NCBI RefSeq assembly: GCF_036013745.1
Contig: NZ_CP107880.1
Coordinates: 8,308,001 to 8,372,000, forward strand
Direction: 5' to 3'
Source of the DNA: Streptomyces sp. NBC_00483
Lineage (GTDB): Bacteria > Actinomycetota > Actinomycetes > Streptomycetales > Streptomycetaceae
Length of the DNA: 64,000 nucleotides
Under the pieces are notes generated by a model. It worked only from the letters and a program-made list of their open reading frames with translations. It did not search any database and was not told the DNA's origin. Below, in pieces: positions 1 through 64,000 of the stretch (positions within the stretch are counted from its first letter, which is position 1; every line of letters starts with the position of its first letter). The translations under genes were made by a program, and so were the position numbers.

Positions 1-756
1 AGCGCCATCGCCGCTGGTCGGCCGACGGAACCTGGCAGCGGATCCTGACAGAGCTGCAGATCGAGGCCGCCGCGAGCGACCCGGACGGTGCCCTGGCCCG
101 CACGGCGGCGAAGGAGGCCGAGTGGGCGGTGAACATCGACTCCACGTCCTGCCGGGCTCATCAGCATGCGGCCGGGGCCCGGCACCGGCCGCCGGGTGAC
201 TTCCCGCAAAGGGGGCGGGGCGCGTGTGGAGGCCGATGGACGCGAGGCACTGGGACGTTCCCGGGGCGGACTGACCAGCAAGGTCCATTTCCTGGCCGAT
301 GACCGGGCCCGCCCGCTGGTCTGGCAGACCTCGCCCGGCCAGCGGGGCGACAACCCCATGCTCGTCCCGGTACTGGAGTGCCTGCGGATCGCCCGGCGCG
401 GGCCGGGGCGGCCCCGCACCCGCCCGGACCGGCTCCGCGGAGACAAGGCCTACTCCAGCCGCGACACCCGCGCCTACCTGCGCGGACGGCACATCAAGGT
501 GACCATCGCCCAACCCGAGGACCAACGCAGCAACCGTCTGCGGCGGGGCCGGGCCGGCGGCCGGCCTCCGGCCTTCGACACAGGCCAGTACCGCCGCCGC
601 AGTGCCGCCGAACGGTGCGTCAGCAAGTGGAAGCAGTTCCGTGCGGTCGCCAGCCGTTACGACAAGCGCGACTACATCTTCAACGGCACCCTGGCCGTCG
701 CAGCAGTCGTCATCTGGCTCCGCGACACCGTCCAAGAGCCATCAGAAACGCCCTAG
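1..756 (+). mobile_element. IS5-family insertion sequence, left-truncated by the window edge
   Basis: Only the right part of the element is visible; the left end lies outside the window. The transposase coding region runs to a TAG stop at 754-756, and the right terminus should lie close to this point. The last bases (about 737-753, reverse strand GGGCGTTTCTGATGG) have the look of an IS5-type terminal repeat. I cannot pair them with a left end, so the boundary is approximate. This element differs from the two complete IS copies further right. Confidence 0.75.
3..756 (+). CDS. IS5-family transposase, partial, split over two reading frames
   Basis: A DDE transposase of the IS5 type. The upstream part is read in the frame starting at base 3 and contains the IDSTSCRAHQ segment with the first catalytic Asp. 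The downstream part is read in the frame ending at 756 and contains LRGDKAYSS (second Asp) and an AERCVSKWKQFRAVASRYDK segment (catalytic Glu with the Arg/Tyr/Lys signature). The frame changes at about 205-213, in a CGCAAAGGGGG tract. A +1 (or -2) shift is needed, so this is either programmed frameshifting of an orfA/orfB element or a decay mutation. The N-terminus is outside the window. Confidence 0.8.
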
Positions 757-1173
757 ACGAGAGCAGGGCCGAGTATGGGCTCCGCGTGGCGGACGCGTCG
801 GGGCGGACTGGCTTCCGGGCCAGTCGGCGGTGGCAGGGGCGCGGCCGGTGTGCCGATCACGACCGAACAGCACGTCGACGACGTCCTGGCTCTGCCCGTC
901 AATTCTGTTTCACTTGCCGTGTCTTGTCGGTGCCCCGCCGGGAGTGGTTGAACACCAGCCGACTGTTACAGACGGCAGGCGGCGTGCAGGCGTGCGCTTG
1001 CTATCTACCGCTGCCTATGGACAAAGTCATGCCCGGAAAGGGAGTTGTGGGTGTGGCCGGAGGCGTAGTGGGCGGATGCCACTTGGTGACATGGGTTGGC
1101 ACGATCACCCCTGCTTTTTCTCCTTGATGGGTGTCAGCACGTTTCGGCGCCCGGCCCGTTCAGCGCGCCTGTC
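757..1173. other. gene-free stretch after the IS element
   Basis: About 417 bp without a convincing coding region. The open frames here are continuations of frames read through the IS and lack a start with a ribosome binding site. It presumably holds the IS flank and the promoter of the following gene pair. I see no RNA gene or clear repeat. Confidence 0.5.
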
Positions 1174-1833
1174 ATGACCGACTCCCGCCCACGTACGTCC
1201 CCCAAGACGTCGCTGCCCATCACCCTCTGGCTCCCCACCCCCGACGACCTGGCCGCCCTGCCCATTCCGACGGCCGTTCTGCCGACCTGGGCGATCGAGA
1301 AGATCCACGCCGAGTTCACCCGCCGCCCTGGCCGCCCGTCCACCGGACTCCTGCGCCTGGCCATCAACGACAGCGCCCCCGGCATGGACGCCCGCATCCC
1401 CTGCACCACCCACGCTGGCGCATGCGACGGTGATACCGCGCCTGGCGAACCTGACCTCGCTCCGGTGATCCTCGCTGAACTCCACCCGGACTCCCTGCCC
1501 GCCCCCGACGCCCCGCTCACCGGCAGCGCCATGCCCGGGTCGCTGGACGACGGCTGGCCCGGCTTCTTCCACCGCGCCCACCGCCTGCTGAACGGCGATG
1601 GCCTCCTCCTGGTCGCCGCCCGCCAGCACCGCGACCACGACCAACTCCACGACCCGCTTGGTCTGTTGATCGCCACGGCCCGCACCGCCGGATTCCGCTA
1701 CCTGCAGCACATCGTCGTCATCCACGCCCACGCCGACGGCGACCACCTCACCCCCATCCCGCCCGACCCCGACATCCCCGATGTCGTCCACTCCGACCTC
1801 CTGGTCCTCGACACCGCCCGGAGCCGACCGTGA
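1174..1833 (+). CDS. hypothetical protein coupled to a DNA methyltransferase
   Basis: 219 residues from the ATG at 1174. The C-terminal half (HRAHRLLNGDGLLLVAARQH, then an AGFRYLQHIVVIHA segment) resembles the distal beta-strands of a class I methyltransferase. No SAM-binding glycine motif and no (D/S)PP(Y/F) catalytic motif is present in the N-terminal half. It may be a degenerate or accessory methyltransferase subunit; that is inference. Its stop overlaps the GTG start of the next gene (GTGA), so the two are translationally coupled. An in-frame upstream start at 1096 is possible but less likely. Confidence 0.6.
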   Translation: MTDSRPRTSPKTSLPITLWLPTPDDLAALPIPTAVLPTWAIEKIHAEFTRRPGRPSTGLLRLAINDSAPGMDARIPCTTHAGACDGDTAPGEPDLAPVILAELHPDSLPAPDAPLTGSAMPGSLDDGWPGFFHRAHRLLNGDGLLLVAARQHRDHDQLHDPLGLLIATARTAGFRYLQHIVVIHAHADGDHLTPIPPDPDIPDVVHSDLLVLDTARSRP

Positions 1834-2819
1834 CCCACACCCCCACGCCCCGCTCCTCGGTGTGGGCCACCGCCCCCACCTCCGCGCCCGCCCAGCGCAA
1901 GGGCCGCTACGTCCCCGGCTCCGCCGCCCACCCCGCCAAGATGCTGCCCGCCCTCGCCGCCCACGCCATCGCCACCTACACCAAGCCCGGCGACCTGGTG
2001 CTGGATCCGATGTGCGGGATCGGCACCACCCTCGTCGAGGCCGTCCACCTCGGCCGCCACGCCCTCGGCGTCGAGTACGAACCCCGCTGGGCTCACCTCG
2101 CGGCCGAAAATCTCCGCCACGCCGACACCCACGGCGCGACCGGCAGTGGTGAGGTCTACTGCGCGGACGCCCGCCAGCTCACCACTCACATCCCCGCCTG
2201 CTTCCAGGGATTGGTCGACCTGGTGGTCACCTCACCCCCGTACGGGGCGAGCGTGCACGGCCAGGTCCGCTCCACCCGCGAGTCCGGCGAGCGTGGTGTC
2301 ACCAAGACGGACTGGCACTACAGCCACGACCCCGACAACCTTGCCCACGTCGGCCTCGAAACCCTCCTGACCGCGTTCACCGACATCCTCATCCAGTGCC
2401 GCCACATGCTCCGTCCCGGCGGCCACGCGGTCATCACCACCAGGCCCTGGCGCGAACGCGGCGAACTCATCGACCTGCCCTCGGCCGTCCTCGCCGCCGC
2501 CGAACACGCCGGCCTGACACCGGTCGAACGCAACGTCGCCCTCCTCGCCGGCATCCGCGACGGCCACCTCATCGCCCGCCCCTCCTTCTTCCAGATGAAG
2601 AACATCGGCGACGCCCGCCGCACCGGCCTGCCCCTCGCCCTCATTGCCCACGAGGACGCCCTCGTCGTCCGCCGCCCCGCAGCACCCGCCCCCGCCACGG
2701 GACGTGACACCCCGCCCGCACCGCCGCCCGACGGTCCCTGTCCGCGGCGCAAGCCGGCCACCCCCGCGAACGTCCGTACCCGCACCTGTGTCCCGACGGC
2801 CCGCCGTGCCCACCCCTGA
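1830..2819 (+). CDS. DNA methyltransferase, N4-cytosine/N6-adenine (TRM11-like) type
   Basis: 329 residues, start GTG overlapping the upstream stop by 4 bp. Residues 59-67 (DPMCGIGTT) form the SAM-binding motif I and residues 134-138 (TSPPY) the catalytic motif IV. The SPPY form is common in N4-cytosine enzymes. The rest of the SAM-dependent methyltransferase fold runs to about residue 270. The last 60 residues are Pro/Arg-rich and look disordered. No restriction endonuclease is adjacent, so it may be an orphan methyltransferase that modifies the integrated element carrying the int/xis genes downstream. A nucleic-acid target other than DNA cannot be excluded. Confidence 0.8.
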   Translation: MTHTPTPRSSVWATAPTSAPAQRKGRYVPGSAAHPAKMLPALAAHAIATYTKPGDLVLDPMCGIGTTLVEAVHLGRHALGVEYEPRWAHLAAENLRHADTHGATGSGEVYCADARQLTTHIPACFQGLVDLVVTSPPYGASVHGQVRSTRESGERGVTKTDWHYSHDPDNLAHVGLETLLTAFTDILIQCRHMLRPGGHAVITTRPWRERGELIDLPSAVLAAAEHAGLTPVERNVALLAGIRDGHLIARPSFFQMKNIGDARRTGLPLALIAHEDALVVRRPAAPAPATGRDTPPAPPPDGPCPRRKPATPANVRTRTCVPTARRAHP

Positions 2820-2916
2820 CCCGGCCCTGCCCGCGCCTTCGATCGGTGCCCTGTGTGCGGGTGTGCGGCCCGCGCTGCCGGACCGGCCATCGCATCGAGC
2901 ACGCCAGAAGGCGATC

Positions 2917-3384
2917 ATGACCGACCAGGACACTCCCACACCGGCCGACACGTCCACCGGCCACAGCCAACCGCCCCCACCTGCCCCGGAGCTGGAGCAA
3001 CTCCTCTCCCTCACCCCCGACGCAGTCACACCCACCATCCCGCCCCCGACCCGCGCACGTCCATCCCCGCCCTCCGGCCCGCACCACGCCACCCGCGCGG
3101 CCGGCACCCCACCCACCGAACCGGCCACCACCCACACCCCGGACCACACCTCCACCCGCGAACATCGCGACGAACGAAGCGTGCCCGCCCGGGACGTGCG
3201 GCTGTTCACCGCGGACCAGGCAGCCGACCTGCTGCAGATCCCGGCGTCCTGGCTGCGCAAGAAGGCCGCCGCCGGACAGATCGCACACACCCGCATCGGC
3301 CGCCATCTGCGTTTCTGCCGGGCCGACTTGGAACAGCTGATCAACAACGGGCGGCGCAGCGCGGGCCGCCGCCCGTTGCGGTGA
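2917..3384 (+). CDS. xis: excisionase-like helix-turn-helix DNA-binding protein
   Basis: 155 residues. The ATG at 2917 is chosen because it has an AGAAGG ribosome binding site just upstream; the open frame extends further back without a better start. Residues 1-92 are Pro/Thr-rich and low in complexity. Residues 97-142 are a winged MerR/excisionase-type HTH (LFTADQAADLLQIPASWLRK, then a GRHLRF wing and LEQLI). Position just upstream of the integrase is typical of actinomycete integrative elements, where the small HTH protein directs excision. Role assigned by domain and context. Confidence 0.75.
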   Translation: MTDQDTPTPADTSTGHSQPPPPAPELEQLLSLTPDAVTPTIPPPTRARPSPPSGPHHATRAAGTPPTEPATTHTPDHTSTREHRDERSVPARDVRLFTADQAADLLQIPASWLRKKAAAGQIAHTRIGRHLRFCRADLEQLINNGRRSAGRRPLR

Positions 3385-3575
3385 CCGTTCGCACACACGA
3401 CCCGCCCCCGACCCGCTACCGCTCTGCCGGGCGGCCGAGCCTGGATGGTCGCCCGGCCGGTGGTCGCCCATACCGCGGTGCCCACCGCCGGGAGCCCTCC
3501 CCGCCCGCGCGGGTGCCGTGGCGCACGCACCGCATGCACCATGGCACCCGCCACACCCGCATAGGAGCCCCGCTC

Positions 3576-5249
3576 ATGGCCTGGGTCGAACGACGCGGCA
3601 GCCGCTACCGCGTCCGCTACTGGACTCCCGAGGGACACGCCGCCACCGCTGGTGTCTTCGCCACCCGCGACGCTGCCAAGGACCACGCCGCCACCCTCAC
3701 CACCCCACCCGTGCCCCCAACTCCCCACCCGGCAACCCACGAACCGACCACGCCACACCTCCTCGGCACACCGACACCCCCACACGAGCATCAGGTCCCG
3801 CCGCTCCACGCGGTCCCGCCGGGCACACCGGCGCCCTCACCCCTGCCAGGACAGCAACCTCCCACCGGATCAGAGCCCGGCACACCGCCCTGGCACACCG
3901 GCCTGGCACCGCACCCCACACCTGCACCGCTGCTGCTCCCGACACAGCCACCGCCGCTGGCGACACCCCCATCACCGGCCGCACGCCGCGATCCCGCCCC
4001 GCAGCCGCCCGCACATCCGGCGCAGCCTCCGCGTGGCCTGTCCACCCCCATGACCAACCGCCACCCCACTCCAACAGGAACTTCATCCGCCCACCTTGAG
4101 CCGACCGTCCTGACTCCCACGCGCGTCATCACCACCCCCCACCCGGACGCCTACGCGTCACCCGAACCCGAGAGCGGGGTCGGTACCCCCGGACCGCTCA
4201 CCACCGTGCCCACACCCCACAACCACCCCACCCACCACGGCCCCGTCCACGAGGTCCTGCTCACCGACTGGGTCCAACTCTGGTGGCTCACCCTCGAGAT
4301 CGGACCCAACACCACCAGCCACTACCGCAGCCTGCTGAAGAACCACATCCTGCCCCGCTGGGGCGCCATGCCCATGCACCTCATCGCCCCCAGCGACGTC
4401 ACTCTCTGGCTCAAAGCCCTCAACGAGCGCTACGCCCGCGCCACCGTCACCTCCATCGGCAAACTCCTCGCCCTCGTCCTCGCGGCCGCCGTCACCGAAC
4501 GCCACCTCGCCGCCAACCCGGTCCACCTTCCACGCCGCCGCGGCCGCGAACGCGACCACCAGCAGGAGGACCAGATGTGGGCCACCGAACACGAAGTCAT
4601 CACCCTCGCCCGCCGCATCACCCACCTCGCCGGCCCCACCCAAGGCCTCCTCATCATCACCGCCGCCTACACCGGAATGCGCTGGGGCGAACTCGCCGCC
4701 CTCACTCGCGCCGCCCACAACCACAGCGCAGCCACCCTCACCGTCCACCGCGACACAGGCAATCTCCTCGAAGTCGACGGCCGACACTCCTACGGCCCGC
4801 CCAAAACTGCCGCCTCCGTCCGAACCGTCACCCTTCCCCCCTTCCTGAACGCCCTGCTCCAGCAAGACCAGGCCCGCCACACCCACCAGATCCTCTTCAC
4901 CAGCCTGCGCGGCAACAACCTGCGCCGCTCCACCTTCTCCCGCCGCCTATGGGCCCCCGCCACCCGCGGCACCACCCTCCCCGACGGCACCGTCTGGCCC
5001 CCGCTCAAACCCGGCCTGACCTTCCACAACCTCCGCCACACCCACAAGACCTGGCTCATCGAGGACCACATCCCTGACGTCGCCCAGGCCCGACGCCTTG
5101 GCCACACCCTCAAAGGCATCGATGACGTCTACGCCCACGTCGCCGACAGCGTCGATGCCCGCCTCCTCACCGCCCTTGAAACCCGCTGGCACCGCTCCCT
5201 CACCCAACACGCCCTCCCCGACAGCCCTCTCGGCCAGAGCACCTCATGA
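3576..5249 (+). CDS. int: site-specific tyrosine recombinase (integrase)
   Basis: 557 residues; ATG at 3576 follows AGGAG at good spacing. Residues 1-45 form an arm-type DNA-binding domain (WVERRGSRYRVRYWTPEG). Residues 46-223 are a Pro/Thr/His-rich, apparently disordered linker of about 178 residues, far longer than usual. Residues 224-330 form the core-binding (SAM-like) domain. The catalytic domain shows Arg369 (GMRWGE), His484-x-x-Arg487 (HNLRHTH), His510 (RRLGHT) and the nucleophile Tyr519 (DDVYAHV), so the active site is intact. It probably integrates the element extending leftwards; the attachment site is expected in 5250-5416, although no tRNA gene is visible there. Confidence 0.88.
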   Translation: MAWVERRGSRYRVRYWTPEGHAATAGVFATRDAAKDHAATLTTPPVPPTPHPATHEPTTPHLLGTPTPPHEHQVPPLHAVPPGTPAPSPLPGQQPPTGSEPGTPPWHTGLAPHPTPAPLLLPTQPPPLATPPSPAARRDPAPQPPAHPAQPPRGLSTPMTNRHPTPTGTSSAHLEPTVLTPTRVITTPHPDAYASPEPESGVGTPGPLTTVPTPHNHPTHHGPVHEVLLTDWVQLWWLTLEIGPNTTSHYRSLLKNHILPRWGAMPMHLIAPSDVTLWLKALNERYARATVTSIGKLLALVLAAAVTERHLAANPVHLPRRRGRERDHQQEDQMWATEHEVITLARRITHLAGPTQGLLIITAAYTGMRWGELAALTRAAHNHSAATLTVHRDTGNLLEVDGRHSYGPPKTAASVRTVTLPPFLNALLQQDQARHTHQILFTSLRGNNLRRSTFSRRLWAPATRGTTLPDGTVWPPLKPGLTFHNLRHTHKTWLIEDHIPDVAQARRLGHTLKGIDDVYAHVADSVDARLLTALETRWHRSLTQHALPDSPLGQSTS

Positions 5250-5416
5250 CCCACCCCACTGCCGACCCAATCCCGCTGGGCCGCAATGCCTTGAAGGTGC
5301 CGTGCCGCATCGTCAATCCGCCTGGGGCACTGCCGACGATGCCCACCAATGCGCGAAGTCGAGCACACGGCGGCCTGGTCGATGAGGTCATTCGGAACAC
5401 CATGATGAGACCGCGC

Positions 5417-6736
5417 TCACGCCTTGGAAGCCAGTTCGACGACCGTGATGTCGGACGGTGCGCCCACGCGGACCGGTGGGCCCCAGGCGCCCGCGCCCCG
5501 GCTGACGTAGAGCTGGGTGTCGCCGTAGCGTTCGAGGCCCGCGACGGTCGGGTTGGCCAGTTCCGCGACGTAGTTGACGGGCCACAGCTGGCCGCCGTGG
5601 GTGTGGCCGGAGAGCTGGAGGTCCACGCCGTGGCGGACGGCGTCGTCGATGACGATGGGCTGGTGGGCGAGGAGGACGGAGGCGCGGGAGCGGTCGCGGT
5701 CGCCGAGTGCCCTGGCGAAGTCGGGGCCGTCGCCGCGGTCGGTGCCGGCCACGTCGTTGACGCCGGCGAGGTCGAAGGCGGGCAGTTCCGTGCGGGCGTT
5801 CTCCAAGGGGCGCAGGCCCAGGTCCCGGACCTTGTCGACCCACTGATCGGCGCCGACGAAGTACTCATGGTTGCCGGTGACGAAGAACGAGCCGTGGCGT
5901 GCGCGCAGTTGGGCGAGCGGTTCCACGGCGGTGCCGAGGTCGGCGACGCTGCCGTCGACCAGGTCGCCGACGACGGCGATGAGGTCGGGCTGCGTACGGT
6001 TGATCGTGTCGACGACGTGCTGGGCGAAGTCGCGGCCCAGGATCGGGCCGAGGTGCATGTCGCTGACGACGGCGATCCGGTAACCATGCGCGGCGCGCGG
6101 CAGATTGGCCAGCGGGACCGTCAACCGCTTGACCTTGGGGCCCGTGAGCGCGCTGTGAGTGCCGTAGCCGACGGTGCCGAGGGCTGCGGCCGCTGCGGTG
6201 CCGCCGATGACCCGGGAGACGAAGAGGCGGCGGGAGGGGCTGGCCGGTTCGGGAGGTGCGGGCGCTTCGGGCTCCGGCACGTTCGACGCGCGGGGGGCTG
6301 CGAGGGCTGTCGAGCCTGCGGGCTCGGGCCCGGGCGGAACGGGGGCAGCCCCTCCGGACGCCCTGGCCGACACCGCTTGCGGTTCGTCGACGTGGACCTC
6401 CTCGGCGCCGACCTTCACGGCCGCGTCGGCCTCCGTCGCGGCCGAGGGCTTCCGGCGTAGCAGCAGACGGACGATCTCGCCCAGGAGAAGTGCCAAGAGC
6501 AGGTACAGAAACAGGACCAGCCACAGGTAGCCGGGCCAGGCCATGATCTGGCGCACACGAAATGGCGCGATCGCGCCCACGGTTTGGGCGCCCGCAGTCA
6601 GCAGTGGACCGGCGATCAGAAGGCAGGTGCCCACACGACGCAGGACAGACCCAGGACGTGTCGTGTCCCGTACGAGACGCAGCCACACGTAGACGTGGAG
6701 TGCGCTGAACACTATGAGGAAGATGACGGCGAACAC
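5417..6736 (-). CDS. membrane-anchored metallophosphoesterase
   Basis: 439 residues from a GTG at 6736, chosen because GAGAAAGGAC lies about 10 nt upstream; longer in-frame starts (to 6868) lack such a site. The N-terminus has several hydrophobic membrane segments (first 110 residues), then a Pro/Ala-rich linker and a twin-arginine-like RRLFVSR segment. The calcineurin-type domain follows: SDMHLG (225-230), GDLVDG (257-262), GNHE (288-291) and GHTHGG (377-382), all the metal ligands of the family. It probably hydrolyses a phosphoester at the outer membrane face; the substrate is unknown. It lies downstream of the pao operon but with its own start. Confidence 0.85.
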   Translation of the reverse strand: MFAVIFLIVFSALHVYVWLRLVRDTTRPGSVLRRVGTCLLIAGPLLTAGAQTVGAIAPFRVRQIMAWPGYLWLVLFLYLLLALLLGEIVRLLLRRKPSAATEADAAVKVGAEEVHVDEPQAVSARASGGAAPVPPGPEPAGSTALAAPRASNVPEPEAPAPPEPASPSRRLFVSRVIGGTAAAAALGTVGYGTHSALTGPKVKRLTVPLANLPRAAHGYRIAVVSDMHLGPILGRDFAQHVVDTINRTQPDLIAVVGDLVDGSVADLGTAVEPLAQLRARHGSFFVTGNHEYFVGADQWVDKVRDLGLRPLENARTELPAFDLAGVNDVAGTDRGDGPDFARALGDRDRSRASVLLAHQPIVIDDAVRHGVDLQLSGHTHGGQLWPVNYVAELANPTVAGLERYGDTQLYVSRGAGAWGPPVRVGAPSDITVVELASKA

Positions 6737-6830
6737 GGCTCTGCGTGGTCCTTTCTCCGGGGGTGTCCAATGGTTGGCGGACACGACCCAGCGGTGGCTT
6801 GGCCGGTGTGGGCCGGGAGCCGTGGTCTTT

Positions 6831-7979
6831 CTATGTCGCCGGCGGCAACCGGGCCGGTGCTGGGTCAACGGGCCGATGGATGGGACCAGTTCCCTGTGAA
6901 AGTGGAAGCCCCGTGGAGCCGTTGGTGTGGGCGATGATCTCGGCTGTGATGGAGATCGCCGTTTCCTCCGGCGTGCGTGCGCCGAGATCGAGGCCGATCG
7001 GCGAGTGCAGGGCGGCGAGTTGTGCGTCCGTGACGCCCGCCTCGCGCAGGAGTTCCAGGCGTTGGGTGTGGGTGCGTCGAGAGCCCATCGCGCCCACGTA
7101 AGCGAGGGGGAGTTCGAGGGCGCGCGTCAGCAGCGGGATGTCGAACTTCGCGTCGTGGGTGAGGACACAGACTGCCGTGCGGGAGTCGACGACGGTCCGT
7201 TCCAGGTAACGGTGGGGCCAGTCGACGACTACCTCGGTCGCGTCGGGGAAGCGGGCGTTCGTGGCAAAGACGGCTCGCGCGTCGCAGACCGTGACGTCAT
7301 AGCCGAGGAAGACGCCGGCCCGACTGAGAGCCGCGGCGAAGTCGACGGCGCCGAAGATCAGCATGCGCGGGCGGGGAGCCCGTACATGGACGAGGACGGA
7401 CAGCCCCTCGGGGCAGGTGTCCGCGTCGCCGCCGACCGAGGCCGCCGCGGTTCGCCCCGACCGCAGGAGAGCCTCGGCATGCGCGCTCACGGCCCGGTCC
7501 ACCGGGCCGCCCCCGTCAAGGGCTTCGCGGAGCGTCCGGTCGCCGTCGACAACAGACAGCGTGCACCCGAGCAGCGCCTCGGGCCCGTCGATGACCTGCG
7601 CTGTCGCCACCGGTCGACCGCGCACGGCCTCCTCCAGGGCATGGGCGAGATGGGGTTCGGCAGCGGGGTCGACACGTCGGATCACTACGTCCAGTTCGCC
7701 GCCGCAGGTCAGCCCGACCGCGAAGGCGTCGTCGTCGGAGTAGCCAAAGCGGACCCGTCGCGCACGGCCCTGATCCTCGAGGACCTGCAGGCACATCTCG
7801 TGAACCGCGCCCTCGACACAGCCGCCGGAGATGCTGCCGACCGCCTTGCCGTCCGCGTCCACCGCGACCGAGGTGCCGACGGGTAGAGGCGCGCTTCCCG
7901 TGACGCCGACGACGGTGGCGAGGGCGAAGGGGCGATTCTCGCGGCACCAATGGTGCAGTGTGTCCGCGATGTTCATCAT
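6831..7979 (-). CDS. XdhC/CoxI-family molybdenum-cofactor maturation factor (PaoD-like)
   Basis: 382 residues, starting at the first of two adjacent ATGs. The N-terminal XdhC domain contains SISGGCVEGAV with the conserved Cys, and a Rossmann domain follows (MLIFGAVDFAAALSRAG), ending with MGSRRT. Family members bind and sulfurate the molybdenum cofactor and insert it into xanthine-dehydrogenase-type enzymes. It lies 82 bp after the molybdopterin subunit in the same direction, matching the paoD position of the E. coli paoABCD operon. Function is therefore maturation of the adjacent aldehyde oxidoreductase. Confidence 0.87.
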   Translation of the reverse strand: MMNIADTLHHWCRENRPFALATVVGVTGSAPLPVGTSVAVDADGKAVGSISGGCVEGAVHEMCLQVLEDQGRARRVRFGYSDDDAFAVGLTCGGELDVVIRRVDPAAEPHLAHALEEAVRGRPVATAQVIDGPEALLGCTLSVVDGDRTLREALDGGGPVDRAVSAHAEALLRSGRTAAASVGGDADTCPEGLSVLVHVRAPRPRMLIFGAVDFAAALSRAGVFLGYDVTVCDARAVFATNARFPDATEVVVDWPHRYLERTVVDSRTAVCVLTHDAKFDIPLLTRALELPLAYVGAMGSRRTHTQRLELLREAGVTDAQLAALHSPIGLDLGARTPEETAISITAEIIAHTNGSTGLPLSQGTGPIHRPVDPAPARLPPAT

Positions 7980-8061
7980 GTGCGGTGGATCTTCCGTGTG
8001 CGAGAAGGCGAAGGGGGTCGGCCTGGGTGCCCCGGACAAGCGGCCCGAGGTACCCGTGGTG

Positions 8062-10257
8062 TCACAGCAATGCTTCTGCCGTGATGGGGAGTTGGCGAAC
8101 CCGGCGACCAGTGGCGTTGAACACCGCGTTGGCGATGGCGGGGGCCACGCCCACCATGACGACCTCGCCGAGCCCCTTGACACCGAGCGGATCCGCCTCG
8201 CGGTCCTCGCCGTCCAGATAGATGGCCTTGAGGTCGGGGACGTCGGCGTGCACCGGCACCAGATAGTCCGCCAGGTTGGCGTTCGCGATGCGGCCGTCGC
8301 GGTGGTCGGTGGCAGTGTGCTCCAGCAGGGCCTGCCCGATGCCGCCCACCATGCCGCCGAAGGCCTGGCTCTCGGCGAGCTTGGGGCTGATGATGCGTCC
8401 CGCGTCGTACACGCCGAGCACTCGGCGCACCCGCACCAGGCCCAGGGTGGCGTCGACGGCCACCTCGGCGAACGTCGCGTTGTAGGCATGCATGGAGTGC
8501 CGTTCCGTGCCCGGCGCCCCGGCGTACGAGCCGTCGGCTTCGAGATGCCCGAGGTCGTTGCGCGAGAGCAGCTGCCGGTACGTCTCGCCGCGGGCCGGGT
8601 CACCCTTCACGTGCAGGCGCCCACTGCGCACCACGACGTCCTCGGCGTTCACGCCGTGGAGAGGCGAGTCCTCGTCCTCGATCGCGAGCTCGACGGCCCG
8701 TCGGCGGACCTTGTCGCAGCCGTCGAGGACGGCGGAGCCGACGCTGGCCATGGTTTGCGAGCCACCGTGCGGTGGGGTCGGCGGGAAGAGGGAGTCGCCG
8801 ATACGGACGGTCACGTTGCGGACGGTCAGACCGAGTGCATCGGCGGCGACCTGTGTCTGGGATGTATAGGTCCCCGGGCCCATGTCACTGGCCGCGGTCT
8901 CGACGATCGCCGTGCCGTCGGCGGCCAGGCGGACATGGGCCTCGGCGGCGCCGCGCGCGGTGTGATAGACGCCCGCGGCCATGCCCATGCCGATCAGCCA
9001 GTCGCCCTCGCGCCGTGCGCGCGGCTTGGCCGAGCGTCGCTCCCAGCCGAACTCGCGGGCGCCCACCGTGTAGCACTCGCGCAGTCGGCGCGTCGACCAG
9101 GGCAGCCCGGACGACTCGTCCTCGTCGGGCTCGTTGCGCTGACGCAGTTCGATTGGATCGATGCCGAGCCGGTCGGCGAGTTCGTCGACCGCCGACTCGA
9201 TCACGTACGACGCCGTCGCGGGACCTGGGCCACGCATCCAGATCGGCGTGTTCACATCCAACGGAACGGTCCGGTAGGCCTGACTCACGTTGCTCGTGCT
9301 GTACAGCATCCGGCCGGGGTCCAGGACCCCCTCGGTGAACGTCTCGTACGACGACGTCTCGTGTTCCAACTCGTGGGCCATCGCGGTGAGCCGACCTCGG
9401 CGGTCGGCGCCGAGACGCAGGCGGTACTCGTACTCGGGCCGGAAGCCCGTACCGAAGAACTGCTGCTTGCGGGTCAGGACCAGCTTGACGGGACGCTTCA
9501 CGACCCGTGCCGCGAGCGCGGCGGCCACCGTGTGCGGCCAGCAGCGCAGGCCACTGCCGAACCCGCCGCCGACGAACGGGGAGATGACCCGCACCGACTT
9601 GAACGGCACGTCGAACACCGTGGACAGCTCGGTCTGGGTACCGACCACCCATTGGGTCTTGTCCCAGACGGTGAGCTTGTCGCCCTTCCAGCGGGCGATG
9701 GTGGCGTGCAGCTCCATCGCGTTGTGGTGGTTGCGAGCCAGGCGGTACGTCAGGTCGAGACGCACATCCGCCTTGCGGAGACCCGAGTCCACATCACCGC
9801 GCGAGTACTCCGTGGGCTTGTCCGGCTCGCCCTTGCTCAGCTCGGTCGTGGGATGTTCGGCGTCGTAGCGGACCTTGACGAGGCTCGCGGCGTGCTGGGC
9901 CACCTCCAGGGAGGTGGCCACGACGACGGCCACGGGCTGCCCGTGGAAGCGGACCTTGTCGTCCTGGAAGACCCGCAAGCGGGCGCCCGGCGGGTTGTTG
10001 GAGGCCTTGTTGTCCTTGTACGGGAGCTTGGGCGCGTTCCCGTGGTGGATCACGGCGAGGACGCCACGCTGGGCCTCGGCATCACTTGTGTCGATCGACG
10101 TGATCCGGCCCCGACCGATCGAGGCATCCACCATGACGGCGTGCACGACTCCGGCCACCTCGTGCTCGGCGGAATACTTCGCCCGGCCGGTGACCTTCAA
10201 CCGGCCGTCCACACGCGAGAGCGGTGCTCCGACGGCTGCCTGCGGCTGGGGGCTCAT
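8062..10257 (-). CDS. paoC: aldehyde oxidoreductase, molybdenum cofactor-binding subunit (PaoC/YagR-like)
   Basis: 731 residues, almost the length of E. coli PaoC. The N-terminal ald_Xan_dh hammerhead domain begins at about residue 15 (LSRVDGRLKVTGRAKYSAEH), followed by the MoCo-binding domain with VGGGFGSG and QTQVAADALG segments. The catalytic Glu lies in GVKGLGE (Glu698). It oxidises aldehydes to acids, with hydroxyl from water, and passes electrons to the FeS and FAD subunits. Its ATG overlaps the paoB stop (ATGA), indicating coupled translation. Xanthine dehydrogenase is the alternative, but subunit sizes and the Tat-type small subunit fit PaoABC better. Confidence 0.88.
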   Translation of the reverse strand: MSPQPQAAVGAPLSRVDGRLKVTGRAKYSAEHEVAGVVHAVMVDASIGRGRITSIDTSDAEAQRGVLAVIHHGNAPKLPYKDNKASNNPPGARLRVFQDDKVRFHGQPVAVVVATSLEVAQHAASLVKVRYDAEHPTTELSKGEPDKPTEYSRGDVDSGLRKADVRLDLTYRLARNHHNAMELHATIARWKGDKLTVWDKTQWVVGTQTELSTVFDVPFKSVRVISPFVGGGFGSGLRCWPHTVAAALAARVVKRPVKLVLTRKQQFFGTGFRPEYEYRLRLGADRRGRLTAMAHELEHETSSYETFTEGVLDPGRMLYSTSNVSQAYRTVPLDVNTPIWMRGPGPATASYVIESAVDELADRLGIDPIELRQRNEPDEDESSGLPWSTRRLRECYTVGAREFGWERRSAKPRARREGDWLIGMGMAAGVYHTARGAAEAHVRLAADGTAIVETAASDMGPGTYTSQTQVAADALGLTVRNVTVRIGDSLFPPTPPHGGSQTMASVGSAVLDGCDKVRRRAVELAIEDEDSPLHGVNAEDVVVRSGRLHVKGDPARGETYRQLLSRNDLGHLEADGSYAGAPGTERHSMHAYNATFAEVAVDATLGLVRVRRVLGVYDAGRIISPKLAESQAFGGMVGGIGQALLEHTATDHRDGRIANANLADYLVPVHADVPDLKAIYLDGEDREADPLGVKGLGEVVMVGVAPAIANAVFNATGRRVRQLPITAEALL

Positions 10258-11234
10258 GCCATGTCTCCTACGGTGCGCAGCTGGCGTTCGACGGTCCGCC
10301 GGAGCAGGTCGACCTTGAAGCGGTTGTGCTTCAACGGCCGGGCGCCCTCGGCGGAGCCGGCGGCGGCCTCGGACCACAGCCGGTCCGAAGGGCGCTCACC
10401 GGTCAGGGCGCGCTCGACGGCGCGTAGCCGCCAAGGAACGGTGCCGACGCCGCCGGCCGCGACCCTGGCCTCGCGGATGACTCCGTCGCTGACGTGCAGG
10501 GCGACGGCCGCCGAGGTGAGGGCGAACTCGTACGACTGCCGGTCGCGGACCTTGAGGTATCCGGACTTGAGCGGGCGGGGGAGCGCGGGAAGCTCGACCG
10601 CGGTGATCAGCTCGCCGTGCCTGAGCGCATGCTCACGGTTCGGCGTGTTGCCCGGACGGAGCAGGAAGTCGAGGAACGGGACGGTGCGTTCGCCGTCGGG
10701 ACCGAGCAGATGGACCTGAGCGTCCAGGGCCGCGAAGGCGACGGCCACGTCCGAGGGATGGGTGGCGACGCAGCTCTCGGACGTGCCGAGAATCGCGTGC
10801 GCGCGGTTCACGCCCCCGCGCGCCGCACACCCCGAGCCCGGCTCCCGCTTGTTGCAGTCGGCGGTGACATCGCGGAAGTACGTGCAGCGGGTGCGCTGCA
10901 TGATGTTGCCGCCGATGGTGGCCATGTTGCGCAGCTGGGCCGACGCGCTCAGCTCCAGCGCCTCGGACACGACCGGGAAGAGGCTGCGCACCTTCGAGTG
11001 CGCGGCGGCCTCGCTCATCGTCACCAGGGCACCGATGCGGAGGCCTCCGCGCTTGGTGACGTTGAACTCGCGCAGCGGCAGCCTGCTGATGTCGACGAGT
11101 GTGTCGGGCCGTTCGACGGTCTCGCGCATGAGGTCGACGAGTGTGGTGCCACCGGCGATGTAGCGGCCGCCACGACGCCCGGCGCCGACAGCCTCACGGG
11201 CGTCGTTCGCCTGTGTGTAGGTGAAGGGATGCAT
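10254..11234 (-). CDS. paoB: aldehyde oxidoreductase, FAD-binding subunit (PaoB/YagS-like)
   Basis: 326 residues. The FAD-binding PCMH-type domain has AGGTTLVDLM near residue 27 and TIGGNIMQRTRC near residue 105. A cysteine-rich stretch (RCTYFRDVTADCNKREPGSG, then CAA) matches the additional [4Fe-4S] cluster segment that distinguishes PaoB from ordinary xanthine dehydrogenase FAD subunits. The C-terminal CO dehydrogenase flavoprotein domain follows (YEFALTSAAVALH). It transfers electrons from the [2Fe-2S] subunit to an acceptor. It sits between paoA (12 bp upstream) and paoC (4 bp overlap). Confidence 0.88.
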   Translation of the reverse strand: MHPFTYTQANDAREAVGAGRRGGRYIAGGTTLVDLMRETVERPDTLVDISRLPLREFNVTKRGGLRIGALVTMSEAAAHSKVRSLFPVVSEALELSASAQLRNMATIGGNIMQRTRCTYFRDVTADCNKREPGSGCAARGGVNRAHAILGTSESCVATHPSDVAVAFAALDAQVHLLGPDGERTVPFLDFLLRPGNTPNREHALRHGELITAVELPALPRPLKSGYLKVRDRQSYEFALTSAAVALHVSDGVIREARVAAGGVGTVPWRLRAVERALTGERPSDRLWSEAAAGSAEGARPLKHNRFKVDLLRRTVERQLRTVGDMA

Positions 11235-11246
11235 AGGGGTCGTGTC

Positions 11247-11885
11247 TCACTTCCGGCCGGCGGTCTGCTCGACCGCGCGCACGATCTTCGGGTAACAGCC
11301 GCAGCGGCAGATGTTGCCGCTCATCCACTCGCGGATCTCGTCAGGGGAGCCCGTGTGGCCCTCCTCGATGCAGCCGACGCCGGACATGATCTGGCCGGGT
11401 GTGCAGTAGCCGCACTGGAAGGCGTCCTCGTCGATGAAGGCCTGCTGCAGCGGGTGGAGCTTGTCCTCGGTGCTGATGCCTTCGATGGTGGTGACCTCGG
11501 CGCCGTCGAGGCGAACGGCCAGCGTGAGACAGGAGTTGACGCGCCGTCCGTCGACGAGGACCGTGCAGGCCCCGCAAGCGCCCGCGTTGCAGCCCTTCTT
11601 CGAACCGGTGAGCTCCAAGTGCTCGCGCAGCAGGTCGAGCAGCGACGTGCGGTTGTCGACGGTGAACGTGTGTCGGCGGCCGTTGACGCTCAGGGCGACT
11701 CGGCTCGTGGGGGCGGCCGTCGCGGCCGCCGCTTCGGGTTCGGAGAGGATGCTCCCTCCGATGACGCCCCCCGCGATCGCGACACCGCCCACGGCCGTGG
11801 TCGTGGCGATGAACGTACGTCGCGTCGGCGCCGGGCTTGCTTCGTTCGGCGGGGGTGGGGCGGAGTCGGAAAGCTCGGTAGACAT
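11247..11885 (-). CDS. paoA: aldehyde oxidoreductase, [2Fe-2S] subunit with Tat signal (PaoA/YagT-like)
   Basis: 212 residues. Arg22-Arg23 (RRTFIATT) followed by a hydrophobic Gly/Ala-rich stretch is a twin-arginine export signal, so the folded complex is probably exported. The plant-type [2Fe-2S] ligands are in GCNAGACGACTVL and NSCLT; the second cluster ligands are in QCGYCTPGQ and NICRCGCY. First gene of the operon paoA-paoB-paoC-xdhC. An XRE regulator gene lies upstream on the same strand, with a 256-bp gap whose far end carries a shared AGTAC element. Confidence 0.88.
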   Translation of the reverse strand: MSTELSDSAPPPPNEASPAPTRRTFIATTTAVGGVAIAGGVIGGSILSEPEAAAATAAPTSRVALSVNGRRHTFTVDNRTSLLDLLREHLELTGSKKGCNAGACGACTVLVDGRRVNSCLTLAVRLDGAEVTTIEGISTEDKLHPLQQAFIDEDAFQCGYCTPGQIMSGVGCIEEGHTGSPDEIREWMSGNICRCGCYPKIVRAVEQTAGRK

Positions 11886-12131
11886 AGGAAGTCTTTCGCT
11901 CGCGATGGGAGACGGGGAAGCTGCCGGTGATTCCGCGACGCTTTCCGAACCGACCGTTACCGACGAAGGATCTCGTGGATTCCTGCTACTTGATGTTCAT
12001 CGGCCGGGGGAGGCGAATTGCGGGCCTCCTCGACGTCTTCGCGTTTCAGGTCGCACCGCACTCGCGGAGATCACTTGCGGATATCCACGCTGCGATCGTA
12101 CGACGGTCGGCGGAGGATTCGAGGATTTCAA

Positions 12132-12153
12132 GGGTGCCCTGTCAGTACACCTC
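12132..12153 (+). promoter_or_regulatory. putative XRE-family operator a (GTGCCCTGTCAGTACACCTC)
   Basis: Copy of an element found six times between 12 and 21.4 kb. It overlaps the stop codon of the XRE regulator gene and lies about 250 bp upstream of paoA. The core CCCTGTSAGTAC is identical to site b before the same regulator apart from one base. Binding by either XRE paralog is inferred from location only. Confidence 0.5.
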
Positions 12154-13023
12154 TCGGCGGAACTCCGGGAGCTCGGAGGCGGCCCAAGAGGCGAGCAGCC
12201 GCAGGTTTTCCCTTGTTGGAGAGCCGGGCTCGGCGCTGTAGACGGTGAGGTTGAGACCGGGGTCGGCGGCCAGGTCAAGTCCTTCGTACGCCAAGGCCAG
12301 TTCGCCGACGACAGGGTGGCGGAAGTGCTTCACGCCCGTGCCGTGGTGGCGCACATCGTGCGCGCCCCATCGCCTGCGGAACTCGTCGCTGCACGTGGAC
12401 AGTTCACCCACCAGATCGTGCAGCTCCTTGTCGTACGGGTTGCGTCCCGCCTCGGTCCGCAGAATGGCGACGGTGATGTCGGCCATCAGCTCCCAGTCCA
12501 CGTAGAAATTGTGGGCCCTTTCGTCGAGGAACCCGAAACGGGCGAAGTTCGACGGGCATCGCGAGTTGTCGTACATGTCGCAGAGAAAGGCCCGCGCGAG
12601 ATGATTCGAGGCGAGTAGATCCATTCGGCCGTTGCGGATGAATGCGGGGCCCTCGGTGATCGAGTCGAGCATCCATTGCAGTCCAGGGCGTGGCGTCCAG
12701 CGCTTGGTGGCGCGTCGTCTGGGCCGTGTCAGAGCGGTCATGCCCCCGGCCGCCTGCGCCAAATTGAACAGGTGGGCTCGCTCCGCGTCGTCCAGCTGCA
12801 ACGCGCGGGCGACGCCTGCGAGCACAGCGGCGGACGCCCCGGCCAGGTTCCCCCGCTCCAGCCGTGAGTAGTACTCCGTGCTCACATCGGCCAGTGCGGC
12901 GACCTCGCTGCGGCGCAGTCCCGGCACCCGGCGGTTGGGCCCTGCGGGCAGTCCGGCTTGTTCAGGAGTGATCTTGGCTCGCCGCGAGACGAGGAACTCG
13001 CGGACTTCCGTTCGATTGTCCAC
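12142..13023 (-). CDS. XRE-family regulator with MmyB-like ligand domain (paralog 1)
   Basis: 293 residues from a GTG at 13023 (VDNRTEVREFLVSRR), the start that aligns with its paralog at 19041. Residues 1-80 are a Cro/C1-type HTH (LRRSEVAALADVSTEYYSRL). The rest is the MmyB-like PAS-fold ligand-binding region (GRMDLLASNHLARAF, RTEAGRNPYDKELHDLVGEL). Such proteins in Streptomyces usually control adjacent short-chain dehydrogenase or efflux genes. It is divergent from the Bcr/CflA-type exporter, with two AGTAC elements in the 215-bp intergenic region, and upstream of the pao operon. Confidence 0.85.
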   Translation of the reverse strand: MDNRTEVREFLVSRRAKITPEQAGLPAGPNRRVPGLRRSEVAALADVSTEYYSRLERGNLAGASAAVLAGVARALQLDDAERAHLFNLAQAAGGMTALTRPRRRATKRWTPRPGLQWMLDSITEGPAFIRNGRMDLLASNHLARAFLCDMYDNSRCPSNFARFGFLDERAHNFYVDWELMADITVAILRTEAGRNPYDKELHDLVGELSTCSDEFRRRWGAHDVRHHGTGVKHFRHPVVGELALAYEGLDLAADPGLNLTVYSAEPGSPTRENLRLLASWAASELPEFRREVY

Positions 13024-13055
13024 GTGACGACCGTAAGTGCGTGATGCTCGCCGTG

Positions 13056-13135
13056 GGGTGCCCTGTGAGTACCCCTCCCAGCAGGGTCCCCCAGCTGTCC
13101 CACTGGGGAGACAGGGGCCCTGGAGTACACCCCTC
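13056..13135 (+). promoter_or_regulatory. putative XRE-family operators b and c in a divergent promoter
   Basis: Two copies of the shared element: 13056-13077 (core GTGCCCTGTGAGTACCCCTC) and 13117-13135 (GCCCTGGAGTACACCCCTC, one base shorter between the halves). They lie between the divergent regulator (minus) and MFS exporter (plus) genes, so a regulator bound here could control both. A CCCAGCTGTCCCACTGGGG hairpin-like stretch separates them. Confidence 0.6.
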
Positions 13136-13238
13136 AGGAGGGACTCCCGCACGCGCGCCTACCGAGGTTTGCTGGTCGTGCAAGAAGTCGTCTGGACCTC
13201 ACGGATCAACCGTGACGTCACCCCCCGGAAGGAAGCGC

Positions 13239-14519
13239 GTGAGCGCCACCCCTGACCGGCCCGCCACACGCACACGTGCCGTGGGCCGGCCCCTGGCAAT
13301 CGTTCTGTGTCTGCTGACGGTCTTCGGACCGATCTCCATGGATCTGTACCTGCCTGTCCTGCCTGCTCTCACCGACGAGTTGGGGGCGGCCACCTCCACG
13401 GCGCAACTCACCGTCACCGCTTGCCTGTTCGGCCTCGCGCTCGGTCAGACCATCGCCGGCCCGTTGTCGGACCGGTTCGGTCGTCGGCGGCCGCTGCTCA
13501 TCGGCGTGGTGGCGTACGTGCTCACATCCGTGCTGTGCGCGGTCAGCCCGACCGTCGAGACACTGGTCGCCGCGCGGTTCGTTCAGGGGCTTGCCGGAGC
13601 GGTGGGCATCGTCATCGCTCAGGCGGCCGGGCGGGACCTCTACGCGGGCAAGCAACTCGTGCGGTACTACGGCCGGCTGACCGTGATCGCGGGTCTCGCG
13701 GCCATCATCGGCCCGGTGTTCGGTGGGCAGCTGGCCGCCGTCACCGACTGGCGCGGCATTTTCCTGTTCCTGTCGGCGGTCGGCGCTGCGATCCTGGTCG
13801 CGGTTCTGGTCGTCCTCCGTGAAACCCTGCCGCGGCACAACCGCGTCGCGGGCGGGTTCGCGCAGACCGGTCGCGCCTACCGGAAGCTGCTCGCCGACCG
13901 GGCGTTCCTCGGCGCGGTGCTCGTCATCGGCTTTCTGAACGCTGCCATCTTCGCGTACCTCAGTGGCGCGACGTATGTGCTCCAGGGCTTTTACGGACTC
14001 TCCCCGCAGGGCTACTCCCTCGCGTTCGGTCTGAACTCGCTCGGGTTCATGGTGTGCGGCTTCGTCGCCGGACGGACGGCGGAACGGTGGTCGGAACGAG
14101 GCACGCTGGTCACTGGTCTGACGGTGTGCCTGCTCGGTGCGGGAGGACTACTCCTCACCGCCCTCCTGCACCTTCCTCTTCCCGCCGTGGTGGTCTCGCT
14201 GTTGCTGATGGTGAGCGGCGTGGCCACCGCGACTCCGCCCGCGACGGCCCTCGCCCTGGCCGGTTACCCGGACGTCGCGGGCACGGCCTCGTCGCTCTTG
14301 GGACTCGCCCAGTTCGCCCTCGGAGGCCTCGTGGCACCGCTCGCAGGGGCCGGGGGGCCGGACACCGCCGTACCGCTCGGGTGTGTCACCGTCACCTCCA
14401 CCGCACTCGCCGCGACGGCCTACGCCACGATGATCCGCCGCTCCACTGCGGCGTCCTCGGCCGGCCCGGACACACCAACGAATGACGCCAGGAAGCAGCC
14501 GGCGCAGACGGCTTCCTGA
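13239..14519 (+). CDS. Bcr/CflA-type MFS drug exporter
   Basis: 426 residues, GTG at 13239 preceded by GGAAGGA. About 12 hydrophobic segments; the first has the DHA1 signature FGPISMDLYLPVLP, and the loop 2-3 motif is GPLSDRFGRRRPL. Proton-driven efflux of small molecules such as chloramphenicol- or bicyclomycin-like drugs is the known family role; the substrate here is unknown. Divergent from the XRE regulator with shared operators, so probably regulated by it. The amidase gene follows 33 bp downstream. Confidence 0.85.
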   Translation: MSATPDRPATRTRAVGRPLAIVLCLLTVFGPISMDLYLPVLPALTDELGAATSTAQLTVTACLFGLALGQTIAGPLSDRFGRRRPLLIGVVAYVLTSVLCAVSPTVETLVAARFVQGLAGAVGIVIAQAAGRDLYAGKQLVRYYGRLTVIAGLAAIIGPVFGGQLAAVTDWRGIFLFLSAVGAAILVAVLVVLRETLPRHNRVAGGFAQTGRAYRKLLADRAFLGAVLVIGFLNAAIFAYLSGATYVLQGFYGLSPQGYSLAFGLNSLGFMVCGFVAGRTAERWSERGTLVTGLTVCLLGAGGLLLTALLHLPLPAVVVSLLLMVSGVATATPPATALALAGYPDVAGTASSLLGLAQFALGGLVAPLAGAGGPDTAVPLGCVTVTSTALAATAYATMIRRSTAASSAGPDTPTNDARKQPAQTAS

Positions 14520-14552
14520 CACCTTCATGCGCACACCCGACGAGGCGGCACC

Positions 14553-15245
14553 GTGAATCGACATCCAGAACCCGACTCCGTATCCCGGGCGGAGAGTGCG
14601 TCCCGACGGCCGCGGCCACTGCTCCTGGCGGTGGCCGCACTGGCCGCCGCCGTCGGCATCACCACGGCCGCGGTCACCGCCGGCGATCCTCCGGGCAGCG
14701 CCCCCAGCGGTGTGGAGAGGGACAACCGGCCCGGTGCGGTGGACGCGGCATCGGCTCAGTGGCTCGCCGCCTCACCGGCCAACTATCGGGTCGCCGACCG
14801 CCCGGACGACTACCGCGTCGACCGCATCGTCGTCCATGTGACGCAGTCCCGCTTCGCGGACGCCGTTCACGCCTTCCGTGACCCCGCACATCAGGCCGCC
14901 GCCCACTATGTGGTGCGAGCATCCGACGGCCACATCGCCCAGACCGTCCGCGAGGCGGATGTGGCTTACCACGCGGGCAACAGGGAGTGGAACGAGCGCA
15001 GCGTCGGCGTCGAACACGAAGGGTATGTCGACGACCCGCAGCGCTGGTTCACCGACGCCGCCTACGAAGCCTCCGCGGAGCTCGTCGCCGGGATCGCCGA
15101 GCGGCACGGCATCCCGGTCGACCGCGAGCACATCGTCGGCCACAGCGAGGTCCCCGGCGCGACCCACACGGATCCGGGCCGCTACTGGGACTGGGACCGG
15201 TATTTGCGACTGGTCCGGGATGCGCAGGAACGGCTCACCGCCTGA
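14553..15245 (+). CDS. secreted N-acetylmuramoyl-L-alanine amidase (amidase_2/PGRP fold)
   Basis: 230 residues from a GTG at 14553. Residues 23-43 form an uncleaved or cleaved hydrophobic signal (LLLAVAALAAAVGITTAAV), so the enzyme acts outside the membrane. The amidase_2 domain begins at about residue 85: IVVHVTQS supplies the first zinc His, HYVVRASDGHIAQTV is the typical strand, and VGHSEVPGATHTDPG gives the remaining His and the final ligand region. It would cleave the bond between muramic acid and L-Ala in peptidoglycan. No peptidoglycan-binding repeat is attached. Confidence 0.87.
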   Translation: MNRHPEPDSVSRAESASRRPRPLLLAVAALAAAVGITTAAVTAGDPPGSAPSGVERDNRPGAVDAASAQWLAASPANYRVADRPDDYRVDRIVVHVTQSRFADAVHAFRDPAHQAAAHYVVRASDGHIAQTVREADVAYHAGNREWNERSVGVEHEGYVDDPQRWFTDAAYEASAELVAGIAERHGIPVDREHIVGHSEVPGATHTDPGRYWDWDRYLRLVRDAQERLTA

Positions 15246-15282
15246 ACCCCTCGTCGGTGTGCCGCTACCAAGCCTGGCCTGG

Positions 15283-16233
15283 TCAGGGCACCCGGTGCCC
15301 GGCTGCGCTGATCAGGCCGTACCACTCGGCACGGGTGAGTGGGATGTCAGAGCCCGCTGCGGCCTCGGCGACACGTTCCGGGGTGGTCGTGCCGAGGACG
15401 ACCTGCATGGCTGCCGGGTGCCGGGTGATCCACGCCGTGGCGATCGCGATCGGGGTCGCGCCGTACTTCGCGGTGAGTCGGTCCAACAGCTCATTGAGCT
15501 CCGGGTAGTCCTCGGAGCCGAAGAAGACGCCGTCCTGGAAGCCCTTCTGGAACGGAGACCAAGCCTGCAGCGTGATTCCGCTGATGCGGCAGTAGTCGAC
15601 GATGCCGCCGCCGTCGCGGGTGAGGGAGTCGGGCTCGCCGACCATGTTCGAGGCCAGCCCCTGAGCCACGATCGTGGAGTGTGTCACCGAGAGCTGGACC
15701 TGGTTGGCCACCAACGGCTGCCGCACGGCGGTCTTGAGCAGGTCGATCTGGCGCGGGGTGTGGTTGGAGACACCGAACGCCCGGACCTTGCCGGAGGATT
15801 CGAGGTCGTCGAAGGCCCGTGCCACCTCTTCGGGTTCGACGAGGGCGTCGGGCCGGTGCAGGAGCAGCACGTCGATGTAGTCCGTGTTGAGCGCGCGCAG
15901 CGAGTCCTCGACGGAGGAGACGATGTGTGTGTAGGACGAGTCGTAGTGCCACTCCGCGTCCACGATCCCGGTCTTCGTCTGCAGCGTGATCTGCTCACGC
16001 TCCGCCGCGGAGAGCCCGAGCGCCTCGCCGAAGCGGCGCTCGCACCAGTGCGTGCCGCCGCCGGGGTGCTTGAACCCGTACAGATCGGCGTGGTCGAAGA
16101 AGTCGATCCCCGCCTCGCGCGCGGTGGTGTAGAGGTCGCGGATCTGGTCGTCGGTCTTGTCGGAGATCCGCATCATCCCGCTGATGACGTTCGGGGCGCG
16201 GCCGTCGTTCGTGCCGAAGGGCACGGTCCTCAT
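15283..16233 (-). CDS. aldo/keto reductase (YdhF-like)
   Basis: 316 residues, ATG at 16233. The TIM-barrel AKR tetrad is visible: Asp47 and Tyr52 in FFDHADLYGF, Lys in LQTKTGI and His in LLHRPDAL. The NADPH-binding end has VVLGTTTPERVAEAA. NADPH-dependent reduction of aldehydes or ketones is expected; the physiological substrate is unknown. Last gene of a minus-strand run with SDR genes and the Zn-alcohol dehydrogenase (18753 down to 15283), suggesting a carbonyl-handling operon under the second XRE regulator. Confidence 0.85.
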   Translation of the reverse strand: MRTVPFGTNDGRAPNVISGMMRISDKTDDQIRDLYTTAREAGIDFFDHADLYGFKHPGGGTHWCERRFGEALGLSAAEREQITLQTKTGIVDAEWHYDSSYTHIVSSVEDSLRALNTDYIDVLLLHRPDALVEPEEVARAFDDLESSGKVRAFGVSNHTPRQIDLLKTAVRQPLVANQVQLSVTHSTIVAQGLASNMVGEPDSLTRDGGGIVDYCRISGITLQAWSPFQKGFQDGVFFGSEDYPELNELLDRLTAKYGATPIAIATAWITRHPAAMQVVLGTTTPERVAEAAAGSDIPLTRAEWYGLISAAGHRVP

Positions 16234-16279
16234 GGTGTTCTCTCTCTGTTGCTTGTTTCGATACGGGGTGGGGTGTCGC

Positions 16280-16893
16280 CTACTGCGCGGTGAAGCCGCC
16301 GTCGACGGGCAGCGCCACTCCGGTGACGTAGCCAGCGCCATCGCTGCACAGTCACAGCACTGCGCCGGCGATCTCCTCGGGCCCGCCGACGCGGGCCATC
16401 GGGGTCACGGCGAGCGTGGCGTCCACGTCGAGTTCGCCCGCGGTGCTCATGCGCTCGACCATCGGGGTAGCGATCGTGCCGGGGCACACGGCGTTGACGC
16501 GGATGCCGAGCGGCGCGTACTCGAGGCCCAGACACCGCGCAGGTTGACCGCGACGACCGAGTCGAAGGACGTGGCGGGTTCGTCGGCCGCTCCGGAGGGA
16601 GGGAGCATGATGCCGGCGTTGTTGAAGGCCATGTCGAGGCGGCCGAACGCCTCGACGGTCGCGGCGACGGCATCGGCGACCTGCTGCTCATCGGACACAT
16701 CGCATTCCAGGGCGAGCATGCGGTAGCCGTCGCGGGTTAACTCCTCGCCGAGGCGCTCCACGGCGTCACGGTTGATGTCCGCCAGCGCGACCGCGGCACC
16801 TGCCTCGGCGAAGGCACGAGCCGTGGCCGCACCCATGCCGGCGCTGGCGCCGGTGACGAACGCGACCTGCCCACTGAAGTCGTATTGCACCAT
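16280..16893 (-). pseudogene. short-chain dehydrogenase pseudogene (internal deletion plus nonsense codon)
   Basis: The ATG at 16893 starts a normal SDR (TGASAGMG cofactor motif, FNNAGIMLPP) up to VNLRGVW. At about 16526-16532 the sequence jumps and shifts frame: compared with the intact SDR next door, roughly 50 residues are missing, including the Ser and YxxxK catalytic residues. The rest is readable in another frame ([31 protein letters not shown]) but has TGA where a Trp codon is expected (L-stop-LCSDG), then ends GGFTAQ and a stop at 16280-16282. The gene also has a TTA codon. It starts 2 bp after the upstream SDR stop. Confidence 0.85.
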
Positions 16894-16895
16894 CG

Positions 16896-17663
16896 TCACA
16901 GGCCGACGGTCTGACCGCCGTCGACGACCATCGCGTGGCCCGTGGCGAAGGCCCCCAGGTCGGAGCAGAGCCACAGCACGGCGGAGGCGATCTCCTCGGG
17001 GCGCCCCATGCGTCCGACCGGCTCCTGGGCGATCACACGGGCCCGGCCCTCCGGAGTGCCGCCCGAGAACCGGTCCATCATCGGGGTCTCGATGATGCCC
17101 GGACAGACCGCGTTGACCCGGATCCCGTCGGCGGCGTAGTCCAGCGCCGTCGACTTCGTCAGTCCGATGACGGCGTGCTTCACCGCGGCGTAGGCGGCCT
17201 GCCCGCGGATACCGATCACGCCCGCGCCCGAGGAGGTGTTCACGATCGACCCGCCGCCGGTCTGCAGCATCAGCGGAATCTGCGCCTTCATGCACAGGAA
17301 CACACCCCGCAGGTCGACGTCGAGAAGGCGGTCGAACTCTGCTTCCGTGATGTCCGCGAGCGGCGCGGGCGGCTGCTCGATGCCGGCGTTGTTGAAGGCG
17401 ATGTCGAGGCGGCCGAACTCCTCCATTGTCTGCTGCAGCGCCGCGGCGATGTCCGCGGAGTTCGTGGCGTCGCACTTGACGGACAGGACGCGTCCGCCAT
17501 GCGTGGCGACCTGGCGTGCCGTCTCGGCGTTGCCCTCCTCGTCGATGCCGGTGACGACCACGTGGGCGCCTTCCTCGGCGAACGCGACTGCCGTGGCGCG
17601 GCCGATGCCACTGCCGGCGCCGGAGATGAAGGCGACCTTGTCCTTGAAGCGCTGTGCGGTCAC
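16896..17663 (-). CDS. short-chain dehydrogenase/reductase (SDR)
   Basis: 255 residues, classical SDR: GAGSGIG (15-21) binds the dinucleotide, NNAG at 91-94, Ser in NTSSGAG, Tyr158-x3-Lys162 in AYAAVKH, and the PGIIETPM segment. Probably oxidises an alcohol or reduces a ketone with NAD(P); substrate unknown. It is a close paralog of the SDR at 42211-42978 (about four fifths of residues look identical), although the two lie in different operons. Followed 2 bp later by an SDR pseudogene and preceded by the Zn-alcohol dehydrogenase. Confidence 0.88.
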
Positions 17664-17736
17664 GATCTGTCACTTGCCTTTCTCGGCGGAGAGAGGAGGG
17701 CCATGCCGGGCGGCATGACCCTGGTGCGGTGGCCGC

Positions 17737-18753
17737 TCAGGGGGTGAGGAGGGTCTTGACGGCGCGCCGCTCATCCATGGCCCGGTAGCCCTCGGCGACC
17801 TCCTCCAGCGGCAGGGTGAGGTCGAAGACCTTGCCTGGGTCGATCCGTCCGGTCAGGACGCGGTCGATGAGGTCGGGCAGGTAGCGGCGTACGGGGGCGG
17901 GACCGCCGCGCAGGCCGACGTGGGAGAAGAACAGTTCCTGGCCGTCGACGGCGACCTCGTGCGGCACGCCGACGAAGCCGACGTTGCCGCCGGGCCGGGC
18001 CGCGCGCAGAGCCTGCTGCATGGACTGTTCGGTGCCCACGCACTCGAGCACGGAGTCGGCGCCGATGCCGTCGGTGAGGTCCTTGATGCGGGCGACGCCC
18101 TCGTCGCCGCGTTCGGTGACGATGTCGGTGGCGCCGAATTCCAAAGCCAGCTTCTGCCTGCTCTCGTGTCGGCTCATGGCGATGATCCGCTCGGCGCCCA
18201 TTTCCTTGGCGGCGATGACACCACACAGGCCGACAGCCCCGTCGCCGACGACGACGGCCGTGGAGCCGGACTCGACCTCGGCGGCGTCGGCGGCCCACCA
18301 GCCGGTGCCCATGACGTCGGAGACGGCGAGCAGGCCGGCCCAGTGCTTCTCGTCCGGCACCTCGTCGGTGGCGACGAGGGTGCCGTGGGCGTTGGGGATG
18401 CGTACGTAGTCGGCCTGGCAGGTGGACATGAACTCGCGGTGCAGGCAGCTCGACTGGAAGCCGTTGCGGCAGTTCGCGCAGGTGTTGTCGGAGGTGGCGA
18501 AGGAGCCGACCACGAACTGTCCGGGCCGTACGTGGGTGACCTCGCTGCCGACCTCTTCCACGAAGCCGACGTACTCGTGCCCCATCGGGTGCGGGTCGCC
18601 GATGGGCTCCGCGCCGCGGTAGGGCCACAGGTCCGACCCGCATACGCACGTCACGGCGGTACGGATGATGGCGTCGGTGGGGTGGAGGAGCTTCGGGTCG
18701 TCGAGCGTCTCGAAGCGGACGTCGCCGGGGGCGTGGATCACTGCTCCGCGCAT
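17737..18753 (-). CDS. zinc-dependent alcohol dehydrogenase (MDR family)
   Basis: 338 residues, ATG at 18753. GroES-like domain with the catalytic zinc Cys in CVCGSD and His-Glu in MGHEYVG; a structural-zinc-like Cys segment is CANCRNGFQSSC. The Rossmann domain has VVGDGAVGLCG. It would oxidise an alcohol or reduce an aldehyde with NAD(P). First gene of the minus-strand run leading to the SDR and aldo/keto reductase genes, and divergent from XRE paralog 2 with two AGTAC elements between, so it is probably controlled by that regulator. Confidence 0.87.
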   Translation of the reverse strand: MRGAVIHAPGDVRFETLDDPKLLHPTDAIIRTAVTCVCGSDLWPYRGAEPIGDPHPMGHEYVGFVEEVGSEVTHVRPGQFVVGSFATSDNTCANCRNGFQSSCLHREFMSTCQADYVRIPNAHGTLVATDEVPDEKHWAGLLAVSDVMGTGWWAADAAEVESGSTAVVVGDGAVGLCGVIAAKEMGAERIIAMSRHESRQKLALEFGATDIVTERGDEGVARIKDLTDGIGADSVLECVGTEQSMQQALRAARPGGNVGFVGVPHEVAVDGQELFFSHVGLRGGPAPVRRYLPDLIDRVLTGRIDPGKVFDLTLPLEEVAEGYRAMDERRAVKTLLTP

Positions 18754-18920
18754 GAGGTGGGTCCTTACGTGCTGAGAGCGGGCCGCGCGTATCGGCTCCG
18801 CCGCTGTGTTCGTCGTCCTGAGGTGACACATCAATTTCCGCGGGGCCCTTGTACCGGCCCCTTGAGATGTCACGTCTTCCAGGTAACCGCGATTTCGGGC
18901 GGGCTGCGAGTCACTGTTGA

Positions 18921-19005
18921 GGGGGGTACTGGCAGGGCACCCTTCAGAGTGGCGCTGGGGGATTCGGAGAGGCGTCGCTGCGAATGGGGGTACTCCGAGG
19001 GCCTC
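18921..19005 (-). promoter_or_regulatory. putative XRE-family operators d and e in a divergent promoter
   Basis: Two minus-strand copies of the shared element: 18921-18942 (core GTGCCCTGCCAGTACCCCCC) and 18985-19005 (AGGCCCTCGGAGTACCCCCA). They lie between the Zn-alcohol dehydrogenase (minus) and the second XRE regulator (plus). The arrangement of two sites per divergent regulator promoter repeats that seen at 13.1 kb. Confidence 0.6.
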
Positions 19006-19040
19006 CTTCGACGACGTTTGCTCGGGCTACCGTGGAAAGC

Positions 19041-19925
19041 GTGGATAACCGTGCAGAGGTCCGTGAATTCCTCACTTCCAGACGTGCCCAGGTCACCCCC
19101 AAAGACGTCGGCCTGCCGGCCGGAACGAACCGGCGGGTGAGCGGACTGCGGCGCAGCGAGGTGGCCACGCTCGCCGGGGTGAGCGTGGAGTACTACACCC
19201 GCCTGGAACGCGGAGGGATCAGCGGAGCATCACCGGAGGTGCTCGACGCGATCGCCAGGGCCCTGCGTCTGGATGACGCCGAGCGGGCCCACTTGTTCGA
19301 CCTCGCGCACGCCGCCAGCCCGGTCGCCAGGCCGCCGCGGCGGCGCAGCGCAAAGGGCTGGACGCCGCACGAGAGCCTCCAATGGGCATTGGACGCCGTG
19401 ATCGCCGGGCCGGCGTTCGTCCGTAACGGGCGCATGGACCTCCTCGCGGCAAACCAGCTCGCGCGGGCGTTCTACATGGAGGTCTACGACATGCCCGTCC
19501 AGCCGCCCAACATCGCGCGGCACGTCTTCCTGGACGAGCGGGCCAGTGAGTTCTACCCGGACTGGGACGCCTTCGCGGAAGTCACCATCTCCATCCTGCG
19601 CACCGAGGCGGGCCGAGACCCTCACAACAAGGAGCTCCACGATCTGATCGGCGAACTCTGCACTCGCAGCGAGGAGTTCCGCCGTCGATGGGGTGCTCAC
19701 AACGTCCGCCACCACGGTGCCGGCTTCAAGACCTTCCGGCATCCTGTCGTCGGCGAGGTGACGCTGGCGTTCGAGGGCCTGGAAATGGCCGCCGAGCCGG
19801 GTCTGACCCTGACCATCTACACCGCGGAGCCGGGCTCCGCCTCCGAGGAGCGGCTGCGTCTGCTCTCCTCCTGGTCTGCGGACGAGTGCCGGACGGAGAC
19901 GCAGGAGGAACAGCATCGCTCCTGA
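19041..19925 (+). CDS. XRE-family regulator with MmyB-like ligand domain (paralog 2)
   Basis: 294 residues from GTG at 19041 (VDNRAEVREFLTSRR). N-terminal Cro/C1 HTH (LRRSEVATLAGVSVEYYTRL) and a C-terminal MmyB-like domain (GRMDLLAANQLARAFYMEVY, RTEAGRDPHNKELHDLIGEL). Very similar to the regulator at 12142-13023 along its whole length, so the pair arose by duplication and may share operator sequences. It faces away from the alcohol dehydrogenase run and ends at a long perfect hairpin shared with the convergent MFS gene. Confidence 0.86.
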   Translation: MDNRAEVREFLTSRRAQVTPKDVGLPAGTNRRVSGLRRSEVATLAGVSVEYYTRLERGGISGASPEVLDAIARALRLDDAERAHLFDLAHAASPVARPPRRRSAKGWTPHESLQWALDAVIAGPAFVRNGRMDLLAANQLARAFYMEVYDMPVQPPNIARHVFLDERASEFYPDWDAFAEVTISILRTEAGRDPHNKELHDLIGELCTRSEEFRRRWGAHNVRHHGAGFKTFRHPVVGEVTLAFEGLEMAAEPGLTLTIYTAEPGSASEERLRLLSSWSADECRTETQEEQHRS

Positions 19926-19928
19926 CGC

Positions 19929-19988
19929 TGATGATGTGGTGGAGGGCGGGACCGCAGTCGCGGTCCCGCCCTCCACCACATCATCAGG
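19929..19988. terminator. bidirectional terminator hairpin, 28-bp perfect stem
   Basis: Arms 19929-19956 and 19961-19988 are perfectly complementary with a 4-nt loop (AGTC); the stem centre is GGGCGGGACCGC/GCGGTCCCGCCC. It starts 4 bp after the regulator stop codon and ends 6 bp before the stop codon of the convergent MFS gene, so it should end transcription from both sides. No U-tract follows, as is common in Streptomyces. Confidence 0.9.
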
Positions 19989-19993
19989 GGCGC

Positions 19994-21199
19994 TCAGCGA
20001 CGGTCGCGGGCGGCGAGGATCGTGAGCGGGAGGAAGTAGAGAGCGGAGATGGCCGTGCCGACCACGACGGGGCCCGTCGCACCGAGCGCCGACTCAAGGG
20101 CGAACCCCGCGACCCACGAGCCCACCGCAGTACCGAAGTTGAACGCGGAGGTGCTCAGCGCGGACGCGAGTGTTGGCGCCTGACCCGCATAACCGACGGC
20201 CTTGCCGATCAGGACGGGGTTCGTGGACATGCCGAACAGTCCGAGCAGCGCCACCAGCACCACGGTCACGACCAGGTGGTGTGAGAAGAGCGCGAGCGCG
20301 CCGAGCACGAGGAACGTCATGCCCGCGGAGGTGAACAGCAGCTGGTAGGGGCGGTGCGAGCCGACGCGCCCACCCAGATAGGAGCCGATCAGCGCGCCGA
20401 CCCCGTAGGCGACGAGCACGAGCGGCACCGCGGTCGTCGCCAGCCCCGTGTTGGTGACAAGGAGCGGCGAGATGAAGCTGTACGCGGCCAGGGAGGAGCC
20501 ACACACGATGGCGCAGCAAGCCAGCGTGAGCCAGACACGACCTTCCCGCAGACTGCTCAGCTCAGCGCGCACGGAGGGCAGCGGGCCGGACGTCGGGTCT
20601 GGTGCCACTTGCCGGTAGACCACGAGCGCGCCGAGCGCGGCGAGGAGGGCGAGCGCCCAGAAGGGGCCGCGCCAGCCGACGGTCTGTCCCGCGAAGGCGC
20701 CCAGCGGAACCCCCAGCACGTTGGCGAGCATTCCGCCGCCCAGGACGATGCCCAGGGCGCGTGAACTGGCCGCAGGCCCGGCCGCCTTGGCCGCGACGAC
20801 GGCCGCGACAGCCCAGAAGGCGCCGGTGGCGAGGGCCGTGAGGAACCGCGCGCCGAGCACCACAGCGTAGTTCGAGGTCAACGCGACGATGACGTGCCCG
20901 ACGGCGAAGACGAGCAGCGCAAGGCTCAGTGTCAGGCGCCGGGGAAGCTTGAGCGTGAGGACGGCCATCAACGGGGTGCCGACGATCATGCCGATCGCGA
21001 ACACGGTGATCATCAAGCCCGCGCCGGCGACGGTGATGTCCAGATCGCGGGCGATCTCGGGAAGAAGGCCCGCGACGACGAACTCTGTCGTCCCCATGAG
21101 AAAGGTGCCTGCGGCCAGCAGGTAGATCACCAGCGGCAGGCGTGTTCGGGAAGGTGTGGGCGCGGGAGCGGGCGTGGGCGGACTCGTGACGGTCGTCAT
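19994..21199 (-). CDS. MFS exporter, DHA1 family
   Basis: 401 residues, ATG at 21199. Twelve hydrophobic segments; the first carries the AraJ/YdhP-type signature GTFLMGTTEFVVAGLLPEIA, and loop 2-3 is less conserved (TLKLPRRLTLS). Family members are proton-coupled exporters of sugars, arabinose-like compounds or drugs. Divergent from the SDR-like gene at 21439 with one AGTAC element between them, so the pair may be co-regulated by an XRE paralog. Confidence 0.85.
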   Translation of the reverse strand: MTTVTSPPTPAPAPTPSRTRLPLVIYLLAAGTFLMGTTEFVVAGLLPEIARDLDITVAGAGLMITVFAIGMIVGTPLMAVLTLKLPRRLTLSLALLVFAVGHVIVALTSNYAVVLGARFLTALATGAFWAVAAVVAAKAAGPAASSRALGIVLGGGMLANVLGVPLGAFAGQTVGWRGPFWALALLAALGALVVYRQVAPDPTSGPLPSVRAELSSLREGRVWLTLACCAIVCGSSLAAYSFISPLLVTNTGLATTAVPLVLVAYGVGALIGSYLGGRVGSHRPYQLLFTSAGMTFLVLGALALFSHHLVVTVVLVALLGLFGMSTNPVLIGKAVGYAGQAPTLASALSTSAFNFGTAVGSWVAGFALESALGATGPVVVGTAISALYFLPLTILAARDRR

Positions 21200-21310
21200 G
21201 GTGGTGGAGCAGAACTTTCTGATCAGTGCGGTGGAAGAAGCGGCGGACACGGCGGCCGCGACGGCAGTCGGGTGTGTCCTTGTACAGGACACCAGTCCTG
21301 CCGCAACTGA

Positions 21311-21348
21311 GGGAGTCCCGGTCGGAGGGGGTACTGAGAGGGACTCCC
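21311..21348 (-). promoter_or_regulatory. putative XRE-family operator f, with flanking inverted repeat
   Basis: Minus-strand copy of the shared element (AGTCCCTCTCAGTACCCCCT, within 21325-21348). A perfect 9-bp inverted repeat, GGGAGTCCC at 21311-21319 and GGGACTCCC at 21340-21348, brackets it. It lies in the 239-bp region between the divergent MFS exporter and SDR-like genes. Confidence 0.55.
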
Positions 21349-21438
21349 CAGGCGCAAGATCGCTGCTTAGCGTGGAAGACCTGAGTGGACGGTGGCCACG
21401 CCCCGGCCGCGCACCAGGAACACACCAGGAGAGATGTC

Positions 21439-22104
21439 ATGACGACCATCGCCATCATCGGCGCCGGCCCCGGGCTCGGTGCTGCCGTGGCCCGCCGCTT
21501 CGGCCGCGAGGGATTCTCCGTCGCGCTGATCTCACGTACGAAGGAGAACGTCGAGGCCCTTGCCTCCGGCCTGTCCGCCGAGGGCATCGAGGCCCGTGGA
21601 TACACCGCCGACGTGCAGGACCGCTCCGCTCTTGCCGGCGCGCTCGCGGCGGCCGCCGAAGACCTCGGCCCGATCGACGTGCTCCAGTACAGCCCGGTCC
21701 CGCGCCGGGACTTCCTGCGTCCCGTTCTGGAGACGACGGCCGACGACCTCGGCGCCGCCGCCGAGTTCTCGATCCTCGGCCCGGCCGTCGCGGTGGGGCA
21801 GGTGCTGCCTGCCATGACGGAGCAGGGGCGAGGCACGATCCTGCTGGTGAACGGAGGGAGCGCGGCCCGCCCCAACGGCAACGTGGCCGGAACCTCGGTC
21901 GCCTTCGCCGGTGAATCCGCGTACGGCCAGCTGCTCCATGAAGCCCTCGCGGAGCGGAACATCCACGTCGGACAGCTGATCATCCCCGGAGCCATCGGCG
22001 GCGGCGACCCCCTGTACGCCCCCGAGGCGCTGGCGGACCGGCTGTGGACGATCCACGTCGAGCGCGGCCCGTTCCGTACGACCGTCGGCACCGGTTCGGT
22101 CTGA
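21439..22104 (+). CDS. SDR-family protein with an atypical active site
   Basis: 221 residues, ATG at 21439 after an AGGAGAG site. The N-terminus is a Rossmann fold (IIGAGPGLGAAVARRFG), and the distal SDR strands are recognisable. The expected YxxxK reads ESAYGQLLHEAL: Tyr is present but the Lys position is Leu, and the NNAG motif is replaced by YSPVPRRD. It may bind NAD(P) without ordinary dehydrogenase chemistry. The gene stop is only 4 bp before the lipoprotein start. Confidence 0.75.
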   Translation: MTTIAIIGAGPGLGAAVARRFGREGFSVALISRTKENVEALASGLSAEGIEARGYTADVQDRSALAGALAAAAEDLGPIDVLQYSPVPRRDFLRPVLETTADDLGAAAEFSILGPAVAVGQVLPAMTEQGRGTILLVNGGSAARPNGNVAGTSVAFAGESAYGQLLHEALAERNIHVGQLIIPGAIGGGDPLYAPEALADRLWTIHVERGPFRTTVGTGSV

Positions 22105-22108
22105 CACC

Positions 22109-22636
22109 GTGCGCATACCTGAGAAGCGGCCATCAGTGGGTGGTCGATGGCGGGGCGTGTCCCTGGCGATGTCAGCGGCCCTGTGCTTCACCCTCGCGTC
22201 GTGCACGAACGACACGAACGGGCAAGCAGCAGAACCGAGTTCACGGACAACCACGTCCTCCACGAGCGCCGTGCAGGGGCACGCCACGCCCATCCACATC
22301 AAGATCGGCGATCGAACGGTGTCGGCGACGGTCCGGGACACCCCGACTGGAGCGGCCCTCCTCAAGCAACTGCCACGCACGCTGAAGTTCGAGGACCTCA
22401 ACGGCGCGGAGAAGGTCGCAAAGCTCCCGAAGGAGCTGCCGATGAAGGGCATGCCGGAAGGTGACAACCCGAAAGTCGGCGACCTCGGCTACTACGCGCC
22501 GTGGGGAAACCTCGTCCTCTACTACGGGGACGTGGACTACTGGGACGGCATCGCCCGCATCGGACGCATCGATTCCTCGGATCTGGCCGCGATCTCCGGC
22601 CAGTCGGGCGACTTCACCGCAACAGTCGCGCGTTGA
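22109..22636 (+). CDS. lipoprotein with a cyclophilin-like (Cyclophil_like2) domain
   Basis: 175 residues from a GTG at 22109. Residues 16-32 are a lipoprotein signal ending in a TLASC lipobox (Cys32), so it is probably anchored to the outer membrane face. The domain from about residue 60 (IHIKIGDRTVSATVRDTPTG) to the end (GDLGYYAPWGNLVLYYGDV, IGRID) matches the small cyclophilin-like fold found in many actinobacterial proteins. No catalytic role is established for this fold. It is 4 bp downstream of the SDR-like gene and likely co-transcribed. Confidence 0.78.
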   Translation: MRIPEKRPSVGGRWRGVSLAMSAALCFTLASCTNDTNGQAAEPSSRTTTSSTSAVQGHATPIHIKIGDRTVSATVRDTPTGAALLKQLPRTLKFEDLNGAEKVAKLPKELPMKGMPEGDNPKVGDLGYYAPWGNLVLYYGDVDYWDGIARIGRIDSSDLAAISGQSGDFTATVAR

Positions 22637-22693
22637 CGTCCGGCGGCGGAGTGCTGCGCGAGCGGGCGTTGGCCCTCCCGCGCGCCGGATGCA

Positions 22694-23470
22694 TCAGCTG
22701 TCCTGACTCTCCATCAGGCGCTCCGAGATGGTCGTCGCCGCCTGCTTGATGGCCTTGACGGCGTGCTCGACGTCCACGTCCCGCCGTTCCTTCTCGTCCC
22801 AGGCCGTGCCCACACTGCCCAGCGCCGTCTTCTGGTCGGTGAGGATCGGTGCCGCGACGCCGTAGACGCCGGGGTTGAACTCCCCGACGGTCAAGGAGTA
22901 TCCGTCCTTCTTGATCTTGCCAAGGTTGGCCCGGAAGGTGCTCCAGTCGCTCCCCAGGCCGGCGTTCTCGATCTCGTCGCGCTGGCGTGGGTAGATGGCC
23001 TTCAGGCGGTGATGGGGGAGATGCGCCAGGATGACCTTCGAGATGGCGCCTTGGAACAGTGGGCGCCGCTGTCCGCGGCTGAACCGGTTCTCCGGGCTGT
23101 CCGGGGCGCGGCACTCGCCGACGCAGAGCACCGAATCCCGGTACACGGTGCAGAGGAGGGCCGAGTGTCCGATCGTGTCCACCAGGTCCTCGAGGACGCC
23201 GTGACTGGCGAGTAGCAGCGGGTCCGTCTGGCGCATCTGCAGATCCATCTCGATGATCCGCGGGCCGAGGGTGTACAGGCCGCTGGTGACGGCGTTGAGC
23301 AGCCCTGCCTCGTGCAGGGTCTTGATGTAGCGATACCCCGTCGACCTCGAGGTCTCAAGAGCCTCGAGGATCTCGGCTGTCGACCACACCGGCTGTTTCT
23401 CGCTGAACAGCTCCAGGATGTGGAGCATCTTGGCCAGGCTCGCGCTGCCCTGAGTCGCTGTCTCTGTCAC
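22694..23470 (-). CDS. IclR-family transcriptional regulator of the catabolic island
   Basis: 258 residues from GTG at 23470 (an adjacent GTG at 23473 is possible). N-terminal winged HTH (WSTAEILEALETSRSTGYRY), C-terminal IclR effector-binding domain (GHSALLCTVYRDSVLCVGE, AISKVILAHLP, GVYGVAAPI). A palindromic promoter ends only 3-6 bp before the start codon, which predicts leaderless, autoregulated expression. The same palindrome occurs at three other promoters up to 44.7 kb, so this protein is the likely master regulator of the island; effector unknown. Confidence 0.85.
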   Translation of the reverse strand: MTETATQGSASLAKMLHILELFSEKQPVWSTAEILEALETSRSTGYRYIKTLHEAGLLNAVTSGLYTLGPRIIEMDLQMRQTDPLLLASHGVLEDLVDTIGHSALLCTVYRDSVLCVGECRAPDSPENRFSRGQRRPLFQGAISKVILAHLPHHRLKAIYPRQRDEIENAGLGSDWSTFRANLGKIKKDGYSLTVGEFNPGVYGVAAPILTDQKTALGSVGTAWDEKERRDVDVEHAVKAIKQAATTISERLMESQDS

Positions 23471-23473
23471 CAC

Positions 23474-23506
23474 TGGACAATATCCCGCGATGTGGGATAG
23501 CGTCAA
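23474..23506 (-). promoter_or_regulatory. IclR palindromic promoter/operator I
   Basis: Minus-strand -35 TTGACG (23501-23506), 18-bp spacer and -10 TATTGT (23477-23482). The spacer carries the half-sites TATCCCAC and GCGGGATA. The expected start of transcription falls at the GTG start codon of the IclR gene, about 6-7 nt past the -10. Near-copies lie at 29425, 33910 and 44679. Confidence 0.8.
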
Positions 23507-23578
23507 AGTTTCGGTCCGGGCCCGCACCGTACAGGGTGCCGGTTCAGGCCCGGGGCGTTCTCGTCATGGACCGCCACG

Positions 23579-25069
23579 TCACACCCGCGGGACCGCCAGG
23601 TACTTGTATTCGAGGAACTCCTCGATGCCTACACGGCCGCCCTCGCGGCCGAGCCCCGAGGCCTTGATGCCGCCGAAGGGTGCAGCGGGGTTGGACACGA
23701 TGCCGGTGTTCAGGCCGACCATGCCGACCTCCAGGGCCTCGCTCACCCTGAAGCCGCGGTCCACGTCCTGCGTGAACAGGTAGCCGGCCAGGCCCCACGG
23801 GGTGTCATTGGCCATGCGGATGACCTCCTCTTCCGTGTCGAACGGAATGACGGGAGCCACCGGGCCGAAGATCTCCGTGGTCAGGAGGTCCGACTGCACC
23901 GAAACGTCCGAAAGGACGGTGGGGGAGTAGAAGTAGCCCGCACGGTCCGGCCGGTTGCCGCCGCAGACGACCTTCGCGCCCTTGTCGACGGCGTCGTCGA
24001 CGAGTTCCTGCACCTTCCGCAGGGCCTTCTCCTCCACGAGGGGCCCGACTTCGGTGCCCGGCTCCAGGCCGTCGCTCACTGCCAGCGAGTCCAGTCGGGC
24101 TGCGAGGCGGCGGGCGAACTCCTCGGCGACGGGCCGCTGGGCGAAGATCCGGTTTGCGGCGGTGCAGGCCTCGCCCATGTTGCGCATCTTGGCTGCGAAC
24201 GCCCCTTCGACGGCGCGGTCGAGGTCTGCGTCCTCGAAGACGATGAGGGGTGCGTTGCCGCCGAGTTCCATCGACGAGCGCATGACGTGCTGGGACGCCT
24301 GCTCGAGGAGGCGTACTCCAACCTCGGTGGATCCGGTGAAGCTGATCTTGCGGGCGATGCCGCTCGACATCCACGGGGAGACCACCGAGGACGCCTTGGT
24401 CGTACACACGATGTTGAGGACACCTGCGGGCAGTCCGGCCTCGATCAGGATGTCCGCGAGCGCCAGGGACGACAGCGGGGTGAGTGCGGCGGGCTTGAAC
24501 ACGATCGTGCAGCCCGCCGCGATGGCCGGCCCGATCTTGCGGGTGCCCATGGCGAGCGGAAAGTTCCACGGCGTCACGAGCACACAGGGGCCGACGGGTT
24601 CGCGCGAGACGAGGATGCGGTTCTTTCCGTCGCCAGTCGTCGTTGCGTCGCCGCCGATGCGGACGGCTTCCTCGGAGAACCAGCGGAAGAACTCGGCGGC
24701 GTACGCGACTTCGCCCTTGGCCTCGGCGAGCGGCTTGCCCATCTCCGTCGTCATGATGAGGGCGAGCTGGTCCTGTCGCGCCATCAGGAGGTCGTATGCG
24801 CGGCGCAGGATCTCACCGCGCTCACGGGGGGCCGTCCTGGCCCAGTCGTTCTGTACCCGGCCCGCGGTTTCGATCGCACGCAGGGCGTCATCGGGACCGC
24901 CATCGGCCACGGTCGCGATGACTTCCTCGGTGGCCGGGTTGACGACGTCGAAGCGGGCGCCGGACGCGGCGTCGCCCCACTGGCCGTCGATGAAGACGCC
25001 GGTGTTGACCTTGGCGATTGCCTCACGTGCCTGCTCGGAGCTGCCGGGGGCGCTGACGTTGCTGGGCAT
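23579..25069 (-). CDS. NAD(P)-dependent succinate-semialdehyde dehydrogenase-like aldehyde dehydrogenase
   Basis: 496 residues, ATG at 25069. Complete ALDH: LVTPWNFPLAM, FKPAALTPLSS, FTGSTEVG, catalytic Glu in MELGGNAP and catalytic Cys in MGEACTAANR, ending LGREGGRVGIEEFLEYKYL. The GEACTAANR context and overall pattern match the GabD/succinate-semialdehyde dehydrogenase branch, so succinate semialdehyde or a similar short semialdehyde is the likely substrate. It is the last gene of the minus-strand run from 29301, after the racemase-like gene (160-bp gap). Confidence 0.87.
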   Translation of the reverse strand: MPSNVSAPGSSEQAREAIAKVNTGVFIDGQWGDAASGARFDVVNPATEEVIATVADGGPDDALRAIETAGRVQNDWARTAPRERGEILRRAYDLLMARQDQLALIMTTEMGKPLAEAKGEVAYAAEFFRWFSEEAVRIGGDATTTGDGKNRILVSREPVGPCVLVTPWNFPLAMGTRKIGPAIAAGCTIVFKPAALTPLSSLALADILIEAGLPAGVLNIVCTTKASSVVSPWMSSGIARKISFTGSTEVGVRLLEQASQHVMRSSMELGGNAPLIVFEDADLDRAVEGAFAAKMRNMGEACTAANRIFAQRPVAEEFARRLAARLDSLAVSDGLEPGTEVGPLVEEKALRKVQELVDDAVDKGAKVVCGGNRPDRAGYFYSPTVLSDVSVQSDLLTTEIFGPVAPVIPFDTEEEVIRMANDTPWGLAGYLFTQDVDRGFRVSEALEVGMVGLNTGIVSNPAAPFGGIKASGLGREGGRVGIEEFLEYKYLAVPRV

Positions 25070-25229
25070 GACAGTCCTTCAGTTCCCTTGGTGTGTCGGT
25101 CTCTGGACGGTGGAAGCCGGGGCGCTGGCCGTGGTCGTGCTCGGGCGGCCGTTGTCCCGGACGGACAAGCGGGAGCCGATACGCCGCAGCACAGGGCCAT
25201 GTGAGCCCTGTGCTGCGGTACGGACAGGT

Positions 25230-25913
25230 TCAGGCCGTCTGCTTCTCCAGCACACGCACCGCGTCCTCTGCCCCACTGCGCGGGCTGCAGAGCACCGGCT
25301 TGCCGACTGCCTCGGCGATCACGGGGGCCAGCCGCGCCATGGACGCCTGGGCCAGCACGATCGCGTCGACCTCCGCGGCGAGCTTTCGGGCCCCGTCGAG
25401 CACCATCGCGTCGTGGCGGTCGCGGTCACCGGACATGAGTACGGAGAAGGCTCCCTCGGAAAGAGCCTCCTTCACGGTGATGTCGCGACCGGCCGCCTGG
25501 GCCTTCTCCTTGACGAGGGCGCAGGTCGGCGGCAGCGTCGTGGGGACCGTCGCCAGGACGCCGATGGTGTCCGCGGTCTCGACCGCCGACGCGGTCATCG
25601 CGTCGTCGATCTTGACGATCGGGACGGAGACCAGGCGTCGGGCCACGTCGATGGCCGGGCCGAGGGAGGAGCAGGCGGAGAAGATGACATCGGCTCCCGC
25701 GTTCTCCGCGGCCTGCGCCAGGTGCACCATGCGCTGGGTGCTGGCGGGCGAGACCTCACCGTCGTGCATGACGGTCGCGAGCACGTCGCTGTCGACGAAG
25801 TGCATGACCTTGGCATTCGGTGCGAGTTCGGCGAGGTAGTCGTTGATGACCGGCTCGACGTTGACGAACACGAGGCTCGTGTGCAGGACGGCGATCTTGG
25901 GGGTGGTGGACAT
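25230..25913 (-). CDS. Asp/Glu/hydantoin racemase superfamily protein (single catalytic Cys)
   Basis: 227 residues, ATG at 25913. The pseudo-symmetric Asp/Glu racemase fold is clear. Cys81 in FSACSSLGPA is the first catalytic Cys. The second position reads VLAQASMARLAP, without Cys. Two-Cys members are racemases or maleate isomerases; one-Cys members include arylmalonate decarboxylase, so an isomerase/decarboxylase or lyase role is possible. Lies 95 bp after the aldolase gene in the same direction, in the sugar-acid part of the island. Confidence 0.75.
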   Translation of the reverse strand: MSTTPKIAVLHTSLVFVNVEPVINDYLAELAPNAKVMHFVDSDVLATVMHDGEVSPASTQRMVHLAQAAENAGADVIFSACSSLGPAIDVARRLVSVPIVKIDDAMTASAVETADTIGVLATVPTTLPPTCALVKEKAQAAGRDITVKEALSEGAFSVLMSGDRDRHDAMVLDGARKLAAEVDAIVLAQASMARLAPVIAEAVGKPVLCSPRSGAEDAVRVLEKQTA

Positions 25914-26008
25914 GGTGGCTCCTTATGACGGGGTGTGGTGCATCGGCCCGGGTACCGAGAGCGGCACGAGGGCGCGGTACAGGTGGGTGCTGAGGTCGGG
26001 GGTTTCCC

Positions 26009-26857
26009 TCAACGGCGCGGGCTCAGACGGCCGATGACCTCCAGGGCGGCGTCCCGGACCGCATCGCGGCCCGCCGCCCACACGGACACGACGTCGGAAC
26101 CGGGCAGCGCCGACGGGAGGGTCGTGTGGACGGCCTCCAGGTAGGCGCGGCGCAGTTCGGCGTTGACGTTGACCTTGGCGACGCCGCGGGCGAGGGCGCC
26201 CTGTAGCTCCTCGACGGGCAGACCGCTGGCGCCGTGCAGGACGAGCGGGACCGGTACGGCCTCGTGGAGGGCGGCGAGCCGCTCCAGGTCCAGGTGGACG
26301 CGGTCCTTGGTGAAGCCGTGGACGTTGCCGACGGCGACGGCGAGTGCGTCCACGCCCGTCGCGGCCACGAATTCGGCCGCCTGTCGCGGATCGGTCATCG
26401 TCGCGGACTGCGCGACGGCGTCGGTGGAGACGTCCTCGTCGCCCGGCAGGGCTCCGAGTTCGGCCTCCACCCAGGCTCCGTGGTCGCGAGCCCGCCGGGC
26501 CGCTTCCTTCGTCAATGCGATGTTCTCAGTGAACGGCAGGTGGGAACCGTCGACCATGACCGAGGTGTAGCCCGCCTCCAGGCAGGCGGTGATCTCGTCC
26601 AGGTCCCGGCTGTGATCGAGGTGCACACCGAGGTGGGCGTCGGAGCGGCCGGCCGCGTCCAGCGCCAGCCGCATCAGGGCGTCGCGCCCCGCATGCTTGA
26701 AGGGGCTGGAACCCGCCTGGATCAGGACCGGCCGGTCCGCGGTCTCGGCGGCGGCCGTGATGCCCTGGACCGTCTCCAGGTTGTAGGCGACGAACCCGGG
26801 CAGGGCGTGACCGGCGGCCGCGGCCTCCTTCAGGGCATCGGTTCCGTGCAGCAGCAT
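26009..26857 (-). CDS. class II (fructose-bisphosphate/ketose-bisphosphate type) aldolase
   Basis: 282 residues. The ATG overlaps the kinase stop by one base (TGATG). Zinc-dependent aldolase features: GVHLDHS (metal His and catalytic Asp), VMVDGSHLPFTEN, EAELGALPGDED, AVGNVHGF (His ligand), LHGASGLP (His ligand) and KVNVNAELR for phosphate binding. It would cleave a phosphorylated ketose or acid, probably the product of the coupled four-carbon-acid kinase, giving a C3 phosphate. Tagatose-bisphosphate (GatY/KbaY) aldolase is the nearest named relative. Confidence 0.85.
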   Translation of the reverse strand: MLLHGTDALKEAAAAGHALPGFVAYNLETVQGITAAAETADRPVLIQAGSSPFKHAGRDALMRLALDAAGRSDAHLGVHLDHSRDLDEITACLEAGYTSVMVDGSHLPFTENIALTKEAARRARDHGAWVEAELGALPGDEDVSTDAVAQSATMTDPRQAAEFVAATGVDALAVAVGNVHGFTKDRVHLDLERLAALHEAVPVPLVLHGASGLPVEELQGALARGVAKVNVNAELRRAYLEAVHTTLPSALPGSDVVSVWAAGRDAVRDAALEVIGRLSPRR

Positions 26858-28305
26858 CAGGTGCTCCTCAGCAGGTCGAGGGCGTCGGCGAGGGCGTCGG
26901 TGCCCCCGACGTTGCCGGCGAAGACGATGTAGGGGATGCCGGCGGCGGGGCCGTCCACCGGTTCCCAGAGCGAGACGATGCCGGGCAGCAGGGTGCCCCG
27001 GGCCCAGGCGCGGCGGATCTCCAGGCCCTGGGTGGCGGTGTCGCTGGAGGTGATCCCGCCCTTCGCGATGACGAAGGCGGGCCGCCGGGCGGCGTTGACC
27101 TGGCGCACGGCCTCCACGAGTGCGGCGGAGACCCGGCGGGAGATCGACAGACTGTCCTCCGCGTCGGCACCGGTCACCAGCGTGCGGGAGGTGCTGATCA
27201 CGGCGTCGGCCGAATCCAGCGCGCCGGCGGCCGCGGCCGCGACCTCGGCGATGTGGGAGTCCCGGCGTTCCTCGTCGAGCAGGAGGGCCACGTCCAGCTC
27301 GTACTCGGCGATTCCGCCGCGCTCGCGCAGCCGGTCCAGCTGCTGTGTGGTGAGCGTGACATGGGACCCGACGACGATGAGACCGTGCGGCGCGTCCCCG
27401 TGCAGCGGGTGCAGCTGCGCCGGGGTGAGCGGTGCCCGAGCCGCCTGTCCCGAGCGGGCCCTGACGAAGGATGGGCCGACCCGGTACACCAGTCTTGTGC
27501 CGCTCTCCTCCGCCTGGACGAGGGCCAGGGCGAGCACCCGAAGGTCGTCGTCGCACACCGCGTCGACCACGGCCGGGCGTCCGTCGCGCAGCGAGGACAG
27601 CAGCCGCGCCGTGTGCTCCGGTCCTCCACGGCGCAGGTCGTCGAGGGTGACGCGCAGGACCTGGTCCGCGGGCACGCGTCCGCCGGTCTTCTCCTCGACC
27701 CACTCCGGCAGCTTCGAGCTGCGGTAGCCGAAGGTGGCGTCGCGGGCGAACTCGCTCTCGCCTACGGGGAGCAGCCCGTCGGCCGTCCGCATCCAGTGGC
27801 CGGAGTCGACCGTCAGTCGTCCCGCCTCGATGTAGGCGGGAACCAGTACCACTCCATCCGGAGTACCGGCGCCCAGATGTGTCAGCGTCTCGGCGAGGAC
27901 ATCGGTCTCCAGCGGGAAGTGGCCGCGCAGTGTCGAGTCACTGCGGCTGGCCAGGACATACGTCGTGCCCTCGGCCGCCGCCGCCACGTGCAGGGCGCGG
28001 ACCACCTCGCGGTTGCGGGCGGCGGCGTCCTCGGGGGAGAGGCTGCGGGTGTTGGTGAGGACGAAGAAGGCGGCGCTGTCCTGGCGCAACGCCCAGCGCA
28101 GGTCGTCCACCGTCCAGGACGTCAGGACGGGTACATCGGCGACCGTCTGGGTGCCGGTCGGATCGTCGTCGAGGACGATGAGTCGCGAGCCGCCGGAGAT
28201 GCGGGCGGCCACTTCCGCGGCGCTCACCTCGCGGACCGGCGGGAGCGCGTCAAGCACGTCGGCCTCGGGAACGGGCCGCGTCTGGGCATGGAGGGGTGGG
28301 GGCAT
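26857..28305 (-). CDS. four-carbon acid sugar kinase family (DUF1537, OtnK/DtnK-like)
   Basis: 482 residues. N-terminal four-carbon-acid-sugar-binding domain with LIVLDDDPTGTQT and SRSDSTLRGHFPLE; C-terminal nucleotide-binding domain with FVIAKGGITSSDTATQGL and the glycine-rich FAGNVGGTDALADALD. Known members phosphorylate threonate, erythronate or 3-oxo-tetronate. It is translationally coupled to the aldolase, so phosphorylation followed by aldol cleavage is the likely pathway step. Substrate specificity cannot be read here. Confidence 0.85.
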   Translation of the reverse strand: MPPPLHAQTRPVPEADVLDALPPVREVSAAEVAARISGGSRLIVLDDDPTGTQTVADVPVLTSWTVDDLRWALRQDSAAFFVLTNTRSLSPEDAAARNREVVRALHVAAAAEGTTYVLASRSDSTLRGHFPLETDVLAETLTHLGAGTPDGVVLVPAYIEAGRLTVDSGHWMRTADGLLPVGESEFARDATFGYRSSKLPEWVEEKTGGRVPADQVLRVTLDDLRRGGPEHTARLLSSLRDGRPAVVDAVCDDDLRVLALALVQAEESGTRLVYRVGPSFVRARSGQAARAPLTPAQLHPLHGDAPHGLIVVGSHVTLTTQQLDRLRERGGIAEYELDVALLLDEERRDSHIAEVAAAAAGALDSADAVISTSRTLVTGADAEDSLSISRRVSAALVEAVRQVNAARRPAFVIAKGGITSSDTATQGLEIRRAWARGTLLPGIVSLWEPVDGPAAGIPYIVFAGNVGGTDALADALDLLRST

Positions 28306-28461
28306 GGTGAATCCCTGACCTGCTGCGAGTGGTTGAGGTGATGTCAGTGGGCGTCACGAATTGACGGAACCCCGGCGTGGCAGGCGTCGCGGGGTCCGGC
28401 CCAGTGGGTGACTCCCGCGGGGCAACGCGGAGCCGTGGCTGCGTGTTGCCCCGCGATGGGT

Positions 28462-29301
28462 TCAGAACGTGTGCAGCACCATGCGCAGGAACTCGGCCGG
28501 CTCCGTGGCCTCGACCGCCACCGGGCCTTCGTTGGCCAGGAATTCGTACCCGGTCTCCGGCCCGTACTCGCTGCCCCCGGCGGTCACCCTGCCCTTGGTC
28601 TGGAACAGGATCTCGATGGAGTCGAACCGGCCCGCCCGGTAGACCGCGCCGGCGTCGAGGCGTACGAACCCGATGCGCAGGTCGCGTTCCGTGAAGCGGC
28701 CCAGCCACTTCTCCTCGACGCCCGCGTCGTCGCTCTTCTGCCAGTCGTAGGCCTCCGGGTCCATCGCGATGACATCGGTGTAGCGCGGAGCCGCGAACCG
28801 GAGCGCGCCGCCCGTGGCGTGCTCGAAGATCGCTTCGGAGCCGTCCTTGCTCTGGGCCACGCCGTTGTCGTCGGTGTAGTGGTACAGGCCCTTCTTGAAC
28901 TCGCCGAGCTTGTTCAGTTCGGCGTTCACCGCTTCGCGCCGCGCGACGCTCAGGTAGCCCTGGCCGCTCGCGCCGCCGCACTGCAGCACCATGGTGCGCA
29001 GGCCTTCGGCGCGCTCCTGAGGGCCGTAGTGGATGCTCTCAGGGAAGTATCCGACCCAGCCTTCCTTGAGCACCTCGGTCTCGGTGTAGGGCAGGTCGCC
29101 CTGGATGACGTAGCGGATCTGGTCGAAGTTGTGCCGGTGGCGCGGGGTCCGCCAGCCGCCGCCGCCCGTGAGGCCCATGTTGAGGTCGAAGTTGTTCGGC
29201 GAGTCGTCCTCGCCGAACAGCAGGTGCTTCTGGTCGAGCTTCCCCTCACGCATGGTTCCGACCTGCTCGGTGTCGGTGTCGGATGCCTTGCCTACACGCA
29301 T
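28462..29301 (-). CDS. cupin-domain protein
   Basis: 279 residues. ATG at 29301 is chosen because AAGGAG lies 7-12 nt upstream; a start at 29325 is possible but without such a site. The protein has two cupin-like segments: WRTPRHRHNFDQIRYVIQGD (metal-type HxH) and a distal copy near VYRAGRFDSIEILFQTKGRV. The first looks metal-binding. A dioxygenase or isomerase role is plausible. It is the first gene of the minus-strand run leading to the kinase, aldolase, racemase-like and ALDH genes, and is divergent from an SDR with the IclR palindrome between. Confidence 0.7.
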   Translation of the reverse strand: MRVGKASDTDTEQVGTMREGKLDQKHLLFGEDDSPNNFDLNMGLTGGGGWRTPRHRHNFDQIRYVIQGDLPYTETEVLKEGWVGYFPESIHYGPQERAEGLRTMVLQCGGASGQGYLSVARREAVNAELNKLGEFKKGLYHYTDDNGVAQSKDGSEAIFEHATGGALRFAAPRYTDVIAMDPEAYDWQKSDDAGVEEKWLGRFTERDLRIGFVRLDAGAVYRAGRFDSIEILFQTKGRVTAGGSEYGPETGYEFLANEGPVAVEATEPAEFLRMVLHTF

Positions 29302-29424
29302 CTGAAGCTCCTTCGAAGAATCCATCACTGAGTCAATGTCGCCCGGCGGCGAGAGCCGATGAGTCGGGGCGCTGGGCCGGCCCGGTGTCGTCCTGCGGTG
29401 GAGCAGGGAGGGTCGCCGTTTCCA

Positions 29425-29457
29425 TTGACGATATCCCACATGGCGGGATACTGTCCA
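29425..29457 (+). promoter_or_regulatory. IclR palindromic promoter/operator II (divergent)
   Basis: Plus-strand -35 TTGACG (29425-29430), 18-bp spacer, -10 TACTGT (29449-29454). Read on the minus strand the same block gives TGGACA, 18 bp, TATCGT, so it can serve both the plus-strand SDR-ALDH-aldolase run and the minus-strand cupin run. Half-sites are TATCCCAC and GCGGGATA. Confidence 0.8.
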
Positions 29458-29599
29458 TGGGTCATCAGGGGTTACTACCCCGGTGCTCACGGGTGAGGCT
29501 CACGCGAATACGCGGCGCCACCCGCTTATCAGCCCTGCATTCGCAGCCACTTTCCCCGCCGCATTCCGATCGCGAAGCGCGACGCCAGGAGGACTGACC

Positions 29600-30424
29600 A
29601 TGACGACAACACCCTTGACCCACGCCCCACATGACTCCGGAGTGCCGGCGTCGGCGCGGGACTTCAGCGTGGCGGAGCGGGTGGTGATCGTGACCGGCGC
29701 CGCCCAGGGCATCGGCCGGGAGCTGGCGCGCCAGTTCGCCGCGGCCGGAGCCTTCGCCGTGGTGGCCGACCTCGACCTCGGCAAGGCGGAGACCGTCGTC
29801 AAGGAGATTCACGAGGCCGGCGGGACCGGCCTGGCCGTCCAGGTCGACGTGGCTGACGAGTCATCGGTGACAGCCATGGTCGACACCGTCATGGACCGGT
29901 GGGGCCGGATCGACGTACTGATCAACAACGCGTCGGTCTTCGCGACCATCGAGAAGGGCCCGTTCGACGAGATCCCCCTCGCGCAGTGGGAGCAGGTGCT
30001 GAAGGTCAACGTCACCGGGACCTACTTGTGCGTGCGGGCGGTGGCTGCACACATGCGTACGGCCGGCTTCGGCCGCATCGTCAACGTCTCGTCCGACGCG
30101 GTGACCCGAGGCACCGTCAACTACCTGCACTACGTCACGTCCAAGTCGGCGATCATCGGCATGACCAACTCGCTGGCGCGTGAACTGGGCAGCCACGGGG
30201 TCACCGTCAACTGCGTGCGCCCGGGCTCCGTCGCCACGGAAGTCGAGCGCACCGTGAACCCCACCGTCGAGGTCCGCCAACGCGCGGCGTCACTGCAGTG
30301 CATCCCGCGCGGGATGGTGCCCACCGACCTCGTCGGCGTCATGTTCTTCCTGGCCACACCGGCGTCCGCGTTCATCACCGGACAGACGATCGCCTGCGAC
30401 GGCGGCTACACCCACAGCAGCTGA
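29600..30424 (+). CDS. short-chain dehydrogenase/reductase
   Basis: 274 residues, ATG at 29600 after AGGAGGA. An N-terminal extension of about 25 residues precedes the cofactor motif TGAAQGIG; then VLINNAS, NVSSDAV and the catalytic YVTSK; VRPGSVATEV completes the fold. Probably NAD(H)-dependent, oxidising a secondary alcohol or diol. First gene of a plus-strand run (SDR, ALDH, HpcH/HpaI aldolase, ketopantoate-reductase-like) behind palindrome II. Confidence 0.87.
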   Translation: MTTTPLTHAPHDSGVPASARDFSVAERVVIVTGAAQGIGRELARQFAAAGAFAVVADLDLGKAETVVKEIHEAGGTGLAVQVDVADESSVTAMVDTVMDRWGRIDVLINNASVFATIEKGPFDEIPLAQWEQVLKVNVTGTYLCVRAVAAHMRTAGFGRIVNVSSDAVTRGTVNYLHYVTSKSAIIGMTNSLARELGSHGVTVNCVRPGSVATEVERTVNPTVEVRQRAASLQCIPRGMVPTDLVGVMFFLATPASAFITGQTIACDGGYTHSS

Positions 30425-30502
30425 GCCGAATGGTCGGCCCGTAACCGGGCCCCGGCCACACACCAACAGACAAGCAACACACAGGTCGAGGAGGCCCCTC
30501 TC

Positions 30503-31954
30503 ATGAGGCAGTACCCGCACCTCTACATCGACGGTCAGTGGACCGAACCGATCGAGCCCCGCGAAGTCGAGCTCATCGATCCGACCCGCGAGGAGGCCTT
30601 CGCCCGAGTGGCTCTGGGCAGCGCCGCGGACGCGGAGCGGGCCGTCGCCGCGGCGCGCCGCGCGTTCGACAGCTTCTCCGCCACGTCGGTGGACGAGCGG
30701 ATCGCACTGATCGACCGCGTCGTCGACGCCTACGAGTCGCGCATCGACGAGTTCTCCGAGCTGATCGCCCGCGAAGTCGGCATTCCCGTGGCCAATCGAG
30801 CTCAGGTCACCGGCCCGGCCCAGCACATGCGCGTGGCCCGCGACCTCCTGCGCGAGTACCCCTTCGAGTCGCGGATCGGCGGTGCCGTCGTCCGCCGCGA
30901 ACCGATCGGCGTGTGCGCGCTGATCTCACCGTGGAACTGGCCGGTCCAGACCGGCGTCATCAAGCTGATCTACGCGCTGGCCGCCGGATGCACGGTCGTG
31001 GCCAAGCCCAGCATCAACTCCGCAGCCAGCGGCGCGCTTTTGGCCCAGGTCCTGCACGAGGCGGGCGTACCCGCGGGCGTCGTCAACCTGGTCAACGGCA
31101 GGGGCCGCGACGTGGGCGACACCTTCTCCCGTCACCCGGACGTCGACATGGTCTCCTTCACCGGATCCACCGGGGCCGGCCGACAGGTCGGGGCCGCCGC
31201 CGCGGACACGGTGAAGCGCCTCTGCCTCGAACTCGGCGGCAAGTCCGCCAACATCGTGCTGCCCGACGCAGACCTGGAGCAGGCCGCGCGCTGGAACATC
31301 CAGCGCTGCTTCTTCAACGCCGGCCAGTCCTGCCACGCCCCCAGCCGCATGCTGGTGCACGAGAGTCAGATCGAGCAGGTGGTGCCCTTCCTGGTCGACG
31401 AGGCCCGCCGCTTCCGCCTGGGCGATCCGCTGGAGAGTTCGACGACCATGGGTCCGGTCGTCAGCGCCGGTCAGTTCAAGTCGATCAGGGACCACATCCA
31501 GAGTGGCCTCGACGAGGGCGCCCGGCTCGTCACCGGCGGCCTGGAGCGCCCCGACGGCCTCGACCGCGGGTACTTCGTGCAGCCCACGGTGTTCACCGGA
31601 GTCACCCCGGACATGACGATCGCCCGGGAAGAGGTCTTCGGACCCGTCCTGGCCGTCCTGCCCTACGGCACCGAGGCCGAGGCCCTGAGCATCGCCAACG
31701 ACTCGGTCTACGGGCTCGGCGGCTTCGTCTTCGGCGGCGACCGCACGCGCGCCCGCCGCGTGGCGAACGGACTGCGCGCCGGACGCGTCAGCTACAACGG
31801 CGCGGCAACGGACTCGTACACGCCTATGGGCGGCTACAAGCAGTCCGGCATCGGCCGCTCCATGGGCCGCTTCGGGCTCGAGGAGTATCTCGAGGTCAAG
31901 TCCGTGTACGGGTTCGAGGACGAGGCGCAGGAACTGCCGCCGCTCTTCGGCTGA
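30503..31954 (+). CDS. aldehyde dehydrogenase
   Basis: 483 residues. ALDH landmarks: ISPWNWPVQTG, FTGSTGAG, catalytic Glu in CLELGGKSAN, catalytic Cys in NAGQSCHAPSR, and the C-terminal GIGRSMGRFGLEEYLEVKS. Oxidises an aldehyde to acid with NAD(P). It is one of five ALDHs in the island; the FNAGQSC context is shared with aldehyde dehydrogenases of broad specificity, so the substrate cannot be named. 78 bp behind the SDR, which may provide its aldehyde. Confidence 0.88.
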   Translation: MRQYPHLYIDGQWTEPIEPREVELIDPTREEAFARVALGSAADAERAVAAARRAFDSFSATSVDERIALIDRVVDAYESRIDEFSELIAREVGIPVANRAQVTGPAQHMRVARDLLREYPFESRIGGAVVRREPIGVCALISPWNWPVQTGVIKLIYALAAGCTVVAKPSINSAASGALLAQVLHEAGVPAGVVNLVNGRGRDVGDTFSRHPDVDMVSFTGSTGAGRQVGAAAADTVKRLCLELGGKSANIVLPDADLEQAARWNIQRCFFNAGQSCHAPSRMLVHESQIEQVVPFLVDEARRFRLGDPLESSTTMGPVVSAGQFKSIRDHIQSGLDEGARLVTGGLERPDGLDRGYFVQPTVFTGVTPDMTIAREEVFGPVLAVLPYGTEAEALSIANDSVYGLGGFVFGGDRTRARRVANGLRAGRVSYNGAATDSYTPMGGYKQSGIGRSMGRFGLEEYLEVKSVYGFEDEAQELPPLFG

Positions 31955-32025
31955 GACATCCACTGCCACCGCCCGGGCCTCCGCGCCGGCCGAGGCACCC
32001 CCAGTCAGTCAGGAACCTTCCGAAC

Positions 32026-32817
32026 ATGAGCAACGAAGCCAGCCCTCTTCTGCGCAATCCCGCCAAGGAAAAGCTGTTGCGTGGCGAGACGGTGTACTCG
32101 ATGACCGCACGCCTCGTGCGCACCGTCGACATCGCCGCGATCGCCCACTCCGCGGGGTTCGACTCCATCTACATCGACATGGAGCACAGTCCTTTCCCCC
32201 TGGATGCCGCGAGCCAGATCTGCATGGCCTGCAACCACTTGGGTGTCACCCCGCTCGTCCGCGTCCCGGGCCTGGACCCGTCCTTCATCGGCCGGGTCAT
32301 GGACTCCGGGGCCATGGGCATCATCGTGCCCGGGGTGAACTCAGCCGACGAGGTGCGTGCCGCAGTCCGGGCCGTCAAGCACGCACCTCTGGGCGAGCGC
32401 TCCCTCGCGGGTTCCCCGCCCCAACTGCACTTCCGCTCGTACCCCGCCGACCAGACCATCCGCGCGCTCGACGAGACCTCCATGGTGGTGGCCCAGATCG
32501 AGACACGCGCAGGCCTGGACGCGGTGGAGGCGATTGCCGCCGTCGAGGGCGTGGACGTCCTCCTCGTCGGCGCGAACGACCTCAGTCTCGAGCTGGGCAT
32601 CCCGGGGCAGATGGACCACCCCGAGCTGCACAAGGCGTACCTGCGCATCATCGAAGCCTGCCGCGTGTACGGAAAGACCGCTGGCGTCGGCGGCCTCGGC
32701 GGACGCCCGGACCTGATCCGCCAGTACCTGGACCTCGGTGCCGGCTATGTCTCCACCGGCAACGACATCTCCTTCCTCAGCGCTGCCGCGGCCCAAAAGC
32801 GCCGGCAGTTCGACTGA
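32026..32817 (+). CDS. HpcH/HpaI-family class II aldolase
   Basis: 263 residues, ATG at 32026. HpcH/HpaI fold: FDSIYIDMEHSPF (catalytic His region), PLVRVPGLDPSFI (Arg), GIIVPGVNSADEV, VVAQIETRAGLDAVE (metal Glu) and LLVGANDLSLELG (metal Asp). The usual reaction is metal-dependent cleavage of a 4-hydroxy-2-oxoacid to pyruvate plus an aldehyde, which an adjacent ALDH could oxidise. 4-Hydroxy-2-oxoheptanedioate and 2-keto-3-deoxy sugar acids are known substrates of the family. Confidence 0.87.
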   Translation: MSNEASPLLRNPAKEKLLRGETVYSMTARLVRTVDIAAIAHSAGFDSIYIDMEHSPFPLDAASQICMACNHLGVTPLVRVPGLDPSFIGRVMDSGAMGIIVPGVNSADEVRAAVRAVKHAPLGERSLAGSPPQLHFRSYPADQTIRALDETSMVVAQIETRAGLDAVEAIAAVEGVDVLLVGANDLSLELGIPGQMDHPELHKAYLRIIEACRVYGKTAGVGGLGGRPDLIRQYLDLGAGYVSTGNDISFLSAAAAQKRRQFD

Positions 32818-32856
32818 CCGGCCCACCCATCACGTAAGCAGAGAGCGAGAGCACAC

Positions 32857-33843
32857 ATGAAGATCTGCGTATACGGCGCGGGAGCCGTGGGCGGACACAT
32901 CGCCGGACGACTCGGCGCGGCCGGGGCCGATGTCTCGGTCATCGCCCGTGGCCGACACCTGGCGGCGATCCAACAGGACGGGCTGCGGGTGGAGACCCGC
33001 GACGGCGAACTTGTCTCGCACCCGGTGGCCACCGACCGGCCCGGCGATCTGGAGCCGCAGGACATCGTCATCGTCACCGTCAAGGCGCCCGCCCTTCCGG
33101 CCATCGCCGAGCACGTCGGTGCGCTGCTGAAGAAGGACGGCCTCGCGCTGTTCGTCATGAACGGCGTGCCCTGGTGGTACTTCCACGCACACGGCGGGCC
33201 CCTGGACGGCACCCGCCTTCAGCGCCTCGACCCCGAGCGGGCGCTGTGGGACCACGTCGGCCCCGAGCGGGCCGTGGGCGCTGTGGCCTACACGGCGTGC
33301 AGCGTGCCCGCACCGGGAGTGATCCGGGCCGAGAACGCACGCAACCGCCTGCTCGTCGGACGCCCCGACGGCGGATCCGACTCCAGGCTCGACGCGCTCG
33401 CGTCGCTGCTGACCCCCACCGGCCTGGAAACCTCCGTCACGCCGAAGATCCGCGACGCGATCTGGGCCAAGCTGACCATGAACCTGATCGGAGGCTCGCT
33501 GGCCGTCCTCAGCGCCTCACCCATGAAGGACGTGCTCGACAAGCCCGCCGTCGCGGGCACCGCCAAGGCCATGGCGGCCGAGGCCGCCGCCGTCGCCCGC
33601 GCCCTGGGGTGCGAGCCGGGAGACCCGGAGGAGGGGCTGGCCAAGCTGGCGAAGTCCGGCCACCTCCAGAGCATCGCGCAGGACCTGCTGGCCGGACGGC
33701 CCATGGAGATCGACGCCATGTTCCGGGTCCCCCTCGACCTGGCGGAACGGGCGCAGGTACCGACACCCAACCTCGACCTGGTGATCGACCTGGCCACCCA
33801 GCGTGCCCGCGCCGCAGGCCTGTATCACGACACCAACAGCTGA
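32857..33843 (+). CDS. ketopantoate reductase (PanE/ApbA) family protein
   Basis: 328 residues, ATG at 32857. NADP-binding motif GAGAVGGHIAGRLG at residues 7-20, MNGVPWWYF near the middle, and the C-terminal ApbA domain with catalytic Lys/Glu region (KLTMNLIGGSLAVLSASPM). A position in a catabolic run rather than near pan genes suggests a 2-oxoacid/2-hydroxyacid reductase rather than pantothenate synthesis. It follows the aldolase by 39 bp and ends the plus-strand run. Confidence 0.83.
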   Translation: MKICVYGAGAVGGHIAGRLGAAGADVSVIARGRHLAAIQQDGLRVETRDGELVSHPVATDRPGDLEPQDIVIVTVKAPALPAIAEHVGALLKKDGLALFVMNGVPWWYFHAHGGPLDGTRLQRLDPERALWDHVGPERAVGAVAYTACSVPAPGVIRAENARNRLLVGRPDGGSDSRLDALASLLTPTGLETSVTPKIRDAIWAKLTMNLIGGSLAVLSASPMKDVLDKPAVAGTAKAMAAEAAAVARALGCEPGDPEEGLAKLAKSGHLQSIAQDLLAGRPMEIDAMFRVPLDLAERAQVPTPNLDLVIDLATQRARAAGLYHDTNS

Positions 33844-34244
33844 CAGATCCGACCTCGTACGAGCATCGCCCCGAGCGCCCCGTAACCGGATGGCAACCCT
33901 CTCGAACCATTGACGAAGTCCCACAATGCTGGATACCGTCAATTTGTCGCCGCGGGGAGTCGTGCGCCGTCGCCGCTGAGTCGCTGACACGTCGCGTCGA
34001 TGTGTCACAGCAAAACTGGCAGGTCATCCGGGTAGAGACGGTCCACTCGTACGAAGAGGCGTCGTCCCACAAACACACCGTCGTGTTCGCGTTGTTGTGC
34101 ACCGAGCACCGAGCCAAAGGCAAGACGCATGATCGGACAATGTCGATCGAACCCATGCGGGCATAGCGATACCCTCCTGTTCGCCCTTCCTGCCGGTTCC
34201 TGTGATGTCACCACCCGCCCGGTACGGCCGGGAGGTGTCGGCTG
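33844..34244. other. 401-bp intergenic region with IclR palindrome III
   Basis: No gene is supported here; the open frames are read-through of the PanE-like gene or shadows. The region holds the palindromic promoter at 33910-33942, a long untranslated stretch with a few AT-richer patches, and a GGGAGGTG ribosome binding site (about 34229-34236) before the MFS start. Confidence 0.6.
33910..33942 (+). promoter_or_regulatory. IclR palindromic promoter/operator III
   Basis: -35 TTGACG (33910-33915), 18-bp spacer, -10 TACCGT (33934-33939), followed by CAA. Half-sites GTCCCAC and CTGGATA are the most diverged of the four copies. It points to the MFS-alcohol dehydrogenase-ALDH-LysR run beginning at 34245, leaving a leader of about 300 nt. 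Confidence 0.72.
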
Positions 34245-35669
34245 ATGGATACGCGCATCAATGCGGGCCGCCGACTCGACAGTCTTCCGATAGGGAAGTT
34301 CCACAGGCGCCTGGCGCTGCTGGTCGGCCTGGGCCTGTTCTGCGACTCCTTCGACAACACACTCTCGGCCGGTGTGCTGGCATCGATGCTGGACTCCGGC
34401 TTCTCGACGCTCGGCCTCAACTCGCTCTTCCTGTCGGTCACGTTCGCCGGCCTCGCGATCGGAGCGGCCTTCGCGGGCTGGCTCGGAGACCGGATCGGAC
34501 GTGCCTTCGCCTTCCAGTTCAGCCTGGCGCTCTTCGGAATCCTCGCGCTGTGCGCGGCGCTGTCGCCCTCCATGGAGGTGCTCATCGTTCTGCGGGGCCT
34601 GATGAGCATCGGCCTCGGTGCCGAGTACGTCATCTGCTACGGAATGATCACCGAGTTCATTCCGCCGGGCCGCCGCGGGCGCTACCTGGGCCTGCTCGGC
34701 ATTTTCGGCGGAGTCGGTGTCTCCATGTCGTCGATCCTCGGCTGGGTGGTCATTCCCGCGCTGATCTGGCGCGGCATGTTCGTCATCGGTGGCCTGTTCG
34801 CACTGGGCGCCTGGTGGCTGCGCCGAGGGCTGCCGGAGTCCCCGCAATGGCTGGAGTCGCGCGGCCGGCACGAGGAAGCCGAGGCCGTGATCCGGCGGAT
34901 CGAAAGGGAGTCCGGCATCCCGAGCCGGGAGACCGCCCCGACTCCGGTCACGCACGGCGCGGTTGGCTCGGTGGAGGAGAAGGCCGAGTGGGTGCCGATC
35001 ACGGTGCTGTTCTCGCGGCCTGTCATCCGGCGCACCCTGATGGCTCTGATCCTCACCGTCACCTGCCTGTTCGGCTCCTACGTCGTCACCGGCTGGATGC
35101 CCACGTTCTTCGTGGAGCAGGGGATGACCGTGTCGAAGTCCCTGGGATTCAACGCGGCCATCATGTCCGGCTACGTGGCGGGCCCGCTGGTGTGCATGTT
35201 CATCGTGGACCGCCTCGGTCGGCGCACCAGCATCATGCTGTTCGGAGTGCTCTCGGCGGTCTTCGCCGGCCTCTACCCGTTCATGACGGCTCCTGCGCTG
35301 GTCATCGCCGTCGGCTTCGTCCTGGTTGCCACGGTGGCGTCGTTCCTGACACTGGGCCTCGGCACGACCCCCGAGTTCTTCCCGACCGCCTTCCGTTTCC
35401 GCGGCGGCGGCTTCTCCCAGACCGTCGGCCGCATCGGCCTGATCTTCTCCCCCTTCGTCGTCCTGTGGCTGTTCAACAGCTCCGGGGTCCTCGGGGTGAT
35501 CCTGGCCGTCTGCGGCATGTACGTCGTCGTGACCGTGCTCAACGGCGTGGCCGGTGTGGACACGTCCCGTGACGCGCTGGAGCAGATCGCCCCCGGCGGT
35601 GATGACACCGATGATGTGTCGCCGGCCGTCATTCCCGCGGCGCCCCAGACCACGCCGCCCACCTCCTGA
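34245..35669 (+). CDS. MFS transporter, organic-acid/sugar-type importer
   Basis: 474 residues, twelve hydrophobic segments. The loop 2-3 motif is GWLGDRIGRAFAF; TM1 contains LFCDSFDNT with acidic residues typical of proton-coupled aromatic-acid/metabolite symporters; the central loop has LPESPQWLESRGR and the TM9-10 region GTTPEFFPTAFRFRG, as in sugar and acid porters. Probably imports the substrate oxidised by the alcohol dehydrogenase and ALDH genes that follow at 18 and 62 bp. Confidence 0.85.
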   Translation: MDTRINAGRRLDSLPIGKFHRRLALLVGLGLFCDSFDNTLSAGVLASMLDSGFSTLGLNSLFLSVTFAGLAIGAAFAGWLGDRIGRAFAFQFSLALFGILALCAALSPSMEVLIVLRGLMSIGLGAEYVICYGMITEFIPPGRRGRYLGLLGIFGGVGVSMSSILGWVVIPALIWRGMFVIGGLFALGAWWLRRGLPESPQWLESRGRHEEAEAVIRRIERESGIPSRETAPTPVTHGAVGSVEEKAEWVPITVLFSRPVIRRTLMALILTVTCLFGSYVVTGWMPTFFVEQGMTVSKSLGFNAAIMSGYVAGPLVCMFIVDRLGRRTSIMLFGVLSAVFAGLYPFMTAPALVIAVGFVLVATVASFLTLGLGTTPEFFPTAFRFRGGGFSQTVGRIGLIFSPFVVLWLFNSSGVLGVILAVCGMYVVVTVLNGVAGVDTSRDALEQIAPGGDDTDDVSPAVIPAAPQTTPPTS

Positions 35670-35687
35670 CCATCAAGGAACGTAGAC

Positions 35688-36716
35688 ATGCAAGCAGTTG
35701 TATTCCTGGGCGAGGGCAAGCTCGACCTCCGTGAGGTTCCCGACCCGGTGCCGGGACCGGACGAAGTCGTCCTTCGTATCAAGGCGTCCGGCATGTGCGG
35801 CAGCGACCTCCACCACCTCCACGGCCCGCACCGCACCGGAGTGGAGCTGGTGATCGAGGGCCACGAGCCGTGCGGAGTCGTCGAGTCGGTCGGCGACGCC
35901 GTACGCCCCAGCGAGGCCAAGGTGGGCGACCGGGTCATGGTCCACCACTACGACGGGTGCCGCACCTGTCGCTACTGCCGCTCCGGCTGGACGCAGTACT
36001 GTCCGAACGCCCGCACGGTGTACGGCGGTCTCGACGGTGACGGCGGCCACGCGGACTTCATGAAGGTGCCGGCGCACACGCTCATCCGGCTGCCCGACGA
36101 GCTGTCGTTCAAGACCGGCGCGGCCATCTCGTGCGGCACCGGGACGGCCTTCGGAGCCATCAAGCGGGTCGGCCTGTCAGCAGACGAGACCGTCGCCGTC
36201 TTCGGACAGGGGCCGGTGGGTCTGAGCGTCACCATGCTGGCCAAGGCCTTCGGTGCCCGGGTCATCGCCGTCGACGTCGAGCCCTCGCGCCTGGAGATGG
36301 CGAAGAAGTTCGGCGCCGACCATGTCATCGACGCGACGCAGCAGGACTCCGTGGCCGCTGTCCGCGCCCTGACCCGGGACGGCGCGGGCGCGGACAAGTC
36401 CATCGAGTGCAGCGCCAATTCCGCCGTGCGGCGTCAGTCGGTCCAGGCGCTGCGTCAGTGGGGCACCGCCTGCATGGTGGGTGTCTTCGGCACCATCGAG
36501 CTGGACAGCCAGGAACTCATCCAGCTGCAGAAGACGGTCGTGGGCTCGCTGACCTTCAGCAAGAATCTCCAGGAGGAGTGCGCCCAGTTCGTGGCCGAGC
36601 GAGGCCTGGACGTGGAGTCGCTGTTCACCGACGAGTTCCGCCTCGACGAGGCAGAGCGGGCTTACGAGTTGTTCGACCGACGCGAGATCGGCAAGGGCGT
36701 CTTCGTCTTCGACTGA
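35688..36716 (+). CDS. zinc-dependent alcohol dehydrogenase (paralog 1)
   Basis: 342 residues, ATG at 35688. Catalytic zinc ligand Cys37 in SGMCGSD, His-Glu in EGHEPCG, and a complete structural zinc lobe GCRTCRYCRSGWTQYC (C-x2-C-x2-C-x7-C). Nucleotide motif VFGQGPVGLSVTML. Acts on an alcohol, passing an aldehyde to the ALDH at 36779. A clear paralog of the enzyme at 55559-56599, which has the same zinc lobe spacing. Confidence 0.88.
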   Translation: MQAVVFLGEGKLDLREVPDPVPGPDEVVLRIKASGMCGSDLHHLHGPHRTGVELVIEGHEPCGVVESVGDAVRPSEAKVGDRVMVHHYDGCRTCRYCRSGWTQYCPNARTVYGGLDGDGGHADFMKVPAHTLIRLPDELSFKTGAAISCGTGTAFGAIKRVGLSADETVAVFGQGPVGLSVTMLAKAFGARVIAVDVEPSRLEMAKKFGADHVIDATQQDSVAAVRALTRDGAGADKSIECSANSAVRRQSVQALRQWGTACMVGVFGTIELDSQELIQLQKTVVGSLTFSKNLQEECAQFVAERGLDVESLFTDEFRLDEAERAYELFDRREIGKGVFVFD

Positions 36717-36778
36717 CGTCGGACGTCGGACGTCGAAGTCCAACGACGCAGCATCGAAGGCCATGTGAGAGGTAAGCA

Positions 36779-38278
36779 GTGACCACATTCCAGCAGAGCG
36801 CCGCCCCGGGCGAGCAGGCCCAGGCCTTCGTGGCCCGCGCCGCGCACCAGCACTTCATCGACGGCGAAAGCGTCCCGGCCGAGTCCGGACAGACACTGAC
36901 CACCATCAACCCCTCGACGGGTGAGGACCTGGCGCGGCTCGCCGCCGGCGGCCAGGCGGACGTCGATCGCGCGGTCCTCGCAGCACGCCGTGCGTTCAAC
37001 GGCCAGTGGAGTACCTGGACTCCCTACGGGCGCCAGGCGCTCCTGACCCGGATCGGCCAGATCCTCGACGAGCGGTTCGAGGAACTGATCCAGATCGAGG
37101 CCCTGGACATGGGCGCCCCGGTCTCCAGGCTGCGGGGCAGCAAGCCGGCCTTGCTGAAGATGGTGTCGTTCTTCGCCGCCCAGGCGGCCAACATCAGCGG
37201 TGAGACGCTGATGAACGGCATCCCCGGCAACGTCACCACGATGACGTTGAAGGCCCCGGTCGGGGTCGTCGGCGGCATCATCCCCTGGAACGGCCCCCTC
37301 AACGGCCAGTTCTGGATCATCGGTGCCGTCCTGGCCAGCGGATGCACCGCAGTGCTGAAGCCCTCCGAGGAAGCCTCTCTGTCGGTGCTGCGGGTGGCGG
37401 AGATCCTGCACGAAGCCGGTGTCCCGGCAGGAGTCATCAACGTCGTCACCGGCCTGGGCAAGGAAGCCGGCCACGCCCTCGCGGCCCACCCGGACGTCGA
37501 CCGCATCGCCTTCACGGGGTCGACCCAGACCGGCCGCAGCATCATCGAGGCGTCCACCGCGAACATCAAGAAGTTGCAACTCGAACTCGGCGGCAAGTCG
37601 GCGGACATCGTGTGTGCGGACGCCGACCTGGACAAGGCGGTACCGGGCGCCGCCATGGGTGTGTTCGCCAACTCCGGCCAGATCTGCTTCGCCGGCACGC
37701 GAGTACTCGTCCAGCGCTCCATCGTCGACGAGTTCACCGAACGACTGCTGGCGTTCACCGACACGCTGCGCATCGGGTCCAGTCTGGACGACACCGCCAC
37801 CCTGGGCCCGCTGGTCTCCCAGGCGCAGCTGGACAAGGTGCTGTCCTACATCGATGTCGGCCGAACGGATGGAGCCCAACTGCTCCGCGGGGGAGAGCGG
37901 TTGGCAGGCGAGCTGAAGAACGGCTACTTCGTGCAGCCGACCATCTTTGGTGATGTCACCAACGACATGCGCATCGCCCGTGAAGAGATCTTCGGCCCCG
38001 TCCTGTCGATCCTGCCGTTCGACGACGTGGACGAGGCCATCGCCATCGCCAACGACAGCGAGTACGGCCTCGGGGGAGCGGTGTGGTCGCAGAGCCTGTC
38101 TACCGCCCTCAGCGTGGTCCGCGGCGTACACACCGGAACGATGTGGGTGAACTGCTACGGCCACATCGACCCACTGGTCGGATTCGGCGGCACCAAGATG
38201 AGCGGCTACGGCTCCAAGGGGAGCGCCGCACACATGGACAACTACCTCTACACCAAGAGTGTCTACATCGAGCTGTAA
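36779..38278 (+). CDS. aldehyde dehydrogenase
   Basis: 499 residues from a GTG at 36779, with GAGAGGTAA upstream. Landmarks: IIPWNGPLNG, KPSEEASLS, FTGSTQTG, catalytic Glu in QLELGGKSAD, catalytic Cys in NSGQICFAGTR, and LPFDDVDEAIAIANDSEYGL. Resembles betaine/phenylacetaldehyde-type ALDHs, but the substrate is not determined. Immediately downstream of the alcohol dehydrogenase and 25 bp before the LysR gene. Confidence 0.88.
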   Translation: MTTFQQSAAPGEQAQAFVARAAHQHFIDGESVPAESGQTLTTINPSTGEDLARLAAGGQADVDRAVLAARRAFNGQWSTWTPYGRQALLTRIGQILDERFEELIQIEALDMGAPVSRLRGSKPALLKMVSFFAAQAANISGETLMNGIPGNVTTMTLKAPVGVVGGIIPWNGPLNGQFWIIGAVLASGCTAVLKPSEEASLSVLRVAEILHEAGVPAGVINVVTGLGKEAGHALAAHPDVDRIAFTGSTQTGRSIIEASTANIKKLQLELGGKSADIVCADADLDKAVPGAAMGVFANSGQICFAGTRVLVQRSIVDEFTERLLAFTDTLRIGSSLDDTATLGPLVSQAQLDKVLSYIDVGRTDGAQLLRGGERLAGELKNGYFVQPTIFGDVTNDMRIAREEIFGPVLSILPFDDVDEAIAIANDSEYGLGGAVWSQSLSTALSVVRGVHTGTMWVNCYGHIDPLVGFGGTKMSGYGSKGSAAHMDNYLYTKSVYIEL

Positions 38279-38303
38279 CGGCTGCCTCGGACAGGAACGG
38301 CTC

Positions 38304-39176
38304 ATGGACGCACGGCAACTCGAATACTTCCTGGCCGTGGTCGACCACGGCAGCTTCAATCGCGCGGCGGCCTCCCTGCATCTGGCGCAGCCGTCGCTCT
38401 CCCAGGCGATCCGCAACCTGGAACGTGAACTGGACACCCTGCTGTTCCATCGCATTGGCCGACGCATCGAACTGACAGAGTCCGGACGGGCGATGATCGC
38501 GCCCGCCCGGCAGGTTCTGCGGGACATGGAGACCGCACGGGCTACGGTGGAATCGGTGAAAGGGCTGCGCACCGGACGGCTGGAGATCGCGAGCATGCCC
38601 TCGCCCGCGGTCCAGCCGCTGTCCGCGATGATCGGCGCCTATCAGCGTCACCATCCCGCCATGCAGGTCGACGTCCGCGCCGTACCCACCGCCGATGCGG
38701 TGGTCGAGCACGTACGCACGGGAGCGGTGGAGATCGGCCTTGCGGGCACGGCCACGGAGTTGCACTCGCCGGACGTGGAGGTACATGCCGTCGCCCGACA
38801 GCGGTTCGTCGTGCTGGCCCCGCCCGACGGGCCATTGCCACCGGGCCGGGCGGTGGCCCTGGAGGATCTGGCCGGCCTGACGGCGATCGTCGCCCCGCGG
38901 GGCACCAGGGCCCGGCAACTCTTTGACGAACTGCAAGAACGTGGTGTGCCCGTGCGCTACGGGGTGGAGGCCGGGCACCGTGAGGCCATCCTGTCGCTGG
39001 TGCTCCAGGGCACCGGGATCGCCGTATTGACCGAGGCTTGGGCGGACCTGGCACGCAAGGCAGGCGCGCTCGTCCTGGACCTGGAGCCGCCGGAGTACCT
39101 GCATGTCTCTCTGGTGTGCAGGAGCGCACCGCTCACCCCGGGGGCCCAGTCGTTCCTGGACTGCGTACTGAAGTAG
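38304..39176 (+). CDS. LysR-family transcriptional regulator
   Basis: 290 residues, ATG at 38304. N-terminal LysR HTH (RQLEYFLAVVDHGSFNRAAA then LHLAQPSLSQAIRNLE), C-terminal periplasmic-binding-like effector domain (GRLEIASMPSPAVQPLSAMI, GIAVLTEAW). Unusually it is co-directional with and 25 bp behind the ALDH, so it is probably co-transcribed with the transport/oxidation genes it may regulate, adding a second control layer to the IclR system. Confidence 0.86.
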   Translation: MDARQLEYFLAVVDHGSFNRAAASLHLAQPSLSQAIRNLERELDTLLFHRIGRRIELTESGRAMIAPARQVLRDMETARATVESVKGLRTGRLEIASMPSPAVQPLSAMIGAYQRHHPAMQVDVRAVPTADAVVEHVRTGAVEIGLAGTATELHSPDVEVHAVARQRFVVLAPPDGPLPPGRAVALEDLAGLTAIVAPRGTRARQLFDELQERGVPVRYGVEAGHREAILSLVLQGTGIAVLTEAWADLARKAGALVLDLEPPEYLHVSLVCRSAPLTPGAQSFLDCVLK

Positions 39177-39237
39177 AACTCCCGACGAAACGGGCCATCA
39201 CCACCCTCCGGGCACATCGACAAGCGGGAGCAGTGAG

Positions 39238-40032
39238 ATGAAGGTCGGAAACCTCGAGATCGTGCCGATCGTCGACGGCACTTCCCACGAGCCCATCGAG
39301 AACGCGGTGTCGCACCCGGACGGCAAGATCTGGGACTGCGTGGACCACCCCACCGATGAGAACGGGCGCATCCGTCTGGACATCGGCTCCTTCCTCGTCC
39401 GGATCAAGAACCGGACCGTCCTGATCGACGCGGGTGGCGGTGTGTTCGCGGACGAGGGAACACGGACCGGTGCGCTGCTCGACAACCTCCGTCGTGCCGG
39501 AGTTGATCCGACGGATGTCACGGACGTCTGCTTCACTCACATGCACTGGGACCACGTCGGCTGGTCGACGACCGATGGTGACATCACTTTCCCGAACGCG
39601 ACGTACCGGATGCACGAGAGCGACTGGGCCTACTTCATGACCGGCCCGACCGCTGTGCCGAAGATCCGCGACCTGCTCATGCCGATCGAGTCACGAGTCG
39701 AGCCCATCGATGCCGAGGCCGAGCTGCTTCCCGGCCTCATCGCGCGCCCCGCACCCGGTCACACACCCGGCACGACCATCTACGTGATCCACGACCAGGG
39801 CGAGCGAGCCCTTCTGCTCGGCGACACTCTCCACACCGTGGGTGAGCTGACCGAGCCCGAGTGGATGGGCATGTGGGACGTCGACCCTGTCGCGGCCGGC
39901 ATCATGCGTCAGCGCATCGCCGATGAGCTGGCTGACTCCGGCGATCCCTTTGCGCCGGCCCACTTCCCGGAGCTGGCCTTCGGCCGGCTGGTCACCCTCG
40001 ATGGGCTCCGCAAATTCTCCTGGGCGTCGTAG
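39238..40032 (+). CDS. metallo-beta-lactamase-fold hydrolase
   Basis: 264 residues, ATG at 39238. Zinc ligands are visible: His101, His103, Asp105 and His106 (HMHWDHVGWS), a later His in PAPGHTPGTT, Asp in LLLGDTLHT, and a final His in PAHFPELAFG. Members hydrolyse lactones, thioesters or similar esters; a lactonase opening a ring formed by the island's oxidations would fit but is inference. Confidence 0.85.
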   Translation: MKVGNLEIVPIVDGTSHEPIENAVSHPDGKIWDCVDHPTDENGRIRLDIGSFLVRIKNRTVLIDAGGGVFADEGTRTGALLDNLRRAGVDPTDVTDVCFTHMHWDHVGWSTTDGDITFPNATYRMHESDWAYFMTGPTAVPKIRDLLMPIESRVEPIDAEAELLPGLIARPAPGHTPGTTIYVIHDQGERALLLGDTLHTVGELTEPEWMGMWDVDPVAAGIMRQRIADELADSGDPFAPAHFPELAFGRLVTLDGLRKFSWAS

Positions 40033-40058
40033 TCTTCGTTGCCCGTCTGAACAGCAAC

Positions 40059-40126
40059 TCGCCTCTGGGCAAGGGCCGGTAGGGTAGTGCTCTTCGGGCT
40101 GCTCGGCTCCGGAGTCCCAGAGGCGA
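40059..40126. repeat. 11-bp inverted repeat in the leader of the following gene
   Basis: TCGCCTCTGGG at 40059-40069 is perfectly complementary to CCCAGAGGCGA at 40116-40126, with a 46-nt loop. The right arm ends 6 bp before the ATG at 40133, so it covers the ribosome binding area (AGAGGCG). It could terminate the upstream hydrolase transcript or control translation of the downstream gene. Confidence 0.55.
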
Positions 40127-40132
40127 CTGCCC

Positions 40133-41086
40133 ATGAATCTCCGCCCCTTGACGGCTGGTTCCGATGACGCGATACACGCTGTGTGGCGGCTTCCCGCCGC
40201 TGATGCGATGCGCGGCCACCGAGCCCTTTGGTGGACCATCGGCCCCGCCGGTGAGCTTGCTGTCCTACTGGTCCACCGGCGATATCTGAACCGCTCCCGC
40301 TATATCAAGGGGTGGGTCGGGTGGAGGCCGCAGCTCCCGTTCACGGGGGAGCTGGTCACCATCATCGGACAGGAGCAGCGGCGCATCCTGGTGAAGGACA
40401 TTCGGATGTGGCCCAGCCACTTGGCCCTGCTCTCGGATCGCCGATTACTGCTGGTGAAGGGGCGTACGTCCCGCAGCGAGCCCGAGGGAGCCTGGGCCTC
40501 CAACGCGGTGGTGTTCTCGCCGTCCGGAACGCCTGAGGCCGAGTTCTGTGTCGGTGACGACATTCCAGCCCTGGTCACCGACGCCCACGGAGGTATCTGG
40601 ACGGCTTACGGGGACGAGGGCATCTACGGCGGCCACCCCGAGTCGGGAGCGGGCCTCGCAGGATGGGACACCCAGGGCCGGGCCTCCTGGGCTCCTCAGC
40701 GCAGACTGCCCGACCACCCACTGGAAGGCTGCACCGCGGCGACCGAGAACGAACACGTATGGCTCGTCTGGTACTCCGGCAACGGCAAAGTCGGCACCTA
40801 CCTGACGCGGATCACTCCGTCCACCGGTGATGTCGCCAGCTACCGCAGCCCCGTTTCCGACCCCGACGGGCTCGCGATCCGCGGCAACAGGGCAGTTCTT
40901 ACCAGCCGTCACCACAACAAGCGGTCCGTCGACCTCATACGTGCCGAACTCGACGGCGCCACCTGGACCGTCACCAGCCGCCGTCGGCTACGTGTGCCCG
41001 GCCGGGTCGTCATGAAGTGCGGGCAAGGCCGTGACGGTTCCCTTTGGCTCCGCACGGGTGACACCTGGCTGCGCATCGAAGTGTGA
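40133..41086 (+). CDS. hypothetical protein, TTA-codon-containing
   Basis: 317 residues from ATG at 40133. I do not recognise the family. Regularly spaced short beta-strand-like segments (SHLALLSDRRLLLV, IPALVTDAHGGIWTAYGDEG, LRVPGRVVMKCGQGRDGSLW) suggest a beta-propeller or sensor-type fold. There are no membrane segments or signal peptide. A leucine codon at 40445-40447 is TTA, which in Streptomyces makes translation dependent on the bldA tRNA. It sits in the island but bears no obvious relation to catabolism. Confidence 0.65.
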   Translation: MNLRPLTAGSDDAIHAVWRLPAADAMRGHRALWWTIGPAGELAVLLVHRRYLNRSRYIKGWVGWRPQLPFTGELVTIIGQEQRRILVKDIRMWPSHLALLSDRRLLLVKGRTSRSEPEGAWASNAVVFSPSGTPEAEFCVGDDIPALVTDAHGGIWTAYGDEGIYGGHPESGAGLAGWDTQGRASWAPQRRLPDHPLEGCTAATENEHVWLVWYSGNGKVGTYLTRITPSTGDVASYRSPVSDPDGLAIRGNRAVLTSRHHNKRSVDLIRAELDGATWTVTSRRRLRVPGRVVMKCGQGRDGSLWLRTGDTWLRIEV

Positions 41087-41101
41087 AGAACGTCAGCGCT
41101 C

Positions 41102-41584
41102 CTACCCGCTCTTGGTGAGGGGAAAGGAGGTGTACACGAACGTTGCCGGCCGGGGGCGCAGGTTTCGCAGGTCGTGCATGCTGTCCCGCAGGACGACCGA
41201 GTCTCCGACGCCGAGTGTCACTTCGCCGTCCTCCAGCAGCACGACCAGCTCACCGCTGAGCATCGTGATCACATGCAGAGAGGGGTCCGTGTGCAGGTCC
41301 GGTGCCGCGGGCCCGTCGCCGTTTGCGGCCGGCACCGTGAGGATTCGGACCACGGCTCCTTCTGCTGGGGCGTCTGGGCCCAACGTCCACTCGGGCTCCG
41401 GGTGATCGTCCGGCCCGGCGGGAATGTCCCGCTGCTGCCACACCTCCTGGAGCAGGATCCCGTTGGGGAGCCGGGTGCGGGGCACGGCTTGCTCGTCGGC
41501 GACGACCGTGGAGGCGCCGGTGGCGTTGAGACCCACGATCACGCGACGCGCAGAGGTGGGCAGGTCGGGGTCCTCGCGCTGCAT
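41102..41584 (-). CDS. cupin-domain protein (C-terminal of a tandem pair)
   Basis: 160 residues, ATG at 41584. Cupin_2 barrel in the C-terminal half: LHTDPSLHVITMLSGELVVL (metal His) then LGVGDSVVLRDSMHDLRN. The pattern matches small regulatory or dioxygenase-like cupins that bind a metal. It lies 26 bp behind a second cupin of similar design, and both are in the minus-strand run behind palindrome IV, next to the SDR and MFS genes. Confidence 0.72.
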   Translation of the reverse strand: MQREDPDLPTSARRVIVGLNATGASTVVADEQAVPRTRLPNGILLQEVWQQRDIPAGPDDHPEPEWTLGPDAPAEGAVVRILTVPAANGDGPAAPDLHTDPSLHVITMLSGELVVLLEDGEVTLGVGDSVVLRDSMHDLRNLRPRPATFVYTSFPLTKSG

Positions 41585-41610
41585 GGTGTCTTCCCTTTCT
41601 GGTCGCGCGG

Positions 41611-42138
41611 TCAGCGGATCACGCTGATGTGAACTGCCGAGACCACGACGGGCTCGTCGGTCCGATTCCGCCAGGCGTGCTTGGTGCCGCGCTGAACGAT
41701 GGTGTCTCCCTGCCGCATGGTCGTCTCGCCCGCGTCGAGCAGCACGCACGCCTCCCCGGAGATGACCGTGACGATGTCGATGGTGTCCGTGGTGTGCATG
41801 CCGGGTGCGTCCGTCGGATCCACCGCGTCGGCGGCGCCCGACTCTGCCAGGATGCGCGCGTAGCCCCCTTCGTAGTCCCATTCACTGTCAGGGGCGAAGG
41901 CTGTGATGACGTAGTTGTAGCCGGCGGGCGGCGGCGGGATGACCGCGGCGTCGCCGGGGCCGTTCGTAGCCATCACCGGAGTGGGCACCTGGGTGGCCTG
42001 CCACAGGTGGTTCCGGGTGTAGCCATCCGCGACAAGGCGGTCGGTCGTCGGACCGTCGCTGACGAAGGTCGATCTGCCGTCGTCATCAAGTCCGGTGACG
42101 ATCAGACGCGACTGAAATTCACGGTGCTCTCCAGCCAT
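41611..42138 (-). CDS. cupin-domain protein
   Basis: 175 residues, ATG at 42138. The cupin barrel contains MHTTDTIDIVTVISGEACVL, MRQGDTIVQRGTKHAWRN and VSAVHISV. The architecture (N-terminal RLIVTGLDDDGRSTF beta-hairpin, then cupin) is that of small cupins found with SDR and aromatic catabolic genes. Its metal His positions resemble those of the neighbouring cupin, so the two could be partners or duplicates. Confidence 0.74.
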   Translation of the reverse strand: MAGEHREFQSRLIVTGLDDDGRSTFVSDGPTTDRLVADGYTRNHLWQATQVPTPVMATNGPGDAAVIPPPPAGYNYVITAFAPDSEWDYEGGYARILAESGAADAVDPTDAPGMHTTDTIDIVTVISGEACVLLDAGETTMRQGDTIVQRGTKHAWRNRTDEPVVVSAVHISVIR

Positions 42139-42210
42139 GCTGGTGTTCCTTCCAAGTGGTGATGTGCTCGGCCGTGGGATGTGTGCGTTGGTGAGATGTG
42201 CGTTGGGGTG

Positions 42211-42978
42211 TCAGATGCCGACTGTCTGACCACCATCGATGACCATCGCGTGGCCGGTCGCGAACCCGCCGAGGTCGGACGAGAGCCAGAGCACGGCGGA
42301 AGCGATCTCCTCGGGGCTGCCCATCCTGCCGACGGGCTCCTGGCCGATCACTCGGGCGCGGCCCTCGGGGGTGCCGCCGGAAAACCTGTTCATCATGGGC
42401 GTTTCGATGATGCCCGGGCAGATCGCGTTGACCCTGACGCCCTGTGCGGCGTAGTCCAGCGCCGCCGACTTCGTCAGGCCGATCAGCCCGTGCTTGGCGG
42501 CGACGTACGCGGCCTGCCCTCGGATCCCGACCACGCCGGCGCCGGACGACGTGTTGACGATGGAGCCGCCGCCGTTGTCGAGCATGGCGGGGATCTCGTA
42601 CTTCATGCACAAGAACGCGCTGCGCAGGTCGATGTCGAGCAGCTGCGACCACTCTTCCTCCGCGATGTCGACGAGAGGCGCCGGGGGCTGCTCGATCCCG
42701 GCGTTGTTGAACGCGATGTCGAGGCGGCCGAATTCGCGGACCGTCTGCTCGACAGCAGCCCGGATCTCGCTGGAAGACGTGACGTCGCACTTGACGGTGA
42801 GCACCCGGCCGCCGTGCTCGGCGGCGAGTCGGGCGGTCTCTTCGTTGCCGGCCGAGTCGATGTCGGCCACGACCACATCAGCACCCTCGGCGGCGAAGGC
42901 CCTCGCCGTGGCACGGCCGATGCCGCTACCGGCGCCGGTCACGAAGGCGACCTTGCCGGCGAACCTCTGTGCAGTCAT
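42211..42978 (-). CDS. short-chain dehydrogenase/reductase (paralog of 16896-17663)
   Basis: 255 residues, the same length as its paralog and starting with the same MTAQRF. GAGSGIG, NNAG, NTSSGAG and the catalytic YVAAK are present, and the C-terminus GQTVGI also matches. Lies behind the sugar-porter-type MFS gene (49 bp), so it probably acts on the transported compound or a derivative. The near-identity of active-site segments suggests a similar substrate class for both copies. Confidence 0.88.
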   Translation of the reverse strand: MTAQRFAGKVAFVTGAGSGIGRATARAFAAEGADVVVADIDSAGNEETARLAAEHGGRVLTVKCDVTSSSEIRAAVEQTVREFGRLDIAFNNAGIEQPPAPLVDIAEEEWSQLLDIDLRSAFLCMKYEIPAMLDNGGGSIVNTSSGAGVVGIRGQAAYVAAKHGLIGLTKSAALDYAAQGVRVNAICPGIIETPMMNRFSGGTPEGRARVIGQEPVGRMGSPEEIASAVLWLSSDLGGFATGHAMVIDGGQTVGI

Positions 42979-43027
42979 TCTCTCTCTCGCTTTCTGTCAT
43001 GAACCAGGGGTGTGGAAGGTGTCGAGG

Positions 43028-44473
43028 TCAGAGCAGGGGGCGTTCGGTGACCGTGCCGCTGTAGCGGTCGCGCAGTTCACCCTCGAGCTCCTCCAAGGTG
43101 CGTCCCTTGGTCTCCGGGACACAGCGATACGCGAAGAGCGTCGCCAGCATGTTGAGCACCATGAACCCGGAGAACACCGCCACCGAGCCGTACCGCTCGG
43201 CGAGGATCGGGAACAGGAAGGAGATGAGCGAGTTGGCGACCCACAGTCCGCCGAGCGAAGCGCCCATGGCGAACCCGCGGATCGGCAGCGGGAACAGCTC
43301 AGAGAGCACCAGGAAGCCCGTGGTGGCCAGGAAGGTCAGCATGAACGCCGTGACCAGCAGCATGAAAAGCAGGATCAGGTACGAGCGCAGGCTCGAGTCC
43401 GGCAGCAGATAGGTGATGAGGAGCCCCAGATGGGAGGCGGCCACACCGCCGAATCCGAGCAGCATCATCCTGCGGCGCCCCATCACACCGAGAACCCACA
43501 TGCCCACAACCGTGAAGACGATCATCGAGATTCCGACGGTGACGGAGGCGAGCAGCGATGCGGACCGGGTGAGGCCGGAACTCTGCAGCACGGTCGGCGC
43601 GTAGTACATGACCACGTTGATGCCAGTAGTCTGTTGGGCCATCGCCAAGACGATGCCGACCAGGATCAACCGCTTCATCCACGGTTCACGGCGAAGGGCG
43701 GCGAGGACGGAGGCCTTGCCCTTGGCCGCGTCCGCTGTGACGACCGCCGTGATCTGCTCGTACTCGGCCTCGACCCGGTCGGCGAGGTGTGCCCGCTGCA
43801 GCGTGTGGCGCGCCTTCGACCACATCTGCTTGCTCGCGTACCAGCGAGGTGTGTCCGGCAGCGGCGACATGCCGAGGAGAAGTGCGACGGCCGGAATGAG
43901 AGCGACGCCCACCATGTAGCGCCACACGACAGGGTCGTTGATCAGATTGGCGAGTACCGCGTTGGCGACGAATGCCAGGAACAGGCCGATCGTCAGCATG
44001 AGTTGGTTCATCGTGACGATGCGGCCCCGCTGTGAAGCCGGCGCCATCTCGGCGAGATACAGCGGTACGACGACGGAGGCGACACCGACGGCGTAGCCGA
44101 GCGCGATGCGGGCCCCGATCAGGATGGCGACGCTGGGAGCCAACGCGCATGCGATCGTGCTGACGACGAAGATCACGCTGGCGATCACCAGTGACTTCTT
44201 GCGTCCCACCCGGTCGGCGACGGGTCCGCCCAGAAGCGCGCCTGCCGTCGCGCCGGGGAAGAGCAGCGAAGTGACCACCAGCCCCTCGGTGACCGCGGTC
44301 AGCTGAAAGTCCTCGCGGAGATACACGAGTGCGCCCGAGATCACCCCGGTGTCGAACCCGAAGAGAAGGCCGCCCAGGCTGGCGATCGCCGTCAGCCGGA
44401 ACAAGAAGGTCCTCGGGTCCTCACGACCGCTTGGGCGGGGCAGGACGCGCGTGGACGGTGGATTGTCAGACAT
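43028..44473 (-). CDS. MFS sugar-porter family transporter
   Basis: 481 residues, ATG at 44473. Sugar-porter signatures are intact: GGLLFGFDTGVISGAL in TM1, GGPVADRVGRKKSL in loop 2-3, DTPRWYASK in the central loop, AMAQQTTGINVVMYYAPTVL in TM7 and VPETKGRTLEELE at the C-terminus. A sugar, polyol or sugar acid is the likely import substrate, consistent with the sugar-acid kinase in the island. Transcribed from palindrome IV on the minus strand. Confidence 0.88.
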   Translation of the reverse strand: MSDNPPSTRVLPRPSGREDPRTFLFRLTAIASLGGLLFGFDTGVISGALVYLREDFQLTAVTEGLVVTSLLFPGATAGALLGGPVADRVGRKKSLVIASVIFVVSTIACALAPSVAILIGARIALGYAVGVASVVVPLYLAEMAPASQRGRIVTMNQLMLTIGLFLAFVANAVLANLINDPVVWRYMVGVALIPAVALLLGMSPLPDTPRWYASKQMWSKARHTLQRAHLADRVEAEYEQITAVVTADAAKGKASVLAALRREPWMKRLILVGIVLAMAQQTTGINVVMYYAPTVLQSSGLTRSASLLASVTVGISMIVFTVVGMWVLGVMGRRRMMLLGFGGVAASHLGLLITYLLPDSSLRSYLILLFMLLVTAFMLTFLATTGFLVLSELFPLPIRGFAMGASLGGLWVANSLISFLFPILAERYGSVAVFSGFMVLNMLATLFAYRCVPETKGRTLEELEGELRDRYSGTVTERPLL

Positions 44474-44678
44474 GCAGTCTCCCTGGAGGTCGTCCCGTAA
44501 CCGCAGGTGATGGCTGGTGTGTGTGCCGACGGGCGGGCGCCGCAGCGCGTGGTGCCGCAGTCGGCGATACGAGGGGGCGTCGAGCACGTGGTGCCCGAGC
44601 GTCGCTGAAATCCGCACCATCTGGTGTTTCACGCCGGCGGCTCTAGTGTGACGGCGCACACACTTCTCGGATGCGTCC

Positions 44679-44711
44679 TGGACAATATCCTGCAATGTGA
44701 GATTCAGTCAA
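44679..44711 (-). promoter_or_regulatory. IclR palindromic promoter/operator IV (divergent)
   Basis: Minus-strand -35 TTGACT (44706-44711), 18-bp spacer, -10 TATTGT (44682-44687), directed at the sugar-porter gene 206 bp downstream. Near-symmetrical, so it may also drive the plus-strand SnoaL-like gene that starts 71 bp away. Half-sites AATCTCAC and GCAGGATA. The remaining intergenic sequence (44474-44781) holds no gene. Confidence 0.75.
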
Positions 44712-44781
44712 TGAAACCCGGGTGGCCTTGTTGAATCACCGGCAGCCCGGCCACGTTCCCGAGGCAAGGGTCTGAATCACC

Positions 44782-45177
44782 ATGCACGCAAGCACTGAGA
44801 CACTCAGGCTGCTCACCGAGTACTACGCCGCGATGGAGGCGAACCGCCCCCATGAGTTCGGCTCGTACTACGCGGAGGACATGACGCTCACGTTCGGGAA
44901 CAGCCCCGAGGTCAAGGGGCGAGAAAACGTCGTCTCGGCCTTCCGTGACGCCCTTGACGATGTCGCATCGCTCGGACACGACCTCGTGAACGTGTGGGAG
45001 GAAGAGGGCGGGGTGGTCTTCTTCGAGTCCATCGGCCGTTGGACACTCCACAGCGGGGTCGTGATCGAGATCAAGGCGGCCTCCAAGATCACCATCGTTG
45101 ACGGCAAGTTCGTCGACCAGCGCATTTACGTGGACAACGCTCCCGTATCCGAGGCGCTTGAGCGAGAGCGCGCTTAG
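44782..45177 (+). CDS. SnoaL/NTF2-like fold protein
   Basis: 131 residues, ATG at 44782. Cone-shaped NTF2-like fold: LLTEYYAAMEANRPHEFGSY, YAEDMTLTFGNSPEVKGREN, VVFFESIGRWTLHSG, IVDGKFVDQRIYVDN. Family members are isomerases, hydratases or dehydratases without cofactors, or binding proteins. It begins the long plus-strand run that ends in the second PrpD gene, and lies opposite palindrome IV. Confidence 0.75.
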   Translation: MHASTETLRLLTEYYAAMEANRPHEFGSYYAEDMTLTFGNSPEVKGRENVVSAFRDALDDVASLGHDLVNVWEEEGGVVFFESIGRWTLHSGVVIEIKAASKITIVDGKFVDQRIYVDNAPVSEALERERA

Positions 45178-45346
45178 CTGTCCCACCTGCTGCGCCCCAA
45201 GGGCCATCGCATCCATCGATAGGCGCTGCCTCCAAGCCGGGAAGCGAACCGGTCTTGGACACACTCGCGACGTCAGCCGTTCAATCACCTGTAACACGAC
45301 CTGGCTGAAACGCCGGGCTACTGGTTCGACTGGACGGAGCCATCTC

Positions 45347-46429
45347 GTGACCACTCTCCGCACCTTCCGCATCGCGGCGATTCCCGCGGACGGCATCGGC
45401 AAGGAGGTCGTGGCCGCCGGACGCCAGGTGCTCGATGCGCTCGCCGCGGACAGCGCCGGAGCGTTTGCCTTCGACTGGCAGGAGTTCGACTGGGGCTGCG
45501 AGTACTACGCCCGTACGGGCAAGATGATGGCCGACGACGGCCTCGACCAGCTCAAGGACTTCGACGCCATCTACTTCGGCGCGGTCGGCTGGCCTAGCGT
45601 CCCCGACGACATCAGCCTGTGGGGCCTGCGCCTGAAGATCTGCCAGAACTTCGACCAGTGGGCCAACGTCCGCCCGGTGCACTTCCTGCCCGGTGTGGTC
45701 AGCCCGCTGCGCAAGGCCGACGACACCGAACTCGACTGGGTCGTCGTCCGCGAGAACAGCGAGGGCGAGTACGCGGGTCTCGGCGGCCGCAACCTCTCCG
45801 GGCGCGGTCCCGGCGGTGAAGTGGCCGTCCAGTCCTCGCTGTTCACCGAGGTGGGCTGCGAGCGCATCATCCGCTTCGCCTTCGACCTGGCCCGCACTCG
45901 CAGCCGCCGCAAGGTCTCCTCGGTGACCAAGTCCAATGCCCAGCAGTACGGGATGGTGCTGTGGGACGACGTGTTCAAGCGGGTGGCCGCCGAGTACCCG
46001 GACGTGGAGACGGAGAGTGTGCTGGTCGATGCCATGTCGGCGAAGTTCGTGCTCAAGCCCGAGGACCTGTCGGTCGTCGTCGCCTCGAACCTCAACGCCG
46101 ACATCCTCTCCGACCTCGGCAGCGCCCTTGCCGGCAGTCTCGGCCTCGCGGCCAGTGCCAACCTCAATCCCGAGCGGCGTTTCCCGAGCATGTTCGAGCC
46201 GGTGCACGGCTCGGCCCCCGACATCGCGGGGCAGGGCCTGGCCAACCCGATCGGCGCGGTGGGCAGTGCGGCGTTGATGCTGGAGCACTTCGGCCTGCCC
46301 GACCAGGCGGCCCGCCTGAACAAGGCGATCGAGACCGTCACGGGCGCTGGAACCCTCACCCGCGACGTCGGCGGCACCGCCACCACCGACGAAGTCACCA
46401 AAAACCTGATCGACGCCCTCAGCCCCTAA
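45347..46429 (+). CDS. tartrate/isopropylmalate dehydrogenase family enzyme
   Basis: 360 residues from GTG at 45347 after a GGACGGAGC site. Iso-propylmalate/isocitrate dehydrogenase fold: AIPADGIGKEVV at the start, VRENSEGEYAG for substrate recognition, KSNAQQYGMVLWDD, DAMSAKFVLKPEDLSVVVAS with metal Asp residues, and EPVHGSAPDIAGQG for NAD. The SEGEYAG context with WPSVPDD favours tartrate dehydrogenase/decarboxylase over LeuB. It would convert a hydroxy acid such as tartrate or malate; a metabolite symporter follows 44 bp later. Confidence 0.83.
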   Translation: MTTLRTFRIAAIPADGIGKEVVAAGRQVLDALAADSAGAFAFDWQEFDWGCEYYARTGKMMADDGLDQLKDFDAIYFGAVGWPSVPDDISLWGLRLKICQNFDQWANVRPVHFLPGVVSPLRKADDTELDWVVVRENSEGEYAGLGGRNLSGRGPGGEVAVQSSLFTEVGCERIIRFAFDLARTRSRRKVSSVTKSNAQQYGMVLWDDVFKRVAAEYPDVETESVLVDAMSAKFVLKPEDLSVVVASNLNADILSDLGSALAGSLGLAASANLNPERRFPSMFEPVHGSAPDIAGQGLANPIGAVGSAALMLEHFGLPDQAARLNKAIETVTGAGTLTRDVGGTATTDEVTKNLIDALSP

Positions 46430-46473
46430 ACCACCCCCAACTCCCGGCACGGGACCCCGACTAGGAGCAGCCG

Positions 46474-47880
46474 ATGACGTCCGCCTCCGCACCACCAGAG
46501 CCGCACAGCACCACCGTCGGCAAGAAGCCCCTGAAGTCGATGGAAGTCCGCACGGTCGCCAGCGGCACCCTCGGTTCCGCCCTGGAGTACTTCGACTTCG
46601 CTACCTACGGGATCCTGTCCGCGACGGTCTTCCCGCAGCTGTTCTTCCACCAGCTGGGGTCGACCGGCGGCCTGCTCGCCTCGTTCGCCACCTTCGGAGT
46701 GGGGGTCGCGACACGACCGCTCGGAGCGGTTCTCTTCGGGCACCTCGGTGACCGGATCGGCCGCAAGCCGATCCTCTTCGTCACCCTCGCGCTGATGGGC
46801 GCCTCGTCCATCCTGATCGGCTTCCTGCCGACAGGCAGGGGAGTCGGCATCGCCGTCCTTCTCGTCGCGCTCCGCTTCGTGCAGGGGGTGTCGCTCGGGG
46901 GCGAGGCGACCGGCGGCCAGATCCTGTCGGTGGAGAGCTGCGACAGAAGCCGCCGCGGCCTCATGGGCAGTTTCGTGGTGATCGGGTCTCCGCTGAGCCA
47001 GGTGCTGGGCAACGTCGTCATCGCTGTGCTGAGCGCGTCATTGACCGAGGAACAGTTCCTGGCCTGGGGGTGGCGGGTCCCGTTCATCGGGAGCATCGTG
47101 ATCGTCGCGACCGCGGTGTTCATCCGTCTCAAGCTGGAAGAGACGCCGGCTTTCGCGGACAATAAGGACGCTGAGATCGCGACGCCCGCCGAGGGCAGCT
47201 CCCGCGGCGCCGGCATCCGCGTGCTCAAGACGCATCCACGCCAGGTGATCGGACTGATGCTCGCCTGGGCAGGTACGACGCTGAGCTTCTATCTGATCGC
47301 GGTTTACGGGCTCAGCTATCTGCCCTCCGCGACCGGCATGTCTGCCCAGACGGCGACGGTCATCATGGTGGTCGCGAACGGCCTCTCCGCCGGCTTCGCG
47401 ATCGCCGGAGGGTACGTATGTGACCGCATCGGGCGGCGCCGCGTCTGGCACATCGGCCTCGGCGGATGCTTCGTCGGCATCGTTCTTTTCTTCACCGCCG
47501 CGACCCCCAACCCGGTCGTCACCGGAGCCATCGTCGCCCTCGTGATGTGCTCCATCCAGTTCCTCAGCGGCGCCCAACCCGCCCTGTTCGCCGAGCAGTT
47601 CCCCACGCAGGTCCGATTCACCGGCATGGCGCTCGCCTACACCGGAGCCAACGTGTTGTTCGCGGCCCCGGCACCGTTCGTCGCCGCCGGCCTGACGGCC
47701 CTCGGCGGCAGCAAGCTCGTCATGACCGTGAACCTTCTCGTGCTGGTGGTGTCCGCCGTCGCCGTCTCGACGTGCCGCGAGGGCGGACACCGCGACCTGG
47801 GTTCGGACACGGAAGCTGTGCGACCGTCCGGCCGGCGCGAGACCTCACCCGCAATGACCGCCAGCAACACCCCGCAGTAG
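46474..47880 (+). CDS. MFS metabolite:H+ symporter (MHS family)
   Basis: 468 residues, ATG at 46474. MHS signatures: SALEYFDFATYGILSATVFP in TM1, GHLGDRIGRKPILF in loop 2-3, VSLGGEATGGQI in TM4-5 and AEQFPTQVRFTGMALAY near TM10-11. Known members carry citrate, shikimate, proline or alpha-ketoglutarate. Probably imports an organic acid, with the tartrate-dehydrogenase-like gene before it and an ALDH (25 bp) after it. Confidence 0.86.
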   Translation: MTSASAPPEPHSTTVGKKPLKSMEVRTVASGTLGSALEYFDFATYGILSATVFPQLFFHQLGSTGGLLASFATFGVGVATRPLGAVLFGHLGDRIGRKPILFVTLALMGASSILIGFLPTGRGVGIAVLLVALRFVQGVSLGGEATGGQILSVESCDRSRRGLMGSFVVIGSPLSQVLGNVVIAVLSASLTEEQFLAWGWRVPFIGSIVIVATAVFIRLKLEETPAFADNKDAEIATPAEGSSRGAGIRVLKTHPRQVIGLMLAWAGTTLSFYLIAVYGLSYLPSATGMSAQTATVIMVVANGLSAGFAIAGGYVCDRIGRRRVWHIGLGGCFVGIVLFFTAATPNPVVTGAIVALVMCSIQFLSGAQPALFAEQFPTQVRFTGMALAYTGANVLFAAPAPFVAAGLTALGGSKLVMTVNLLVLVVSAVAVSTCREGGHRDLGSDTEAVRPSGRRETSPAMTASNTPQ

Positions 47881-47905
47881 TGAACCGCCAGTAAGGACAC
47901 GCAAC

Positions 47906-49387
47906 ATGAAGCAGTACCTGCACTACATCGACGGCGCCTGGGTGCAGCCGGACAGCGGCGCCTGGATCGACTCGACGGACCCCTACCGCGGCGAGACCTG
48001 GGCCCGCATCGCCCGCGGCAACGCAACCGACGCGGAGCGCGCGGTCACCGCGGCCCACCGCGCCATGACGCAGGGGCCGTGGTCCACCGTGACCGCCTCC
48101 GAACGAGGCAGGGTGCTGCGCCGTATCGGAGACGCCATCACCGAGCACGCCCAGACCCTGATCGAGACCGAGGTGCGCGACAACGGCAAGTTGCTCGCGG
48201 AGGTCACCGGCCAGATGAAGGCCGTGGCCGACTGCTGGTACTACTACGCGGGTCTCGCCGACAAGATCGAAGGCTCTTCGATCCCGCTGGAGAAGGCCGA
48301 CTCGGTCGCCTTCACACGCCGTGAACCGGTCGGTGTCGTCGCCGCGCTCACCGCGTGGAACTCCCCGCTGTGGTTCGCCACCGTGAAGGCCGCGCCGGCC
48401 ATGGCCGCCGGCTGTGCCGTCGTCGTCAAGCCTTCGGAGTACGCCTCCGCCAGCACACTGGAACTCGCCGGCCTGTTCGCCGAAGCGGGCGTGCCCGACG
48501 GGGTGTTCAACGTCGTCACCGGCCTGGGCCCGGACGTGGGCGCGCCCCTCGTGGAGCACCCCGATGTAGCCAAGATCGCCTTCACGGGCTCCGACACCAC
48601 CGGCGCGAAGCTCTACGAGACGGCCGCGCGCAACGTCAAGCGGGTCTCGCTGGAACTGGGCGGCAAGTCCCCGAACATCGTCTTCGAGGACGCCGACCTC
48701 GACCTGGCCGCGGTCGGCGTCGTCTCGGGGATCTTCGGCGCGGGCGGACAGATGTGTGCCGCGGGCTCCCGTCTCCTCGTCCACTCCTCCATCAAGGAGA
48801 AGTTCCTCGCCAAGATCGTCGAACTGGCCAAGGGAATCCGGCTCGGCGACCCCATGGACCCGGCCACGAACGTGGGCCCGATCTCCACCCCCGCCCAGTA
48901 CGAGAAGGTCCTCCACTACATCGACGTGGCCAAGCAGGACGGCGCCCGCCGCATCCTCGGCGGCAGTCCCGCCACCGGACCCGGCCTGACCGGGGGCCAG
49001 TTCGTCGAGCCCACGATCTTCACGGATGTCACCAACGACATGCGGATCGCCCAGGAAGAGGTCTTCGGGCCGATCCTGGCCGTCCTCGACTTCGACGACG
49101 AGGGAGAAGCGGTCCGCATCGCCAACGACATCCCGTACGGCCTGGTCGCCGGGGTATGGACGCGCGGCATCGGCCGGGCCATGCGCATGTCCAAGGCGCT
49201 CAAGGCGGGCAGCGTGTGGGTCAACACCTACCGGACGTACAGCTACATGGTGCCCTTCGGCGGCATGAAGCGTTCCGGACTCGGGCGTGAACACGGCATC
49301 GAGGCCGTGGACGCGTACCTGGAGACCAAGAGCATCGTCCTGTCCACGAACGACGACGCCCCGGCCAACGCGTTCGTCATGCGCTGA
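47906..49387 (+). CDS. aldehyde dehydrogenase
   Basis: 493 residues, ATG at 47906. Landmarks: LTAWNSPLWFA, KPSEYASAST, FTGSDTTG, catalytic Glu in SLELGGKSPN, catalytic Cys in GGQMCAAGSR, and the C-terminal SGLGREHGIEAVDAYLETKS. The N-terminus (YLHYIDGAWVQPDSGAW) resembles that of the ALDH at 30503. Substrate not determined. It is followed by two SDR genes, forming an alcohol-to-acid oxidation set. Confidence 0.88.
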   Translation: MKQYLHYIDGAWVQPDSGAWIDSTDPYRGETWARIARGNATDAERAVTAAHRAMTQGPWSTVTASERGRVLRRIGDAITEHAQTLIETEVRDNGKLLAEVTGQMKAVADCWYYYAGLADKIEGSSIPLEKADSVAFTRREPVGVVAALTAWNSPLWFATVKAAPAMAAGCAVVVKPSEYASASTLELAGLFAEAGVPDGVFNVVTGLGPDVGAPLVEHPDVAKIAFTGSDTTGAKLYETAARNVKRVSLELGGKSPNIVFEDADLDLAAVGVVSGIFGAGGQMCAAGSRLLVHSSIKEKFLAKIVELAKGIRLGDPMDPATNVGPISTPAQYEKVLHYIDVAKQDGARRILGGSPATGPGLTGGQFVEPTIFTDVTNDMRIAQEEVFGPILAVLDFDDEGEAVRIANDIPYGLVAGVWTRGIGRAMRMSKALKAGSVWVNTYRTYSYMVPFGGMKRSGLGREHGIEAVDAYLETKSIVLSTNDDAPANAFVMR

Positions 49388-49459
49388 CCTCACCGCCGTG
49401 CCCCTGCCCACGACCGGCAGGCCGCCCCCTCTCACACATCTACTGGATGGAGCAGAAGC

Positions 49460-50212
49460 ATGAGCAGCGCACCGATACCGGACGATGCCGCGCGCGGCCG
49501 ACTGCGCGGACGCCGCATCGCGGTGACCGGCGCGGCATCCGGCATCGGCCGGGCCACCGCCCTCCTCTTCGCGCAAGAAGGCGCCTCCCTCGCCCTCCTG
49601 GACCGGGACCCGGGCGGCCTGAAGGAGACCGCCCAGGAGACCGGTGGGTCCGCCTTCGAGGTGGACATCACCGCGGAGGACGAGGTGGCGGCCGCCGCCG
49701 AGCGCGCGGCCGTGGAGCTGGGAGGTATCGACGGCGTGGTGAACGCCGCCGGCATCATGTTCCGCGGCCTGGCCGCCGACGTACCGGCGGCCGACTGGCG
49801 CCGCGTCCTGGAAGTGAACCTGACCGGCACGTACGTCGTGACCCGCAGCTTCCTGCCCTGGCTGACCCGGGAGGCCGCCGCCAGCGTCGTGAACATCGCC
49901 TCGGGGCAGGGCCTGCTGCCCAACTCCCCGGGCTACACGGCGTACGCCGCGTCCAAGGGCGGGATCGTGGCCCTGACCAAGGCGCTGGCGGCCGAACTGG
50001 CCCCGCGGATCCGGGTGAACTGCATCGCCCCGGGCATGGTGGACACGGCCATGGCCGACGGCCACCGGGACGCCGCCGCGTCCACCTACGCGCTGCAGCG
50101 CATCGCCGACCCGACCGAGATCGCGGCCTCTCTCCTCTTCCTCACGAGCACCGATGCCTCCTACGTCACCGGCTCGGTGTTGGGCGTCGACGGAGGCCGC
50201 GCGTTCCACTGA
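49460..50212 (+). CDS. short-chain dehydrogenase/reductase
   Basis: 250 residues, ATG at 49460 with GGAGCAGAAGC upstream. TGAASGIG cofactor motif after an N-terminal RLRGRR, GVVNAAG, VNIASGQG with Ser, catalytic YAASK and CIAPGMVDTAM. NAD(P)-dependent oxidoreductase of unknown substrate. It ends just before a strong hairpin, so the transcript from upstream may stop here and restart before the SDR at 50468. Confidence 0.87.
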   Translation: MSSAPIPDDAARGRLRGRRIAVTGAASGIGRATALLFAQEGASLALLDRDPGGLKETAQETGGSAFEVDITAEDEVAAAAERAAVELGGIDGVVNAAGIMFRGLAADVPAADWRRVLEVNLTGTYVVTRSFLPWLTREAAASVVNIASGQGLLPNSPGYTAYAASKGGIVALTKALAAELAPRIRVNCIAPGMVDTAMADGHRDAAASTYALQRIADPTEIAASLLFLTSTDASYVTGSVLGVDGGRAFH

Positions 50213-50219
50213 GAACCTG

Positions 50220-50246
50220 GCCTGCCGCCGCTCGGCGGCGGCAGGC
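50220..50246 (+). terminator. GC-rich hairpin after the SDR gene
   Basis: GCCTGCCGCCG (50220-50230) pairs perfectly with CGGCGGCAGGC (50236-50246) across a 5-nt loop (CTCGG), beginning 8 bp after the stop codon. An 11-bp GC-only stem without a U-tract is a plausible Streptomyces terminator. A 220-bp gene-free gap follows. Confidence 0.7.
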
Positions 50247-50467
50247 TCCCGCCGCCGTACACACCCGGCGGCAAGGCGACAACCAGATGCCGCGTCACCG
50301 ACACATCTACGTGTGACGTCATTGGGGCCCCGAAGTCGGCGTACGACTCCGCCCCGCCGCAGCACACCCTCACCCCACCCAGGACCGCGGCACCCAGATG
50401 GGCCGGCCTGTTGTCCTGCCGTGTGGCCCAAGTTCGCTTTCCCACACCTAAGTTGAGGAGTACACCC

Positions 50468-51247
50468 ATGTCTGGACGGCTCGACGGCAAGGTCGCGATC
50501 ATCACCGGAGCGGCGCGCGGCCAGGGCCTCGCCGCGACCCGCATCTTCCAGGCGGAGGGCGCCAAGGTCGCCATGCTGGACCTCGACGGCGAGAAGGCCG
50601 CCGCGGCGGCAGGGGAGCTCGGCGTGCCCGGGCTGCTTCCGCTGGCCTGCGACGTCGCCGACGCGGCGAGTGTCCGCACGGCGGTGGCGCGCGTCATGGA
50701 GGAGTTCGGCCGGATCGACGTCCTCTACAACAACGCCGGCGCGAACTTCCGCAAGCCCGGACCGCGCGACGACTCCCAGGACGGTCCCACGATCGACCTC
50801 ACCGAGGAGCTGTTCGACAAGTCCATCGCAGTCAACCTCAAGAGCGTCTTCCTGATGGGGAAGTACGCGCTGCCGCACATGATCCAGGGTGGCGGCGGAT
50901 CGGTCATCAACATTGCTTCCCTGGCCGGGCACTGGATCGGCGCTCCCAACCACGCCTACACCGCCGCCAAGGCGGGCGTGATCGGCATGACCCGGGCCGT
51001 GGCCCAGACCTACGGCGTCAACGGAATTCGCGCCAACGTCATCACGCCCGGCCTGGTCCAGACCGAACTCGTGGCGAACATCCTCGCCGATGAGGCCTGG
51101 CGGGAGAGCTACGAGCAGGGCACCCCGCTGCGCAAGCTGGGCGAGCCCGAGGACATCGCGCGCGTCGCCCTCTTCCTCGCCTCGGAGGACTCGGCGTTCA
51201 TGACCGGCTCGGTGCTGACCGCCGACGCGGGCTACATGGTCCGGTAG
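50468..51247 (+). CDS. short-chain dehydrogenase/reductase
   Basis: 259 residues, ATG at 50468 with TTGAGGAG upstream. TGAARGQG cofactor motif, YNNAGANFRKP, NIASLAG and catalytic YTAAK; TPGLVQTEL near the C-terminus. A longer insert after NNAG (FRKPGPRDDSQDG) may shape the substrate pocket. First gene after the hairpin, 85 bp before the first PrpD gene; it probably acts on the substrate or product of that enzyme. Confidence 0.87.
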   Translation: MSGRLDGKVAIITGAARGQGLAATRIFQAEGAKVAMLDLDGEKAAAAAGELGVPGLLPLACDVADAASVRTAVARVMEEFGRIDVLYNNAGANFRKPGPRDDSQDGPTIDLTEELFDKSIAVNLKSVFLMGKYALPHMIQGGGGSVINIASLAGHWIGAPNHAYTAAKAGVIGMTRAVAQTYGVNGIRANVITPGLVQTELVANILADEAWRESYEQGTPLRKLGEPEDIARVALFLASEDSAFMTGSVLTADAGYMVR

Positions 51248-51332
51248 TCCGCCAATCGGCCCCCTCACGGTGTGTCGGCCCGGGTGCGGCCGGGTCGGCA
51301 CACCCCCGTACACATCGAACCGGAGGAGACAC

Positions 51333-52754
51333 ATGACGCACTCCACGAGCGTCTCGGACCACCCCGCCGAACTGTCCGGCGTTCTGGCCGAGTTCGCAGC
51401 AGAAGCCGCGTACGAGAAGCTGCCGCAGCCCGCCGTCGACGGTGCCAAGAAGTCGCTCCTCGACACGCTCGGCGTGATCCTTGCCGCCAGTGGGACCGAG
51501 CCCGCGGCGCGCGCCGCCGTCGGCGTCGTCAGGGATGCCGGTGGGCAGCCGCAGGCGACCGTCCTCGGCCACGGCTTCCGGACGTCGGCGGTCATGGCGG
51601 CCTTCGCCAACGGCGCTATGGCGCACTGCCTCAACTTCGACGACCAGACACCGTGGGGCCAGCACTCCGCCACCTCCATCATCCCCGCCGCCCTCGCCGT
51701 CGTTGAACGGCAGGGCGGGATCTCCGGCAAGGACCTGATCGCGGCCGTCGCGGTCGGCCAGGACCTCTTCACCCGGCTTCGGCGACACGTCGGCTGGCGT
51801 CAGGACTGGAACCTGTCGTCCGTCATCGGTGTCCTCGCCGCCACCGCCACGGCCGGACGGCTACTGAACCTCCCACCCGACCGGCTCGCCCACGCCTTCA
51901 GCTTCGGTGCCATCCAGTCAGGCGGCTTCATGGACATGGTGAGCGGCCCCGGCAGCGAACTCGGCGGCATGTACGCCGGGTTCTCCGCCAAGGGCGGTGT
52001 ACTCGCCGCCCTCCTCGCGCAGCGGGGAGCCAAGGGCACCGACACCCTCTTCGAGGGGAAGAACGGCTTCTTCGCCACCTACTTCGGCGGCAGCTACGAC
52101 CGGGAGAAGATCCTCGACAACCTCGGTGGCGAGTACTACGGAGCCGCCACGCTCTACAAGCCATGGGCGGCCGTCGGCACCGCGCACAGCCACATCCACG
52201 CGACGCTGGAGGCCATGGCCCGCCACGGTCTGAACAGCGACGACATCCAGGAACTTCGCGTCTACGCCGGCGACTGCCATGAGGGACTGTGCGCACCGTT
52301 GGACGCGCGGCGGGCGCCTGCGACGCTCATGGACGCCCGGTTCAGCCTGCCGTTCCTGGTGGCCATGGCAGCCGTGCACGGCGACCTCAAGGCCGGCGAT
52401 CTCACGCAAGCGGCGCTGAAGGACGACCGAGTCCTCAAGCTCGCACGCAAGGTCGTGACTGTGTCCGATCCGGCCCTCGACTGGAAGGACGAACTCCCCA
52501 GCGGACGCGTCGAGATCGTCACCAGGGACGGCCGCCGCGTCGAGCAGAGCGGTGAGGACACACCTGGCTCCGCCACCAGGCCCTTGGCCTGGACCGACAT
52601 CAACGCGAAGTTCGCGGACTGCGCCGCCTTGGCCGCCGTACCGCCGTCGCCTGAGCAGATCGTCGCGACCCAGCGGGCAGCGGCAGACCTCGAATCGGCC
52701 GACGACGCGGCACACCTGATCCGGTCTCTCACCGATACCCCGAACGGGCACTGA
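51333..52754 (+). CDS. MmgE/PrpD family protein (paralog 1)
   Basis: 473 residues, ATG at 51333 after GGAGGAG. The all-alpha MmgE/PrpD domain starts near residue 10; NGAMAHCLNFDDQTPWGQHS contains the conserved Asp pair, followed by IPAALAVVERQGG, YAGFSAKGG, the distal AVGTAHSHIHAT and DARRAPATLMDARFSLPF. Known members are 2-methylcitrate dehydratase, cis-aconitate decarboxylase and iminodisuccinate epimerase. There is no prp (methylcitrate) context, so a different C4-C6 acid is likely. Close paralog of the gene at 60454-61845. Confidence 0.86.
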   Translation: MTHSTSVSDHPAELSGVLAEFAAEAAYEKLPQPAVDGAKKSLLDTLGVILAASGTEPAARAAVGVVRDAGGQPQATVLGHGFRTSAVMAAFANGAMAHCLNFDDQTPWGQHSATSIIPAALAVVERQGGISGKDLIAAVAVGQDLFTRLRRHVGWRQDWNLSSVIGVLAATATAGRLLNLPPDRLAHAFSFGAIQSGGFMDMVSGPGSELGGMYAGFSAKGGVLAALLAQRGAKGTDTLFEGKNGFFATYFGGSYDREKILDNLGGEYYGAATLYKPWAAVGTAHSHIHATLEAMARHGLNSDDIQELRVYAGDCHEGLCAPLDARRAPATLMDARFSLPFLVAMAAVHGDLKAGDLTQAALKDDRVLKLARKVVTVSDPALDWKDELPSGRVEIVTRDGRRVEQSGEDTPGSATRPLAWTDINAKFADCAALAAVPPSPEQIVATQRAAADLESADDAAHLIRSLTDTPNGH

Positions 52755-52818
52755 GCCTTCCCGGTAGCCCTTCGCCCCTCGTGAATGTCCTCGACAACAA
52801 CGAAGTTGGACGGATCTC

Positions 52819-54171
52819 ATGACCACAGGCGACACAACACCCACCCCTCCAGGTGTCGATGGCCCAGGCGTCATCCGCAGGGTGAAGCGATCCGTTCTGC
52901 CGATCGCGTTCCTGCTCTACATGTTCAGCTACATGGACCGCTCCACCATCAGCTACGCGGAGCTGACGATGTCGAAGGACCTCGGCATCGGGCTTGCCAC
53001 CTACGCGGCGGCAGCTTCCGTGTTCTTCATCGTGTACGTGCTCCTGGAAGTACCGAGCAACATCATCATGGCGAAGGTCGGAGCCCGCGCCTGGCTCTCG
53101 CGCATCGCCGTCACCTGGGGACTCGTCACCCTGCTCACCGGCTTCATCGCCAACACGACCCACCTGTACATCGCCCGGGTCGCCCTGGGCATCGCGGAGG
53201 CGGGACTCTTCCCGGGCCTCGTCCTCTATCTCACCTACTGGTTCCTCAGCCAGGACCGCAGCCGCGCACTGGCCGGCATGGTGTTCGCCATGCCCGTCGG
53301 ACTCATCGTCGGCAGTGTGAGCGCCGGCCTGATCCTGGACCACGTCGACTGGTTCGGGCTCGCCTCGTGGCGGTGGCTGTTCGTCCTGCAGGGCCTGCCG
53401 CCGATCCTCCTGGGGCTGTGGACCTTCTTCCGCATGGCCGACCGCCCGGCCAAGGCCCGCTGGCTGAGCAGCGCCGAATCCACCTGGCTCGACAACGAGA
53501 TCAACGCCGACTACCAGGCCAGGGACGGCGCCAACGCGGAAGGAGCCGGCCATCCCGAACTGCGCGCCATCAAGAACCCTCGGGTCCTCCACCTGGCCGT
53601 CGTGTCCTTCCTCGGTGGTGTCGGCACCTACGGCATGACCTTCTTCCTCCCGCAGATCGTCGCGCAGCTGGATTCCGGATACTCACCCACCAACATCGGC
53701 TTCATCGGGGCCCTGCCCTACGTGTGCGCGGCGCTGGCCATGCTGTTCGTCGCACGCTTCTCCGACCGCACCGGCCAACGCAAGGCCGCGGTCATCGGCT
53801 GCCTGCTCACCGCCGTCGCGGGACTCGTCCTGACCATGGTCTTCCGCAACGTTCCCGTGCCGGGACTCATCGGCCTGTGCCTGTTCGCCATCGGCATCGT
53901 CTCGTACATCCCGCCCTTCTTCGCCCTGGCCACTGAAGTGCTCAGCCGCGCTCAGAGCGCTGTCGGGTTCGCAGTCATCAACTCGGTGGCCTCCCTCGGC
54001 GGGTTCGTCGGGCCGCTGCTCATCGGAAAGGTGGCCAAGGAGGGCAACACCGCGTTCGGCCTCATCGTGCCGGCAGTGAGCCTGGCCGTCGCCATCGTGC
54101 TGATGGTGTGTCTGCGGCGGGGCGGCGCCTCTGTGCATGAGGCTCCCCAGATCTCGACGGTGACCGGCTGA
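52819..54171 (+). CDS. MFS anion:cation symporter (ACS family), tartrate/phenylacetate type
   Basis: 450 residues, ATG at 52819. ACS signatures: YMFSYMDRSTISYAELTM in TM1, VLLEVPSNIIMAKVGARAWL in loop 2-3, and ALGIAEAGLFPGLVLYLTYW in TM4-5. The family imports organic anions such as tartrate, 4-hydroxyphenylacetate, phthalate and glucarate. It lies between the PrpD gene and IS copy 1; the run was probably continuous with 55195 before the insertion. Confidence 0.87.
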   Translation: MTTGDTTPTPPGVDGPGVIRRVKRSVLPIAFLLYMFSYMDRSTISYAELTMSKDLGIGLATYAAAASVFFIVYVLLEVPSNIIMAKVGARAWLSRIAVTWGLVTLLTGFIANTTHLYIARVALGIAEAGLFPGLVLYLTYWFLSQDRSRALAGMVFAMPVGLIVGSVSAGLILDHVDWFGLASWRWLFVLQGLPPILLGLWTFFRMADRPAKARWLSSAESTWLDNEINADYQARDGANAEGAGHPELRAIKNPRVLHLAVVSFLGGVGTYGMTFFLPQIVAQLDSGYSPTNIGFIGALPYVCAALAMLFVARFSDRTGQRKAAVIGCLLTAVAGLVLTMVFRNVPVPGLIGLCLFAIGIVSYIPPFFALATEVLSRAQSAVGFAVINSVASLGGFVGPLLIGKVAKEGNTAFGLIVPAVSLAVAIVLMVCLRRGGASVHEAPQISTVTG

Positions 54172-54182
54172 GAGGGCGTTAA

Positions 54183-55067
54183 GAGGTGCTAACAAAGGCG
54201 TTGGACGTGCCGATGAGTGATCAGGCAGGCGGCCAGCCCGAGGAAGGCTTCATGGATGTCGTCACGCCGCTCCCAGCGGATGCGGAGACGACGGAAGCCG
54301 TGCAGCCACGCGATGGTGCGCTCGACCACGTACCGGAAGGTGCCCAGTCCGGTGCCGTGCGGCTGACCGCGTTCGGCAATGACCGGGCGGATGCCGCGCT
54401 GTCGTACCTGGCGCCGGTAGATGTCGTGGTCGTAGCCGCGGTCAGCGAACAACAGGTCCGGCCGCTTGCGTGGCCGTCCGACCGTGCCTGCCACGGCGGG
54501 GACCTTGTCGAGCAGGGGCAGGAGTTGAGTGACGTCGTTGCGGTTGCCGCCGGTCAGCGATACGGCGAGCGGGATGCCCTGGCCGTCGGTGAGCACGTGG
54601 TGCTTGCTGCCCGGCCGCGCGCGGTCGACCGGGCTCGGCCCGCTTTTGGGCCCCGCCGAGCGGCCCGCACGTGCGAGGAATCGATCACCGCCCGGGACCA
54701 GTCCAGCTTGCCCGCCGACCGTAGCTTCTTCAGCAGCACCAGGTGCAGTCCGTCCCACACCCCCGCCTCGTTCCAGGCGGCCAGCCGGCGCCAGCAGGTC
54801 ATGCCCGAGCCGAAGCCCAACTCCTGCGGCAGGTACTCCCATTGGATGCCGGTGTGCAGCACAAAGAGGATCCCGCACAGTGCCTGCCGGTCCGGGACCC
54901 GTGGTCTGCCCTCGACCTTCTTCGGGCCCGGCTTCGGCAGCAACGGCTCGATCATCGACCACAGTTCGTCCGACACGATCCATGGCCGCGACTGACGCTC
55001 TCCCATGACCAGACCTACGGACAGACAGACCGAAACACTCATGATCAGCAGCTTTTGTTAGAGCCTT
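54183..55067 (-). mobile_element. 885-bp IS5-family element, copy 1
   Basis: Terminal inverted repeats: left GAGGTGCTAACAAAGGC, right (reverse strand) AAGGCTCTAACAAAAGC. TAA at 54180-54182 and at 55068-55070 is the 3-bp target duplication. Inserted between the ACS transporter gene and the YciI-like gene. All predicted proteins are identical to those of copy 2 (59087-59971), so transposition was recent. Confidence 0.92.
54189..55006 (-). CDS. IS5-family transposase, orfA/orfB joined by -1 frameshift (copy 1)
   Basis: orfA starts at ATG 55006 (MGERQSRPWIVSDELWSMIE) and stops at 54554; orfB ends at 54189. The classical heptamer CCCAAAA (C CCA AAA, reverse strand of 54644-54650) lies in the overlap, and a -1 slip there gives a 272-residue DDE transposase. 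The first catalytic Asp lies in VIDSSHVRA, the second in LLFADRGYDHD and the Glu in ERTIAWLHGFRRLRIRWERR. The frameshift site is intact, so the element is probably active. Confidence 0.88.
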
Positions 55068-55194
55068 TAAGCCCGCTTTTGATAGCGGCCTCGTCCGGAT
55101 TGGGTGAGGAACCCCGCGGGGGGAGGCTTCCGCGTCCGGCCGGGGATCTTCGGATCCACCCAGAAAATTGTTGCCACGATGAAGGAGAGCATTC

Positions 55195-55494
55195 GTGCCG
55201 TTCGCAATCAGATTCACCGACCGTGACGGGGTTCGCGAAATGAAGAAAGCGCTCCGTGCGGAACATCTCGAATACGTCGAATCGAACAGGTCGCGCATTA
55301 TCGTGAGTGGAGGCACGTTCCCTGACGGTGATGACTTTCCTGTCGGCGGGATCATCATCCTCGACGTCGACACCAGGGCGGAAGCCGTCGAATACATCGA
55401 GAACGATCCGTTCTTCGTGCACGGCATTTTCTCCGAGTATCTCGTCGAGCGTTTCGTCAAGTTCATATTCGACGGCAAGAGGGCTGCTGGCTAA
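55195..55494 (+). CDS. YciI-like small protein
   Basis: 99 residues from a GTG at 55195 preceded by AAGGAGAG. YCII/ferredoxin-like fold: FAIRFTDRDGVREMKKALRA, HLEYVESN, GGTFPDGDDFPVGGIIILDV and YIENDPFFVHGIF. Such proteins often accompany catabolic operons; one relative is muconolactone isomerase-like, but no catalytic role is assured. 64 bp before the alcohol dehydrogenase gene. Confidence 0.8.
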   Translation: MPFAIRFTDRDGVREMKKALRAEHLEYVESNRSRIIVSGGTFPDGDDFPVGGIIILDVDTRAEAVEYIENDPFFVHGIFSEYLVERFVKFIFDGKRAAG

Positions 55495-55558
55495 GCACGG
55501 TTCCACCGGCTTCGCCGACTGGCGATTCCGTCCATCCCAACAACCCTACGGAGTAACA

Positions 55559-56599
55559 ATGAAGGGCGCAGTTTTCCTGGGCGACCGCATCGTTGAGCTC
55601 AGGGACTTCCCCGACCCGCAGCCCGGCCCCGGTGAGGTCGTCGTCGCCATCAAGGCGTCCGGCATGTGTGGCAGCGACCTGCACGTGTACCGAGAACAGG
55701 CAGGTCGGGCCACCACGTCCGGGGAACACATCAACGGACACGAGCCGGCCGGAGTTGTCCACGCCGTGGGCCCTGGTGTGCCACCGGACGCCGCCCGCGT
55801 CGGTGACCGTGTCATGGTCCACCACTACATCGGCTGTACGCGGTGCGACCACTGCCGCTCCGGCTGGCCTCAGATGTGCACCGGGCAGCCGTTCCGTGCC
55901 TTCGGCACCCAAGAACACGGCGGACACGCGCCGTTCATGCGGGTGCCCGCCGCGACCCTGGTCCCGCTCGATGACACGCTGAGCTTCGAGGCGGGAGCCG
56001 CCATCGGCTGCGGCACCGGCACCGCCTGGGGAGGCCTGGAGCGCCTCGGCCACATCGGGGGCAGGAACCTCGCGGTGTTCGGCCAGGGCCCGGTCGGACT
56101 CTCCGCGACCATGCTCGCCACGGCACGCGGCGCCCGGGTCGTCGCGATCGACCCGGAGCCGGCGCGGCGCGCCCACGCCCAACGCTTCGGAGCGGTTGCC
56201 GCGATAGACCCGACGGCCGACCAAGCCCCGAAGGCGCTACGGGAGTTGACCGGGGGAGACGGCGTACCGCTTGTCCTGGAGACCTCGGGCGCCTCATCGG
56301 CGATCAGGGACGGAATCGCGGCCCTCGCCCCGTGGGGGAAGGTCTGCCTGGTCGGACTCGGCGGTGAGGCGCGCTTCGGCACGGTCGACGTGCACCGCAG
56401 CCAGATGACTCTCATGACCTCCTGGACGATGTCCATCGTGCAGCAGCGCCAGTGCGCCGCTTTCATCGCCCGCAACAAGCTCCCGGTCGACGACCTCTTC
56501 ACCCACCGCTGGCGCCTCGATCAAGTCGTCGAGGCCTACCAGGAGTTCGACCGGCAGGCAGCCGGAAAGGCAGCCATCGTCTTCGACGACGCCGCGTAG
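55559..56599 (+). CDS. zinc-dependent alcohol dehydrogenase (paralog 2)
   Basis: 346 residues, ATG at 55559 after GGAGTAAC. Catalytic Cys in SGMCGSD, His-Glu in NGHEPAG, structural zinc lobe GCTRCDHCRSGWPQMC and nucleotide motif VFGQGPVGLSATML. The same zinc lobe spacing and many identical residues link it to the enzyme at 35688. Likely supplies the aldehyde for the ALDH at 58035, which IS copy 2 has split. Confidence 0.88.
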   Translation: MKGAVFLGDRIVELRDFPDPQPGPGEVVVAIKASGMCGSDLHVYREQAGRATTSGEHINGHEPAGVVHAVGPGVPPDAARVGDRVMVHHYIGCTRCDHCRSGWPQMCTGQPFRAFGTQEHGGHAPFMRVPAATLVPLDDTLSFEAGAAIGCGTGTAWGGLERLGHIGGRNLAVFGQGPVGLSATMLATARGARVVAIDPEPARRAHAQRFGAVAAIDPTADQAPKALRELTGGDGVPLVLETSGASSAIRDGIAALAPWGKVCLVGLGGEARFGTVDVHRSQMTLMTSWTMSIVQQRQCAAFIARNKLPVDDLFTHRWRLDQVVEAYQEFDRQAAGKAAIVFDDAA

Positions 56600-56638
56600 C
56601 AGACACCCGTCTATAGGGCCTCAACGAGGAGAGTCCGC

Positions 56639-57973
56639 ATGACAGACGCAAGCGCCCGACGAAGGATCATCGGTGGGTCCTTCGGCAACTTCGTGGAGCT
56701 GTACGACTTCTTCGTCTACGGCTTCTCGGTGCCCATCCTGGCCTCGCACTTCTTCCCGGCAGGTGACTCCACGGCAGGACTGCTCAGTACGTTCGCGGTC
56801 TACGCCGCCGCTTTCCTGATGCGCCCCGTCGGCGGCATCCTCTTCGGCCGGCTCGGCGACCGCCTCGGCCGGGTCAGGATGATGGTGGTCACCGTGGTGA
56901 CCATGGGTGCCTGCACCATGGTCATCGGTCTGGTGCCGACCTACGAACACATCGGCATCGCAGCCACCGTGCTCCTGGTCGCCGCGCGCCTCGGCCAAGG
57001 CCTGTCCATGGGCGGAGAGACCAGCGGCGCCTACAGCTTCCTGCTCGAATCAGCGCCAGAGGGCCGACGTGCCAGGTGGCTCGGATACGGCGCCGCCATG
57101 GCCTTCGCGCCCGCCGCGATCGTCGGCCTGTTCATCGTGGGCCTGCGCAGTGCCATGGGCGACGACGTGTTCCAAGACTGGGGCTGGCGCATCCCCTTCA
57201 TCCTCGGCGGTCTGCTCGGACTGATCGGAGTCCTGCTCCGCGCCCGCCTCAGCGACCCCGAGGAGTTCGTCGAGGCGCGGAAGACGGAACACGTCAAGGA
57301 CCCGCTGCGGGCCGTCTTCAGGACCCAGCGGCGCACCATGCTCAACGCCGGACTGCTCTCCTCGGTCAACGGCCTTGTCACCTACGCACTCAACGGCTAC
57401 CTGTACACGTATCTGCTCACCGTCGTCGGCCTGGACGAGATCCCCGCGCTGCTCGTCACCTCAGCGGGGATCGCGGGCGGCGCGATCCTGTATCCCGTGA
57501 CCGGCGCCATGGCCGACCGCTACGGTCGCAAACCGCTGCTCATCGCTGGCACCCTCTGGACAGTGGCAGGCATCTACCCCGCCTTCGCGCTCGCTTCCAG
57601 CGGCTCCGTCGCGGCCGCCTGCGGCGCCGCCGCCATCCTGATGATCGGCACGGCGCTCACCACCACACCACAATTCGCCGTCCAGACAGAGCTGTTCCCG
57701 ACGTCGATGCGCTACTCCGGGCATGCGATTGCCACCAACCTCGGCAACGCACTCTTCGGTGGCACCGTCGCACTCATCTCGGGAGTACTGGTGAGTGCGA
57801 CCGGATCCTCCGTGGCGCCCGCCTTCTACATCATGGGCGTGAGCGTGTTCGCCTTCGTCGTCGTGCTGTTCACACCAGAGACGAAGGACTTCGACCTCCG
57901 GCACTCGCGCGTCAGGGCCCCCGGTGCGTGCCACGAGGACCGCTCGGCAAAGGAGCCGACTCAAGCTGGCTGA
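56639..57973 (+). CDS. MFS metabolite:H+ symporter (MHS family)
   Basis: 444 residues, ATG at 56639. GSFGNFVELYDFFVYGFSVP in TM1, GRLGDRLGRVRMMV in loop 2-3, LGQGLSMGGETSGAYSFLLE in TM4-5 and TELFPTSMRYSGHAIATNLG near TM11: all MHS signatures. Import of an organic acid or related metabolite is expected. It lies between the alcohol dehydrogenase and ALDH genes with 39- and 61-bp gaps. Confidence 0.86.
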   Translation: MTDASARRRIIGGSFGNFVELYDFFVYGFSVPILASHFFPAGDSTAGLLSTFAVYAAAFLMRPVGGILFGRLGDRLGRVRMMVVTVVTMGACTMVIGLVPTYEHIGIAATVLLVAARLGQGLSMGGETSGAYSFLLESAPEGRRARWLGYGAAMAFAPAAIVGLFIVGLRSAMGDDVFQDWGWRIPFILGGLLGLIGVLLRARLSDPEEFVEARKTEHVKDPLRAVFRTQRRTMLNAGLLSSVNGLVTYALNGYLYTYLLTVVGLDEIPALLVTSAGIAGGAILYPVTGAMADRYGRKPLLIAGTLWTVAGIYPAFALASSGSVAAACGAAAILMIGTALTTTPQFAVQTELFPTSMRYSGHAIATNLGNALFGGTVALISGVLVSATGSSVAPAFYIMGVSVFAFVVVLFTPETKDFDLRHSRVRAPGACHEDRSAKEPTQAG

Positions 57974-59086
57974 CACCACACTCGGCCCCAACTGGTCAGG
58001 AACCAAACCCCACACCGCACCATGGAGGAACTCGATGCACCGGCACACCCGCTACGACCGTCTCTTCATCGGAGGTGAGTGGGTCGAGCCCGCGACCGCA
58101 GAGCGGATCGATGTGATCTCCCCGGTCACGGAGGAGCCGGTCGCTTCCATTCCGTCAGGCTCGCCGGCCGACATGGATCGCGCGGTGGCGGCAGCCCGCG
58201 CCGCGTTCGACGGCGGCTGGGCGACCAGCCCGATCGAGGAACGTATCGGCGTCCTGCAGCGGTTGCGCAACGGGATCGAGGCGAACAGTGAGGAATTGGC
58301 GCAGCTGATCACCCAGGAGATGGGCTGCCCGATCACGCAGTCACGCACCATCCAGGTGGTCGCGCCGCTCGGCGTCCTCGACACCTACTTGAGCCTCGCG
58401 CGCGACTTCCGCTTCGACGAGGTGCGGCGATCCCTCAACGGTGCGGCCGCGCTGGTCACTCGGGAACCGGTGGGCGTGGTCGCCGCCGTCATTCCGTGGA
58501 ACATGCCGTTGTCCATCGCTGTCCAGAAGATCGCGCCCGCGCTCCTGGCCGGTTGCACGGTGGTGCTGAAGCCCTCGCCCGAGGCGCCGCTCAGCTCCTA
58601 CCGTCTCGTCGAGCTGCTCACCGAGGCCGGCCTACCGCCCGGTGTGGTGAACATGGTGCCCGCCGACCGCGAGGCCAGTGAGTACCTCGTCACCCACCTC
58701 GACGTGGACAAGGTGTCGTTCACCGGATCCTCTGTGGCCGGCCGCCGCATCGCCGCCCTGTGCGGCCAGGACCTGCGGCGCGTCAGCCTCGAACTGGGCG
58801 GCAAGTCAGCCGCGTTGATCCTCGACGACGCCGACTTGGACCAGGCCGTCGAAGCGCTGCGCCTCGGCTCCTTCCGCAACAGCGGGCAGATCTGCACCCT
58901 GAAGACACGCATCCTCGTCTCGCCGCGCCGCCACCAGGAACTGCTGGACCGACTGGTGGCCCTCGTCGAGTCCATGCCGCTCGGCGATCCTGGACGCCCC
59001 GAGACCCATATCGGCCCGCTGGTCAGCGCGCGCCAACGAGGGGTGGTCGAGAAGTACCTGGCCATCGCCCGCGACGAGGGCACTAA

Positions 59087-59971
59087 GAGGTGCTAACAAA
59101 GGCGTTGGACGTGCCGATGAGTGATCAGGCAGGCGGCCAGCCCGAGGAAGGCTTCATGGATGTCGTCACGCCGCTCCCAGCGGATGCGGAGACGACGGAA
59201 GCCGTGCAGCCACGCGATGGTGCGCTCGACCACGTACCGGAAGGTGCCCAGTCCGGTGCCGTGCGGCTGACCGCGTTCGGCAATGACCGGGCGGATGCCG
59301 CGCTGTCGTACCTGGCGCCGGTAGATGTCGTGGTCGTAGCCGCGGTCAGCGAACAACAGGTCCGGCCGCTTGCGTGGCCGTCCGACCGTGCCTGCCACGG
59401 CGGGGACCTTGTCGAGCAGGGGCAGGAGTTGAGTGACGTCGTTGCGGTTGCCGCCGGTCAGCGATACGGCGAGCGGGATGCCCTGGCCGTCGGTGAGCAC
59501 GTGGTGCTTGCTGCCCGGCCGCGCGCGGTCGACCGGGCTCGGCCCGCTTTTGGGCCCCGCCGAGCGGCCCGCACGTGCGAGGAATCGATCACCGCCCGGG
59601 ACCAGTCCAGCTTGCCCGCCGACCGTAGCTTCTTCAGCAGCACCAGGTGCAGTCCGTCCCACACCCCCGCCTCGTTCCAGGCGGCCAGCCGGCGCCAGCA
59701 GGTCATGCCCGAGCCGAAGCCCAACTCCTGCGGCAGGTACTCCCATTGGATGCCGGTGTGCAGCACAAAGAGGATCCCGCACAGTGCCTGCCGGTCCGGG
59801 ACCCGTGGTCTGCCCTCGACCTTCTTCGGGCCCGGCTTCGGCAGCAACGGCTCGATCATCGACCACAGTTCGTCCGACACGATCCATGGCCGCGACTGAC
59901 GCTCTCCCATGACCAGACCTACGGACAGACAGACCGAAACACTCATGATCAGCAGCTTTTGTTAGAGCCTT
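59087..59971 (-). mobile_element. 885-bp IS5-family element, copy 2, inside an aldehyde dehydrogenase gene
   Basis: Same length and ends as copy 1. TAA at 59084-59086 and 59972-59974 is the target duplication. Orientation is the same as copy 1, giving a 885-bp direct repeat 4,904 bp apart. The split coding sequence on both sides proves an insertion at this point rather than a deletion between elements. Confidence 0.93.
59093..59910 (-). CDS. IS5-family transposase, orfA/orfB joined by -1 frameshift (copy 2)
   Basis: orfA starts at 59910 and stops at 59458; orfB ends at 59093. CCCAAAA slippery heptamer on the reverse strand at 59548-59554. The translated orfA and orfB products are identical to those of copy 1. 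The DDE residues are intact. Confidence 0.88.
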
Positions 59972-60453
59972 TAAGGCGGTGGTCGGTGGCGGCCGTCCCC
60001 AGGACCTTTCGCGGGGCTGGTACGTCGAACCGACGGTGCTCACCGGGGTCGAGCCGGGCATGCGCATTGCGCAGGAAGAGATCTTTGGCCCGGTCGCCTC
60101 GGTCCTCACCTACGCCGACGAGGACGACGCTGTCGCGATCGCCAACCACTCCACGTACGGCCTGAGCGGCGCCGTCTTCACCTCCGACGTCGATCACGGC
60201 CTGGACATCGCGCGTCGGATCAGGACCGGCATGGTCGAGCTCAACGGCAACCCGTCCGGACCCGGAGCCCCGATGGGCGGCTTCAAGGGGAGCGGCCTCG
60301 GCCGGGAGAACGGACCCGAAGGCCTGGCAACGTACACCGAGTTGAAGTCGATCGGCCTGCCACAGGAAGTGGCGGACCGACTCGCGTAAGCCAGCGACGG
60401 TCGCCCGCATCAACAGCCCCTGAGCAACGAACCACCCCCACCGAGGTACCTAC

Positions 60454-61845
60454 ATGGCCTTCCCGACCAACGACATCGTCCACCACCTGGCGGCGTGCGC
60501 CGCCGAGACCCGGTACGAGGACCTTCCGCCCGAGGCCGCCGAAGCGGCCAAGAAGAGCATCCTGGACACACTCGGAGTGATCCTCGCGGCCAGCGGCACT
60601 GAGCCGGCCGTGCGCGGTGTCATCGACCTGGTCCGGGAGGGCGGCGGCCGCCCGGAGGCATCCGTCCTCGCCTTCGGCGGGAAGGTCCCGGCCATGGCGG
60701 CGGCGTTCGCCAACGGCGCCATGGCGCACTGCCTCGACTACGACGACCAGACCCCGTGGGGCCAGCACTGCTCCAGCTCGATCGTCCCGGCCGCGTTCGC
60801 GGTCGCGGAACGGCAGGGCGGTGTCCGTGGCGCCGACCTCATTGCCGCGGTCGCGGCCGGGCAGGACCTGTTCGCCCGTTTGCGCCGCAACGTCGGCTGG
60901 CGCAAGGACTGGAACCTGTCGACCGTGCTGGGAGTATTCGCCGCGACTGCGGCGGCAGGCCGCGTACTCGGCCTGTCCGGTGAGCGTCTGGCGGACGCCC
61001 TGGGCACCGCGAGCATGCAGTCCAGCGGCGTCATGGAGGTGGTCGCGGGAACAGGCAGCGACCTACGAGCCATGTACGCGGGTTTCTCCGCCAGGGGAGC
61101 GGTCACCGCAGCCCTCCTCGCCCAGAAGGGCATCACAGGTGTCCCGGATCTCTTCGAAGGCGAACACGGCGTTTTCCGCACGTACTTCGGGGGCGTCTAC
61201 GACCGCGAAGCGATCCTCGCCGACCTGGGAACGGACTACCAGGGCGGCGGAACGCTCTACAAGCCCTGGCCGGCGGTCGGCACCGCCCACAGCCACATCC
61301 ACGCCACCATCGGCCTCATGACCGACCACGGCCTGGCCACGGACGACATCGACGAGATCCGCGTCCACGTCGGTGACTACCACGACCTGATGTGCCGTCC
61401 CCTCGACGCCCGTAGAGCCCCGTCCACGCTCGTCGACGCAAAGTTCAGCCTCCCGTTCCTGGTGGCCGTTGCCGCCGTCCGCGGCACCGTCCGGGTGTCG
61501 GACTTCCTGCCTGAGGCGCTGCGGGACACCGAGGTACTGGACGTGGCTCGCAGGGTCGTCCCCGTACCCGACAAGAGCCTTGACTGGACGATGGAACTCC
61601 CGCCGGGGCGTGTGGAGTTGGTGCTGAGTGACGGCCGGCGTGTCAGCCGCACCGGCACCGGTGTTCCGGGTAGTACCGAGGCGCCGATGATGTGGGGCGA
61701 CATCACCCGCAAGTTCGAGGACTGCGCGTCGGCGGCTGTGACTGCTCCGGGCTCGGACAAGGTCCGCAGCGCGGTGCGGCTGGTCCGTGACCTCGACGCG
61801 GTGGACGACGTCACGGAGGTGGTCCGGGCTCTCGCCGCGAACTGA
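60454..61845 (+). CDS. MmgE/PrpD family protein (paralog 2)
   Basis: 463 residues, ATG at 60454. NGAMAHCLDYDDQTPWGQHC with the conserved Asp pair, IVPAAFAVAERQGG, YAGFSARGA, WPAVGTAHSHIHATIG and DARRAPSTLVDAKFSLPF. About two thirds of residues look shared with paralog 1, so the two come from a duplication and may act on consecutive or stereoisomeric acids. It follows the split ALDH by 64 bp; IS copy 2 may reduce its expression by polarity. Confidence 0.86.
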   Translation: MAFPTNDIVHHLAACAAETRYEDLPPEAAEAAKKSILDTLGVILAASGTEPAVRGVIDLVREGGGRPEASVLAFGGKVPAMAAAFANGAMAHCLDYDDQTPWGQHCSSSIVPAAFAVAERQGGVRGADLIAAVAAGQDLFARLRRNVGWRKDWNLSTVLGVFAATAAAGRVLGLSGERLADALGTASMQSSGVMEVVAGTGSDLRAMYAGFSARGAVTAALLAQKGITGVPDLFEGEHGVFRTYFGGVYDREAILADLGTDYQGGGTLYKPWPAVGTAHSHIHATIGLMTDHGLATDDIDEIRVHVGDYHDLMCRPLDARRAPSTLVDAKFSLPFLVAVAAVRGTVRVSDFLPEALRDTEVLDVARRVVPVPDKSLDWTMELPPGRVELVLSDGRRVSRTGTGVPGSTEAPMMWGDITRKFEDCASAAVTAPGSDKVRSAVRLVRDLDAVDDVTEVVRALAAN

Positions 61846-62215
61846 GGCGAGGGCACGTCTCGACGCTGAACTCGTCCTGTGTATACGTTCGCCACGCTTC
61901 ATGGCCCTGTGGGGGGCGAAACTTGTTGCTGCCGGTCAGGCTGTGTATCTGTACTCGCTGATGTCGCCGCCGAGGACTCGACTGTGCAGGAGTCGGCATT
62001 CTCCGCGAGGAACTCGGATTTGATGGCATTGCTGCAGCCGGATGCGTCCGGAGCGGTTTGTAGGAGCGCTTTCGGGGATCGCAGGTGGCTGGTACTGAGC
62101 TTGCAGCGCGGGTTGCCAGAGTTCTTGGAGGCGAGCGCCCACCGGCTGCCGTCGGGATAACGGCTCCCCTTGACATACGGATGCCAGCACCGACTGACAT
62201 GACTCGATTGGGAGA
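61846..62215. other. 370-bp gap between the catabolic island and the right-end genes
   Basis: The sequence is less GC-rich than its surroundings. Short ORFs on both strands (61879-62160 plus; 61936-62190 minus) have no recognisable family and no clear ribosome binding site. Another minus-strand frame ending at 61899 has a readable SRYPDGSRWALASKNSG segment but no start. It may be a gene remnant. Confidence 0.4.
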
Positions 62216-63379
62216 TCAACTCCGCTCGTGTTCCCCGCTGTCCGGTTCGCTTTCTCCGGTCAGGGTGTCCATCGCGTAGGGGTGGACGTAGCGGCCGTCG
62301 TTGAAGGGCTTGAACCAGTCGGCGAGCCCCATGGGTGCGATCCGCAGCATCTCGCCGACGGGGCTGTCCTCGATGCCGTCGGCGGCGTCGTCGTACAGCC
62401 ATTCATGGTCCATGTCCTCGTACACGAGGTCGGCGAAGCAGTCGAGAGCCTGCTCGACACCGTCGTCGAGCAGGCCGAAGGTCTCCAGGCAGACCTTCGC
62501 CTCGTTCAGCAGGAGCCGCAGTGCCAGTTCCTCTGTGACACAGCTCAGCTGGGTGAAGGTGCCCTGCGTGAACCGGGTGGTCATGGCGATCATGGTGACC
62601 AGGAAGCGGCGGGCGAACTGTTCGTCGTAGCGCAGGGCGTAGCGGCGGGGCAGGTCCTCCAGGTGCCACAGCACGTCCTCGCACTCGGCGACGTTGGTGT
62701 CCGCTTCGGTGAGGGTGTGGACGTCCATGAACAGCTGGTCGATCATCACGTCTGTGGCCCAGATCAGGGCGCCGGCGGCCAGTTGAGCGTCTTCATCCGC
62801 GGTGCCCTCGTAGTCGCCGAATTCCTCATCTTCTTTGTCCTCTTCGGTGATCACGCCGAACATCTGCGGTCCGAAGGCTTTGAGCTGGGGTGCGAGGGCC
62901 AGCATCTGGCGGCGGGTCTTCTCGGAATCCGCCGCGATCTCCGCCTCACTCGGTGCGGATGTGTGGGTGGTCTGGGCCAGGTGGGCGCGTCGCGACGCTG
63001 GGTCAGGGGCGGGGGTTTCCGGGCCCGTTGCGGCGTCCAGGCTTTCCTGGGCAAGCTCCGGGTGGAGCTGAACTTCGCACTTCTCGACGGTCCACTCGGC
63101 AAGCAACTCCGTGCGTTCCAGGAGCTCTTGGACGAGGGCGCGGACTGCTTCCTCGGCGATCTCCAGCGTGGGGGCGTGCGCGAAGACCTTCAGTAGTGCG
63201 CCGCCGGGGTGGACGGCGACGAGGCTGTCGACGACCTCCACCTCCATGCCGTCCCGGCCCTCGATGCCTTCGACGGCGTCGAATCCTTGCTCCAGCAGCG
63301 CGATGGCCCCGACGCGCTGCAACTCGTCCATCTCCGGGGCGCCTTCGGAGGTCTGGGTGTCTACGGTCACGACATACAT
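62216..63379 (-). CDS. hypothetical protein, alpha-helical acidic
   Basis: 387 residues from ATG at 63379 with GACGGAG upstream. I do not recognise the family. Residues 1-100 are a beta/alpha domain (MYVVTVDTQTS, MEVEVVDSLVAVHPGGALLK, FAHAPTLEIAEEAVRALVQE). The middle is a charged linker (TEEDKEDEEFGDYEG). Residues 225-387 are helical and acidic (DVMIDQLFMDVHTLTE, LSCVTEELALRLLLNEAKVC). There is no membrane segment or signal. Starts further upstream exist but are poorer. Confidence 0.7.
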   Translation of the reverse strand: MYVVTVDTQTSEGAPEMDELQRVGAIALLEQGFDAVEGIEGRDGMEVEVVDSLVAVHPGGALLKVFAHAPTLEIAEEAVRALVQELLERTELLAEWTVEKCEVQLHPELAQESLDAATGPETPAPDPASRRAHLAQTTHTSAPSEAEIAADSEKTRRQMLALAPQLKAFGPQMFGVITEEDKEDEEFGDYEGTADEDAQLAAGALIWATDVMIDQLFMDVHTLTEADTNVAECEDVLWHLEDLPRRYALRYDEQFARRFLVTMIAMTTRFTQGTFTQLSCVTEELALRLLLNEAKVCLETFGLLDDGVEQALDCFADLVYEDMDHEWLYDDAADGIEDSPVGEMLRIAPMGLADWFKPFNDGRYVHPYAMDTLTGESEPDSGEHERS

Positions 63380-63386
63380 CACTCCG

Positions 63387-63695
63387 TCAGCTTTGCAGCA
63401 CCGGGCAAGGCGGAGGGGCAGTTGTTCGGAACAGCGTGACTGATTCTCGGCGAGAGCCCGGTCCGGAACGAGCACCTGGGCGGGCCTCTTCTCCACCCGC
63501 CTCCGGATCCCGCCGCTCTGGAGGTTGGAACTGGTTTCTACCCCAGCCGAGGGCCGGGCTGTGGATCATCAACTCCAGGCCCTGGTTGAGCTTCTCGCGG
63601 TCAATGCCGGGCGACAGTTGGCGAACGGCCGCAGCCAGCCCTGCATCGTCTCGAGTTCCGGCCGCCCGTAGGTGTTCTTTCTGGTGCTCTCTCAA
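63387..63695 (-). CDS. possible small hypothetical protein
   Basis: 102 residues from a TTG at 63695. It is packed 2 bp after the 63698-63994 ORF and 7 bp before the 62216-63379 gene on the same strand, which favours a real gene. The first half (DDAGLAAAVRQLSPGIDREK) looks protein-like; the second half is Arg/Pro-rich and may be out-of-frame. Support is weak. Confidence 0.3.
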   Translation of the reverse strand: MREHQKEHLRAAGTRDDAGLAAAVRQLSPGIDREKLNQGLELMIHSPALGWGRNQFQPPERRDPEAGGEEARPGARSGPGSRRESVTLFRTTAPPPCPVLQS

Positions 63696-63697
63696 CT

Positions 63698-63994
63698 TCA
63701 GAGGCCACGATGCCTTGAGTCATCTGGGATGTCGTACCCCTCAACGTCGCGGAGCCAGTAACGGGTCACGGCAGCCCTCCGCCCGATCTCCTGGGATTCA
63801 GCTACGTCCATCACTTCCCCGGAGTGCATCGCAAGCGTATGAGCGTCCTCCATGGGCTGCAGAACGGCGCGGGCCACGGCCTGTGCCGTGTCGACATCCA
63901 AAAGGCTCTCGGCCTGCCATCGTCGCAGCCGGACCTTGGCCTGCCGTGCAGCACTGCTTAGGGCTTGAGCCTCCAGCGTGCCGACTGCGTTCAT
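63698..63994 (-). CDS. small hypothetical protein
   Basis: 98 residues from ATG at 63994, near the window edge. It looks helical (LSSAARQAKVRLRRWQAESL, AVARAVLQPMEDAHTLAMHS). Family not recognised. It heads the minus-strand group of three ORFs; the start could lie further right, outside the window. Confidence 0.5.
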   Translation of the reverse strand: MNAVGTLEAQALSSAARQAKVRLRRWQAESLLDVDTAQAVARAVLQPMEDAHTLAMHSGEVMDVAESQEIGRRAAVTRYWLRDVEGYDIPDDSRHRGL

Positions 63995-64000
63995 TGCCTG

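Follow-up and report, generated by a model that had tools for sequence, protein, structure and literature searches.

Operators of IclR-family regulators that overlap the -35 and -10 elements of their target promoters are described for E. coli IclR on aceBAK and for P. putida PcaR (PMC8222616), and a putative site overlapping the promoter is described at PcatR for R. opacus CatR (PMC9582017). IclR motif group 1 has the consensus GKTYCRYW3-4RYGRAMC, with TGT, GTT, WTT and NGT listed as subgroups (PMC8222616). The locus analysed here lies in a 64,000-nucleotide stretch of DNA from Streptomyces sp. NBC_00483 (the window). It resembles the aceBAK, PcaR and CatR systems in combining an IclR-family protein with an operator predicted to overlap the -35/-10 region, but differs from them in its pathway, in its outer half-site bases (ATC/GAT), and in that operator and promoter coincide at four transcription units and do so again in another bacterial family. 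With group 1, where WTT-11-AAW is the nearest subgroup (PMC8222616), it shares two inverted half-sites in a 17-bp site, a predicted autoregulated catabolic regulon and a centre about 20 bases before the iclR start codon, whereas its outer triplets ATC...GAT fall outside the four subgroups and its right half is often RCAG rather than RYGR. We found no description of the genes, ligand or substrate of this IclR orthologue group, which may be among the 181 of PMC8222616. The type of system is known, and the predicted regulon itself, which we did not find described, is kept in distant relatives.

An earlier note on this DNA had proposed that a palindromic promoter, repeated four times, places four transcription units under one IclR protein. 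Re-reading the sequence located all four 33-bp sites (Table 1), each with TTGAC(G/T), 18 bp and TA(T/C)(T/C)GT, and a domain scan returned the flanking genes as they had been described. The half-sites TATCCCRC and GYGGGATA, claimed for every site, are exact in sites 1 and 2 and not in sites 3 and 4, where the left arm is degenerate (AGTCCCAC, AATCTCAC) and the right arm reads GCTGGATA or GCAGGATA; the core common to the sites is rTCyCAcAnnGCnGGATA. Frequent occurrence of the motif at unrelated promoters would have spoken against the proposal, and a genome-wide search gave no sign of it: with up to three mismatches, the pattern TTGACNNWRTCYCACANNGCNGGATAYYGTCMA matched exactly the four window sites in the 10.24-Mb genome (reversed control, 0). 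The same four were returned by a 24-bp core pattern, site 2 on the other strand as well (control, 0). The bare 15-mer palindrome was unspecific at up to two mismatches (95 matches vs 65 in the control) and without mismatch found only sites 1 and 2. The kinase-aldolase-racemase-SSADH genes of the window have no site of their own in the 33-mer pattern search.

Table 1. Features of the window discussed in the text (positions in the window; functions and regulatory roles are predicted)
Feature	Position	Strand	Remark
iclR	22694..23470	-	predicted repressor, HTH_IclR + IclR_C
Site 1	23474..23506	-	predicted operator-promoter of iclR; -35 TTGACG 23501-23506, -10 TATTGT 23477-23482
Succinate-semialdehyde-type aldehyde dehydrogenase	23579..25069	-	domain/family profiles
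Asp/Glu racemase family gene	25230..25913	-	domain scan
Class II aldolase	26009..26842	-	frame given; PF01116
Four-carbon acid sugar kinase family (SBD_N/NBD_C)	26857..28305	-	family profiles
Weak cupin-like gene, divergent from site 2	28462..29490	-	frame; PF12973 22.4 bits, cut-off 27
Site 2	29425..29457	+	predicted operator-promoter of SDR operon
SDR dehydrogenase, first gene of operon	29600..30424	+	start 29600 likely, by alignment with relatives
Aldehyde dehydrogenase of SDR operon	30503..31954	+	domain scan
HpcH/HpaI aldolase	31963..32817	+	frame given; PF03328
ApbA/PanE-type reductase	32857..33843	+	family profiles
Site 3	33910..33942	+	predicted operator-promoter of MFS operon
Conserved noncoding element in MFS leader, ~90 nt	34071..34160	+	alignment with relatives
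MFS transporter	34245..35669	+	start 34245 likely, by alignment with relatives
Zinc alcohol dehydrogenase	35688..36716	+	domain scan
Aldehyde dehydrogenase of MFS operon	36779..38278	+	family profiles
Cupin	41611..42138	-	PF07883
SDR dehydrogenase of sugar porter operon	42211..42978	-	domain scan
Sugar porter (MFS)	43028..44473	-	PF00083, TIGR00879; start 44473 likely, by alignment with relatives
Crp-like box TGTGTGCGCCGTCAC	44648..44662	-	predicted; downstream of site 4
Site 4	44679..44711	-	predicted operator-promoter of sugar porter operon

The iclR product (257 aa scanned) carries both domains of the family at its typical length of about 250 aa, HTH_IclR (PF09339, 37.6 bits, cut-off 22) and IclR_C (PF01614, 62.7 bits, cut-off 24), and has 577 homologues at E 1e-3. 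Its in-frame GTG (23470-23468) starts at the seventh base past the -10, a spacing identical in S. ochraceiscleroticus and G926, so that a leaderless transcript is predicted. A site at its own promoter and further sites at adjacent operons are what is expected of an autoregulated local repressor. We consider it very probable that IclR is such a repressor of four promoters, released by a catabolite. An IclR dimer would bind the palindromic core, which takes up the 18-bp spacer and extends into the -10, at four housekeeping-type promoters, namely the leaderless one of iclR and those of the SDR-ALDH-aldolase-reductase, MFS-ADH-ALDH and sugar porter-SDR-cupin operons. Bound IclR would shut out RNA polymerase until the promoter is freed by a catabolite, perhaps one derived from a four-carbon sugar acid or a related one. 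Here we infer binding, the direction of repression, operon structure, inducer and substrate. The same protein might instead act at these sites as an activator or in a dual manner, activating the operons with inducer and repressing itself, and the IclR family does have activators, two of them shown in R. opacus (PMC9582017). We regard this as improbable: the operator sits on the spacer and the -10, so that a dimer on it should keep polymerase off, and the -35 and -10 look strong enough that activation is not obviously needed.

The presence of the sites was compared with that of the regulator in other genomes. The IclR orthologue is 92% identical in S. ochraceiscleroticus, whose genome matches the full pattern three times and has a diverged fourth site before iclR, and 74-79% identical in G1020, G1169, G926 and G1065 of another family, probably Micrococcaceae, with nine, four, five and four pattern matches, respectively (controls, 0). 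Among 365 genomes of another family, the three carriers of the regulator all had four to nine matches and the other 362 at most one each; in both draws (365 and 362 genomes) at least two matches per genome were confined to carriers, as judged by regulator searches in which few candidates were scored per genome. The genome of G880, which has only a 43% homologue, gave 0 matches to the 33-mer pattern. Searches of plasmids with IclR (tblastn) returned no locus at 60% identity or more.

In the relatives, the sites precede counterparts of SDR-ALDH-ApbA, MFS-ADH-ALDH, sugar porter-SDR and iclR, and they are still attached to these gene sets where the sets lie on other contigs or in changed order. 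The SDR/cupin boundary carries a site in L098, L089 and L094 too, site 3 with the MFS-ADH-ALDH order is also found in L097, L086, L088 and L095, and the arrangement at site 4 is repeated in L097 and L085; in L093 the site before MFS is present, but ADH is oppositely oriented. Racemase-family relatives in G1020, G1169 and G1065 are likewise preceded by a site. Site identity was 21-33 of 33 bases in nine pairs compared. In five of the nine, both 40-bp flanks were alike at 19 positions at most, so the site is kept and the flanks are not (for MFS in the window vs G1020, site 29/33, flanks 9/40 and 11/40); in the other four, conservation extends into one flank or both. What can be read directly from the DNA is that the sites exist, that the genome has no others, that they accompany the regulator and that they stay with counterparts of the same gene sets. 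The co-occurrence and the rearranged gene sets support, as a prediction, the earlier proposal of one IclR for four transcription units. Another regulator of the cluster, e.g., the LysR encoded at 38259-39176 behind the MFS operon, is a very unlikely binder of the sites, since they precede iclR itself, and an IclR orthologue, whole or as a fragment, occurs in all four genomes of L085-L096, while no LysR relative (E 1e-10) is listed in these 12 site-carrying stretches, which are parts of genomes. The repressor model gives a sharp regulon prediction for the IclR orthologue group, whose sites would mark the genes that work jointly in a catabolic cluster of patchy distribution.

More distant homologues were compared as well. 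The recognition-helix region TSRSTGYRYIK is identical in the window, S. ochraceiscleroticus, G1020 (two copies), G1169, G926 and Sinorhizobium; the Paracoccus row was left out of this protein comparison. Proteobacterial IclR homologues share 46-58% identity. With a symmetric core matrix (threshold 11; shuffles, 0-2 matches per run above 11), four matches were found in Paracoccus, three of them scoring 22-25, two in Sphingobium (19.6, 12.5), one in Caballeronia (14.0) and none in Sinorhizobium. G880 has one core-like site (24.4) near the gene of its 43% homologue. These matches make related operators likely in Paracoccus and G880.

The anatomy of the site was examined in a set of 33 sites with a core score of at least 19 from a core-matrix search of the window and the relatives' stretches. 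The matrix was trained on ten of the sites, and 15 sequences, each mononucleotide-shuffled once, served as control. The set omits the near-identical genomes L038/L040, the doubled site of L097/L098, weaker matches (L088:861, L095:19590, L091:3357) and other-strand readings of one site; L086:19674 was manually reoriented to face the cupin (score in that orientation, 17.7), and divergent or tandem labels were assigned by hand. Positions 10, 11, 16 and 22-25 are alike in 33/33 sites, which had been picked by this core. Outside the matrix, TTGAC is kept in 26/33 sites (mirror GTCAA, 4/33) and the last T of the -10 in 31/33; with the four window sites removed, the counts are 22/29, 3/29 and 27/29. 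The left half fits the group 1 half YCRY in 30 sites and the right half fits RYGR in 15, while the whole YCRYNNNRYGR fits 12 and, with W3, four; C at position 11 and G at 23 in all 33, vs T and A in WTT-11-AAW, place the sites outside that subgroup. That the 33-mer simply represents a promoter type in shared use, or copies of one promoter, and answers to no regulator is hardly credible: the -35 and -10 are indeed its best-kept outer parts, but the palindromic spacer, which ordinary promoters do not need, is also conserved, and the sites co-occur with IclR across the drawn genomes.

Promoter hexamers are missing at L085:5642 (before iclR), L085:11538 and L087:9989, so not every site is promoter-coincident; weaker -35s occur at L085:11449, L086:19674, L095:12466 and L039:310, and at L089:13290 the TTGAC-TAnnnT reading is directed away from iclR. 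On its reverse strand, site 2 has TGGACA-18-TATCGT facing the divergent cupin gene. TA at positions 8-9, which would create a TAnnnT -10 on the reverse strand, was present at 6/15 divergent vs 4/12 non-divergent sites (six sites at contig ends or unclear were omitted; Fisher p = 1), so the data do not support bidirectional promoters as a general rule. The rule does apply to the four SDR/cupin sites (window, L098, L089, L094), which are orthologous and may go back to one event, and the 33-mer at this boundary may drive both divergent genes.

As for the substrate, R. johnstonii pRL11 carries an ALDH of 66.5% identity, adjoining genes annotated as glucose 1-dehydrogenase, aldolase/citrate lyase, tartrate dehydrogenase, L-threonate dehydrogenase and 3-oxo-tetronate kinase. 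The window resembles this L-threonate/tetronate locus, at which genes for an SDR-type dehydrogenase, an ALDH, an HpcH/HpaI-type aldolase, a tartrate dehydrogenase and a tetronate kinase are grouped. It differs in its class II FBP-type aldolase and its racemase-family gene, whereas the stretch of pRL11 shown has a LysR gene nearby but no IclR gene. The scan of window genes recognised no threonate dehydrogenase. The kinase scores 43.5 bits against OtnK-type NF043035 (curated cut-off 350), which does not assign it to threonate or tetronate, and the nearest NCBIfam of the MFS transporter, the aromatic acid/H+ symport family, scores below its cut-off; as both lie far below the curated cut-offs, the substrate is a guess.

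Tentatively, uptake could be under a second, separate control, the transporter promoters carrying a box some 20 bases past the start of the transcript and a conserved untranslated element of about 90 nt, and the enzyme operons and iclR seeing IclR only. With box or leader besides the IclR operator, polymerase would be blocked twice, by the repressor at the promoter and, in the leader, by a Crp-like protein acting as roadblock or by an RNA element; this would hint at how soil actinobacteria might control uptake separately from breakdown. Rfam at gathering score gave no family in window positions 22000-47000, and the MFS leader element had no plasmid match. A structured RNA found no support in the leader (folding z-scores -0.51 to 0.94 in seven copies; two eye-chosen stems pair in most copies, with no double compensatory change), and neither did a coding leader, as changes are equal over codon positions (0.24, 0.27, 0.24) and frames break.

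A Crp-like box is also seen behind most transporter promoters of the regulon. GTG(N)6GNCAC fits five of the six TGTG(N)7TCAC boxes, all putative Crp boxes, and the sixth fits only GTG(N)8CAC.

All four 33-mers that the earlier note had placed in the window were borne out when the sequence was re-read, and the layout TTGAC(G/T)-18-TA(T/C)(T/C)GT is present in each of them. The half-sites quoted there, TATCCCRC and GYGGGATA, are present in exact form in sites 1 and 2 but not in sites 3 and 4, and the core common to all four reads rTCyCAcAnnGCnGGATA. The genome-wide motif search that had been proposed was run with the full 33-mer pattern at up to three mismatches over 10.24 Mb on one contig, and returned four matches, all in the window, and none in the control. 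The 15-mer palindrome at up to two mismatches gave 95 matches in the whole genome against 65 in the control, and only sites 1 and 2 matched it at zero mismatches. The long 33-mer pattern is specific, whereas the short palindrome is not. The 15-mer search also found this same palindrome near both contig ends (G000:C1 59-73 and 10237395-10237409), a weak hint at related ends of a linear chromosome.

Predicted IclR sites, the genes behind them and associated elements (L-numbers are genome stretches of relatives)
Feature	Position	Strand	Genes or location
Site 1	23474-23506	-	iclR (Pfam)
Site 2	29425-29457	+	SDR (ATG 29600), ALDH, HpcH/HpaI aldolase, ApbA-type reductase
Divergent from site 2 operon		-	weak cupin gene, four-carbon acid sugar kinase, class II aldolase, Asp/Glu racemase family, SSADH-type ALDH
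Site 3	33910-33942	+	MFS transporter, zinc ADH, ALDH
Site 4	44679-44711	-	sugar porter, SDR, cupin
Crp-like box	44648-44662	-	window
Crp-like boxes	L097:8344, L085:1940, L086:13747, L088:5522, L095:12137		relatives
MFS leader element	34071-34160	+	window
MFS leader element			MFS leaders of L097, L086, L088, L093, L095
MFS leader element, weaker	L085:2040-2125		sugar porter leader of G1020

At E 1e-60 the IclR protein was found in one of 392 genus genomes and one of 394 class genomes, both times this genome itself, so the regulator is rare. The protein database holds 577 homologues at E 1e-3, the best 120 of which are 74-93% identical; sources named among those listed are Streptomyces, Amycolatopsis, Saccharopolyspora, Rhodococcus, Arthrobacter, Pseudarthrobacter and Nocardioides. 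Three related Streptomyces loci were found, two being close copies (96.9% and, in Streptomyces sp. NBC_01016 across 20.8 kb, 99.98% identical). In S. ochraceiscleroticus, whose IclR is 92% identical, iclR sits with a diverged site on one small contig, and a second contig holds the three remaining sites together with their operons. In the family reached via genome G053, presumably Micrococcaceae judging from the names among the IclR homologues, five of 395 genomes were positive: G1020, G1169, G926 and G1065 have orthologues of 74-79% identity (that of G1065 is interrupted at contig ends), and the fifth, G880, has a homologue of 43%. Two IclR paralogues lie close to regulon genes in G1169 (C12 30-707 and 60760-61509) and likewise in G1020 (C36 4793-5551 and C29 56728-57480).

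A widened pattern matched 9, 4, 5 and 4 times in G1020, G1169, G926 and G1065, some matches being both strands of a single site, and not at all in G880 or the controls. A single core-like palindrome (L060:1388) nevertheless lies close to the G880 homologue gene, despite zero 33-mer matches in that genome. Among 365 genomes of the G053 family, 12 had a match, with one control match overall: three carriers had 5, 9 and 4 (G1169 was outside this draw), and nine others had one each, eight of these being one sequence type, TTGACACA... Of 362 genus genomes 16 had a match, against none in the controls: this genome has four at zero mismatches, and each of the other 15 has a single one with 2-3 mismatches. 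Judging by the genome handles, both draws would fall inside the sets of 395 and 392 genomes in which the regulator was sought.

Sites in the relatives were searched with a matrix from the core alone (positions 9-26), for which the mononucleotide shuffle maximum was 16.4; counted sites scored 19-31, except L086:19674 as turned. They lie upstream of SDR-ALDH genes (L087, L089, L091, L094, L098), MFS genes (L086, L088, L093, L095, L097), sugar porter-SDR genes (L085, L097) and racemase genes (L085, L088, L095), at iclR or its boundary (L039, L085, L089, L090), and in some cases upstream of genes without a counterpart in the window's gene list. The counterpart queries did not include the HpcH/HpaI aldolase, at whose expected place the relatives show a gap of ~850 bases. 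Genome-wide exclusivity, the matches in carriers, the two draws of 365 and 362 genomes and the sites before gene counterparts together argue for a conserved IclR regulon in which operator and promoter coincide, and which we regard as well predicted. The regulon is ordinary in kind, a known type of system; no detailed description of it was found in a literature search that excluded the supplements of PMC8222616.

In five of nine compared pairs the site was kept while both 40-bp flanks were lost: window and S. ochraceiscleroticus at site 3 (site 31/33; flanks 18/40 and 12/40), window and G1169 at the SDR site (25/33; 9 and 14), window and G1020 at the MFS (29/33; 9 and 11) and sugar porter sites (26/33; 13 and 19), and G1020 and G1169 at the MFS site (28/33; 9 and 4). 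In the other four a flank was conserved too, namely between window and S. ochraceiscleroticus at site 2 (34 and 38 of 40), at site 4, where the downstream flank has 32, and at site 1, which itself has 21/33 alike and whose coding downstream flank has 32, and between G1169 and G1065 at the SDR site (upstream, 32). Paired IclR-type sites occur at L087:9957-10021 (32 bp apart) and L085:11449-11570 (89 bp apart), one member of each pair being without promoter hexamers.

Because TTGAC and GTCAA, the outer arms, form an inverted repeat, symmetry alone could account for both. Among the 33 sites chosen by the core matrix (score 19 or more), TTGAC is kept in 26 and its mirror GTCAA in four, while the final T of the -10 (base 30) is retained in 31 and bases 28, 29 and 31 are variable. 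When the four sites of the earlier note are left out, the counts are 22/29, 3/29 and 27/29. The outer bases are thus conserved as -35 and -10 elements, which supports the claim of the earlier note that operator and promoter coincide. With such a placement, promoter occlusion by the predicted IclR binding would be the simplest mechanism. Other IclR-family sites that lie on promoters are on record (PMC9582017), reportedly also for aceBAK and PcaR. The classification in PMC8222616 has two motif classes, GKTYCRYW3-4RYGRAMC and TGRAACAN1-2TGTTYCA; against the first of these, group 1, 30 of the 33 sites agree with YCRY in their left half, 15 with RYGR in their right half and 12 with both, and the outer ATC...GAT falls outside the four subgroups listed there. 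The protein is an IclR family member, and its motif looks like a divergent form of the group 1 type.

An in-frame GTG at 23470 starts at the 7th base past the site 1 -10, which predicts a leaderless iclR mRNA; S. ochraceiscleroticus (GTG) and G926 (ATG) show this spacing too. On its reverse strand, site 2 reads TGGACA-18-TATCGT facing the cupin and kinase genes, and this 33-mer may serve two divergent promoters.

With both strands of 288,693 bases searched and the L097/L098 overlap entered twice, there are 12 copies of a Crp-like box, TGTG(N)7TCAC. Six of these, all upstream of transporters, share the strand of an IclR-site promoter and sit 16-17 bases downstream of it, which corresponds to six of nine transporter sites versus none of the 24 remaining sites at this spacing (one other box is at offset 33; Fisher p 8e-5, with orthologous sites not independent). 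The three transporter sites without a box all belong to MFS genes, in the window, in S. ochraceiscleroticus and in G926, the last having a looser GTG(N)8CAC at offset 16, of which 202 matches occur across the same sequence. Five of the six boxes match the Crp consensus GTG(N)6GNCAC given in PMC10033298. A 22-base form of the box gave nine matches in ten genomes, six at transporter sites (two in the close copies of this genome); G1065, with a more diverged box, gave none. The MFS leader element of ~90 nt is neither coding nor clearly structured; it is alignable in six genomes, the window being 79-84% identical to the Micrococcaceae-like family over 38-90 nt, and can also be aligned, at 71%, with the leader of the G1020 sugar porter.

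As to function, the plasmid relatives of the ALDH among the 15 records listed out of 30 are 66-67% identical and come from Rhizobium and Paraburkholderia, and that on pRL11 lies among genes annotated as glucose 1-dehydrogenase, aldolase/citrate lyase, tartrate dehydrogenase, L-threonate dehydrogenase and 3-oxo-tetronate kinase. Together with the SDR and ALDH relatives near IclR relatives in Sinorhizobium (IclR 58%, SDR 68%, ALDH 57%) and Caballeronia (46%, 65%, 57%), these neighbours make a four-carbon or related sugar acid a reasonable guess, at most, for the substrate.
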